Source of the DNA: Saccoglossus kowalevskii
Lineage: Eukaryota; Hemichordata; Enteropneusta; Harrimaniidae
Assembly (NCBI RefSeq): GCF_000003605.2
Contig: NW_003158225.1
Span: 415,609 to 473,042 of the forward strand
Reading direction: 5' to 3'
Length of the DNA: 57,434 nucleotides
Position 1 is the first letter of the stretch; each line of letters opens with the position of its first letter. Both the position numbers and the translations under genes were made by a program. This document shows, piece after piece, positions 1 through 57,434 of this stretch. A model generated the notes under the pieces. The model was not told the origin of the DNA, did no database searches, and worked only from the letters and a program-made list of their open reading frames with translations.

Positions 1-219
1 GCGGTGAAAACAAAGACCCAAAACCCGCAGAAAACGGTACTTTGCGATGTTGTTGAGAATCCCCTGAACAGTGTAACAAGATTAACCCTACGTGTGTAAC
101 ATATATGAATTTGGTTGTTCAGGATTACTTCAAAGTTGAGTTTGTGTTGTTTTCTCGAGTTTTCACCGGCTCCACCGGCGTTCCACAGCAGCGCGTACAA
201 AACCCATAGAAATACGTGG

Positions 220-283
220 TACAGTGGTGCGCGTCTTAGCAACGTAGAAGCGTCCGTGACGTAGCTCCGCCCCCGAGGATACG
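220..283 (+). repeat. Dispersed repeat, copy 1 of 2 (TTAGCAACGTAGAA ... GACGTAGCTCCGCC)
   Basis: About 64 bases resemble 37010-37073 in the same orientation at roughly 80% identity by eye. Both copies keep CTTAGCAACGTAGAA and GACGTAGCTCCGCC. The class of element is unknown. The rest of 1-738 shows nothing recognisable. Confidence 0.6.
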
Positions 284-738
284 AGTAATTCAGGTAGTTG
301 GTAATTGTCGCAAGCCAAGTGTGCAATATCAAGGAAATTTCTATACGTAGTTTTCTATATGTGACTTTAATTCGATGCGTGCGCACTGGCGTTTTCATTA
401 TTGCATTTGACGAATTCTGCCATGATTGTCGACAAAACAATGTTTTTATTTTTCGATAAATCACACCCCTTTGTTTTAAGATGCAATATTAAAATGATAT
501 AAACATGTTACTAGTATCTGAAAAAAAAAATATTTTCAATAACAGTTGATGAACTGTGAAAATAGTTCGAAAAGAATGGTTCCAATGCAGCGTCACATAC
601 AGATGAAAAGGGGTCTACATCCGCCAATAAATGAATCACTCCATTCGAAATGTTCTGATCAAATAATAGCGTAATTTCGAAATTCTGAACAAATTTCATA
701 CAATGTCTTAACTGTTGTACCTGTATTTTTACCTACAG

Positions 739-757
739 AGTCGAGCTGCACATCAAG
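739..757 (+). other. Candidate 19-nt microexon with strong splice sites
   Basis: A pyrimidine-rich tract ending TTTTTACCTACAG is followed by 19 bases and then by the full consensus donor AAG|GTAAGT. If read in phase 0 the segment gives SRAAHQ plus one base. It would therefore end in phase 1, which matches the phase-1 acceptor of the C-type lectin exon at 5021. This is inference only: the gap to that exon is 4.3 kb of repeats and no signal-peptide exon was found. Confidence 0.2.
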
Positions 758-959
758 GTAAGTTGACTCGTCATTTTGTTCGTAATTTAGGGCGAGTGTG
801 TCAACTCATCTAACACAGCAAAGGCTGAACGCAATGCTTCGAGCAGTCAGTGACGCATATAGCCGTGGGTTCATTATAGAAGGCCGAGTGTTCCAATACT
901 CATTAAAAAATATTTATGTGCGAGAATTGAAATTCATATTTATAAATGACATATTTCTA

Positions 960-1232
960 TTCGTAAAATCTCCATTTGTATTCGTAAAACCCCCATTTAT
1001 ATTTGTGAAATCTCTAGTTGTATTCGTAAAACCCCCATTTGTATTTGTGAAATCTCTAGTTGTATTCGTAAAACCCCTATTTGTATTCGTAAAATCTCCA
1101 TTTATATTTGTGAAATCTCTAGTTGTATTCGTAAAATCTCCATTTATATTTGTGAAATCTCTAGTTGCATTCGTAAAATCCCCATTTATATTTGTGAAAT
1201 CTCTATTTGTATTCGTAAAATCTCCATTTATA
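960..1232 (+). repeat. 21-bp minisatellite, 13 units, alternating A/B types
   Basis: Thirteen consecutive 21-bp units begin at 960 and repeat exactly every 21 bases. TTCGTAAAA-type units mostly alternate with TTTGTGAAA-type units, giving a 42-bp higher-order dimer. Because 21 is divisible by three, the plus strand reads as a heptapeptide repeat of the FVKSPF(I/V) kind inside an open frame at 798-1280. That frame is a by-product of the period, with no gene context. Degenerate units continue to about 1350. Confidence 0.9.
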
Positions 1233-1355
1233 TTATCTCCAAATGTATGCTTGAAACCTCATCATTTCTATGTGTATTAAAAGTTTTCATTTGTACTTGT
1301 AAAATCACCATTCGTCACGTATTGGTAAACTATTAATCTGTATTCGTAAAACCAC

Positions 1356-1604
1356 ATGATCGTGCGCCTGGCTGTTGGGCAGATAAACAAGTACAAATTG
1401 AGACGTTACCAAGTTTTAATTAGGAAATTTCTTTTTGGCAATTGGAAGGTGTCGAAGGAGTTATCGGCGATAATTATTGCAAATCGCGACCAGGTTGACC
1501 TGGTCAAAAATCGTACTCGTGTTTTCCATAGAACAGCGCAGTGGATTGTGGGAAAATCAATGTTCATCAACACATAATGTCGCGCGACGACCACCGACCT
1601 CTAA
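1356..1604 (-). mobile_element. TTAA-type MITE, long family A, truncated copy
   Basis: The segment matches the reverse complements of the elements at 2392-2978 and 53584-53881 through the stretches encoding YKLRRYQ and AAAATCAATGTTCATCAACAC. Its right end carries the family terminal repeat (GTCGCGCGACGACCACCGACCT). The left terminal repeat is missing, because the degenerate minisatellite runs directly into it. A short open frame here is shared with the 2392 copy but broken in the 53584 copy. Confidence 0.6.
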
Positions 1605-2391
1605 AAATGGCAGAAGATGACACGGAGTCAAAATGTAAATAAATCAATCTAACTATTTTGAATTAATTTGTAAGTTTCCGGTTTTTCATCGCTACTACAA
1701 TAATACTGAAATATATGAAAATCTACCGCCGTGAAATCGGAGAGTAACACCTCATTGTCAGACCAATCAGAGAGCAACGTGTTTTTTTCGACGCATCAAA
1801 TTCTACCTTGTCCATTTCCACGATCCACCTTAAATTGAGCTATGGTCAACATATGTCAAAATGTACGATAATATTGTGTAGTATACCTACTATGCGAAGA
1901 TGCGTCATAGCACTGCGCATTCATAGTAATGTCGTGAACTATAATGCATCGTACTGTCAGAAATGGGTGACTAACGGTAGGTGGATGGTGTTCCAGACCT
2001 TCATTCAGAAAATGGCGGATATATGGCATAGAGTACAGACTTTTAATCAAAAATAACCAAGTCTCGGGAACACGATAAAGTGCGTTGCCATGCCAACTTG
2101 AAGTATATAAGGTAAATCACACAAAACGCCTGACCTGATTTGACATTATTTAGACGTCTACCCACATCGATTGTGAACAATAAATAAAATAAATGTAATA
2201 TGTTGAATTTAATACCTTCACCGGTCTTGAAGAACCAGACCCAAAGTGATACAGTGTCAGCTCAGATCACTAAAGACTTCTTTAGTGGTCTGAGATGCCA
2301 GGTGTCGAGGAATGACACCTGCCGACGTATCATGTTGGTGCATTCTGTGATCCAGTCCAGTTTTGTAATAGTATCGTGTACCGTGTATTAA

Positions 2392-2978
2392 AGGGCGTTG
2401 ATCGACGCGCTGCGCATGTGCGACATTTGTGTTGATTTTTTGTGTTGACATTGATTTTCATTGACACGCAGATCGCCGCAAACCAACCGATCTGACACAC
2501 ACCGCGCGTGGAACTATGGGAAAAATGGTCAGAACTACTGTAAAGGGGGTAATTATTCACTGGGTTTTAATTTAGCTTATTTCGCTGACTGGAAAAATGC
2601 GCTAAATTAAAACACAGTGAATATGTAAAATTTAGCATAGAACACATTATCTAAATGACGAAACCGTGAATTTAAAACCCACTGAATATGCCCGAAATGG
2701 TAAATCAGTGAAATTTAAACCCAGTGAAAATTAGTCATTTTACAGTATTTCCACTTTGTGTCAACACAGGTGGCGCTATTCGTTTGACCCGGGCGCATCT
2801 TGCACTAATTACCGCCGGCGACTCCTTCGATAGCTTCCAATCACCTAAAAAATATTTAATTAAAGCTTGGTAACGTCTCAGTTTGTACTCGTTGATCTGC
2901 GCAACAGACAAAGTCGCCATCTTTGTTTATATGAGACCCATATATCTCGAGCATGCGTGGCGCGACAACTACCGCCCT
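2392..2978 (-). mobile_element. TTAA-flanked MITE, long family A, carrying a nested MITE
   Basis: The element starts AGGGCGTTGATCGACGCG, ends CGCGACAACTACCGCCCT, and has TTAA immediately outside both ends (2388-2391 and 2979-2982). The ends are imperfect inverted repeats of about 30 bases. TTAA target duplication is the signature of piggyBac-like transposition in known families; assigning this element there is inference. Positions 2537-2747 are a different inserted element. The minus strand holds a 61-codon frame with YKLRRYQALIKYFLGDWKLSKES. It is shared with the 1356 copy, but stops interrupt it in the 53584 copy. Confidence 0.75.
2537..2747 (+). mobile_element. TACTGTA-ended MITE (family C), nested in the TTAA element
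   Basis: The insertion begins TACTGTAAAG and ends TTTACAGTA. The inverted ends continue inward through CACTGGGTTTTAATTT and AAATTTAAACCCAGTG. An inverse-oriented copy lies at 30391-30587. No coding capacity is present. Confidence 0.75.
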
Positions 2979-3290
2979 TTAAATATGAGTGTAAGTATTT
3001 ATGTGCAAGATAGGGCATTGCAGGAAATAACATTATAAGGATTTATGATACCATGCACGCGTCATGTGATATCGCGAAACACGATCAGAACTTTGGTCGG
3101 AAATTAGCCTTGTTTATTGCGTATTTTGAGGAACTTGTCCTAATATTTTTCCAAAAATCGTAATTTTTTTGAAAAATTCCATAGAGCAGTGTGCATTTTT
3201 TGACACCTTTTAAAACACCATCATTCACATTATATGATTTTTTTTCAGCCTAGGTTACCAGACTACAATTTGAGATATGGCATAATGTCT

Positions 3291-3308
3291 ACCATAGGAA
3301 CCTATGGT
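3291..3308. repeat. Perfect 8-bp-arm hairpin
   Basis: ACCATAGG and CCTATGGT are separated by two bases. No gene lies beside it. Apart from this and a small AT-rich inverted repeat at about 3944-3975, the stretch 2983-4200 shows nothing recognisable. Confidence 0.5.
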
Positions 3309-4221
3309 AAATGCGTTATAACACTGCCAAAATGCCAACTATCCACTAAAATACAACTGTGAAAGATTAAATGAGTGTTATTAAACATTCACGTCAGAGG
3401 TAACAAGTTCGGGGAATGCTCCTCCTTTCTATCGAACAAAGACACACAGAGAATCGAATCGTTCCACATTTGGTCTCAGCCGCGTTGTAGAGCTTGCCAC
3501 AACTCTGAGATCGGCTTTATTCACATTCCAACTGTTAACCAATTACAGAGAAGTTAAAAGACTCTAAGGCGTGGCCTCCACACATATAGCCAATCACGCA
3601 AAGAACTCAACACGCCATAATGTCAGATTAATTGCCCCCAATGCCGGGATATAACTCTCATACTTATCGTCGCCACAAGGGCTAAAACAACACTTTATAG
3701 TCGACCATTATATCAGCCAGTTGTTCCAATCACTAATTCCCTAACATACGAATGGACCTGATCATGACAAGTTACGAGCAGGTGTGGATTATCCAGGGGT
3801 CACCATTGGAATATCGCTATAACTGCAAAAAGCGGCCTCACCGAAATACATGAAAATATAAATCATGACACAACCATCATTTTCTCGAAAATTAGGCTAG
3901 ACCCCCAACTTTTTTGAAGTCATTATGCAGATATTGCCCGGAAGTAGAATTTATTTTAAAATAAATAAATTCTAGGTAGTCTTCTACCTTGATAGCACAA
4001 AATCACACACATCAATATGTTCGTACGTCCAGTATTTCTTGATCATTTTCCTCACTGATTCATCGTAATATAGATAGAAGGACGTAAGGGTTCAGGATAT
4101 ACCCCGACGCTGTAGTGTACATTGACAAGACAAAGTCTATTCGGAATGAGCCGCGAAATCACAGCTAAGCCTGTTGCCCCTGGATATTGGGAAACCAGGA
4201 TAAATCTGTGTACTAATGGAT

Positions 4222-4300
4222 TATGAATAGAAATGTTTTTATGAATAGAAATGGTGGTTTTACGCATATAAATATGTCATTTATAAATATGAATGTAAAT
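4222..4300 (-). repeat. Inverted relic of the 21-bp minisatellite element
   Basis: The reverse complement reproduces the non-repeated flank of the 960-1232 array (ATATTTATAAATGACATATTT), followed by about three degenerate 21-bp units of the ATTCRTAAAA type. The array is therefore part of a larger dispersed element and not a purely local expansion. Confidence 0.65.
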
Positions 4301-5020
4301 TGCAACACTCGGCCTTCCATAATTCATTGCTCCACTTGTGCTTATTTTCGTTACTTGTGGGCCTTTTTCTACAAAATTTGCTATGATTCCCTTTTATCAC
4401 GATTTCACGTATGGGACCCATGCCCAAGAAGACGCGGAGTAACGACTGCGGCGCTATGAATGTGGAACTTTCATTCCAAAATGTAATATATGTGTGGGGC
4501 ACAATCCGGGGCAAATTCATTTATCATTGTAGAATCCAACAGGAGATTGAGGCAAACTGTTAAATACATTTTTTTCTAAAGAATGGTCTACATGTATTTA
4601 AAAAGACACGTTTAGTTGTTTTTATTAATATGACAAAACAAACATATTTGTATTATTTAAAGAAATAGCCCCTAGGATGTACTTAGTGATCATTTAGTTA
4701 TTTGGCTTGGATGCATACATTCTCCAAGTCTCCAAGCTTCGACTAACTACTGTCGTTGGTGGCGTGCTCGGGAGTGAATGTCAATAATTGACTGAAAATG
4801 AATATAGAATGACAACAAATTGAGTGTAATCCAATAATGTAATTTATTTCGATTTTGGAAATTTATTTTGATTTCTCAATTTTATATTTTTTTATATTAT
4901 GGTATATGTTCAATACTTTTAAAAATGAAAATCATTTTTTAAAACAAATAGAATTTTTTTTCTATTTCTGGGCCTAAACGTTTTTTCTATCTTATTGACC
5001 CTTGTCATATGTATTCACAG

Positions 5021-5363
5021 TGTGTCATCCGACCGACGGTCGTCTCTTCGAGTTTCACACACGCCCTCTACTATGGGAAGACGCGCAAATTAAGTGCGAG
5101 GAAAATGGTGGTCAGCTGGCGACCATACAGGACACAGAAACCTTCGAATTCATTAAGAGTCAGATTTTGGGCACGCCAGAGATTAATGATGATGTTAAGA
5201 CAGGCATGTGGATCGGACTCAATGACAGATCGATGGAGGGGTTATACGAATGGGTGGACGGAACGCCTCTTCAAGTTGATGATTTCAAACTTTGGTCTGC
5301 GTCGAATCCGAACAACAACATGAACAAAGACGCCTGTCATGGACAAGACTGCGTGCAGATGTG
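5021..5363 (+). CDS. C-type lectin domain gene, exon with most of the CTLD (partial gene)
   Basis: The exon starts after the acceptor TATGTATTCACAG and ends before the donor GTGAGC. It encodes 113 residues plus split codons at both sides. CTLD hallmarks are visible: a first Cys (CHPTDG), WEDAQIKCEENGGQLATI, the core WIGL at residues 63-66 of the exon, and CVQM at 110-113. The fold usually binds sugars or proteins outside the cell. The sugar/calcium motif normally written EPN or QPD is not present; the site reads ASNPNNN, so classical calcium-dependent mannose or galactose binding is doubtful. Upstream exons, including any signal peptide, were not identified. Confidence 0.85.
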
Positions 5364-5648
5364 GTGAGCAGAAACTTCTTTTTCTCTTTAGATATTTCAA
5401 ATATTGCGATAGCGAGCGGGAAAAAGAAACTGACGGATATATCTGTTCATTATTTACGCATGCGCATCTATATGATGCGAACTGACATTTTCACAGTTGT
5501 TTCTGAAGTGATACTGAATCAAGTTCTGGCATTATATTGTATGCATTTGGTTCAGAAAAAACAGCATAACAAATAAAATACTGAAACCATGATTATTTAT
5601 ACATTGTCATACTATTATTTACATGATGAACAGTAAAGTTATCTTTAA

Positions 5649-5896
5649 GGGGTGTGGTCGTCGCGCCACGCACACGCGAGATATGTTGAGTGTTGCGAAG
5701 AACACGTGATTTAACTAGTTAATTCCTTCCCGGAATGAATAAACCACATCAACGTATTCAGTGCCTACCATGTCAAGATCCCATCTCTCGTTGGTGCTTG
5801 CCACTGAGAGGGCGTATCGGATCGTGGGTAAATCAATCAATTACCAACACAAATGTTGCACATGCCTGACATGCGTGATGCGACGATTATCGCCCT
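5649..5896 (+). mobile_element. TTAA-type MITE, long family A, inside the lectin intron
   Basis: TTAA at 5645-5648 precedes GGGGTGTGGTCGTCGCGCC. The far end CAACACAAATGTTGCACATG through GATTATCGCCCT matches the matching end of the 2392 element. The right flank is GCAA rather than TTAA, presumably mutated. The insertion lies within the 743-bp intron between the two main lectin exons. Confidence 0.6.
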
Positions 5897-6106
5897 GCAA
5901 TATCGAATACAATAAGACCGTGACAAATACGTCGTATTTGATAAAGCAGCTAAGCGCGTGTCATCGAATATACGATCCGTGACACCCTTCGCGTTCGGAC
6001 CAAAATGATCCCAACTGCAATCACACTTCATAGTACAGTAATATAACTAACTATGTTATATATAATGTTAACTTTTTTTCTGATTTTTCGTTTATTTATC
6101 TTGAAG

Positions 6107-6186
6107 GAAAAGAAAAAACTGGCTGTTGGACGATGACTACTGTTCTTTTAGAAAGAAGGACTTTATTTGTGAATATTTCAATAGCG
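6107..6186 (+). CDS. C-type lectin gene, second visible exon (CTLD C-terminus)
   Basis: The acceptor TTTATTTATCTTGAAG and the donor GTAAGA bound 80 bases. They join in phase to the 5021-5363 exon, completing a Trp codon. The product is KRKNWLLDDDYCSFRKKDFICEYFNS, the final CTLD strand with the last two conserved cysteines (DYC and FICEY). The DDD stretch occupies the place of the usual WND calcium motif. Matching phase on both sides makes the exon call firm although it is too short to stand out alone. Confidence 0.85.
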
Positions 6187-6441
6187 GTAAGAATTCAAGT
6201 TGTTCTCCAGTGCATTTCCACGCAGATTTTATTAAAACAGTTCTCCCAATGATCATGGTTTTCAAGCTACACAAAATTAGCAATACTATAATTTGCCCAG
6301 CATATCATCGATAACGAAGGAACCGCCAATATTTAGACTCTTTCGTCTTGCTCATACGATGATATCTTCGCACTCAAAGTCGCCACAACCACAATTATGT
6401 TGTCACTCATTTTTTTTTGTTCACTTTCTTTTTCATTGCAG

Positions 6442-6461
6442 GCGAATGCACGGCGTTGTAA
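6442..6461 (+). CDS. C-type lectin gene, terminal coding exon
   Basis: The acceptor CTTTTTCATTGCAG is followed by GC, completing a Gly codon from the previous exon, then five codons (ECTAL) and TAA at 6459-6461. The lectin therefore ends a few residues after its last CTLD cysteine, with no transmembrane segment or further domain. From the first visible exon to the stop the protein has about 146 residues. Confidence 0.7.
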
Positions 6462-6567
6462 TCGTCGTTTCAATGAGTCGCAGTCCATAGGGGGCGCTAT
6501 TCGGGATTGGTGCCGTAGTTATTAAATCACATACTATTAAACAAATGTTTTACTACCTCTTTGAGGA

Positions 6568-6573
6568 AATAAA
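6568..6573 (+). promoter_or_regulatory. Polyadenylation signal of the lectin gene
   Basis: AATAAA lies 107 bases after the lectin stop codon, giving a short 3' UTR. It is the first canonical signal after the stop. Confidence 0.55.
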
Positions 6574-7049
6574 AAAAGACAATCGGCATTCATGATAATA
6601 TCATTCCTACATATGTTTCGTTGTATCGCAATTTCGTGTGTATATTATTTTACATTGCAACAACAAGCGTTATTTCATTGTAGGGTTCTAGACATCTTCT
6701 AGTAGATTGTCTTGGTCGCCTTATCTATATCTTATCTATGTTAGTTAAAGGTATTAATACACTTTGGGCGAGGATCCCCTCTCCTCCCCGATGATGTGAG
6801 AGATCTACCTTTGAAGATTTTGTTCTGACACTGTTAAAAAAAATGCTCGTCACGGTATCATATTCCCTCTAAATGCGTGTGTATTTTTTATGTTCAAATT
6901 GTAACATGTTCGTAGTGGACTAGTAAAATATACAAATAGTGCTTCGTGAGGTTTTCTCATCTGACTTATTTGACGTACAATGGTGTTGACTGGCGTAGAA
7001 TGATGTAGAATAACGTGGGTAAGCGCTCGTCGACCGAACGGCAACATAC

Positions 7050-7108
7050 TTACTTGGATTTGGAGCACCGCGAAGGGCGCAACTCACGTGACCTCGTCAG
7101 GCTAGTTT
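7050..7108 (-). mobile_element. CTAGCCTGAC-ended element (family D), one end only
   Basis: The reverse complement of this segment matches the left half of the element at 16649-16764, from CTAGCCTGACGA through the run GCGGTGCTCCAAA. Only one end is found here. Confidence 0.6.
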
Positions 7109-7867
7109 TAGGAGTGCGTTTGTTTTGATTAATCGTGACTGTGATTGTGTTCGATCACACTCACGGTCGTGATTGGTAATCATAGCAACAACGCTCTCGT
7201 GATTAAAGATGTCGGCCATACAACTGACAGACATAGGACAATGAATAGAATGCAACTATGCAAAGGTCTTCAAAAAGTTGGCAATTTTTAGCTAAACGCA
7301 AGCCCACATATTTTCAGATAATATAGTTTCTGCTAATTTTGTGTGATTTAGAGCCTCGATATCAAACTAATCTTATTCATGATCGTGCAAACTCACGCGC
7401 ATCCAATTCTCGCTTTGATGACTGTTATGGATATCTTGAATCTTTTGTTGCGGAATATGCCCCTTTAACTTGAATTAACTGAGACGCCCTCAGTGGTTGA
7501 AAACCGATACGCAAATCCATTTCATAAATCTGCTTTCCTGTCCATATCCCGTTTCCTCGGCAGTATAAGTACTGCATTTTCGTTTTTCAAGTTTGTGTGT
7601 GCTGCCCTCAACTATTCGTTCCAGTTTTCCCCTGTAATGCGATGTGTGGTGGCGCAATTCAATCACGTCGACAGTGCGATATGTGTTTATTTGATGTGCC
7701 CTGTAATATATGTTGTGTCTACTGCATACCGCAAACAAGTCGTGCTCACCTCATCGTACCCAATTTAATATATATATAATTAACACGACACGTACTTTCG
7801 AAGTAGATTGTGCCGTACTGTGCTAATATCATTTAAACGACCCCAAAACACTGACAAATATTATTGA

Positions 7868-8130
7868 GGTGAATAATACTAATAATAACTTTATTACACT
7901 ACCGAACCATCAGCGGGTTCAGTATGGTAAATAAAAAGTATTACAAGACTAAGACAATTCTAAATATAATACAATACAATACAATGCAATAATAAAATAT
8001 ACAATACAATACAATACAATTAAAACAATTAATGTTAAAAACAATTACTATAGAATCAATACAATTAAAATAAAAACTGATCGAAATAAAGTACTAGTAA
8101 TTTTGTCCCACCACCCCCTCCCATAATGTA
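7868..8130 (-). mobile_element. Possible LINE 3' tail on the minus strand, with ACAAT microsatellite
   Basis: Read on the minus strand, the segment ends GTAATAAAGTTATTATTAGT, an AATAAA plus (ATT)n style of tail seen on many non-LTR retrotransposons. It includes a pentanucleotide run (ACAAT)n at about 7968-8015. No reverse transcriptase motif was recognised in the open frame further up at 8131-8436, so the assignment is tentative. Confidence 0.35.
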
Positions 8131-8439
8131 TCAAACGTCTATATTTTGAATGCATATCCGATTTGATCTGTCTCTGATTGATACTTGTGTAATGAATGGC
8201 ATTGAATCAGGTCGCATGCCATCGTATAGTAGAGACACTGAACCCGGTTTGAAAGTACAGATATATGGTTTAGTCATTAGTTTTTCAAGCATTGTATTAG
8301 CCCAACTTTCACAGGACCACCCTACGCAGCCTGTACAAAACAATGTCTGAATCAGCGACAAAAATATTTCGCGAAAATAATCCAACCCTTTACAATAGCG
8401 TATGATTTGATATTTGGCCATTGTCTGACACCACAAGCG

Positions 8440-9737
8440 CGGAAGTCAATCCGGTCTTTGCCATTCAATCACGTCTCTCTATTCTGGCCCACTACCTGGG
8501 GCCAACCTCCCCTGGCTTCAGTGTATTACGGACAATCACGTATTACCATCTAATTGTCAGTCTTGTAGCATATGAAATACAAGCACATAACACACAACAT
8601 TATTTGTGCAACACCTTTCATTCTCGCGCATGCGTATACCATGGTATTTGTGAGGTGACGGCGTGATCTTTGTCGCCGAAATAAACGCCCATTTTTAGCG
8701 AACCTTGTTTTACTGTCAATCAACGTTAAACCTTAAACCTTCTCATTCTAAGCTCTATGGTGAAACTGATATGGTTCATCTCAACTTATCAACACTGTAC
8801 GTTGCTATTACTATTTGCAGTATCTGTCAGGTTCCTTTAGATTCACCGCAGACAACTGATAAATTTCACCGAGTACTCAGTACTCGATGTAGTTGTTGCT
8901 GCTGTCGTCGTCGTTAATATTCTTGATTCCGATTCTCCACGTCATGTGTGTTTTATCCATTAGAAATTAAAAATATGCAAAAGAAAGAATCATGGAAAAA
9001 ATCATGCATGAATCAAAAACAGAATAAAAAAAATCAGCACATCTAAATCTTAATGTACAAATATTTCACAGTGACAAAAACACACACAACCTACAGCCAC
9101 AGTCCCTCTATCATGTGCTACAGCAAATTGGTCATCCCCATTGCCCACCCCTAATTCCGTCCTTACCCTTGCCACAGCATGCTCACGTAGTAATTACCTT
9201 ATATCGACAGAAAATTTAGAAACTGTCGTCAATAATAATACTTTTTTATTCCACTATTTTTTAAATGAAATATTAACGCATACAGTGTGGAGTGTGTTGC
9301 ATCCTCGTTCCCAACAAGTTTTATGGGAAAGATTAATTTTAGTTATCATGACCGGCTTCAAAAATTATGCAAGAATTTTTAAACCAACTGCGCTGAATTG
9401 TAGAATTACCAATTGTCGATTCTTATAACAGACGCCCTGGTTATTATTGCGACCTATGTTTATAGTGACCACATTGAGTTGAATGTACGATATCTCGGTC
9501 AACCACGTGATCACACCACATTCCTGACGACATTTGCATATTGATCAGACACTTGAAAAACAACGCTCGTTTTTCAAGCTTCGAAATAATCGCTGCCCCT
9601 AGCCCCTCCCCGACACACAATCACATGATCATATTTCCATAGGGTACCCTCCCCGCACCACGGGTATGGTAGGGCCCACCCCACCCCTGGTGACAGAATA
9701 TCAAACCTGACGAGATAACTGGAAGACATGGAATCGT
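8440..9737. other. Gene-less stretch
   Basis: No gene or clear repeat was recognised. At about 9096-9115 there is a CACAGTCCCTCTA motif like those near 17173 and 50442, without the full second arm. Confidence 0.4.
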
Positions 9738-9948
9738 ACTGTAGAATACTTTATTTTCGCTTGGAATTTATTTTCGCTATTTTCGCTGAAGGGATGATTC
9801 CGTGAAAATAAAATCCAGCGAATATACTTTTTTTCCTATGTTTCACATTAAACTCATGAAAAATCAGTGAAAATAAATTTCAAGCAAAACGCCCAAAAAG
9901 CCTTTTCAGCGAAAATTAATTCCAGCGAAAATAAAGTATTCCACAGTA
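9738..9948. mobile_element. TACTGT-ended MITE with 30-bp terminal inverted repeats
   Basis: The left end TACTGTAGAATACTTTATTT and the right end (reverse complement TACTGTGGAATACTTTATTT) agree over about 30 bases, continuing through TTCGCTGGAATT. The interior repeats TTTTCGCT-like and CCAGCGAA-like motifs. Ends and length (211 bp) parallel the 2537-2747 element, so the two are probably divergent relatives. Confidence 0.85.
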
Positions 9949-12119
9949 TTTGAATCCCTACTTGTGTGAAATAAAAAAAACGAAACAACAAAAAACACAT
10001 TGTCGAACAGGCCAAGGAAGATTTTTTTAGCTCCGTGACCAGACGTAAACAGTCTGTGATCTTTGACCATATTTCAATGGGAGGCACACATTGCGAAATC
10101 ACATATCAGTGGATAGGGTACGTAAGTTGTTTACTGGCACAAGACGAGAGAAGGACAATTAAACCGTCATCTGCCATTATTTACTGTATATGATATGAAG
10201 GAATAGGGGCTGACCATTAAAACACGGGTGTGTTAAATTCAGTCGGGAACGGGAATCTGCACAAAAATAAATGTCGCATATTTTTTTTTAAATCCCACAC
10301 ATTCGATGGAGATAGGACACAACGACAAATATAGTTATATTGTATAATTGTCACCTTAAAAGAGTCAAGCTCAGTGCTATCATGATTATTTCTACAGTAC
10401 AAGTATGGTTTTAAATTGCACACTGATATGCAAATGAGGCCTATATACGCGAGGCTAGTGATCTAAATTGAATAAACTTTATGCGACCTAAACAGACCAT
10501 CAGTACTGTTATCGGCACGCACACACATACTCCTTGTAAACGGTCAGTGTATTTCAGTAACCTAAGTATTACCATGGCTACGGTTGTATCTGATAGAGGG
10601 AGTGCATCGTGTCGTACTCTCAGATGGAGTACTGCGACATTTTACTCCAAGCGAGGTAATTTGATAAACCGGACACACAGGAACACGGATGCAACATTGT
10701 TCAGCGACCGCAAAGTAAACACGACGGAAATTAATTATTAAATTATTTTGTCTACGGTTAAATAATCTAGTTTTAGTTATTGTATGCTTATTTTTACAAA
10801 TTTGCGAAGCTTTCCTGTGTGTTATGCTAGTGAGTTGCACGTTGTCTGCGAACGTTCGAGGTCAACTAACACACCGGTCACGCCTACTTGATTCTAAAGG
10901 TAACATCACATGCTCAACAAAAGCTATTTTCAGATTGAGAAAGGCAAAACGAAGAGATCGATACTGAATGTAATTTTGCTTAAGTGAAAGCAATTCAAAG
11001 ATTGAACAATTCAGTTCATAATTCCCTCAGATTTACGCAACTATTTTCCGGTGTTAAATTATAGACAGTATAGTAGTCGTACTATACTGGCTACGGTTAA
11101 ATGAAATACATTCATGTGGTCTTTCTGTCTGACGTTGTGTTGATGGTTTGACTAATAAAACAGAAATCTGCAGGGATTGTGTCTAGCTAGTTTAGCCCTA
11201 TGTTGTTTTCAGAAGCATGTCGTGATACGTTTGGAAGCCTCCGATATGAACCCCGCCCTCTAAGTTACAATATAGTCATGGTAATGACTCATACTGATAT
11301 CAACATTTATAGACACTTATTAATAACATACGATGCCATCTAAGAATCGTCAAACTGACATGATAAACGAGTTTTCTGGTTTGTATCGTTTCGAGGACAG
11401 CCTGGGAGCTCACTTTCTGGATTCCATAGTCAAGATTACAGATACCCAAATAGTTATACTTCATAGTCTTGGCTTAATGTTAGAATCCCGGAGCAGCTCT
11501 GCCACAGGTGAAGCATACTCAAACTATGGGGAAAAAAGTGCAAAAATACATTTGAAAAACGCTTTGTATAATTTCCGAGGTAGTACATAAATAACGTAAA
11601 GTATAATTTGGTTGTGAAACGTGGTGCCGGAATCTCCATATCATTTTTTTTATAAATAACGTTTTACAAAATAATAATCCACCAGTTCATGTGAGAGTAA
11701 TCAGTTGTATAATGGTTTTACTTGTAAATTACATATATACATCTTGTGTGAATAAAACAAAATAATCAATATACTAGTAAAAAGGGAAAAATAAAGTGTT
11801 ACAATCTGTTTGCCATATCTGATCACTTTAACAAATAATATGGCTAAATCAAATAAATTAGGACAGGTAAATAAAAACACAAATGACACCCCATGCAGTA
11901 ATGTCATGGGGAAACTATGTTCAATCACTGTATATAATATACTAATGTTGGTCATCGTGCACTTTTTGAAATTGTCAGCACAGTGTATTCTGTATACTTG
12001 GAAAAATCAGTCATATAGAGATGGTGTTAATATGGGCGACACTGTTAGTTAAGGCTGTGGTAGGCCTTTGTCGAACAACAAGACGCGCGAAGTTGAACAA
12101 CAATGAAGCCATACAATGG
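9949..12119. other. Gene-less stretch downstream of the first PPP1R3-like gene
   Basis: Short open frames here (for example 11333-11590) have no recognisable motif or splice context. The part nearest 12119 is the likely 3' UTR of the minus-strand gene. No clear polyadenylation signal was identified for it. Confidence 0.4.
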
Positions 12120-13019
12120 TCAAAATCGTGATTTCAATGCTGTATTTTGAAACTGTTGAATGTCATTACTACAGAAATGTTCAAGCGAATAGTTGGCTCC
12201 ACCATTATTGTCCCAGTGTGTTTTGCCGTTCACAGCGTAGTAAATGGCAAACTCCGTCCTGTTTATCGGCGATGGGTATGCTACCCCGTCCAAAAGAAAT
12301 GAAAANNNNNNNNNNNNNNNNNNNNNNNNNNNNNNNNNNNNNNNNNNNNNNNNNNTGTCAGTAAAGTCGTTGCACGAGTTTAATACGTATGTCGCCGGTA
12401 TGTCGATGTACGACTGCCAATCATTGTTGGTCGCCCTGATTCGTACGATTTTGTGGTACCCTTCATTGACGACACGAATTGTTCCCATTGCAGTCATTGA
12501 CGACAACACAATGTTTTCCAGGCACACTCCCTGATCCCGGACCTTGGTGAGAAGTTGGTTTTTAGTAGGGCAACGGAAGGTGCTGACTAGATATTTGTGG
12601 TCGCGTAGATTATCGGAAAGTATCGAGGGCAATTCTGTTTTTCTTTCACTCGGCACAGACGGCTCGATGTCTTCTATCACTTTTACGTATGTCAGACGCA
12701 GTCCAAGAACGTCTGCAAACCGAACGTGCCTGTCACGACTTCTGATCGGCGACGGCGGTTTCAAACAAGACGCTTTCGGCGTTGCGATTCTTTTACTTGA
12801 CCTGTTGTCGCCATCGTAGCTTCTGTCGTACTGGAATTCGTCAACACAATTGTGAAGCTTACCCACCCAGTCCGTTCTGAGATGTGCGACAAACGTTGCT
12901 CCTTTTCGTGCGACGTTGGCGCAACAATGCAAACAGTCGTCGGTGTTTTGAAAGCCAGTACAGCTATCGTTGAATCTGCAGAGCAGACGATCGGTCCTCC
13001 ATAGGCTGAAGTCGCTCAT
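12120..13019 (-). CDS. Protein phosphatase 1 regulatory subunit 3-like, glycogen targeting (gapped)
   Basis: A single-exon frame of about 299 codons including the gap. In the known family these proteins hold the PP1 catalytic subunit through an RVxF motif and bind glycogen through a CBM21 domain, promoting glycogen synthase dephosphorylation. Seen here: RHVRFADVLGL at about residues 97-107, then CBM21 from about 165 (VCLENIVL, NNDWQSYIDIPA, RTEFAIYYAVNG, WDNNGGANYSLE). The start at 13017-13019 is supported because the N-terminus resembles the second copy (RLLCRFNDSC versus RALYCRYGPC). The gene is intronless, as in many family members. A 50-N gap interrupts CBM21. Confidence 0.9.
   Translation of the reverse strand: MSDFSLWRTDRLLCRFNDSCTGFQNTDDCLHCCANVARKGATFVAHLRTDWVGKLHNCVDEFQYDRSYDGDNRSSKRIATPKASCLKPPSPIRSRDRHVRFADVLGLRLTYVKVIEDIEPSVPSERKTELPSILSDNLRDHKYLVSTFRCPTKNQLLTKVRDQGVCLENIVLSSMTAMGTIRVVNEGYHKIVRIRATNNDWQSYIDIPATYVLNSCNDFTDXXXXXXXXXXXXXXXXXFSFLLDGVAYPSPINRTEFAIYYAVNGKTHWDNNGGANYSLEHFCSNDIQQFQNTALKSRF
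12306..12355. other. Assembly gap of 50 N inside the PPP1R3-like CDS
   Basis: Fifty N interrupt the CBM21 domain between FTD and FSFLL. The paralogue at 21959-22831 reads LTDKFTFEI across the same point, with one residue between TD and FTF. The true missing sequence is therefore probably a few bases, and the gap size a placeholder. Confidence 0.8.
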
Positions 13020-16000
13020 TCTGCTTGGAGATGTCCGTAAACTGTGACGGTACGGCTGACTGTATATTTACAAGCGCTAATATATCAAACGCACGCACAC
13101 ATACATACACACTAAACGTCACCTACTTCCTTCTACCTTGTTAAATACGATAATGTGACCCCTCACCGGTCGTTGATTTGATGTCATAATATCTCGGCCG
13201 GCATCAAATTGCATCTTGGGTAATATAGCAATAAAATGGGTTCGGCATGTTTAGGTGACGGATGAACGTTGGCGGCTCTCTTTCAGACGAACTTTAGCAA
13301 CTATCCAACGAAAACGGAGATGTCACCGCATTGCGATGTTATCGGCTACTAGTAATTACACCAACGCAGTGACGTCACGTTGTTCAGTAATTGGCATATT
13401 GCCTTTTAAGAACCTATAAAACATAATATAAATAAATACACAACAACACAATAGTTGTTATCACATTGTCCAAAAATATGAACGGCACAATACAAGGCCC
13501 TCTGGTTTCAATTTCAATGTGGCACCTATTTGTACTGACACGAGCAAGAGCGTTTCATCATCAGGGGCATCCGGTCAGTGTTTGGCTCGTTATTTGAATA
13601 GCTTGCCAACACACCGGAAAAAAAAACTTGAACGGCGTCCAGTACAATCGCAATGGTTTTGCTAAAAAGTGATTAAAGAAAGATATAAAGAAAATGCCAG
13701 GCTGTAAATTCGGTTCTATATCTGAAAAATTAAGAACTTTAACCCCTCATCCCTACCGACATCCTGCTAGGAATATCAAAACTTTCAAAACACCGAGTGT
13801 GGGGTTAATGACGGTATATAGAGACACTTGTGAGGCAAAACAACGAATGTGTACTAGTAATATAAGCTCGTCGGTGGGGGCGCTCTAACTAACTTAAGAT
13901 TAGAGGGATGATCAGCCTCAAGGTCCGAAACAACAATGCGTATAAATTGTGAACTTCGCCATTTCACCACAACTATTTTAATTCCCATTTTCATTGTCAA
14001 TGACAAGTCTCCTTCCAGTTTGTAGTGACTGTCAACATTAGTGCCAAATAATTATTTAAACTCATGTGAAAGACATGATACAAAGTAGGCCAGTTTTTCT
14101 GTGTGATTTCTTCCTTTATTCTGTCCATAACATTCATAATGTATTTATAGCACGAAAATGACGATCGGCCATCTTGAATTAGTGAATCAGATTCTGAAAC
14201 AAATGCATGTGCAAATGTGTTACATGATATACATGTGTAAAGTTTGAACATGATCAGTCCAGCCATGTTAGCAATATGGCTGTAAAAAACAACATTTGTT
14301 AATAACAGAACGGCCATTTGAATGAAATCTTGGAAAAATAATAATGTGCATCAAGGACCCATTATGTTCATTAGACATTATGATACCAAGTTTGAATGAA
14401 ATACTAGTAATCCATGCAAGAACGAGGTCCAGACCCGGAATGGCGGAAATGCTTGATTTTGATGAATTTTTAACACTAAAATGGCCAACTGGCGGAAATG
14501 CTTTATTTTGATGAATTTTTAACACTAAAATAGTCAACTTGAATTGAATCATGAAACATGTAAGTGATTACGTATGATATAAGGTCAATCTCCCTGGAGT
14601 TATATTTCTACGAATATATCTCTGTCACCATGCGATTTTATACTTGAATGCTTATTCAAAGAATGTCAATCAACGGATTGGTCAGGTCGATGTGTCACAG
14701 TGGCACTACTTTCAAAGACGCTCACCAAATCATTGCCATGCAGGTGTTCGATTTGTAGATTTTGTAGATTTTGACAGTTTTCAAGTGAAAAGCTCACTTT
14801 TTAACTTTCCGTGGCAATAGGACGAGTTAGCTGTCAAGACCACGAGCGCTGTCGTTTTTTTACAAAATACTATATTTCGTCGCCTGGAAATCGACAGGGC
14901 GTTCAACTTGATGAACCGAGTAACACATTAGTAACCGTTATTCCGCGATGAAATTATTTTCTTTTGTAAAATTTCACCGTTTTCAGTGCGTTCAAGAAAA
15001 AATCTTATCAGCTATCGATAACATATTTTAAAACATGTTTACTAGTTTGAGGAAATCAACACGAGAGCCCTTTAATAACAATAACACGCCAAAAATACGC
15101 GTAGAAAAAATCTTGTGGCATTTCACCATAAAATGGCCTTGTGTGGTTGCAGAGATACTAGTACTTTCGGTGTTCTCGCCGCGAGGATCTCTGGGAAGGA
15201 GGATGAAATGAAATGTGATGTACATGTACGTGTAAAATTTGAATTTGAGCGTTCAAAGAATGTCAGAATTGTGACCCTAGAACAGCATTTGTTAAAACAA
15301 AATTCACAATCCGATCTGAAAAAAACAATTACGTGCATTAGAACCCATTATGTTTAGTAGACATACATGAAATCGGTCTATATATATATATCTGAGATAC
15401 AGGTGCGCATGGACTCGAAGTGAAATTATAAGTCCCCTTTTTACTATTTCGGATTTTAATCAGATTGAGTCTGGCTTTTTTAATGTGAATCTACAGTATT
15501 GCGACGTTCTTCCACATCATGGAAACAACATTCCACGCGAAAGGTAGATCACAATGTATCCTCGATACAAACACTAGTCTTTTGTTGTTCTCTCTGGTCT
15601 GTGTATGGCGGTATGTGACTGAAAACGGCGTCTTACAAGCCCGCTTGTGATAGTGTTTCACCAACAAGACGATTGTTCTACACCGACGTCACCAACGTAG
15701 TTGATCTGGTAGCCCCTTCGCTGTTGGCGTTTGTAAAGACTCTCTTGTTGTCGCGACACAACACAACACCACTGTTCTGTTTTGAACAGTGTCTTGAAAT
15801 ACGAAAAAGTGTTCGTTTGTCATTTTCTTCTAGTCTGTTGAGAGTAATGGCGAATAAAAACCAATTCACAGAGTATCGCAGATTGATATTAATTCAACTC
15901 CGAGTCGAACTGCGATTACGTTACACAGATTGTTCTGAAAATCGTGAAAACTGGAGCTCTTTGAAATTTCATCGCTCTGAATTTGCGGTGAAATTTGGGA

Positions 16001-16648
16001 ATTATTGATAAAATCCGACTGTCTTCTTACGGCTGGGTGGGGTTGGAAAATACGGTTAATGGGCCACTCACCGACGGCATTTCCTGTGATTTTGTAATGA
16101 CTTTTGTAAATCGATAAATTGGATGAAATTATTGTTTCGCAATATTCAAATATTGCTTAATTAGTAGTATGTGACGCCTGGCGACTTAACTGGGGTTGCC
16201 GTCCGTAAACTAGCATGGTATATGTGTTTGATGTACACAACCGCGTAAAGTAGAAACACTATATGCATAGCATAATGCCTAGATTTAAGATTTTTTTGTT
16301 TTAAGCAAATCAGTTATATTTGTGAAATGTCCCCCAGCGCAGTATATCTGCATGTCACACCATCAAAATTCATCTTACTGTCACTCATTTGTACAAAATA
16401 CGTTGACTATACGTCGACGATTTGGGTTTGACAATGTCGCCCTTTGCCTTTTGTTATTGATAGGATGAGAAGGATTCATTCATGCTCGCCACAGCGGGCG
16501 AATTATAGAACAAAACAACAAAAAATAAGCAAGCCTGATATGTTAGATACGTGGAGATGTTTCCACCGTAGTAACCAATGGTGATAGTGCCGTCTTAACT
16601 GTATTCATATGTATAACAAACTTTTTCCAGGAGAATATTCTGGTGATC
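13020..16648. other. Gene-less stretch upstream of the first PPP1R3-like gene
   Basis: The part next to 13019 is presumed promoter and 5' UTR. On the minus strand TAAATATA lies roughly 45 bases before the ATG (13061-13070), a weak TATA-like element. Further out there is a 49-bp direct repeat and a diverged dispersed motif (GTGCATYAAGGACCCATTATGT-like) near 14345 and 15331. No convincing coding exon was seen, including in the open frame at 15673-16008. Confidence 0.4.
14442..14539 (+). repeat. 49-bp tandem duplication
   Basis: GGCGGAAATGCTT begins at 14442 and again at 14491. Both units run through GATGAATTTTTAACACTAAA with a few differences. Confidence 0.85.
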
Positions 16649-16764
16649 CCTAGCCTGACGATGTCGCGTGAGTTTCGCCTTCCGCGGTGCTCCAAACCCA
16701 ACACAGTGAGGTATGATGCCGTTCTGCCGGCGAGGGCCTACTCACGCCTACATGTCAGGCTAGG
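16649..16764. mobile_element. CCTAGCCTGAC-ended MITE (family D), complete
   Basis: The left end CCTAGCCTGACGATGTCGCG and the right end (reverse complement CCTAGCCTGACATGTAGGCG) form terminal inverted repeats of about 27 bases. GTGAT occurs just outside both ends (16644-16648 and 16764-16768, overlapping by one base), a possible target duplication. A half copy lies at 7050-7108. Confidence 0.7.
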
Positions 16765-17172
16765 TGATTCTCGAATCATTTTTTAACGGCCAAATCTTTA
16801 TATCGACTAAGTGCATAACAAAATAACAGTTGGCAGATTCTGAATATTTTCATTTTCGATTATGCTTGTCACTCACCGAATACATCGATTACACCGATTA
16901 TATGAACGACAAAATACATGCGCCCTCATCCGACCAAAGTTGAAAGGCATAGCATAGTTCAATGCATATATTATACAAGTATTTATAACAATGGTTAAGC
17001 CTGGGTTAACCTTTCAACCTTAGCTTTGTACACCGACTTCCATGTTTCTATGACGATATTGGCGTAAAATGTCCAGAATACACTTCTGTAATATTTACAT
17101 TGTAGTATAATAACTTTATTCAAATGTCATTGTTTCCACGATTCTATAGTATATCGACGTAATTCTAAATAT

Positions 17173-17194
17173 TAGCACAGTCCCTCTGAAGAGA
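17173..17194. repeat. AGCACAGTCCCTCT hairpin motif
   Basis: ACAGTC and GACTGT arms enclose CCTCTGAAGA. The first 14 bases are identical to the hairpin just before the start codon at 50482. Confidence 0.5.
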
Positions 17195-18353
17195 CTGTTT
17201 ATAACTGGTAACTATGGATTTTTAAGTTGAAGAACAGACGTGGACTTCCTGACCAGTATGTACTCTGGGACTTTGTACGGGACATCGTATCTGTCATAGC
17301 GGCGGGTCAGCCTACAGTCTAGCCAAGTCGTGATCCTCCTCACGTAACAACTATAAACAATTCTGTTCCTTCCAATTGTGTGTTCGTCGGCAAACGACCT
17401 CGATAAACAATTGTTAGCTGATTTACGATTGACATTGTGGGCCGCTTGACCCATTGCCTTTATGATAGTCCAACATTTGCCAACTTAGCAATGCGTAGAA
17501 GGAATACCTATACACAGCTCATCTATCCATGGAGCATTTTATAGCTTTATGCTCTTCTATATATGCAATTAAAACAGTTTCATGATATCACAAATGATCC
17601 CATAGGCCGAAACTATTTCAGTCACGGTATACTTGTGAGGAATATGGCAAATACTGGCAACAGGCGTCCGATATCAGAGAAACAGTAAATGTGGCACAAA
17701 CATATTCGGTGACGATTTCCGTAGTACAGTGCAGTTACCGGTACTGTTGTACGGCTGTGAGCTTTACCAGACAAAGCTTGGTAGCGTGTCGTGGATATGT
17801 TTGGTTTCGTGGCTTAAACAATTGGACCAGATCACCTTACACGTTTATGAGTGCCCGGACCATTGTTGCTAAGGCTTGACGTCCGGGCATATTATACGGG
17901 TTAGCTGGACATGATAGCATACCCTTTTCCCGAGGCACATTTACGTGGGCGACTCACATAAGGTGGCGCGGTGTTTCCAGCACGGCTGGTATTATGTAGG
18001 TGTGCGATTATTTCTACTCCTATACCACATTTTGGTAGCCATTATTTTCGGTTTGAAATACAATTTTAATTAGAAAATGTAAGATGCTAGTGTACAATTT
18101 CATCTTTGAACATATATGAGACACAAATCGGTGTTTTCAATGCCATCTGAGCACACCCACCCTGGCACCCATCCAATGAACGTCACGTGATATACTAGTG
18201 TATCCAGCTATTGACATTCATCCAAGGACAGACGCCGGCGGTGATTCGCCGATTAGTGTTCAGAGGTTGATGAACACGATGAGGTCAGTGTACCGCTCCA
18301 TTTGATAACAGATGGCAGTGAACTGCTCATTAAATACTAGTCGCCTTATATGG

Positions 18354-18527
18354 CATTCGGTCTATATGTGGCCAGTCCAGTGTCGTGCATGTTTGACCAT
18401 TCGGTATATCTGTGGCCAGTCCACTACCCTGTATGTTTGACCATTCGGCCTATATGTGGCCAATCCAGCGTCGTGCTAGTTTGACCATTCGGCCTATCTG
18501 TGGCCAGTCCACTGTCGTTTACAGCTA
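18354..18527 (+). repeat. 44-bp tandem repeat, four units
   Basis: CATTCGG begins units at 18354, 18398, 18442 and 18486, exactly 44 bases apart. Each contains TGTGGCCAGTCCA or a one-base variant. Confidence 0.9.
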
Positions 18528-21500
18528 TCTATACGTAATGACCACCTTTCCATGTAACGGCAAGCAAAAAAAAAAAAAAAAACATCAACAGGTGGCATAG
18601 TGCGGACCTAGAGAATCTGAGATTTTGTTTAATATATTTTTCATGATAAAAGTTTGCCTCGTATTTGATATATGATTTAGTGTCTAAGCGTTCACCATAG
18701 TGGTAGAGTCAAGGTGAATTACGCTGGTTAGTACAAAGCACAATTTTAGAAAAATGCAATAATTTATTATTTGGCCGTTTCCATGGAATACAATGATTAG
18801 CAACGCATCGGGCGTTCGAATTTTCGGGTAAATAAAATTGCATGATTTTACTCGCGTTGTGTTACGTCACATAAATCAATAACGCGGCGACATATCGCAA
18901 TCAACATCACCTTTTTCGCGCGCCCGGCGTTTATGCCTACCTCTGTGTCGCACGTGCAACAAACCACGTGCCAAAATGTCTACAGTGTGTTTTAATATAT
19001 GGCATCGTGAAAATTATTGCCTGAGACATATACCGGTACAATTTAGTAGGTGTTTTCAAGTGACGACCCAGTGCGGAGTTAAAAATGACGTAGGCCACGC
19101 CCTATTGACACACGTACACAACGTCACGACAGTGAAATCGAGGCTGGCACATACCAGTACAACAGCGGTATATACTGAATGAATACCTTAATACATCAAC
19201 ATTCGCCCAGTCCCGGTGATGAAGCGTTCCAAGACCCCGGTGCCAATATTTATTTCATTGCACCCACACTTGGCACGATAATTGATATACAAACGTTAGT
19301 TTTAATAATAAGGTTGAAACGCATACCGAGGCCTTCGTTTTATACCTCGCGGTGCATTTAACCTAAAATATTCTTCTATTCATTCAGCAATCAATGCCTC
19401 GTGATTCAATGGATTCAAGCAATCAGGTGATTCAGAATGACGTGCTGTAATTTAATAATGAAATACACGATTAATATAGCGATTCGCCAATGTAACATCA
19501 GGCGATGTGCGAATGAAATACATCTGTCACCATCATCGGCACTCAGTCTGATATATAGCGCCCTCTATAACTAGAGCGATACTCATCCAGGGACTCGCTG
19601 GTGTCCCACATTTAACGAATAAGCATGACTCACATGATTTTTAATAGACACAATTATTTACTCAGATTTTATAAATGATCTGAAAAGTCAATACGCTTTA
19701 TAGTATTGTGGTATAATTTGTCAGACTGGCGATTTTATCATTGCTCAATAGGAACGCTTTGTATAATTTTTCAAATCCAGCAAATACAAAGCCACAAATG
19801 TAGTAGAAAACGTCACAAATTATTAGTGCTAACATAGCCATACCAGTTACTAGTCGCAATGTATTACAATCATCATTATATTGGAAATAAGGGAATGAAG
19901 TCACTATACATGTTTATTAACAACCATCAAATTGATCAAACCACATAATTTGGCGACCACAATTTCGCCCAATCTGGAACGTTCCATCGGAATTGTCGCT
20001 AACATTCAACTGTAGTTTTTTTCAGTATCTCGCCGCCTGATGGGAATGTGTCCGAGTGCTGCCCACGTGACCAATTCACTACTGAAAATATAATTGGGGT
20101 CTCGTCAGTAGTTCCCTCAAAAAAAACCATGCACATTTCGTAATCCACTCACGGCACACGTAAAATACGTACACATAGGTAAAATTTCACTCAGATGGCT
20201 GCACCAGAATCTGCATATGGTATTATTTCCCCGAAATGGCTGTACCAGAATCTGTATATTGCATCAATTCCAGAAGCGGCGGAACAAAATTTTGGATGCT
20301 GTTCGCCCTTCCTCTCGGGTGAATTTTGAAATTTATACCCTCTGAAACGTTATTTCATGCATTTTGAGGGGAAAATTTTGCTGACATACTTAACACAATG
20401 GGTTTCAGTTTGATTTGGGGGCAACGTCCCTCCGAGTCCGCCACTGAATTCACTGAAGCGGCTGCACTAGAATCTGTATAGTGCCTCATTTCACTGAAAT
20501 GGATGGACCAGAAACTGTACATTGCATCATTTTGTTGGAATACGTTTCAGTTCATGGACCTTTGATAAGGCACCATGTAGGCTTCATTGTTATTTATGTT
20601 GCGAACACAGTATTTTTGCACGTGTCGACAGTAAATTCTATTTTTGAAGGGGAATAGAACGCGAGTTTATTTTTAGAAAATTGCGCATTGCGCAAACACA
20701 CTGTACACACACGCATATAAAACAAAAATATATTACTTTCAATGTTTTTTTTATATATATGCTATCGAACTTTGCACAATATAACAAAATATGGAAGTAC
20801 ATAGTATCAGTTAAAATAAATGCACAACAAAATCTATAATTCAAAATGTTCTCAGAATATTTGTTCAACATTATCAAACCAGTAACTTTCACGCAAAAAA
20901 ATGCGCCAGACAGTTACAAATGAAAGTTCAGTTTTGTCTATACAAAATACGTTTCTTTGAAAATACAACATGTTTTTTTTAAACTGTTAAGGTATATTTT
21001 TTTATTTACAAGTATATATAATTTTTGTATATTTGGTTTCCAGTAAATAAATCTTCCCCACCGTGGTTGACAATTAAAACCAAGAAAAAAAAAATATATA
21101 TATATAGGCATTGTGAATGATTTCTACTCGCATTCGACGCGGACGGCATTGCTCGACTCTTCTATTGTAAAGCCAATCCGCATCGTTGCGGTTAGTAAGT
21201 TAGTTTCATATTTACCATGAGGTCACCTAGGTTGTGTAAAACACAAGTTTCTGGTTCCATCCGAACATCGTCTATCACGCCACACTACGAAGTGTCAAGC
21301 CCAAGATCATATTTTTGTCTGGATTTTTAAATGTTAAGTAATACAAACTGCTGAAAAACTGAGCCTACGACAATAGTAGCGTGACAAATAGCGACGATGT
21401 CCTTATTTTTACTCGACACATGCGGCGACAAAAAACATACAATGAATACATCGAACGAAGCTGTCCTTTGCAAGTGAATAAAATAACAAAAATTAAATCT

Positions 21501-21958
21501 TAAATATTAAATCTTATAAGTAGTTTAACCCAAATAATGTGGGAGAGATCATATTTTTCTTCCATTTCTTAAAATTTAAGATTAGAAACACAGAGAAATA
21601 ATCATTTATACGTATGGAAAATGGGCAGTCTGCGTCCAACTTGACGCAAGCCGCAGAACAAAACGACCAAAAATAATAAAATTCGAAAAAAAAATTAAAC
21701 AAAAAAATGAGATTTTGAATGTCAACCACTAAACACGTCCTGAGAAAAAAATATAACGAACAATCCTCTCATTGATATTCTATAGAAGTAGAACTGACGT
21801 CATATAACCCAATGATCGACAGGCAGCACTCAGCCACGGGAAATCGATTCACCGCAAGCTTGGCTCCGCAAAAAAACAACTCTAAAACTTGGACTATTGT
21901 CTCATGGAAGAATAATATAGTCAAAATCAGTGTCACCTTGTCGCAACAAGTCCAGAAT
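18528..21958. other. Gene-less stretch including the 3' side of the second PPP1R3-like gene
   Basis: Two pairs of degenerate units of about 46 bases (GGCTGYACCAGAATCTGTATA-like) lie at about 20190-20275 and 20448-20540. AT microsatellite runs occur near 20745 and 21095. The last several hundred bases before 21959 are probably the minus-strand gene's 3' UTR. No coding exon was recognised. Confidence 0.4.
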
Positions 21959-22831
21959 CTATAATTTCGTAGTGTGATGGTTATTACTACACTCGAATGC
22001 ATAGTTTTCTTCGTCGTTGTTGTCCCAGAATACTTGATCACCAACCTCGTAACAAACAGCGAACTCGACGCGACATCCTATAAGGAAATCTTTTGGTAGC
22101 GATATTTCAAAGGTGAATTTATCAGTTAGTCCGCAATGCTCAGTGTGACGTGCTGGCAAATCGTAATACGTTGTCCAGTCGTTGATGGTAAATCTGGCTT
22201 TCACAGTTTTCTCTGTAGCAATGTTTTCAACACGTACGGTTGCTTTGAATGATAAGTTCGTCACTGTGAATTTTTCCAAGCATACTTTTCGTTCGTGTAC
22301 TTGCTTTAAAATGTCTGAATGTTGTTCAAAACATGGCTCCAGAATCTTTTCAACAGGAAGCCTGTTCACGGCATTAATGTTGGCCAAAAATCTCCGAGAT
22401 CTGTAGACTGACTTCACAAACGACTCCGGGAGGTTTAGTTGGTAGTCAACGTCGCTTTTTTCGAACAGTCTGACAGCTTCCAGTTCTAGCCCCAACGCAT
22501 CAGCAAACCTGACATTTTTTTTGGGCGATGTCGGAGAATCAGTCGGTGACAGGGGTGGTGTTTTGAGAAGGCCGCCTGACGGTTTTCTCTCTCTCACTCG
22601 CTGCTGTTCACAGCAGTTGTCGAAGGCTTGGGTTTGGTCGGCCAGTCTCTGGTAATTACGTACTCCTACGTCCTTAAGCTTGGCGCTGACTGGAGGACCA
22701 CATGATTGCTTCCAGAATTTTCTTTGGCTGTCACCGAGGCAGATCATCTGCGTACTGCTGCCGTTGAACTGGCAAGGACCGTAGCGACAGTACAGCGCTC
22801 TTTCTTTCATACAAAACATGGCTGCTGACAC
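21959..22831 (-). CDS. Protein phosphatase 1 regulatory subunit 3-like, glycogen targeting (complete)
   Basis: A complete single-exon gene of 290 codons. The N-terminal third is Cys-rich and holds a proline/serine tract (LKTPPLSPTDSPTSP) just before the PP1-binding RVxF motif KNVRF at residues 105-109, followed by ADALGLEL. CBM21 spans about 167-278: VCLEKFTV, TINDWTTYYDLPA, TDKFTFEISLP, RVEFAVCYEVGDQVFWDNNDEENYAFE. The WDNN at 269-272 is the family's usual glycogen-binding strand. It is a diverged paralogue of the gene at 12120-13019 on the same strand. Translation could also begin at Met5 or Met8, which sit nearer the conserved RALYCRYGPC. Which vertebrate PPP1R3 letter it corresponds to cannot be settled here. 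Confidence 0.93.
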   Translation of the reverse strand: MSAAMFCMKERALYCRYGPCQFNGSSTQMICLGDSQRKFWKQSCGPPVSAKLKDVGVRNYQRLADQTQAFDNCCEQQRVRERKPSGGLLKTPPLSPTDSPTSPKKNVRFADALGLELEAVRLFEKSDVDYQLNLPESFVKSVYRSRRFLANINAVNRLPVEKILEPCFEQHSDILKQVHERKVCLEKFTVTNLSFKATVRVENIATEKTVKARFTINDWTTYYDLPARHTEHCGLTDKFTFEISLPKDFLIGCRVEFAVCYEVGDQVFWDNNDEENYAFECSNNHHTTKL

Positions 22832-23197
22832 AAAATCTAGGTATAAGCAAGCAAAAAATCAAGTTCCAATTGCACACACGACTGTAACGATACGTTCGCG
22901 TGCTTAGCTGAGAGCAGAATGTGGGCAGGTACAGACTGGTTCCTTATTTGGAACATTCATTCAAATTACCACCACGTGACCTCAAAGCGCATAAATTACG
23001 TGCAATGTGACACAGACGGGTCAGGGTTAGACAGACTGAGGTCATCGGCCCCGGTGACCGAGAAATGACAGGCACTCTGATTGGTTTAGTTTGCAATAAC
23101 GCGTTCACAGACGCAAATGAGATTCAAGTATGCTCGATCGTTCATGAAAAGGGGTGGCAGCGTGAACAAAATGCAATGGGCACAAATCTATTCAAAC

Positions 23198-23301
23198 AAA
23201 ACCCACTGGGGAAAACAAAACCTGTTGTGAAAAGGTTATTTTCGATGTTTGTGTAAAATGCAATATGGTAAAAATACAGTGAACGGAATCCAGTGGGTTT
23301 T
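23198..23301. repeat. Inverted repeat with perfect 12-bp arms
   Basis: AAAACCCACTGG and CCAGTGGGTTTT bound 80 bases. The CACTGGG/CCAGTG words recall the ends of the family C MITEs, so this may be a relic of that group. Confidence 0.6.
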
Positions 23302-24480
23302 TTTTCAATATCTTTTAATAATATCCGTCACCCACCGCACACATTAGACTCACATTCATTATATAGTCCAGTAAAAATTCCTTACCATTTCTGATGAAAT
23401 ACTAGTAATGGATTTGTTGTTGTTCAGTATGTACTGTGGGCCTCTTTCGTTAAAAAAATCGATCGATCAATGGCGGGATTTTGCTGCATTCATTCAGTAA
23501 TATATTGGAGGTACAATTCGCAGATGTTTGTTTCTGGTCAGTGACATTTGTGCGGGCGGTCATAATATAATTCAACTAATGTAGCTAATCTCTTCAAACC
23601 GAACAAACATGTTTATTTTATTTTTCTGAATTTTTGATTGTTTTGCACAAAGTCTAGATCTGGTGTCACCAATGATGAAAGCACAAAACATCAAAAATAT
23701 TATAATTGAAACTGTCACTGTTGGTACATTGAATGAATAAATGTTTACAAATTTCGAGCGCACATGTACTTTACAGCACGTGTTTTTTACTGAGCGAACT
23801 TGTTTACAAAAATTGGAGCGGAATCTCGGGTCAATCAACTCCAGCAAGCTTGTATTTGCATAACAGTCAACTTTTTATTGAATATTCATGATATGACGTC
23901 AATGGTGTTTTTACAAAAGTCGCGAGAGAGTGAGTTTATGTATTTGGGTCGCAAAACAAGTATCAGTATTTGTTGAAGCCTGGCAAACACTGGCGAAGTA
24001 CACCTGCCCTATCGTACAATGCAATGTTGAGAGCTAGAACGAATTAATAGTATAGCAATACAATTTCAGATTCAAAAATGATTATGACCCGCAATTCTAG
24101 AGTATTTTTTCTTCAATACACAAACTTGAAGTTCAACTTCATCCTTTCTAGAAATATTTATGTAAACAGACCCGTTTCGAATGTTCGGCTTTGGAATAAC
24201 ATCGATTTAAGTTAGTTTCAAATATGTGTTGAAAGAAAAGAAAAACGTGTTTCGAAAATACACTTTAATAGATGTGTGGGGAGATTCATTTCAATTATTG
24301 ATCTTTTATTCATAACCATGTTTTCTTCGTATTTCATTTTTTGCATGTAATGCTATGAGAAACTAGCACACCCAGTTGTAATTTGGCCAATATGTGTTCC
24401 GAACGTCGGAGTAAACACCGTATTCGTATTGGGCAATGAGAACGCCTCCCGCCCTACAAATTGTTACTTGACGCGATATT
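23302..24480. other. Gene-less stretch
   Basis: Nothing recognisable was seen here apart from AT-rich sequence. Confidence 0.4.
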
Positions 24481-24530
24481 NNNNNNNNNNNNNNNNNNNN
24501 NNNNNNNNNNNNNNNNNNNNNNNNNNNNNN
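24481..24530. other. Assembly gap of 50 N
   Basis: The gap lies at the edge of a dispersed AT-rich repeat, which may explain the failed join. Confidence 0.9.
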
Positions 24531-24830
24531 CGCAGATTTGATTAGGTTTTGGTTTAAATCCATGCATATTAATTACCTAAATTGCATGATAATTAGCTTA
24601 AATCCACTGATATCTAAAGAACCACTCATTCGATTAGCATTGGTACATGAACGTCATAAGGACAATGTGCAGATCTGATAGGGTTTGGGGTAATATATGT
24701 GCATGTTAATTACCTAATTTGCATAATTAGTAAATTTTTAGTAAATTCATTGAAATTCGATGCATAGATCCTCTAGGACTATCTACAAACCTAATTAGCA
24801 TTGAATATAGTTAGGAAATATTGTTCTACC
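24531..24830. repeat. Dispersed AT-rich repeat with ATTTGCATAATTAG-type motifs (family G)
   Basis: Two internal blocks resemble each other (GCAGATYTGATAGGGTTTTGG, then CATGTTAATTACCTAATTTGCAT). Related sequence, mostly in reverse orientation, recurs at 25640-25800, 27420-27780 and 28340-28500. The class is unknown and there is no coding potential. Confidence 0.6.
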
Positions 24831-25215
24831 AGGAAAACTGCCAGAAAAGATGTAAAAAACAGCCACCGTAGGAATCTATGTTAATAATTTATCTTCATTA
24901 AAGATACATATTTTTTTTCAATCATCAACATTTGGTAATAATTCAAATGAGCCATAAGTACAAACTCTATATATTGTCTACAGATCATTGTTTTTGGCAT
25001 ATGTGATCCAACACAATGTTGAGCCAAGTTTATTATTTTTTTTTTTTTTTTTATATTTTAATAACAATTTTTTTTTTTATTCTGAAATACAGAAAAAAAA
25101 AATACAGAGCAGATGACAAAATCCCCTCTGGGAAAAAAAAAAAAAAGTACATGACAAAACGCTGTCTGGTATACGGTGGTGAGACAAAAACAAAAACAAG
25201 ATTAATTTACTTGTA

Positions 25216-25530
25216 TTAAGCCAACCAATTATTTAAGAGCTCCCATTTACGATAGTGATATTGTTCCTTTCCTTTATACAGGGCTATTTCCAACTCTATT
25301 TTTCTATTTTCACGGACTAGTGATTTAAACGCAATTGCAGAAGGGATTGTAGCATTTCTTCTACAGCTATAAATATACTTTTTGAACAGTAAAATAAAAT
25401 GGTTCAAAATTAGATTGTCATCATTTAAAATACCTAAAATTATATTTACTTTATTACACTCTATTTGTTGAATAATACTACACCCTGCCAAGTTTATTAT
25501 GACGTTCCTAATTATTAATGCTACTTCAGT
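25216..25530 (-). pseudogene. LINE reverse-transcriptase C-terminus relic (L1/Tx1-like)
   Basis: The minus strand encodes about 105 residues ending in a stop at 25216-25218. They include NDDNLILNHFILLFKKYIYSCRRN, IPSAIAFKSLVRENRKIELEIALYK and a terminal HYRKWELL. This layout (NHF..L.FKKYIY.CR, then P...F......IE...A...K, then KW) is typical of the extreme C-terminus of L1/Tx1-type LINE ORF2. The frame meets a stop at about 25535, so the copy is 5'-truncated or broken. A poly-T-rich stretch on its 3' side (25030-25145) may be the remnant of the tail. Confidence 0.7.
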
Positions 25531-25639
25531 TTACAAAAAAGTACACATCCGGGAACAATTACTTCAACATTTCAAATTGGCTTTTCAAACAAGAACCCTG
25601 GTGTGACTAATATAGCCTTGCAATGTGGTAACTCTTTAT

Positions 25640-25800
25640 TAAAGCAAATGAAAAAATAGACTAATCAGACCTGTGGGTTGTCTCAGAGCATCTAAGAACC
25701 AAATGTTATTAAAATATGTTTTAGGTTCTTGAAAAATAAGTGAAATTGGCTGATTAATATGCAAATATGCACAAATTGAAATCTAAGAATACTCAGGATT
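25640..25800. repeat. Dispersed AT-rich repeat (family G), partial
   Basis: It contains AGAGCATCTAAGAACCAAAT and ATTAATATGCAAATATGCAC, both near-matches to the 27530-27780 copy. Confidence 0.45.
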
Positions 25801-26060
25801 CACCCCCCCCCCCCATTGACACTAATCTGAGATTAAACCGCCCACTGACTGACCTTAATCTGAGAGTAAACCATCTCTGGGATTGACCTTAATCTACCCC
25901 CTCTCCCCCAAATTAACCTTAATCTGAACTGCCTCCTGGATTTACCCTTATCTGGAAGTAGACTACCTCTGAGTAAACCATCTTTGGAACTGACCTTAAT
26001 CTAACAGTAATCCCCCTGGGGTTGACCGTAATCTGAGAATAAACTGCCCTCCCCTCAAGT
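25801..26060. repeat. Degenerate minisatellite of about 36 bp (GACCTTAATCTGAGAGTAAAC)
   Basis: About seven irregular units each contain a variant of TTGACCTTAATCTGA and AGTAAACC. A poly-C run lies at 25803-25814. Confidence 0.7.
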
Positions 26061-26272
26061 TTGACCACAATTCTGCATCTTGTATTTTCAAAGTGAATGC
26101 TCTGGGCAAGGCCTGTACCACTACCAAGAAGGAGGGTGGAATGCCTGAGCGGAACAACACCGTCCAGGTGGACAATACAATTCTGCTCTCCTTGGCAGCT
26201 AATATTTGTCTTGACTATCAAAGAATGTTGTTCGTTGGTAGCTGTCTGAAGTGTTATCTATAACCTTTGTCA
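26061..26272 (+). other. Exon-like open stretch of uncertain strand
   Basis: Less AT-rich than its surroundings and open on both strands. The plus frame reads FDHNSASCIFKVNALGKACT, continues through NNTVQVDNTILLSLAANICL and stops at TAA, after the acceptor-like CTGCCCTCCCCTCAAG. The minus frame reads TNISCQGEQNCIVHLDGVVP onward. Neither is recognised. It could be an exon of a host gene or a transposon relic. Confidence 0.25.
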
Positions 26273-27222
26273 CCATTTTTATTCTCCATTTATACGGCAA
26301 GTAGGCATGTAGGTTATACACTAGACTTCACATGGTACAAGGGGCGGTTCCCCAAAACTGGTTCATTGGTGTCATTTACTTCACCAACTATACATGAATA
26401 TTCATATGCATGGAGGCCTCTTTTTATCGTCATGCTTTGACGAAAAACATGTTTTTTGTTCAAGCAGTTTAAGTATGTATTCGGGTTGAATAAACAGTTC
26501 AGAATAAAATAAAATCAATAAAAAGATTCTGTTCTGTTATGAAATTCTGTGAACTTTTTACGTATAATGGACTTCTTTTCAAAATCAGTGAAAGAGCTTT
26601 CATATTTAGGTTTTTAGTTCTGTCTAGATGATGCAAGTCCACTATCTTATCCGCTATCTCTATAATTGCGTGACACAAAGTATGTACTGTTTAATCAGGG
26701 CATGAACTGAACTTAAATATGAGATATAGCAACACGTGATGAAGCCAACATGACATGAACTCCTGCGAACCATAATTGAGGAGCTGGGGAGAGGGGGGGG
26801 GGGGGTCAGATGGACTCATTTGCACAGTAATCTGTAAATGCAATTCAAATCAAAGAAGCTTAGAAAGAACTCCAGTGTGCTGAAGGAATAAGTACATTTA
26901 AGGTAAAAGCCTACGGTACTTATAAATTAAAAAACCCAGAATTTATTTATTTTGCAAAATGCGTGACTGTAACACACAAAATAATGCTATTTCATTGTAC
27001 CATGAGACATTAGTTTGACTAGGCTTCCACCTTAAGGAATACTGTATTTACTATAATAGAAGCACATCTTCTTTACACATAAAAAGCATTGTGTTTATTG
27101 CATGCAAAATCATTGAAATATGTCTTATTTTGACCATAGATTGTCTTTGTCCTTTATTTGTACAGTACGCACATGTGCTTCTAATAGAACAAATGATTAG
27201 TGTGGTTCCAAGTAGCTATGGT
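26273..27222. other. Gene-less stretch
   Basis: Only a poly-G run near 26797-26806 stands out. Confidence 0.4.
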
Positions 27223-27226
27223 TTAA

Positions 27227-27350
27227 AGCGAGAGGGTTGTCACCTGCACACACACGGGAATTGGGTCCCAGGCGACGATAACAACACACGCTAAAAACGC
27301 AAAGGCTCATGGGTAGATGCTTGTTTGTAAACAATGATGACTCCCCCGCT
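27227..27350 (+). mobile_element. TTAA-flanked MITE, family B, internally deleted copy (124 bp)
   Basis: TTAA lies at 27223-27226 and 27351-27354. The element begins AGCGAGAGGGTTGTCACCTG and ends GACTCCCCCGCT. It aligns with 32624-32780 over most of its length but lacks about 35 bases before the right end. Confidence 0.85.
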
Positions 27351-27419
27351 TTAACAATTATAAATATTTATTGAAATAATGACTATATATGATGACTTAA
27401 TATTTTAATAAACTGCTTA

Positions 27420-27780
27420 TCCCTCAGCATCTACATGTGTATGTACCAATTTTCATTGCTTCGCACACATGGGAGCTAGTTAGTCTGGTCTATGCATTGT
27501 CCTAAAGCATCAATATACCATATTTTCATTGAAATGTGATGATAAATACTTGAATTATCAGTGGAAAAGCCCAAAATTTACTAATTATCATGCAAATTAG
27601 GTAACTAACATGAACAAATTTCAACCCCAAACAAATCAGCTATGTGCATTGTTCAAGAGCATCTATGTACCAAGTTTCATTGAAATGCGAGAACTGACTA
27701 ATTATTATGGAAATTAAGTAATTAATATGCACAAATGGTAGCTAAATTGTGAGTGCCTCAGGATGGGGTTGGTGAATGTA
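27420..27780. repeat. Dispersed AT-rich repeat (family G)
   Basis: It shows two successive blocks of the pattern GCATTGTYCAAGAGCATC, TACCAAGTTTCATTGAAATG and ATTATGCAAATTAAGTAA. Copies with the same order lie at 28340-28500 and, inverted, at 24531-24830. Confidence 0.6.
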
Positions 27781-28339
27781 GAGAGCCATAGGATCTGTAT
27801 GCATTATACATTGTTTGTTTACAAAAAAATTACACATTTTCCTTCATGTCATTACAATTGAATGGAAGAAACTTTATGACTGAGAATGACAAGATGGAGT
27901 AGGCAAACTCCAATTTTATATTGACAGAAACAGAACAGTATCATTTAAAAATATGGATGATACAATTATCAAAAAAAAAATGGTTTCTGGTCCAGAGATG
28001 TTCAAAATGACAGTGACTTTTATTTATTTTTTAATTTTTGCAATATTTTAGATATATTTTAAATTGAAAATACATGATTTGTGAATATTAATACACGATA
28101 TGTTATTGATATATAATTCATGTATGAGTATGAACACTAAGTCATTTTTACATAAGAATACCATATATAAAGATAATGACATACCTTAGGATGTGTAATA
28201 GAACAACTATGGTACCTATATTCAAGCAAAGCTTTGGGTAAGACAGTAATCAAAATTAGGAATATGACATTGATTGACCCATAATTATCTACAAGATTTC
28301 TTAGACTTGTGTTAAGATAATCTTAGCATGATCAACCAA

Positions 28340-28500
28340 TCTAATTTGCATAAATGATTGACATACAGTATATTTTCATCAATGTATCATATTTTTATTG
28401 AAATTTGTTGATAAGTACTTGAGTTATCAGTGGAAAAGCCTAAAATTTACTTATTATTATGCAAATTAAGTGACTATAATGACAGATTGATTATTACAAT
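28340..28500. repeat. Dispersed AT-rich repeat (family G)
   Basis: ACTTGAGTTATCAGTGGAAA and TTATTATGCAAATTAAGT match the 27530-27620 block closely. Confidence 0.6.
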
Positions 28501-29283
28501 TTTTCATCATTTATTTTTTTTGACACAAACAACCTAAATATTTATGGTATATGATTTTGATGATAATTCACTAGATTTAGGTTTGTTTTTTTTCTAAAAA
28601 ATTTCGGAAGGCTTATGTGAGTTCAATTACAGATTACATGTATTCAAATCAAGTGTTAATCCTTTCATGGCAGTCAATAGTGTATACAAGATGCTAGTAA
28701 CAGAATAAACATAGGACTTTGTATACATGGCAAAACATGGGAAGGCCATTTCCCATGATGCACTGGTGCAATCCAGGGGATTGTGGAGTCTTAGTTCAAG
28801 AAAGTATGTGGCTAACTAGTAAAAATCTAGAAATTTTAAAACACTACTAGTGTCTGTCATCAAATCAGTGGCAATTCGCAAGTAATTGAGAGCATGCAAA
28901 TAATGACTTTGTGAATTTCCTATGGCAGACATTTTGATGAGTTGAAAACTAGTTAAGTACCCAAATTTTGTTTTTGATTTTCTAGTATAGTCAGTTAAAG
29001 TATCACAGAAAATTTCTACATCAAAAATGCAATAGCCGCATTGAGCTTCATAAATTTTGGTTCACAATGACATAATTTTTTATTAGTTACAATAGTTACA
29101 AGTCTTGATCAAAATAAAAAAAATATATAATTCAAATTTGTGTACAATGACAAAATTTAACATTAGTGCTCAAAAGTTAACGTCATCAATACTGTAAACT
29201 TTTTCGTCATTATTAAATTTTCTTGATTTGACGCTTTAAGCGCTTTCACAATGATTATTGATGAGTATAGTTTACTACTAATA
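28501..29283. other. Gene-less AT-rich stretch
   Basis: No coding or repeat signal was recognised. Confidence 0.4.
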
Positions 29284-29445
29284 GTGACTTTCACTGACTT
29301 TGTCGCTCTACATATAAGCGTGTTACATTATACTGTGGTATTTGATTTATGCAAGTAATATTTCGTGACTTTCACTGACTTTGTCGCTCTACATATAAGC
29401 GTGTTACATTATACTGTGGTATTTGATTTATGCAAGTAATATTTT
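29284..29445 (+). repeat. 81-bp tandem duplication, two near-identical units
   Basis: GTGACTTTCACTGACTTTGT begins at 29284 and again at 29365. The two copies are essentially identical, so the duplication is recent. Confidence 0.95.
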
Positions 29446-30265
29446 TTGACTGTTGCATCATTGTTTGACCTATAGTAAATATATACTGAGGGCACATATC
29501 AGCCGAGCCAAGCATAACCCCAAGTCTGCAATGTGGCTAATGTTAGTCATGGTTTACAAACACAATTCCCAATTACAGTGAAGGACACAAAGCTGGGACT
29601 TTGCTTTAATATAATTGTACTGTATTTATGAAAAAATTTTGAATAACAATAATCACCTTTCATTCAAATTTAAATACTCATTAGTGATAACTCATTTTAT
29701 TGGAACTATTAATGATGATGTCAGAATACCATTTCTCAATTGGTCAATTTGAATTCTAGCATTAATTTAGATTTATAAAAATCTTTATTTAACATATATT
29801 AACAACCCCTGCTTTTCTGCCCTTCATTGTATTGTGTTCTGGAGTTTTCAAAATAATTCATGAATTTAAACTAATGAACTGTCAGTCAAAATAGCTTCAC
29901 TATATTAGGTTTACTTTAAAGAAAATATTTCATGCAGTTTGATTGTTTTTGACAAATTACACACAAAATTTAGCAAAAATAGAAAACTATGGATATTGTC
30001 AACTCAACAGCTTTGTATACAATATTGGCTCCCTTCAATGTTTATGGGAATGGTTCTAGAATTTACATAACGAATAAGAATTCAGGATGAGTACAATCTA
30101 GACAGGTTGTTTTATGGTGGTTAGCTGACCCTGAGAAATAAATGCTGGTGTATTTATTAATAACATTTTGTACCTTTAATACTACTTGTATCTTGAAGTC
30201 CTTATACAACAAATTGCATAAAATTTCCCAAATAGAGCAGCAATATATCTAATTATTTTGGCAGA

Positions 30266-30346
30266 AATAACTTTCAATTTTTGGCGGGAAAAATAACTGT
30301 CAACTTTTGGCGGGAAAAATAACTGTCAACTTTTGGCGGGAAAAAT
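30266..30346 (+). repeat. 26-bp tandem repeat, three units, each with an E2F-type site
   Basis: GGCGGG recurs at 30283, 30309 and 30335. Each unit contains TTTTTGGCGGGAAAA or CTTTTGGCGGGAAAA, which includes the E2F consensus TTTGGCGGGAAA. The nearest recognised gene is kilobases away, so regulatory function is not implied by context. Confidence 0.85.
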
Positions 30347-30390
30347 TGTTTCATAATACATAATGAAAACAACATATCTGGTTACTGCAC

Positions 30391-30587
30391 AACTGTAAAA
30401 TGACTAATTTTCACTGGGTTTAAATTTAGCTGATTTACCATTTCAGGCAAAGGTATTCAATGGGTTTTAAATTCACGGTTTTGTCATTTAGATAATGTGT
30501 TCTATGCTAAATTTTACATATTCACTGGGTTTTAATTTAGTGCATTTTCCAGTCAGCAAAACCCCGTGAATAATCAAGCCTTTAACA
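30391..30587 (-). mobile_element. TACTGTA-type MITE (family C), inverted relative to 2537-2747
   Basis: It begins ACTGTAAAATGACTAATTTT and tracks the reverse complement of 2537-2747 through GATAATGTGTTCTATGCTAA and CAYTGGGTTTTAATTTAG. The right terminal repeat is degenerate. Confidence 0.8.
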
Positions 30588-32619
30588 TTTTCTAATTACC
30601 AGTTCTTGGAGAGCATGTTACTGATACCTGGTTCTCATGATCAGCAGTACTAATGTCTTCATTTCACTTAATTAATTCTACCACAGCAACAAATGTTTTA
30701 TTTATAGCCACCAAAGTTTCACAAATTATACCTATATGCTCACCAAAATTGAAGATGATCTTATTAAAATTGCTTGACCTTTAACCACTGTGAGGAAGAC
30801 AATTTTAATTTACAGTTCACAAATATCTCTAAAAAATATACAAGTCACTCAAACACAAAACTTAGCTATGCAATCATCTCAGCTTTCTTTAATATACAAA
30901 AGATTGTTTTGATGCATCTATCCACTTAATGATGAAGATTTATCACCGAATCCAGAGATATAAGATTGTATTTCTCAAAGCAATATTCATATTTTTTTCT
31001 TGACTTATTCTCATATTGCATGTTGTAATACTATATAGTCAATAATGTATAATTGTATTGATAATTGTTATGTAGTAATCATGTTTGTTCATATAATCAT
31101 ATTATGTTGGTTAAAATGTTGAGTTCAGATATTTTGTTGACAGTGTTAAATTGAAAAATAAATATCACAAGTTGCAGTTTACCTGGAGAGTCAATATTTT
31201 GACAATATGATAACTCAATATTCATTTTTTCTCATGGGATTTACACCATATTGAGTCAATATTATTGTATGATTAAATATAGAAATATTATAACAACAGA
31301 TGTAATTGATGATTTTATGATCACTACAAGACTGAACATGAAAATGAAATTTTTTTTTTTTATAGTTTAATTTCAAAATGCCAAGCTTGCAGATTGGAAC
31401 ATGACGTTGAGATGCACATAATCCAGAGAAACTGACAATCATTAAATGTGTATAGCATGTACATTATTGAGCAAAAGACTAAATACCCCCCAAAATACTT
31501 TTGTTTTTGTTGAATCTCACACGATATTTTGACGCCACTACGATGCTATGACTTTTGTTTATCCCGTTTTTAAGGTTGATTTCATGCATAACACATGAAG
31601 AAAATCCTGATGAATGACATCATTTTAATTTAAATCAATTCTACTGTATGATGAAATATTAAAATTTACAGTGTAATATCTGTATTTGAGTAAATCATAT
31701 GCATACTCTATTAAGATGAAATATTAAAATCTAAAAAAAATGAAGCGCACTTTATCTGCAATGATGAAATCCAAATATTAATAAGGGGTATGACCTGCAT
31801 TTTTTTGCATTAATTTTTCACACGTTTTAATTCATGTAACACCGAAATCTTTGATGTCCCAATTTTGAATTAACATATATACTAGTATGCTGCAAAATAT
31901 GCAAATATAACAAATATTTTTTCAGCTATTTATGCTATTACCAGGTATCATATATATGCCATATGCCACACATGACTTAAAATAAAAAAAAAATAAAAAA
32001 ACACAGCTGGTGCCCCTTTTAGCTAGTGACCATGCATGTTAGTTTTATTCAAAATTTTTGTAAAAGTGTGCGCGATTAATAAAAAAAGAACCGTGATGTG
32101 AGTCATACAATTGAACAAATGACAGGAAATTTCTAAGATCTACTAGCATATTTAGCAATATTTGTATTAAAACTATATATATAGTTTCAAGGTATCGATC
32201 TTACCTAATTAATTATATCTGTGTTTGCTAACTCAACTTTCAAAATGAGAATATAATTTAGGCAATTTTTTGTAAATTTTATTTCAACTTAATTTCAAAT
32301 ATTGGATGAATTACCGGTACACTAATCATAGCTAAAAAATTTTAAAGTGAATTATTTGATGGCATTTAATATCTCGGTTGCATGTTTTCATATTGCAGTA
32401 CTAATGTAACCATTGCATTAAAGGGAAAGTAACATTTATTACAAAAGGATTTAAAACAAGTTTTGGTGCATCATTTTGTTTCAGTTCATTTTGGATTAAT
32501 AGATAGATTTAATTTTCTATTAATTTTTAAAAAAAAGATTGAAACAATTCAGGTTTGTATTTTGTGAAAGATGACAAAACTTGAGTTTTGTGCACACAGG
32601 ATTATTCACCACGATCCTT
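30588..32619. other. Gene-less AT-rich stretch
   Basis: Short frames only and no recognisable motif. A small perfect palindrome (AAACTATATATATAGTTT) lies at 32170-32187. Confidence 0.4.
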
Positions 32620-32623
32620 TTAA

Positions 32624-32780
32624 AACAGGAGGGTCATCACCTGCACACGTGCGGGAATTGAGTCCCAAGCGACGATAACAATACACGCTAAAAACGCAAA
32701 GTTTCATTGGTAGACACTTGTTTGTAAACAATGACACGCTATGGCCATCTGACGCATGCGCAGGTGACGACTCCCCCGCT
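32624..32780 (+). mobile_element. TTAA-flanked MITE, family B, full copy (157 bp)
   Basis: TTAA lies at 32620-32623 and 32781-32784. The left end AACAGGAGGGTCATCACCTG and the right end (reverse complement AGCGGGGGAGTCGTCACCTG) are inverted repeats of about 28 bases. The interior, GGGAATTGAGTCCCAAGCGA and AATACACGCTAAAAACGCAA, matches 27227-27350. Confidence 0.88.
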
Positions 32781-33371
32781 TTAAAGCAAATTACTGAGTC
32801 AATGAAGATTACAACCTAATGAACAGTACAATTCTGCATCGCTACATCGTTATTATACGTAGATGTTTTGACAAATTTGATTATTCTTCTTCTATACAGA
32901 CATCATGTTTTGAAATAAACCATTTACAGAATATTCAATTATAATTCAAAAAATGTCATACATTTCTTGCTACCTTAAACATTAAAATTGTCATTAGCGG
33001 TGATTTTTGCCTGTCCCTCTCCTATTCATGCAACTTTTACGAGTTGTGTGTGTTAAAAACAATGAAATTTAACTATAAAGAGTTCATCAGTAAATCAGTA
33101 TGAACTGCATATGAACCCCTCGCAGAGACAAAATATGAAGTAACATTGTATGTGTTTTCCGTCAAATAACTCGTGCCTACAAACTGTGAATATAATTATT
33201 TTCGCAGTGCTTTGCCTTGAACTATATACACTGTATCCATGGATACTGTCATACTTTTATTCACTTTCTTCAAATCCTCCCTTATTATTTTTCAGAATAT
33301 ACAGAAGTTACAATTCTAGTTTTGTGATTACCAATTTTATTTAGCACCACCACCACCAAACTTGACTTCGG

Positions 33372-33499
33372 TCATCTAGCGGTTAAGTTGGCCTAAATAA
33401 GAAACAACAAAAAACTAGCCTAACTGACACTTGTATGATCCTAAGAACAAGCGCAGTAGATGTATACAACCTACATATGTAAATGAGACCGCTAGATGA
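33372..33499. repeat. Inverted repeat with perfect 12-bp arms
   Basis: TCATCTAGCGGT at 33372-33383 and ACCGCTAGATGA at 33488-33499 bound 104 bases. It is possibly a small transposon relic. Nothing coding is present. Confidence 0.6.
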
Positions 33500-34785
33500 A
33501 CTATAAAATTGTACTTTTATTTCCCTTCTTTGGAAGAAAGAACGTAGGCCATTGTAAATGCCACAACATGTTTATTACATGTCTGTGTCAAGAAAAAGTG
33601 AATGTCTGACATTTTGTAATAATATATCATGGAAATTTGTGTGTACATCTCTAAAAGCATAAAAAAACTTCTTAATTATTCTCGCAAAAATGTGTAGGCA
33701 TTTCACACATTTTTAAGTATTTTTCTATAATTTCTTCACTAATTTTGGGTCAAATGGACATGATTTTTATTTTTTTCAGTTTTTAAACAATATGAAATAC
33801 TAGTATTTATTTTGTGACAAATTAGTGTTCATAATTGTCTGCCATCTTCTCAATGTAACAATGGTCTGTTGAGCAGCATTATATTTGTATGGGACATGAT
33901 AGTGTTATATTTAGTACATGTAAAATACATTGATTATGAAATCTGAAAGTGAATTGTGATGACCACCAATCTTTTAACAAGGTAATATAACAACATTTAT
34001 AGGTAATTTAAAACCAATTAAAATGAAATTAAACAACACTTATATGCAATAAAATCATTAGTTTTCGATTAAATTTAATATATATATTCAAGGCATCTGT
34101 GCAGAATCTGTTATTATGAGTGGCAGCTAGTACAGTAGGTTAGGAGCTGACAATTAGAAACTTGGGGTGCTGGATTTTGGAAAAAAAACAATACTACATT
34201 CTACAGAAAAAAATTATAGAAAAAAAATCTCATACACATAAACCCAAATATGTAAGAAACAAATTACAGCTACATTATCTAGGAAAATCTCATTCAAAAC
34301 TAAGAAAAAAAAAAATTTGCACCAAGATTCTAGCATCTCCCACCTCATGGTTTCTAATGGTTCACCCCTTAGTAGGAGAAGCCAGAGTAACTGCATGCTA
34401 AGAACCTACATATGCAAATAAGTCTTCAAGATGTAATATATACCCATGATCCCTTGCAGCCAATCATCTGTGACAACCTACATTATGTGGTATTATATTA
34501 CAAAGGTTAGATCATACTAAGCTTATTAGATGTCTGGGTATTTATATTATGCTATGTTAATAATCTCAATTTATTTTCCGAATAATTATGAAAATACCAT
34601 GCAAATGTTATGCAAATTAGTATAACATTTTTTTTTACTGCCTCTGTGTTTTAAATTTATGGGGAGAATGTCAATGAGGAGGAAAAGCTGACTGATAGTA
34701 TGGGAATGAGGGTCAATATGAGTTTAATGAAGAGAAGGGGGTGTTGGTTAGTATGAGTACAGAGATTCCAATTATTACATAACGT
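33500..34785. other. Gene-less AT-rich stretch
   Basis: No recognisable feature. A TTATGCAAATTAG motif near 34610 resembles family G and the adjacent array. Confidence 0.4.
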
Positions 34786-35463
34786 GCAGGAATAGCATTA
34801 TGTAAATCAGCATAACCATATATGAACTCACTAGAAGCCATTATGCAAATTAACCATATGAATATGTAAGAAGCATATTATGTAGGACACTGCATATAAT
34901 GCAGGAATAGCATTATGTAAATCAGCATAACCATATATGAACTCACTAGAAGCCATTATGCAAATTAACGATATGAATATGTAAGAAGCATATGTATGTA
35001 GGACACTGCATATAATGCAGGAATAGCATTATGTAAATCAGCATAACCATATATGAACTCACTAGAAAACATTATGCAAATTAACCATATGAATATGTAA
35101 GAAGCATATTATGTAGGACACTGCATATAATGCAGGAATAGCATTATGTAAATCATCATAACCATATATGAACTCACTAGAAGCCATTATGCAAATTAAC
35201 GATATATGTAAGAAGCATATGTATGTAGGACACTGCATATAATGCAGGAATAGCATTATGTAAATCAGCATAACCATATATGAACTCACTAGAAGCCATT
35301 ATGCAAATTAACGATATGAATATGTAAGAAGCATATGTATGTAGGACACTGCATATAATGCAGGAATAGCATTATGTAAATCAGCATAACCATATATGAA
35401 CTCACTAGAAGCCATTATGCAAATTAACCATATGAATATATAAGAAGCATATGTATGTAGGAC
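34786..35463 (+). repeat. Satellite-like array of about 115 bp, six units
   Basis: GCAGGAATAGCATTATGTAA starts units at 34786, 34901, 35017, 35132, 35244 and 35360, spacings 115, 116, 115, 112 and 116. Units are nearly identical. Each contains ATTATGCAAATTAA, which holds the octamer ATGCAAAT. Confidence 0.95.
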
Positions 35464-35739
35464 ATGTCACTCTAAAGTACATACAGCATGCAAACAGATT
35501 CAGTGACCGTCTTTTATATCTACCTTCGATGACAATTCAACAAATTACCTACCAGCATGGTCTGTCTAATACATGTATTCAAAGAGCTTAGCATGAATAA
35601 GGATGCTGTGCAGCAATTCAGACTGTATTTCCAGACAGCTATGAACAACTATATGCATATATTTCTATAGTCACAGCTTTTAACAGCATGATAAAATCAG
35701 ATGACAGCGAGTCAGATGGTAGTTGATCATTATCAACAT

Positions 35740-36170
35740 TTCGAAAAATGTTAGGTAAATTTGGACTCAGTGATCACAATATAGTGATTGAACTAGGGAG
35801 ACGACAGAATATGTAAAAAATGTAACATAAATTGTCTTGATGATGAGAAGCATTTTATCCTTAATCGTCCTTCTTTTAAAAGTGAAAGGAATAGACTTTT
35901 TGAAGATTCTGATCTCAAAGTCTAATTTACCAGATGATATTTTTTTTGAGGTAATGAAAAATGCAAAAGCCCTTTCACTATACCTTAAAAATACTATCTA
36001 TAAATCCCCTGATTAAAAGTTGCGAGAATATTGAAGTTATTATTTTGATATTTCTTTATTTTTTCAGTTTTACTGTTTGTTTTTATTACATTTGTTTATT
36101 TATGTCTTGTTATTCTTTTTAGCTTACTAAATCCTCTGATGATTTAGTTGTGTAATAAAGATATTATTAT
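35740..36170 (+). pseudogene. LINE 3'-end relic with CCHC-like motif and (ATT)n tail
   Basis: A plus-strand frame reads RICKKCNINCLDDEKHFILN, then RPSFKSERNRLFE. This is the C..C...DE.HF motif found at the C-terminus of many non-LTR reverse transcriptases, here with the last expected Cys replaced by Arg. In-frame stops and frameshifts follow (a later segment reads FEVMKNAKALSLYLKNTIYK). The copy ends in GTGTAATAAAGATATTATTA, a typical LINE tail. It is dead and strongly 5'-truncated. Confidence 0.75.
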
Positions 36171-36330
36171 TAAATTACTTCAGGCCACATGAGCCAAAGG
36201 CATGTGGCTTTTTTAAAAGGCTAGTAGCTTGATGATGCCGTGTCTTTTTGTCTAAGTTTTACTTTATTAATTGGCCCAGTCCGTTTAGTGTTTGTTTCAA
36301 ATAGGAGACTATTTTTAAAAGGGTTTCAAT

Positions 36331-36828
36331 AAACTGAACACCTCTGTAAACCAAACAATTTTCTCAGTCCCTTTGGTGTTCAGTTTAAACAAGTTCCCTT
36401 GTTAGACCTCTATAAACTGAACACCTCTGTAAACCAAACAATTTTCTCAGTCCCTTTGGTGTTCAGTTTAAACAAGTTCCCTTGTTAGACCTCTATAAAC
36501 TGAACATCTCTGTAAACCAAACAATTTTCTCAGTCCCTTTGGTGTTCAGTTTAAACAAGTTCCCTTGCTAGACCTCTATAAACTGAACACCTCTGTAAAC
36601 CAAACAATTTTCTCAGTCCCTTTGGTGTTCAGTTTAAACAAGTTCCCTTGTTAGACCTCTATAAACTGAACATCTCTGTAAACCAAACAATTTTCTCAGT
36701 CCCTTTGGTGTTCAGTTTAAACAAGTTCCCTTGTTAGACCTCTATAAACTGAACACCTCTGTAAACCAAACAATTTTCTCAGTCCCTTTGGTGATCAGTT
36801 TAAACAGGTTTCACTGTAAGACCCAGAA
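36331..36828 (+). repeat. 83-bp tandem array, six units, each with two hairpins
   Basis: AAACTGAACA recurs at 36331, 36414, 36497, 36580, 36663 and 36746, exactly 83 bases apart. Inside each unit AAACTGAACACC (one T variant in some) pairs with GGTGTTCAGTTT across 32 bases, and AACAAG pairs with CTTGTT across TTCC. The last unit is degenerate, and a related fragment continues to about 36935. Confidence 0.95.
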
Positions 36829-37009
36829 TATATCTATATAATTTTTCCTGTTCTTTTATTTTTCATTAGACAGGTTTTACTCAAAGACCTCTATAAACTG
36901 AACACAAAACAAAACTCACACCTATTTAGTGTCAGAGAAATAGGATTTCTATGTAAGACCGCCACACACCAAACACCTTCAATGACCAGAGCCAGAACCA
37001 AATACATTG

Positions 37010-37073
37010 TACAGAGGTTGCGTATCTTAGCAACGTAGAACGTTCTGCGACGTAGCTCCGCCTCCGAGAATAA
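37010..37073 (+). repeat. Dispersed repeat, copy 2 of 2 (TTAGCAACGTAGAA ... GACGTAGCTCCGCC)
   Basis: Same-orientation match to 220-283. Confidence 0.6.
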
Positions 37074-37944
37074 GCCAACAAACAGAACGGAACAGTTGGC
37101 AAAGCAAAAAAATTAACTGCCATATGAAAGAGCTTCATATCTTTAACAATTGGAACATGTTTTTGTAGGTAACTAATACTCAAAGCTCACATCACAACAT
37201 CTAGACACAAAACGGGTTAGTGATTGAAAGTTCTATAGATATATTTGCTCAACTGTTGTTATAAGCAATATTGTTTAAGTCTGAAACATTAGATCCCTCT
37301 TTTCAACTATATACAAAGCTTCTAATTCAGTCTTGTATAGGTTCTTAAGTAAATTAGGTCATACTCGTAAGTTGTTTTCATCATCCAAGTATCATATAGT
37401 CATTTTATTATTTTGACTCCTCTAAAACTTTTTTTTTTCACTTGGCAAGAAATGGCCAAATTAATATGCTGTCAATCCACCATTGACAAGAAACAAAACT
37501 AGTAATGTCTTTGAATTGTTCTCCATAGTTTAAAAGGCTCACTTTTTTTTTTCTGTTTTGAAATTTCCTCATTGACATGATTAATTCAACAAATATTTTA
37601 CAACTGACTATTAACCCACTAATTCAATCACCAAAAAAATTTAATTTTCTACAAACACTTAAGTCGCTTCCAAAAAATATTTGAGTGCCAAAGTTGACTT
37701 TTTTTATCTTTCACAAAGTAAAAGCCATAAGGAAATCGCGTCTATTTGGGTTCAAAATTATCTACAAAATTATAGAAAAATCTGCATCAAAAATATGGCA
37801 CTCAAAAGGAGACCAGAAGTGGTAAGGTTAAATTAAAAGAGTCCAAAAAAATGTTTGTTTTTTTCATTATAATACCATATTCTATGATTATTGAAACAAG
37901 GATGCTGGCTTAAAAAATGGAATCATACAATTTCATTCTTGCCC
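37074..37944. other. Gene-less AT-rich stretch
   Basis: No coding or repeat signal was recognised. Confidence 0.4.
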
Positions 37945-38401
37945 GCTTATCATGCAACTAATGGGCAGTGTATCATCGTTTATTACATAATTATTGACCA
38001 AGTCTAAATTGGAAGTCAATATAAATCTACTGGTACTTTAAAAATTCATAAATGACACCAGGCATTGAATTCTATGGCAGCATAAACACAGTCCCTTCTA
38101 TTGGCTTTCAAACAATGCCCCATTGTTCCGGTTACTGAAATCAGACATATAACCTGTGACCTTTCTATTCAATTCACAAGATGAATTGTATTTATAGACT
38201 GACTAAATCATGCTGAATGGGGGGGGGGGGTAAAAAGTGGGTTCTTTATGCAATATGCCTCACACTGATGTTTAATTGAACTAACTATGATGTACCTGCT
38301 TTGATATAAAACAATATATATGAATTCAAGAAATTATCTTGTCTCAAGTATTATTTCCCACTATTCAATGCCCATGCAGGAATCTTGGTAGGGGTGTCAG
38401 A

Positions 38402-38597
38402 ACCACTGCATTGTAGGTAGGGTTCCGGTACCACCGGATTGTGGATGGGGTGTTGGTACCACTGGATTGTAGGTAGGGTGCCGGAACCACTGAACTGTGG
38501 GTGGGATTCTCGTACCACTGGTTTGTGGGTGGGGTGCCGGTATTACTGAATTGTGGGTGGGGTGTCAGCACCACTCGACTGTGGGTGGGGTGCCAGT
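38402..38597 (+). repeat. 28-bp minisatellite, seven units (array 1)
   Basis: Units of the form ACCACTGGATTGTGGGTGGG plus GTGCCGGT start every 28 bases from 38402. The long open frames across it on either strand are artefacts of the repeat. Confidence 0.9.
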
Positions 38598-39054
38598 GCC
38601 CTGTTATCATGCAAGTAATGGGCAGTATGTCATAGTTTATTACATAATTATTGACCAAGTCTAAGATGGAAGTCAATATAAATCTACCGGTACTTTAAAA
38701 ATTCATAAATGACACCAGGTATTGAATTCTATGACAGCATAAACACAGTCCCTTCTATTGGCTTTCAAACAATACCCCATTGTTCTGGTTACTGAAATCA
38801 AACTATAACCTGTGACCTTTCTATTCAATTCACGAGATGAATCGTATTTATAGACTTTGTAAATCATGCTGAATTGGGGGGGGGGGGGTTGTTAAACAGT
38901 GGGTTCTTTGTGCAATATGCCTCACACTGATCTTTAATTGAACTAACTATGATGTACCTGCTTTGATATCAAACAATATATATGTATTCAAAAAATTATC
39001 TTGTCTCCGGAATAACTTCCCACTAATTTAGCACCCATGCAGGAATCTGGGTAG

Positions 39055-39425
39055 GGCATCGGTTTCCCTGGATTGTTGGTGGGGTGCCGGTACCTCTGGT
39101 TTGTAGGTGGGGTGCCAGTATCACTGGATTGTGGGTTGGATGCCGGTACCACTAGATTGATTTGGTCATTGCAGGTGGTGTGCCAGTACGGATTGTGGGT
39201 GGGTTGCGGGTACCACTGGATTGTGGGTGAGGTGCCAGTACCACTTGGTTGTGGGTTGGACACCGGTATCACTGGATTGATTGGATCAGTGCAGGTGGGG
39301 TGCTGGAACCTCTGGATTGTGGTTGGGGTGCCTGTACCACTGGATTGTGTGTGAGGTGCCAGTACCACTGGATTGTGAGCAGGGTACTACAGGTACCACT
39401 GGATTGTGTGTGAGGTGCTGATACC
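39055..39425 (+). repeat. 28-bp minisatellite (array 2) with interspersed longer units
   Basis: The unit is the same as at 38402-38597. A longer variant containing GATTGATTTGGTCATTGCAG or GATTGATTGGATCAGTGCAG appears twice (about 39153 and 39276), suggesting a compound unit spread by unequal exchange. Confidence 0.85.
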
Positions 39426-40150
39426 GGTGTGTGGTTATCTCATGAGAGGGCCATTAATTTTGGAATTACTGCATCCCAAACTATTCAATGGATGTGGATT
39501 AGCTGGGAATAATGTTTATTGAAAATCATTGTATATAGCTGAACTGCATGACATTTGAGAACAAAAAAAGAGGGAAGTAAAACTAAATTGTCATGCTTAC
39601 ACAAACCATTATGCCTTTGTGCTGAAATTTAAAGAAATTGTCAAAGAATGTTATGAAGAAATGCACAAAGACACTCATAATAAATCAGTCCCCCATTCTA
39701 AATCAAATCGCAAAACAACATACATAAGAATCCCACCATCTGTGATAAACAGCCAAGGCATGTATGTGACAATAGACAGATAACTCATATACTAGCGTGT
39801 AATCTACCTATTCTGAGTACACCTTAGAAATGCATACAGTCTCTTGTTTGTTTGTTTTTGTCTTTTTAATGAAATAAAATATTATGTGAGTGTATAAATG
39901 GTGAAAGCCGGGTTACCGCAAAACAAACAAAAAACTTGTGTCCATTGCCGACGCCCTCTTGCGACATCAGTGATGATTGTCTGGAGCTCAGCGCATGATG
40001 TGATGATTTACAGGCTCAATAATATCCCACCAATCAGCGCCAAGGTCAAAATTAGAGTTCAATTTTGATAAACAAACATTCATCTTGATCATTTATTAGA
40101 AACCATGCATGCACTTTAAAACTGAAATTTCGTACGTTTGCATTTCTCAA
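39426..40150. other. Gene-less stretch
   Basis: No recognised feature. Confidence 0.4.
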
Positions 40151-40239
40151 TATTCTTTGACTTTTTAACTCAGCTGTCGACTTTGTCGAGCGGAGCTTAT
40201 CATGCGAAGGAATTGTCGTCCGTGTCATCTTTTTACATT

Positions 40240-40545
40240 TTCGACTTCTTCTTGAAAACTACAATTCTTATTGCTTTGATACTTGGTGTATATGTACCTT
40301 GGGCAGACCTCTCCTAGAGTTGATGTTGTTTTTGATAAAAAGTGTTGATTTTGACTTCTCGTTGAAAACTGCAAATCCGATATGTAATACATGTAGACCT
40401 CTCTCAGATTTGTTCATTTCCTGATGATATCTTCAATTCTCTAATTTTGTTTTTTTTGTTAAAAAGTAATAATTTTGGCATTTTTGGTAAAAAGTAATAT
40501 TTTCGACTTCTTGTTGAAAACTGCAAGTCTGATTGCTTTGATATT
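40240..40545 (+). repeat. Degenerate tandem repeat (CGACTTCTTGTTGAAAACTGCA)
   Basis: Three blocks share TTCGACTTCTTSTTGAAAACT, at about 40240, 40350 and 40504. They are followed by AATYYKATTGCTTTGATA-like and AGACCTCTCYYAG-like words. The units are irregular, about 110-150 bp. Confidence 0.65.
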
Positions 40546-40551
40546 ATACAT

Positions 40552-40575
40552 ATATTATACATATATGTATAATAT
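40552..40575. repeat. Perfect 24-bp AT palindrome
   Basis: ATATTATAC, ATATAT and GTATAATAT form a fully self-complementary 24-mer. Confidence 0.8.
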
Positions 40576-41639
40576 TATACGTACAGAAAAAGCCATGACA
40601 GGCGTAATTTTGTGTCAACCAAATACAGAAATATTGACAGTTGTCATAATTGATTGATATAACAGATGAATGTTTCGATCACAGGTAAGTTACCACAAAT
40701 CAATTAGATTACTCAAAGTCATAAATCCCGCACCTAATATAGCACCGGTATTGAAGTTTGACCCGATCAGAATGGTGATAATAAATAGTTGTCTGGAGCA
40801 TCCATTTTTTTTAAACCAGACAATCCTTGACCCAATTTAAAGTTTGCAAACATTTACACTGAAGGGATGCTACTCAAAATTAAAATAATATCATTTAGTT
40901 ATTTTTGATATTATTATTAAGCCACGTAAGAAAATTGAGTGAAAATATTACGTTTTTTTTTTTTTTTTTACCAACCCATATTGCTTTTCCATAGAACGGG
41001 TTGGCACAAGTGACGTCAGTACTGGCCATGAAGCATTTTGAGTACCAATTAGACACCAGGTATATCTGATAAGTGTTCATCATTTTCACTAAATGATGAC
41101 AGCATCCCGTCCCACACACTCAAATTTTATCTTTCGTAGTAACACTAAATCAACAAGAAAGATTGTAAACCGCAAGCACAGTCAACAACCGCCCGTGACC
41201 TCATCGTAGAACTTAGGCCAATAAAAAAAAAATGGGGTTCCCATAACATCATGCTTTTAAAAAATAGAGTAGGTAAAGTTAGGGATTTTTTTTTTCATTC
41301 TTCTATTTATTTTTTACTGGGTATAACTTTTTTCTTGCATATAAGGACTGTTTTCAGATAAGGAATTCATAATCATGTTTAAAGTTGTTTACATTACCAA
41401 GTTTTCCAAATTAAGTTTTGAATTTCTGCAAAATCTCATTCAAAGTTTGCCACAATTTTGTTTCGTTTTCTTAAGGATGGTCAAAAAAAGTTTAGGATCA
41501 GGCAGTATAAATAGGGTAGGTAGGGTTATAGAAACCACACAATTTTTTTCTCTCAATCTTGATTTTTAGCCTCAGATTTTAGCGAGATTGACATGTACAG
41601 ACCAAGCACAAGTCAAAATTTACAGATTATGACTCTTTA
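40576..41639. other. Gene-less stretch
   Basis: The sequence around 41260-41545 (AAATAGGGTAGGTAGGGTTA and nearby) has a repeat-like look, but no second copy is in this window. Confidence 0.35.
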
Positions 41640-42100
41640 GGGACGACGTCAAAAGATCGATGTCGGATAAAAAACTTATTTCCTTTAGTTTGGGGGTGGG
41701 GGGTGGGGGTGGGTTGACCTCAAAAAGTTTCCATCCTACAAAAACGATTTTATTTTTTAATGAAGTCAAAAAAATCTTGGAGTATTTGTAGTTTGTTTTT
41801 TTCTATTCAATCATGGACAGAAATAACCGAAAAGGAAAAAAAAACAACAGAAAAATGGTTTGGTTCGAGTGTAAATTTGTGCGTCAAATGAGGTGCATTT
41901 GTAAAATCTTTTTAGACCCACCCGGCAACCAACTGCTATGCAATACTACTGTCCGATTATCAATTTGTATTTAATGGTGAATGTAGTCTGACGCCATGAC
42001 CAATATTTATCAATTAAGTTTCAGTGGGGGGTAGGGGGGTTTGGAAAAAAACTAAAGGAATTAAGTTTTTTATCCGACATCGATCTTTTGACGTTGTCCC
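41640..42100. mobile_element. 461-bp element with long terminal inverted repeats and TTA duplication
   Basis: The left end GGGACGACGTCAAAAGATCG and the right end (reverse complement GGGACAACGTCAAAAGATCG) remain paired for about 52 bases with two mismatches, and then through G-rich/C-rich tracts. TTA lies directly outside both ends (41637-41639 and 42101-42103). The interior is non-coding and AT-rich. It is a non-autonomous DNA transposon; the superfamily is not determined. Confidence 0.9.
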
Positions 42101-42229
42101 TTAATACACAGGTACATTGCAATGTTATATTGAACATTTAGATTTTTTGTTTTTGATATTTGACTAATATGTCATACAAAGTGACATTTAAAATATGAAG
42201 TAAAATTTTAAAAAAGCAGGTATCCTAAG

Positions 42230-42247
42230 TTGTTTCCATGGAAACAA
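42230..42247. promoter_or_regulatory. Perfect 18-bp palindrome resembling an RFX X-box
   Basis: TTGTTTCCATGGAAACAA is self-complementary and differs from the palindromic X-box GTTGCCATGGCAAC at one base per half-site. No gene start was found nearby, so function is unproven. Confidence 0.3.
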
Positions 42248-43254
42248 TAACTATATAATTTTACTACTCTATACTTTGGCAGCCATTTTGAATTAAAATC
42301 CGGTCAAAATATATACAAGTGAGTTTCATAATTCAAAAACCAATTTGGTTATCTGTTGTTTTTTTTATTCTTGTTTTTCTTCTTCAAAGAGTCAGTCAAG
42401 TCAAAAGCCACTAACTTTAATCAAAATATTCTTGAATATTTAGATTTTTTGATATTTTGGAAATTTGATTTATGTAATTAAAATAATTGTGGACGATGTA
42501 TTTTCTATACACACTGTCACCATGCCATGTTTGAATCACGGATACTTTAGGACTGAAAATAACAATAAATCGATAAGTACTATTTTTTTTTATCAATTTT
42601 CATAATTGCGACAACAAAAATAATAAAACATATTACTAGAAGGCAATGTTATAAACAAGAACAAATCCGTTGAGACACCGTGACAAAATTACGTAGGGCT
42701 TTCACAGAACCTTCAAACTTTTCCTCGGTCGGTATTACCTTAAACCAGTTTATATTTCTATCTCATCCGAGTACGAAGCAATTCTTGATCCCAGTAATCA
42801 GTTAACAATCTTGTCGGCTGCCAGTCAGAGGTCAAAGGTCACAACTTCCAATCATGGGCTTACGTCCTCTATTTTATTTTATTAGGTGAATCGTTAACCA
42901 CAAAATCGTATAAAGTATTCGTATTATCGATTTTCGGATATCTTGGTCGTAAAACGATGAGTATGCTAATCAATATCAGCCTCGGGTTGATTCCCAGACT
43001 CTAGGGGTCGCTCTAATTGACTCCGGACTGGTAAAATCCAGTATTTAGCCCAGGGGTGCATTAAAATACATATTTGAGGTTTTATACGGCAATGTTATAT
43101 GGACAGTAATAACTCCGTGTGTTTTGGTTTTAATGTGCGCTATAAAAACACGCGAATTGCACAAATAACTGTTGCATTTATTGCTCGCATTATTTACGGT
43201 CAAATCGATTAAATAATTAAACTAAATTGATTAAATAATATTCGCCGCAGTTAG

Positions 43255-44900
43255 CGGTAATTGTCCGATTCAAGGTAAACGATATATAGATAGATATATT
43301 TAACATTGACAAATAAAAGAAAACTTGACCTCGCTCTATAGGACTTGAAAACAAGTTAACGAGTCAATCAGTCAGATATGTGTGTTTCGACCTCGCCCTC
43401 GAGATTTTCATGAAATAATCATAAATATGTTTGTTTTCTTGGAATATGTAATTGCAAGCAAGAAAGTAGACAAAATTAAATCTAACCTGAAATCCCGCTT
43501 CCACATATAACTTCATATCCGGTTTTTAGGTATTTCATTTGATTGGTTATAATACCGAAATTATTTAACATTAAATGTTAAAATTAGTGTATTCATTTTT
43601 CGTAAACGCCGTCTTTTTGCGTAACAAACGTATTTTTAGTACAGGTTTGCCCTATCTTCTACTTTTTCGGGTAGAAAAGGATATAAAAAATAGAACTGAC
43701 TTTTATAAAAAGACAAATTTTATGTTCTATTGACCCTTGACAAACCATATCAAGTTTTGACACATTTCTCAAAATAAATTTGCATAATTGTTATCGAGAT
43801 TTATAGCAATGGGAAATTATGTCCATTCGGTTTAAAATTAAGAGAGAAATCGCATACAAATTTGCGAAATTTTACACCAACAATCTGGAGCGGGAATCAC
43901 GGTGTTCTGTGCGCATTTATAATTGAAGATCAACTATTCAGGAAATAGAACATGGCACAAATACATTTTAATTGCCATGTCACTATTCATGCAACACTGT
44001 CGATAACAGCTTGAGTTAGAAATGAAACAAACATGTTTTCGACACGGGTCGTCGGCTACGATACAATGTGACTGTGTCGAAGGGGACGGATAACCCGCAT
44101 TTTCTCATGGACTGGCAGGCTAGATGTGGGAGAACCCGATTGGAGGCTGGTAGGCTGTAGCAGTTCTCTTGCAGCTACGATATTTTTGTTGCATACATGC
44201 CCGGATTAGTTTTAGTTTGGAATCAACATTTCCTGGTGTCATAAAACAACAGAATAATTGTACAGACAAGCGTGACTTACATTAAAGCGCGGTGGTCGTC
44301 GCGCAGCGCGTGTTCGAATTTCATGTAAATAAACAGTGTATTTTACACGCGGTGTATACGTCGCTATAAGTCCCATATCGAACAGGACGCGGCGCGACGA
44401 CTGCCGCCCTTTAAATAATCACGGGCAGTGTATATTGGTATTACCCCCTAATTCAAGGTGAACGTTATATCATTATTGTATTTTTCCCATTAAAGGAAAG
44501 ATGTGTTTCACATTGACTGACAAAGAAAACTTTACCTCGCTCTATCGGACTCGAAAACAAGTTAACAAGAAAAGGACCGGATTAATCAATTAGTCAGAAA
44601 AGTGTTTTTTGACCTCGCCCTCTCGATTTTCGTAAAATAATCACAAATAATGACGTTTTCTCGGAATCGGTAACCATAAGCAACACAGTAGACACAATGT
44701 AATCTAATCTGAAAGCCGACTTCCACGTAGTGAATAAGTTAATATCCGTTTAACATATTTGTATGTCTCATTTGATTGTTATTCGTTTAATGATCATTTA
44801 ATTTAAATTTAGTGCATTTCTTTTCTCGGTACAATGAATTATACAGGTTTAAGCTTCCTTCTCCTTTTCCGAGTAAAATACTGAAACGGAAAAAAATACA
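43255..44900 (+). repeat. Diverged tandem duplication of about 450 bp
   Basis: The segments 43255-43700 and 44440-44900 run parallel: ACCTCGCTCTAT, GAAAACAAGTTAACRAG, GACCTCGCCCTC, TAGACAMAATKWAATCTAA, CATTTGATTG, TACAGGTTT. Identity is moderate with indels, so the duplication is old. The material between them includes a TTAA-flanked MITE. Confidence 0.75.
44286..44410 (+). mobile_element. TTAA-flanked MITE, short family A (125 bp)
   Basis: TTAA lies at 44282-44285 and 44411-44414. The element begins AGCGCGGTGGTCGTCGCGC and ends GCGCGACGACTGCCGCCCT, imperfect inverted repeats of about 24 bases. The element at 51404-51528 is the same length in the opposite orientation. Confidence 0.9.
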
Positions 44901-46412
44901 CTGTTTGAAAAAAATCTGCATCACATGAATTCAATTATTTGTTTCTAGACAGAAAATAATAAATCAGCGGCGCGTCAATGAATTTTTGCGAAATTTTCCA
45001 CATAGTACTACGAATATTTAAGTTGCCTCCGTTTTTTTTAATGAAAGCGCTTTTTGGGGGGTGAGAATATAAATAGTATTCCTATGTTATATTATTATAT
45101 TAATACCAATAAATATACGTTTCAACTAAACAACTTTGACCGACGAATGTTTCGGGGATAACATTGAAAGTTGAGCTAAATCCGGGCAGTGTGTATACAC
45201 ACAAATATGGTCCAAAAGTTGCAGAAGAACTAGTCCCCCAGCATCCCCACGGCTTCTTCCACCTGCCTGCTGCCCCATTGGGGAATGCGACTTATCCGCC
45301 CCTTCACAGAAGCGCATGTGCCCGACGAGCCGTGACAAAAACATGTTTGTTTCATTTCTAACTCAAGCTGTCATTGACAGCATTTCATACTAACGACATG
45401 ATAAATAACACATAAGTGTGTCATGCCTTAGTTTTAAATGGAGACAGCTAATTAGAAATTCACTCCTATTTAATTGTTTTGATTACCACAATTGTTGGTG
45501 CAAAATTTTGCACATTTTTTTTAATGCATTTTCTGATAATTTTAGACTGAATATAATTTTACATGATCAATTGAATGGCAAATAAAATTTAATGCGCATG
45601 CGCACATCGTACTATTGGCAGATTGGTTTCTGATATCGTGATCTGCATACCGGTATCAGTCTGGTATGTAATTCCAGTGTATGACTGTGTTTCAAAAACC
45701 CGATCATTGACCCGACCCAGTGCTTAACAATGTTTACGTCAATAACAAAATCACCCAAGTCAAATGCTATACCAGCGCCGACATGATTATTACAATGTAA
45801 TATCAGCGTGATTTTTTGTAGATTATGTTTTAAAATGTCAAGAGTACCTTTTTGACATTTTCAAGGGAAGGGGTTCCTTTTTGGAAATTCACAGCAATCA
45901 AAGCTATGTTTACACACTTTAAAACGTTATCCTTGTAAATTTGTTTCCAGGGTGGGTTTTTAGAAATTTGGCCACCTGGTCTGTGATTTTCACCAACAGT
46001 TGGTGCATCGCCTACCCGTATATATATAAACATAGTTGAACTCTGGTGACCTTGCCCTTTGTTATATAATATAATTCCCTTTATCACAGTTTGTTTCAAT
46101 ATAAATATGCATTGTCATAATTAATTTTGAATACAAACAAGTTTTGGGGTTGAACCAACAGTGGGGAATCAGTCTACCGAATGTCCTTAAAAGATGTAAA
46201 TATCTTACAAAAACATTGGTTCCTTATTTGTTTAATTATTTTAAGGGACATAATTTCTAGTTTTATTCAAAGTAATTCAAATATTTTAGTATAAAAATAA
46301 ATGCCTCATCGCAAAAAAAAGTTCTGCATTTAGACGTGAATAGATTCATAAAACATGCAAGATAACAGAAAATCTTAGCTGGCTTAGCAGTGGAGGGAGA
46401 AGTCAACAGTAC
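44901..46412. other. Gene-less stretch before the large gap
   Basis: A local GC-richer patch at 45160-45345 has short open frames on both strands but no recognisable product. Confidence 0.35.
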
Positions 46413-47384
46413 NNNNNNNNNNNNNNNNNNNNNNNNNNNNNNNNNNNNNNNNNNNNNNNNNNNNNNNNNNNNNNNNNNNNNNNNNNNNNNNNNNNNNNNN
46501 NNNNNNNNNNNNNNNNNNNNNNNNNNNNNNNNNNNNNNNNNNNNNNNNNNNNNNNNNNNNNNNNNNNNNNNNNNNNNNNNNNNNNNNNNNNNNNNNNNNN
46601 NNNNNNNNNNNNNNNNNNNNNNNNNNNNNNNNNNNNNNNNNNNNNNNNNNNNNNNNNNNNNNNNNNNNNNNNNNNNNNNNNNNNNNNNNNNNNNNNNNNN
46701 NNNNNNNNNNNNNNNNNNNNNNNNNNNNNNNNNNNNNNNNNNNNNNNNNNNNNNNNNNNNNNNNNNNNNNNNNNNNNNNNNNNNNNNNNNNNNNNNNNNN
46801 NNNNNNNNNNNNNNNNNNNNNNNNNNNNNNNNNNNNNNNNNNNNNNNNNNNNNNNNNNNNNNNNNNNNNNNNNNNNNNNNNNNNNNNNNNNNNNNNNNNN
46901 NNNNNNNNNNNNNNNNNNNNNNNNNNNNNNNNNNNNNNNNNNNNNNNNNNNNNNNNNNNNNNNNNNNNNNNNNNNNNNNNNNNNNNNNNNNNNNNNNNNN
47001 NNNNNNNNNNNNNNNNNNNNNNNNNNNNNNNNNNNNNNNNNNNNNNNNNNNNNNNNNNNNNNNNNNNNNNNNNNNNNNNNNNNNNNNNNNNNNNNNNNNN
47101 NNNNNNNNNNNNNNNNNNNNNNNNNNNNNNNNNNNNNNNNNNNNNNNNNNNNNNNNNNNNNNNNNNNNNNNNNNNNNNNNNNNNNNNNNNNNNNNNNNNN
47201 NNNNNNNNNNNNNNNNNNNNNNNNNNNNNNNNNNNNNNNNNNNNNNNNNNNNNNNNNNNNNNNNNNNNNNNNNNNNNNNNNNNNNNNNNNNNNNNNNNNN
47301 NNNNNNNNNNNNNNNNNNNNNNNNNNNNNNNNNNNNNNNNNNNNNNNNNNNNNNNNNNNNNNNNNNNNNNNNNNNNNNNNNNNN
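46413..47384. other. Assembly gap, 972 N
   Basis: Unsequenced. Open frames crossing it are artefacts of translating N. Confidence 0.97.
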
Positions 47385-47510
47385 TTATTATGCACACAAT
47401 AACAATTATTAACGACGACGACGACAACAAAAACGACGACAACGCCGGACAAAATCTTTCCCTTAATATACCTTTCCCTTCCATCTTTGATGGTACAGGC
47501 AAGGCAATAA
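47385..47510 (+). repeat. Dispersed repeat end (TTTCCCTTAATATACCTTTCCC), copy 1
   Basis: CCCTTAATATACCTTTCCCT followed by TCCATCTTTGATGRTAC recurs at 52682-52735 (slightly shortened) and 54406-54446. Here it sits directly beside the large gap and after an AACGACGACGAC microsatellite. Confidence 0.75.
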
Positions 47511-47546
47511 AAGTGACCCCCATGCACCGGGCAATGTAAGTTTTAA

Positions 47547-47660
47547 AGGGTAGTGGTTGCCGCGCAGCACATGTTCGAATTTCATGTAAACAAACAATGT
47601 ATTTTACACGCGTTGTATACATCGCTATGAGTCCCATATCGAACGCGATGCGACGCGACA
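47547..47660 (+). mobile_element. TTAA MITE, short family A, right-truncated
   Basis: TTAA lies at 47543-47546. The interior TTCGAATTTCATGTAAACAA through GAGTCCCATATCGAACG matches 44286-44410. It ends about a dozen bases before the expected right terminus, with no TTAA there. Confidence 0.85.
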
Positions 47661-50441
47661 ATCAAATTCCTCAGCCCGACTGAAAAGAAGTTGCTCGTCT
47701 CGGACGTGCAGGCGGGTAGTAATCTCAAACACTGTTACTAGTAAACAGCCGATCGTAACCGTATTCTCATGACCTTTCGAGCAGTGAAAGCACATACTAC
47801 TATGCCCGTATCGCTGCAACCATAATAAATTTAGATACCGAACGTCCGGTGCTGTTTATCAATCATAATGCCGTTATTATTGTTACTGGTGGCTTACGCT
47901 TCTGGTCAACATCTCGACTACCCGTCACCTTTCAGAGTGCGGTGAAATATGTATTATTAGATTTTGGCGCCAATATCGTGTTTTGCCAATATTATTTCCG
48001 CTATTACTTCCCACGTCGTTTTTGCATAGCGTCATAGACCGAAGTTATTTGATTATCAACGACTGACTTCCTTTCAGTAAAAGAGATGGGAGTGCCGAGG
48101 GGATTGACTGTGCATGGCATATTATCAGAGTAAGGGCGCCACCACGCGACTGATTACGATGGGTTCAAATACTAGTATGGACACAGTCAAGAATGTTGAT
48201 AAAGCAAAGTATGGACAGTGTAATCAATACGATAAAATGAAAACAGTTCATCAATAAAAAGCCTTTAATGACGATGATGATCATTTTTACATCATGATTT
48301 TAAAATACACAATTATACACTGAGTAGGAAAGCCAGAGGAGGTCGAACTCATATGTCATTAAATTGCTGATGGACAGTAAGTAGAGTTATTGTGATTTTA
48401 CCATGAATCAACAATATATGGCCTTGTGCTAACAACATTGAGTGAAAAAAAAAACATTGGATGGTGGCATTAATTTTCAGATATTCATTGTCAACATTCA
48501 GCTTAAATGTTTGATGAACTACTATAGGTGGCGCTGTTTGCAAAAATGCGTTATCTGATTCAAAACAATTGAATGAAACAAGTTCGCTCAGTGATGGTTT
48601 TCACGACGTTGAAACAAGAGAAAAAAATGTAATAATATGTGCGCAACACAATTTTTATGGAAACATTATATTCGACATACATTGTCGAAGTGATAGATAT
48701 TTTGGGACATTCCATGAAAAATTGAAGCCCGTCTTATGTACTGATTGCTACTTTGAATTGACCCATGCCTTCTTTTTATAAAAAACAATCGAGAATTGTC
48801 CTTTTGTTGTTCATTCACCAGTTTGAGGCAGCCTATCTAGCAACGGATTCTGGGTTCTACATACCAGATGGTTGAATGTGTGAACACCACGAATCATTAA
48901 GCAGACACGAACACATTATCAACTTATAGTGAACCAGTTAGCTTATGTTCAATTGAAATAAGTAGAATTGTAGTGTTGTCTGGCTTGTGATCAAGAATTT
49001 AGAATTTTAGTTTCATTTGGATTGTGTTCAAGTGACATTGTTTTAAATTCTTGTATCGTCTTTTACGTCACGGTGTTGGAATGCGTTAAAGAGGTTCGAG
49101 TCGAATTGAAGAGTGTAAGTCGTCTGCGTTATACTTTATGGGCTCATACGATCGGGATAACAAGAATAAACAAAATTTGGCTCACCGGATGAGTTTACGA
49201 TACAAGTCCGAAATTTCGTGGAAAATTGTAACAATTGACAATCTAACACTATTTCATGGTAAGATTATTTGTTAGAACATAATAATAATTTTCCATTATT
49301 TACAATGAGAGGTTCTCTCCCATAATGCATTGCATATATGTGCAATAACATGCTCGGTAGCACAATATTTAATTCAGCTCATTAGGAGTCTAAATAATGG
49401 TTGTCTATACATGAAATCCCCGGATGAAGGTATGACTAATGCAGTAGAGAAATAGTACTGAAAGAAGACATCACAACGAATACGTTGCAATCAAAAGCAT
49501 ATGCCAACAAAAGATGTTGTGTGACATTGTGAACCACAAATTACTTGTCACTTCGATTAACCCGTTAAAACACAGAACTCAATAGAGACATTATTAATGC
49601 GCGTCATTTCTTTGTGCATGACCTCCGCGCGAACCAATGACGTCATCGGTTGCCAGGTAGTACGGTGGTCGTTTTGAACGTGATCAAGGTGGTGACTCTT
49701 AGTTGATTTCCGAGAACTTTTCCCGCTATCAATTTTGAATAATTTTTACTTACATTGATAGAACGTTTTATATTAGAGTGATTTTGTATATTTATGGTGA
49801 AGTAAGAATATTGCATGCATTTTATCTGATATTTACACGTACACAACTGGGCAGCTCGTTATGTAAACAAAGCAGACGACACCGGGCATTTGTGTTTACT
49901 TTCTCAAAAGGTGACGTGTACTAACTAATTGACATAACAAATGTTATTGGATAGTTATATAATGGTTGTTCAATGAGAGACGGGTTTACATGGTTCTGTT
50001 TCAGTTACGCTCCCGTTGGGGGCGCTTGTACTTAAATCGTTTTCTGACACCCGAGAACGTACCGCAAACGAAACAAGCTACGTTCACAGTCACTTGGGGG
50101 ATGAAAATCAATAAATACTAATTTTTTTTTAAAAAAATCATCCGCTATACGTATATAAATTGAGTTTTATGGCTGATTACGTTTCGACATCTGCTTTTGC
50201 ACAATACAGTATTATCCTAGTATTTTCATTGCTGTATCGTAATTTGAAGATTAATTTATAGCAATTCTTGAAAAAAAAACCAGAGACCAAACAAACATGT
50301 GAAGTTAAGACAAGTGATTTGTCATCGGTGTGTGTTGACACTCAACGTCGAGGGTGTTTCCGGCTGCTCACACACTCAGTAGTGTGCATTTCACTTTGCG
50401 CCATTCCGAACCAGCTGAACTACGGGCGCCACATTACTCTT
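47661..50441. other. Gene-less stretch and presumed promoter region of the SnoaL-like gene
   Basis: No exon was recognised. GTATATAAAT at 50151-50160 is a TATA-like element about 330 bases before the start codon at 50482. It is a candidate only. Confidence 0.35.
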
Positions 50442-50467
50442 AGCACAGTCCCTCTAGTGACTGTGCT
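50442..50467 (+). promoter_or_regulatory. Perfect hairpin 14 nt before the start codon
   Basis: AGCACAGTC and GACTGTGCT pair perfectly (9 bp) across CCTCTAGT. The ATG of the SnoaL-like gene follows at 50482, so the hairpin would lie in the 5' UTR if transcription starts upstream. The same AGCACAGTCCCTCT core is at 17173. Confidence 0.6.
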
Positions 50468-50481
50468 CTTAGACTACTGAA

Positions 50482-50632
50482 ATGACGGAGGTTGCTCTAG
50501 CTGCTGTCAAAGATCGGTTAAAGATTTACACCGAGCTGTTCGTTGAAGGGAAACTAGCAGAGATGTCTGAGATGTGTACGCAAGACTATAAACTGATGCC
50601 ACCTTCACTGGAAACTGTAGACGGAAGAAAAG
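50482..50632 (+). CDS. SnoaL/DUF4440-like (NTF2-fold) small protein, exon 1
   Basis: The ATG in GAAATGACGG opens a 50-codon exon plus one base: TEVALAAVKDRLKIYTELF, VEGKLAEMSEMCTQDYKLMP and PSLETVDGRK. The pattern (N-terminal helix, EGK-x5-M, YxLMPP, then GR-K at the first turn) is that of SnoaL-like/DUF4440 proteins of the NTF2 fold. These are small cone-shaped domains, often of unknown substrate. The exon ends at the less usual donor GTTGGT, chosen because it joins in phase to exon 2. The open frame continuing into the intron is not homologous in style. Confidence 0.85.
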
Positions 50633-50943
50633 GTTGGTTGGTTTTGAAACTGCATGCTTCGTATCTGCAGAATGATTTCTGCGTTACAGTCAATTTGACT
50701 GTTACCATGATGGCACCACGTGATCGCACAAGTTCTCACCCCGTTACTCTACCTTCTTTGTTTTCCCGCCGTAACTAGCCATGATAACCGCCCGCCACAG
50801 GCATGCATGATGGTTTACGTACTAGTACTCAGCACGTGAGTACTCAGGTTATAAAGCAAGCTGATTGAAGTTTTTTTTTTCACGTGACTGAATCTGTTTT
50901 ATTCATCATATCACGTGACATTAATCATCATATCTCTCTACAG

Positions 50944-51173
50944 CTATTCAAGATTTTCTTCAGAGTTTCAAGGCAAGTGGAGTTCATCGACTACAGTCGA
51001 CAGTGGTTGACATCGGTGTGATCGGTGACGACAGCAGCGTCTACGAGTGGAGTGACTTTAAGACATACAAGTCCGATGGCTCCGTCCTCGGGAAGGGAAC
51101 GTATCTTCATATTTGGAAGAAGATTGACGGTGTTTATTACCTGCATAGGGATATTTTCAATACTTTTCTTTGA
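50944..51173 (+). CDS. SnoaL/DUF4440-like (NTF2-fold) small protein, exon 2
   Basis: After the acceptor ATATCTCTCTACAG, the exon completes an Ala codon and encodes 75 more residues to TGA at 51171-51173. The protein totals 126 residues, typical for the family. Visible elements: IQDFLQSFKASGVHRLQSTV, DSSVYEWSDFKTYKSDGSVL, GKGTYLHIWKKIDGVYYLHR, DIFN. The GK-G-Y-x-W-K run and the YYLHRDIFN end are the last strands of the fold. There is no signal peptide, so it is probably cytosolic. The intron is 311 bp. Confidence 0.88.
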
Positions 51174-51403
51174 TAGTCCCCATTTCTAATTTCTTGTTTG
51201 TCATCGAATATGAACTATAAAATCTGTACAATCGCAAATACACGCAATTTTCCTTTGTCCAGTTGAAGTATTTCAGCAAAAAGTTTATCATAGATCCGAT
51301 GTTTCATGTTATACTATTCATATGTCATAATAATTGGAATACAAAAATCTATCGTTCCTTCTTGAATTTTATACCAGTAATTGGAACTTCTTGACCATAT
51401 TAA

Positions 51404-51528
51404 AGGGCGGCAGTCGTCGTGTCGCGTTCTGTTCTATGTGGGACTCATAGCGACGTATACAACGCATGTAAAATACATTGTTTATTTACACGAAATACAA
51501 ATACGCGCCGCGCCACGACCACCGCGCT
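51404..51528 (-). mobile_element. TTAA-flanked MITE, short family A (125 bp, inverse orientation)
   Basis: TTAA lies at 51400-51403 and 51529-51532. The element begins AGGGCGGCAGTCGTCGTG and ends CCACGACCACCGCGCT. Its reverse complement aligns end to end with 44286-44410 at equal length. It sits about 230 bases after the SnoaL-like stop codon and may be in that gene's 3' UTR. Confidence 0.9.
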
Positions 51529-51627
51529 TTAATCTTTACTCTTTCCACCGTTCTTTGCATGTACGTTTTAGTTTATATTTTTTAAATTTCTTTTTGTAAG
51601 ACCCTTTCCTCTAGATTGTATGCGTCT

Positions 51628-51652
51628 AATAAATATTATTATTATTATTATC
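51628..51652 (+). promoter_or_regulatory. AATAAA with (ATT)n: polyA signal or LINE tail
   Basis: The first AATAAA after the SnoaL-like gene is followed by (ATT)n. This could be the gene's polyadenylation signal. Equally, it could be the tail of a short LINE remnant, since it resembles the tail at 36150-36170. Confidence 0.4.
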
Positions 51653-52461
51653 AATTTAGCCTGGAATCCAGCCATTCAGAATACCCTTCCCAAGTTTCCA
51701 GTGCACGTTTTCGTTGATTTTTCAAAGTCTCACAATAATAAACAGCATCTAGTTTTATTGAGAAAGCCTAACATGTTTCATTGAAAACTTAAAATAGATA
51801 CAATGACCTGTATAGATAGTTTGCATACCAAATAAAATATTTATGTGTTACCATGGTTACTAAAAAGACTGGTATTACTGAGAACCAGATACCAAACGAT
51901 ATTCAATATTCCAATACAAGACAATAACAAGGCCAGGTTAATCTATGGTGTGATGTATATTAATCAGTTTAATTTGCATAAAAATGAGTATGAGGGACAA
52001 AGATGCAAAACCTCAACTTTTTAGGAATTACATCAATTTTGTTGTCATTATTATCAAATTGCTCAGTTCACCTCCAAGTGTGTGTGTAAGTGTGTGTGTC
52101 TATTCCATATACATGTATGTGCATGTCTGTTCCACTGGAATCTCATGATAGATGCTATATATGGCTATGTGACCTAATTATTATGCATAACTGTAATGCC
52201 TTAAACTCTGCTGCAGATAGTGACATACAACCAGTGCTATAATGTAGACAAGAGACCAGACAAGATATATCTGACATCTTGTTTTCTGTAAAGATTTTAT
52301 TGGTAGGTTTGCAAATGTGTATCAGACTGTACAACAACCCTCTCCATGAGTTGGTTTCGAAACCCAGTCAAGTATTCCCATGGGATTTGGGAGATACATT
52401 ACCAACCATATTATTACAAGATAAATGATTTGCTTCATTGAACACATACAACAATGCATAT
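51653..52461. other. Gene-less stretch
   Basis: Only a short TGTGTGTG run near 52080-52100 was noted. Confidence 0.4.
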
Positions 52462-52740
52462 TCCCACTAAGATCAGTGACCTTTGAATGTGTATAACCAG
52501 TGATCAGTCAAAATATTTTATCATATTTTCTCAATTTTTGCATATTTTCATACAGGACATGTCTTTCATACTAAAGGAAGACTTTATCCTGATGAATAAG
52601 GTGACCAAGTTTGATAAAGATAGGAATAGAATTAGTTATTGTGTACACAATAAAAAATATTAATGACAACGACGAAAACAAATTTTTCCCTTAATATACC
52701 TTTCCCATCTTTGATGATACGGACAAGGTAAAATAACTTT
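52462..52740 (+). repeat. Dispersed repeat (family F), copy 2
   Basis: It shares GATCAGTGACCTTTGAATGT, TTTTCTCAATTTTTGCAT and TCCCTTAATATACCTTTCCC with 54248-54446 in the same order. Only the last part matches 47385-47510. Confidence 0.75.
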
Positions 52741-53110
52741 GGCAGTCAAAGGGTTCATACAAGTCTTTTTCTATTATTGCTCCAATAAAGTGTCAAAGTT
52801 GACAGCATTTTGAATGGTTGCATGGGACCCATGCAGAATTTCCAACTTAGAGTTTTAATGGGGGCAGACAAACTGTCTTCTGCTCACTCATATCTACACA
52901 TACAAATATTGTATCCAATCATTTAAATATTACAAATATTGATTTCATAACATTTTTATTCAAAATATTAATAAGCATATAAGCGTGACAGTTTATATGT
53001 ATTTTGGTAAACCATACATATTATAGTATGTTAAGTCATTTTACTCTTTTCTTTATCTTCACTCGTAGTTTTTTTTATCAGAATTGTAATCTCTTACAAG
53101 AAAACAATGG

Positions 53111-53329
53111 TTGAAATTTATAGGAATTGCTGGACACATTTTTATTTTTATTTATAAGCCACAAATAGAGCCGCAGGTAAACACAAATAAGAAATATACA
53201 AGTTTTAGAGATGAATTACTACGGACAATAGAAATTATGAATTTCTATACTACAAAAGATGAAATAACCACTGGATTTATCAGCCAACAAGAGATTATAG
53301 ACAAATTGCAACGAGCCAGCACTCGTTGA
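53111..53329 (+). other. Unrecognised open frame of 72 codons
   Basis: The downstream part (NKKYTSFRDELLRTIEIMNF, then EIIDKLQRAS) is charged and helix-like rather than repeat-like. No family is recognised and no splice sites are clear. It could be a degenerate transposon fragment or a chance frame. Confidence 0.2.
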
Positions 53330-53583
53330 GATGCCATACTACATTTGATTCTTTGGTGGACATGCACACACTTTGAAGCTGCTGGTTATTTCCATCTTCC
53401 CTCTTACTTACTGGTATATTATGAAAATACATACTTTTAACTTGAACTCTTGCACCTAAAATGTAAATATTTCTAGGGTCTCCAAACTTGGCACACATGC
53501 TGTCCATGCAAGTCTCACAGATTTTATTGTTCTATCAAATGAACGCTATGTTAACACAATTAAAACATATTTAGTTTACTTAA

Positions 53584-53881
53584 ACGGTAATGTCATCACG
53601 CCGCACGTGTGACTTTTGTGTTGATAAACATTGATTTTTCCAAAACCCAATGCACTCTCTTCTAATGGAAATCACGAGTACAAGTTATCACATGGGTTCA
53701 ACTTGCACTAATAACCATCAGTGACTCCTTTGATACCTTCAAATCAACAAAGAAATTACCTAGTTAAAACTTAGTAAAGTCCCAGTTTGTAGTCATTGGT
53801 CTGCGAAACAGTCAAAGTCGCCATCTTTGTTAATAATGAGATCCATACCTTGCGCATGCATAGCATAATGACCACCACCCT
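53584..53881 (-). mobile_element. TTAA-flanked MITE, long family A (298 bp)
   Basis: TTAA lies at 53580-53583 and 53882-53885. The left end is ACGGTAATGTCATCACGCCG and the right end is GCATAATGACCACCACCCT. The interior aligns with 2392-2978 without the nested insertion, and with 1356-1604. Stops break the short frame seen in those copies. Confidence 0.8.
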
Positions 53882-54247
53882 TTAAAATTAAACCAAAACC
53901 CAGTTTGTATATTTATCAGATACATCAACAACTGCTCTGCTTAGTTATCATATTGCCTCTAATTATTATTAAGTATGAAGGCATTATACATTTATTAATA
54001 ATAATAATATAATGTACATCATTCCAATTCTCTAAAACACAGAAACCGACATAAAATATGATAAAATGCATAGGATTTGACAAACAACTTTTAATCAAGT
54101 TACTGTTACTTTATTCTTTCCCTGTACCAATGCCACTAAGCTCAAACAAAAATAAATAAAAACAATTCAAATTCAATAGATCTATCTGGGTTTACTGAGA
54201 AGCAATTCCATAGAAGTGCGTCTATAATGAAAGCACACATAAACCAA

Positions 54248-54446
54248 AGCATATTTCCACTGAGATCAGTGACCTTTGAATGTGTATCACTCGTGATCAG
54301 TCAAGTAGAAACAATCAAAATATTTTATCAGATTTTCTCAATTTTTGCATGATATTTGCACACAATAGCAAAAATGACAACAGCTACAACTCCGAACTGA
54401 AATGTTTCCCTTAATATACCTTTCCCTTCCATCTTTGATGATACTG
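54248..54446 (+). repeat. Dispersed repeat (family F), copy 3
   Basis: Same block order as 52462-52740, ending CCTTCCATCTTTGATGATAC. Confidence 0.75.
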
Positions 54447-55655
54447 GTAAAAAATGCATTTATTGTATACTAGATCACTGAAATATGACTTATTGTCACC
54501 ATAGACACAATGCTGCCATTTATGTTAAGTGGAAATAATAATAGAGGAAATATGGTACTAATTCTTTAAACAGATTGAGCCAGTATCAAGTTATACAGGA
54601 AAATTTGCTCATGATTTCAAAATTTAAATGTAAAAAGTCATTGTCAATGACATAGTCCCCAATCAGTGTAAATTATAAACAATGAAAGCCATACAAAGAT
54701 TATAATTAAATGTTGGGGGAGTATTGAGCATGTTAAAAATATTGTTTTACTGGGAATGGCAACTTATCCAGGTTTTGTTCAATCATAGTGACAACTTCTA
54801 GGAATAAGATTGAATAATTTGTACGTAAATCAGTTGAACATTTTGGATTGAATAATAAAACCAAACAACATGTGTGTAACATTTGTGGTGTTCATACTAG
54901 TTTGAAAATTTAATGTGTGACAAAGATGGCCATAAGTCATTCATTAAAGATCGTCAAAAGAAAATACAAATGCCATTGAATACAATTGTTGTGTTTGGTA
55001 AATCGGTCATGTCCGAGAAATGGTTTGGAACATGATAATATAAAACAAACATGACTGCCAGTCATGAGTCCCTAAACTAATTGCTCTCAAAAAATATCAT
55101 GAATTAGTAGTGCTTTTAAAATTTGTAACAATTTAGCCTCACCGCAGGCATTTAGCAGGGTTTAAACTTCATGAAGATCAGCATACTTAAAGAACCCCAT
55201 CTACATTTTCATTCCAGTAATTCTCATAACTGTACAGCTGTAATTTCTTCATATTTTTCAAATAGATTCACAAAATTCATCATAAAATACATGTCAGGAT
55301 CAACATATTCATAAAAATATGATGAAAGTTGGCAAAAATAGATATCGGCGTACAAAAATGACAATATTTTTGTTGTAAGCAAACACTGAATCTATATTTA
55401 TGACATGAACAATTTGAAATATGTGTCACCATGACAACACATTGGAAATTGTTCATTCCAAACTACTTGTATATTGTATTAAATTAAGAATAACAACAAA
55501 TTAATGTACAGAACAAGCATTTATGCTCAAATTTTAAATTGATAAGAATAATTCTCACCAAGATGTCTTAAATAAAAGAGACCCACAAATCAGTCCAGAG
55601 GCCAATTAGAATCTGTCATACCTACACTGCCCCAAGTCACTGGAAATGAAACCAG
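54447..55655. other. Gene-less stretch, 3' side of the death-domain gene
   Basis: Presumed minus-strand 3' UTR near 55655. No canonical minus-strand polyadenylation signal was found close by. Confidence 0.4.
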
Positions 55656-55963
55656 TTATGGCAGTGATTGTTCGTCATCAGCACCGTCATCTGCTTCATC
55701 AAATGGTAACCTAGCTGCTAATTCACCTTTATTGATTTTAAGAAGTAAAGCAGCAAGCGCTACTCGAGTTGCGTTGTTTCCATTGTCTTGCTTCCAAGTA
55801 TAAAGAAGCTGGTAATTAATCTCCTGTAAACCTTCGTAGTTGTGACATACATTGTCTATCTGTCCTTCGGTTAATCCGATTGCACGTCCAAGTCGTCTGA
55901 AATCTTTACCAAAATGATCACCGATGTCCTGCAACTCACTTGGCGACACGATCTTCTTAGAGT
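55656..55963 (-). CDS. Death-domain protein, final coding exon (partial gene)
   Basis: On the minus strand the acceptor TTGTTTTCTTGCAG precedes a two-base partial codon and 101 codons to a TAA at 55656-55658. The product, SKKIVSPSELQDIGDHFGKD onward, is a death domain: SELQDIGDHFGKDFRRLGRAIGL (helices 1-2), TEGQIDNVCHNYEG, then QLLYTWKQDNGNNATRVALAALLLKI and a short acidic tail (DEADDGADDEQSLP). Conserved landmarks are the WKQ..G..AT motif and LGRAIGLTEGQID. Such domains mediate homotypic assembly in apoptosis or innate immune signalling. Upstream exons lie beyond the minisatellite, outside or at the edge of the window, so the parent protein is unknown. Confidence 0.88.
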
Positions 55964-56035
55964 CTGCAAGAAAACAATTACAGATGTGGATGTGGATTTG
56001 AAGCTAGAAAATAAACATGATAGCAGGTGGTGTTA

Positions 56036-57434
56036 AATGTGTTACCTGTATTCCCCATAGGTGTTACCTGTATTCCCCATATGTGTTACCTGTATTCCCC
56101 ATATGTGTTACCTGCATTCCCCATAGGTGTTACCTGCATTCCCCATAGGTGTTACCTGCATTCCCCATAGGTGTTACCTGTATTCCCCATAAGTGTTACC
56201 TGTATTCCCCATATGTGTTACCTGCATTCCCCATAGGTGTTACCTGCATTCCCCATAGGTGTTACCTGCATTCCCCATAAGTGTTACCTGTATTCCCCAT
56301 AGGTGTTACCTGTATTCCCCATATGTGTTACCTGCATTCCCCATAGGTGTTACCTGCATTCCCCATAGGTGTTACCTGCATTCCCCATAGGTGTTACCTG
56401 TATTCCCCATAAGTGTTACCTGTATTCCCCATAAGAGTTACCTGCATTCCTCATAGATATTACCTTTATTCCCCATAGGTGTTACTTTTATTCCCCATAA
56501 GGGTTACCTGCATTCCCCATATTAAAGTGTTACCTGCATTCCCCATAGGTGTTACCTGCATTCCCCATAGATGTTACCTGCATTCCCCATAGATGTTACC
56601 TGCATTCCCCATAGATGTTACCTGCATTCCCCAAGAGTGTTACCTGCATTCCCCATAAGTGTTACCTGCATTCCCCATAGATGTTACCTGCATTCCCCAT
56701 AGATGTTACCTGCATTCCCCATATGTGTTCCTGCATTCCCCATAGGTGTTACTGACATTCCATATAGGTGTTACCTGCATTCCCCATAAGTGTTACCTGC
56801 ATTCCCCATAAGTGTTACCTGTATTCCCCATATGTGTTACCTGCATTCCCCATATAGTGTTACCTGCATTCCCCATATTAAAGTGTTACCTGCATTCCCC
56901 ATAGGTGTTACCTGCATTCCTCATAGACATTATCTTTATTCCCCATATGTGTTACCTGTATTCCCCATAGGTGTTACCTGTATTCCCATAGGTGTTACCT
57001 ATATTCCCCTTAGATGTTACCTGCATTCCCCATATGTGTTACCTGCATTCCCCATAAGTGTCCCTGCATTCCCCATAGGTGTTACCTGCATTCCCCATAG
57101 GTGTTACTTTTATTCCCCATAAGGGTTACCTGCATTCCCCATATTAAAGTGTTACCTGCATTCCCCATAGGTGTTGCTTGCATTCCCCATAGGTGTTACC
57201 TGCATTCCCCATACGTGTTACCTGCATTCCCCATAAGTGTTACCTGCATTCCCCATAGATGTTACCTGCATTCCCCATAGATGTTACCTGCATTCCCCAT
57301 ATGTGTTCCTGCATTCCCCATAAGTGTTACTGACATTCCATATAGGTGTTACCTGCATTCCCCATAAGTGTTACCTGCATTCCCCATAAGTGTTACCTGC
57401 ATTCCCTATAGATGTTACCTGCATTCCCCATATG
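56036..57434 (+). repeat. 22-bp minisatellite, about 64 units, in the death-domain gene intron
   Basis: The unit is GTGTTACCTGCATTCCCCAT plus two variable bases (AG, AT, AA). It runs from about 56036 to the window end, so its full length is unknown. Interruptions (ATTAAA insertion, GTGTTCCTGC shortening, TTACTTTTATTCCCC) recur in the same order in later parts, showing higher-order structure. Open frames across it are period artefacts. Confidence 0.95.

Follow-up and report, generated by a model that had tools for sequence, protein, structure and literature searches.

The window, by which we mean the whole 57,434-nucleotide stretch of DNA analyzed here, contains nine short inverted-repeat elements. 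A sequence-only reading had proposed all nine, describing six as bounded by TTAA on both sides and three as truncated or mutated (at 1356, 5649, and 47547). Each of the nine proved to be real, and exact TTAA was found on either side at all six positions. The two families distinguished in that reading, A and B, are both present, with the refinement that A comprises two size classes. The elements thus fall into three classes: A1 (125 bp), A2 (~299 bp), and B (157 bp).

A1 is represented by three copies of 125 bp. Two have TTAA on both sides, at 44286–44410 on the forward strand (96.8% match to the consensus) and at 51404–51528 on the reverse strand (89.6%). The third, at 47547–47671 on the forward strand (90.7% over 107 bp), retains TTAA on the left only; its right terminus is mutated and is followed by CAGC in place of TTAA. 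Both B copies lie on the forward strand between TTAA flanks. The copy at 32624–32780 is 157 bp long (94.8% over 153 bp), and that at 27227–27350 (92.8% over consensus 1–111) lacks a 33-base segment immediately inward of its right terminus.

The remaining elements are of A2 or A type. An A2 copy flanked by TTAA at each end occupies 53584–53881 on the reverse strand (81% over consensus 1–290). A second such copy, at 2392–2978 on the reverse strand, aligns with consensus 1–196 at 2978–2783 (94.9%) and with 255–299 at 2436–2392 (93.3%); it is longer than other A2 copies because unrelated repeats are nested within it. We considered whether this extra interior could be parent sequence and rejected the idea, as it is another repeat: of its 52 matches, 27 come from other places in the genome and cover one and the same stretch of ~79 bp. 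Within this copy, the A2 gene-start fragment stays open over 50 codons at 2768–2917 on the reverse strand (MATLSVAQINEYKLRRYQALIKY...); this stretch matched no Pfam family. The copy given as 1356 corresponds to an A2 match at 1369–1600 on the forward strand (79% to consensus 69–299) that lacks the left terminus; its right end reads AGGTCGGTGGTCGTCGCG and is flanked by TTAG, not TTAA. Finally, the A-type element at 5648–5896 on the forward strand has two recognizable ends, an interior that matches A2 in part (A2 positions 1–37 and 222–277 align), and mutated flanks, TTTA and GCAA (the second being TTGC on the inward strand).

Scanning the window for TTAA joined to the end profile returned 14 sites, of which 12 scored at least 12/16 and two, taken as chance matches, scored 10; the reversed window gave 6 sites, one scoring 12. 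A possible relic at 4331–4455 was too weak and was dropped. Open reading frames of 340–425 amino acids near 46384 represent an assembly gap.

Family structure and genome-wide abundance

Lengths are nearly constant within each class. Seven of nine hand-picked A1 copies measure 125 bp (the others 103 and 119), nine A2 copies range from 267 to 313 bp, and eight B copies from 124 to 166 bp. Identical bases in the terminal inverted repeats of the consensus sequences number 17/19 for A1, 30/35 for A2, and 22/24 for B, and all three consensus sequences have 5'-AG...CT-3' termini. A1 and A2 belong to a single family and differ in size class; they have subterminal DNA in common, and their ends differ by 0–2 mismatches in the first 11 bases. 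Being short, of near-constant length, present in many copies, and bounded by inverted ends, with no transposase inside them (the sequence-only reading had seen none in the window), A1, A2, and B are MITEs, that is, non-autonomous DNA transposons.

Since the end profile was built from these very sequences, the genome-wide count (572 Mb searched) serves as an independent test. The A-end query of 18 bases, with two positions free and TTAA left out of the pattern, had 1120 exact matches, and 891 of these (80%) are directly preceded by TTAA, which for exact A ends bears out the expectation that copies across the genome would mostly sit at TTAA. The corresponding query for B, 28 bases with two free and TTAA built into the pattern, matched 1053 times. 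Reversed-pattern controls for both queries gave 0 matches. Judged from flanks alone, these A ends and the six of nine window elements bounded on both sides appear to carry the TTAA target-site duplication expected of Kolobok transposons. Dispersed palindromic or regulatory repeats lying beside TTAA by chance might also have short, GC-rich inverted ends, and no empty site was found among 27 flank joins compared with the sequence fetched in this analysis. However, TTAA occupies only ~0.8% of window positions (445 occurrences), far from its frequency at A ends, and the near-constant lengths, sharp boundaries, and presence of copies on many contigs also make a non-transposon origin extremely improbable.

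How A relates to B is less simple. The proposal that their ends are similar holds in that, at best, 13 of the first 17 bases match (4 mismatches), with the core AGSGSGG..GTCGTC. It does not extend to the Repbase rule, which places elements in one superfamily by their ends when they share target-site duplication length and have at most one mismatch in the first 11 bases (PMC4455052); A and B have at least three there, and ends alone do not unite them. Shuffled sequences reached the whole-consensus alignment score in 26 of 300 trials for A1–B and 5 of 300 for A2–B, and with the ends trimmed in 27 and 91 of 300, respectively. B is a family of its own whose ends resemble those of A; a single transposase, as the sequence-only reading suggested, or two sister enzymes perhaps mobilized both.

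Transposases and the A2 gene-start fragment

The genome contains 50 matches to PF20700, a family labeled Mutator-like in Pfam, which are probably Kolobok transposases. One of these loci also bears a YqaJ nuclease domain, an arrangement we read as the KolobokE layout (PMC9587614); at another, a THAP domain is encoded on the same strand at a distance of ~2.9 kb. There are also 37 matches to piggyBac transposases. Among the 30 PF20700 loci and 30 piggyBac loci fetched, with flanks mostly of ~1.5 kb or less, no transposase is framed by A or B ends. The KolobokE-like copy on C809, followed over 8.8 kb (partly N), showed neither an A or B end nor a convincing TTAA-framed repeat, its best pair agreeing at 11/16 bases. 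The THAP-associated type was read in three copies (L069, L081, in which 2213 of 7401 bases are N, and L082), none of which has A or B ends as its own termini. A B element lies ~0.2 kb past the transposase-like stretch of L082. The tandem PF20700 array on C739 contains no TTAA-flanked A or B end; weak end matches (12–13/16) recur there without TTAA.

A2 carries a 53-codon gene-start fragment. From 2486 candidate places for this fragment, 150 were scored and 16 fetched; these 16 were picked because they matched partially, had long frames, or were highly identical. With the cut-off set at 12/16, both A ends are present in ten of these, one in five (L071, L073, L075, L077, and L083), and none in L087; none of the 16 contains a long element or transposase between A ends. 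Extending L071 by the following 6 kb (7.5 kb in total) gave no partner A end. Apparent long end pairs on C48 and C94 were rejected as separate short elements. In the loci read, no element joins A or B ends to a transposase, and therefore we infer the enzyme.

The fragment itself matched no family in a Pfam scan of three copies and does not read like a THAP start. With CpG sites dropped, a set of 27 BLAST matches, some of which may stem from the same copy, gave differences from the consensus of 104/1134 at codon position 1, 68/1059 at position 2, and 94/1060 at position 3. There is no third-position excess and therefore no sign of selection. The open frame is presumably a remnant of the autonomous parent's gene.

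Placement among TTAA-specific transposons

We consider it likely that A1, A2, and B are Kolobok-type MITEs, mobilized by cut-and-paste by a transposase made elsewhere, with B perhaps using the same or a sister enzyme. A DDE transposase would bind the AGSGSGG..GTCGTC terminal inverted repeats, excise the element, and insert it at a TTAA site so that both flanks read TTAA; the autonomous parent may have been lost or become rare. A Kolobok source for this enzyme is favored because TTAA specificity is combined with 5'-AG...CT-3' termini. Kolobok and piggyBac are told apart by 5'-RR...YY-3' termini together with TTAA (PMC9587614), and all three consensus sequences have such termini.

The sequence-only reading had compared the elements to piggyBac, and this genome's piggyBac transposases, some in long open frames, might be thought to move them. 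PiggyBac MITEs resemble A and B in their TTAA flanks and short terminal inverted repeats. Their ends, however, begin with CCYT (PMC5601938), and those of bee piggyBac are reported as CAC/CCC (PMC10140906), whereas A and B begin with AG. The comparison was not borne out, and piggyBac is disfavored, because the A and B termini are 5'-AG...CT-3' and not 5'-CCYT. Moreover, only two of the 30 fetched piggyBac loci show TTAA-flanked A or B signals, each singly and neither framing the gene. L026 has a single degenerate end that looks A1-like on visual inspection but falls under the BLAST cut-off, and L028 contains part of a B copy. A piggyBac source is thus very unlikely.

Sola3 is also TTAA-specific and is distinguished by a terminal motif and a transposase of its own. 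A transposase from Sola3 or an undescribed TTAA-specific superfamily would be compatible with a Kolobok call that is based on termini, no autonomous copy in the loci read tying these ends to an enzyme, and with an A2 fragment unlike a THAP start and lacking a Pfam match in three copies. Nevertheless, the published use of RR/YY plus TTAA as the mark separating Kolobok from piggyBac (PMC9587614) leaves this a minor possibility. More speculatively, and with rather little probability, family A and its A2 open frame could derive from an undescribed TTAA-specific lineage whose transposase begins MATLTVAQINEYKLRRYQALIRYFLGDWKVSKE..., unlike THAP-led Kolobok or piggyBac, the same enzyme moving B through the shared AGSGSGG-GTCGTC core.

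A1, A2, and B are real yet largely ordinary, fresh families of a known transposon type. No published description of them was recognized in the literature outside Repbase, represented mostly by titles and abstract openings. TTAA flanks alone hint at piggyBac and the termini point to Kolobok, which corrects an easy misfiling. The three families, sharply bounded and high in copy number, and the 53-codon gene-start fragment can also be used as bait in a search for the autonomous element that is missing. The implications are modest outside the annotation of this one genome.

Among known systems, the Xenopus non-autonomous Kolobok elements, or T2-MITEs (PMC6004289), are similar in being short and high-copy, with TTAA flanks, AG...CT termini, and a host genome that also contains Kolobok-like transposases; AG termini are present in all ten of the full-length Kolobok copies tabulated for Xenopus (PMC6004289). 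T2-MITEs differ in their terminal motif, AGGRR (PMC6004289), which neither A (AGGGC or AGCGC) nor B (AGCGG) shows. A and B instead have a GTCGTC core inside their ends, and here we infer the transposase source. The KolobokP solo LTDRs (PMC9587614) are likewise Kolobok-type repeats thought to be mobile without coding capacity, at around 450 or 660 bp compared with the about 125–299 bp of the elements described here.

Inverted-repeat elements in the window and the genome

The six elements that the sequence-only reading had placed between two TTAA copies were all confirmed at their coordinates. The three copies it listed as imperfect are also real, though the start of one shifts from 1356 to 1369: this match spans 1369-1600 and is without its left end, the element at 5648-5896 retains two ends between mutated flanks, and 47547-47671 is an A1-size copy (125 bp) mutated on one side. 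An end profile, derived from the same window elements that it then scored, detected 14 sites adjoining TTAA in the window, 12 of which scored at least 12/16; the reversed window, serving as a control, gave six sites, one at that level.

In searches of the assembly (572 Mb, 4830 contigs, window included), the A end, taken as 18 bases of which two were left free, had 1120 exact matches when TTAA was not part of the pattern and 891 with TTAA in front, so 80% of exact A ends lie directly 3' of TTAA, compared with about 0.8% of window positions (445/57,434). Backward-read control patterns with and without TTAA each returned 0 matches. The TTAA-B end (28 bases, two free), counted with TTAA inside the search pattern, had 1053 exact matches (control 0). 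These values count ends, not elements, and only exact matches; given two ends per element, they put the minimum near 440 elements for A and 520 for B.

Other repeats occupy the window as well. Nested in the A2 copy (about 299-bp class) at 2392-2978 are repeats at 2459-2537, with 27 further near full-length places and an inverted arm nearby at 12 sites, and at 2594-2746, with an inverted counterpart at 30392-30548. Tandem arrays have units of 22 bp (56039-57432), 116 bp (34785-35464), 83 bp (36329-36810), and 28 bp (38387-39418). Minus-strand ORFs of 299 and 290 aa (12120-13019 and 21959-22831) each encode a CBM_21 carbohydrate-binding domain.

Element anatomy and kinship

Consensus sequences were built from hand-picked copies of A1 (n=9), A2 (n=9), and B (n=8), whose mean pairwise differences are 13%, 18%, and 15%; ages read from these values are biased low because the sets exclude truncated, nested, and one-ended copies and because an exact end match served to recruit many of those included. 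A1 measures 125 bp in seven of nine copies (103 and 119 bp in the others), A2 267-313 bp, and B 124-166 bp, with terminal repeats identical at 17/19, 30/35, and 22/24 bases, respectively. The A1-A2 alignment scored 59 over about 60 terminal bases (best of 300 shuffles, 31) and, after trimming of 22 bases per end, 25, reached in 2/300 shuffles. Scores for A1-B (22) and A2-B (26) were reached in 26/300 and 5/300 shuffles, or 27/300 and 91/300 with ends trimmed. Since shuffles matched these A-B scores, a sequence-based kinship of the two families would be supported mainly by the end core. A and B ends share at best 13/17 bases, with at least three mismatches in the first 11, where the Repbase rule (PMC4455052) allows one.

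The A2 consensus contains an ATG at base 59 (AAAGATGG) followed by 53 codons, MATLTVAQINEYKLRRYQALIRYFLGDWKVSKESPAVISASRAQ..., and a 50-aa query from the window returned 2486 candidates, of which 150 were scored matches. Three frame copies scanned had no Pfam family at E up to 10, and substitutions among A2 copies lack a selection signature by codon position. A chance open frame is possible; the likeliest reading is that A2 retains the first coding part of a lost parent. Two A2 copies lie near frames resembling host gene exons, L072:56-338 by an angiotensin-converting-enzyme-like peptidase (PF01401) and L079:2036-2308 by an alpha/beta hydrolase (PF07859). At L005:16-457, adjoining an A2 fragment, is a KKTGRFSFSSEEELNTLVENKDAP-like reading that we take to be reminiscent of tyrosine-recombinase/QRICH1-type proteins.

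Candidate transposases

A and B elements have inverted ends and nearly uniform lengths, are flanked by TTAA on either side, and occur in high copy number. A Kolobok transposase acting in trans, possibly the same one for A and B, would have excised and inserted them, with duplication of the TTAA target at insertion; A1 and A2 may be deletion products of a single parent.

Transposase matches in the genome number 37 for piggyBac and 50 for PF20700, a model that Pfam labels Mutator-like. At one PF20700 locus a YqaJ nuclease domain is encoded as well, an arrangement that we take for the published KolobokE layout. At a second, a 595-aa frame (26 genome matches, query included) lies about 2.9 kb from a THAP domain on the same strand; putatively one gene, the pair resembles the THAP-type Kolobok transposases of PMC6004289. 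Because of these two loci, we infer that PF20700 covers Kolobok. No transposase was seen between A or B ends at 30 of the 50 loci matching PF20700, at 30 of the 37 matching piggyBac, in three copies of the 595-aa frame, or at 16 of the 150 scored A2 places, but flanks were short and this absence is therefore weak evidence. Among the piggyBac loci, L026 has a single degenerate end and L028 a partial B copy, and complete A2 and B elements adjoin the gene at PF20700 loci L047 and L056.

Two tandem arrangements were observed. Contig C739 carries about nine PF20700 transposase units head-to-tail, 3.2-4.0 kb apart (L040-L044, L048-L052, L055, L058, L062); L043 was compared with two others and is about 98-99% identical to them. 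The array recalls the multimers described for KolobokP. C3891, a 12.7-kb contig, has three piggyBac transposase frames (L009, L011, L012) at intervals of about 4-5 kb, one of which contains a stop codon.

Comparison with Kolobok and piggyBac

TTAA duplication is common to Kolobok and piggyBac, and termini 5'-RR and YY-3' set Kolobok apart (Kojima and Bao, PMC9587614). Other reports describe AG termini in 10/10 full-length Xenopus Kolobok copies and an AGGRR terminal motif for T2-MITEs (PMC6004289), a CCYT start for piggyBac (PMC5601938), and a CAC start in many bee piggyBac copies (PMC10140906). Both A and B begin with AG and end with CT. The sequence-only reading was correct in its observation of TTAA-flanked families, but the piggyBac label it suggested is at odds with AG starts, which are neither CCYT nor the CAC of many bee copies. 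The families are of an ordinary kind, for which Kolobok is the better-fitting label: they depart from the narrower AGGRR motif of T2-MITEs but agree with the general RR/YY rule of Kolobok termini.
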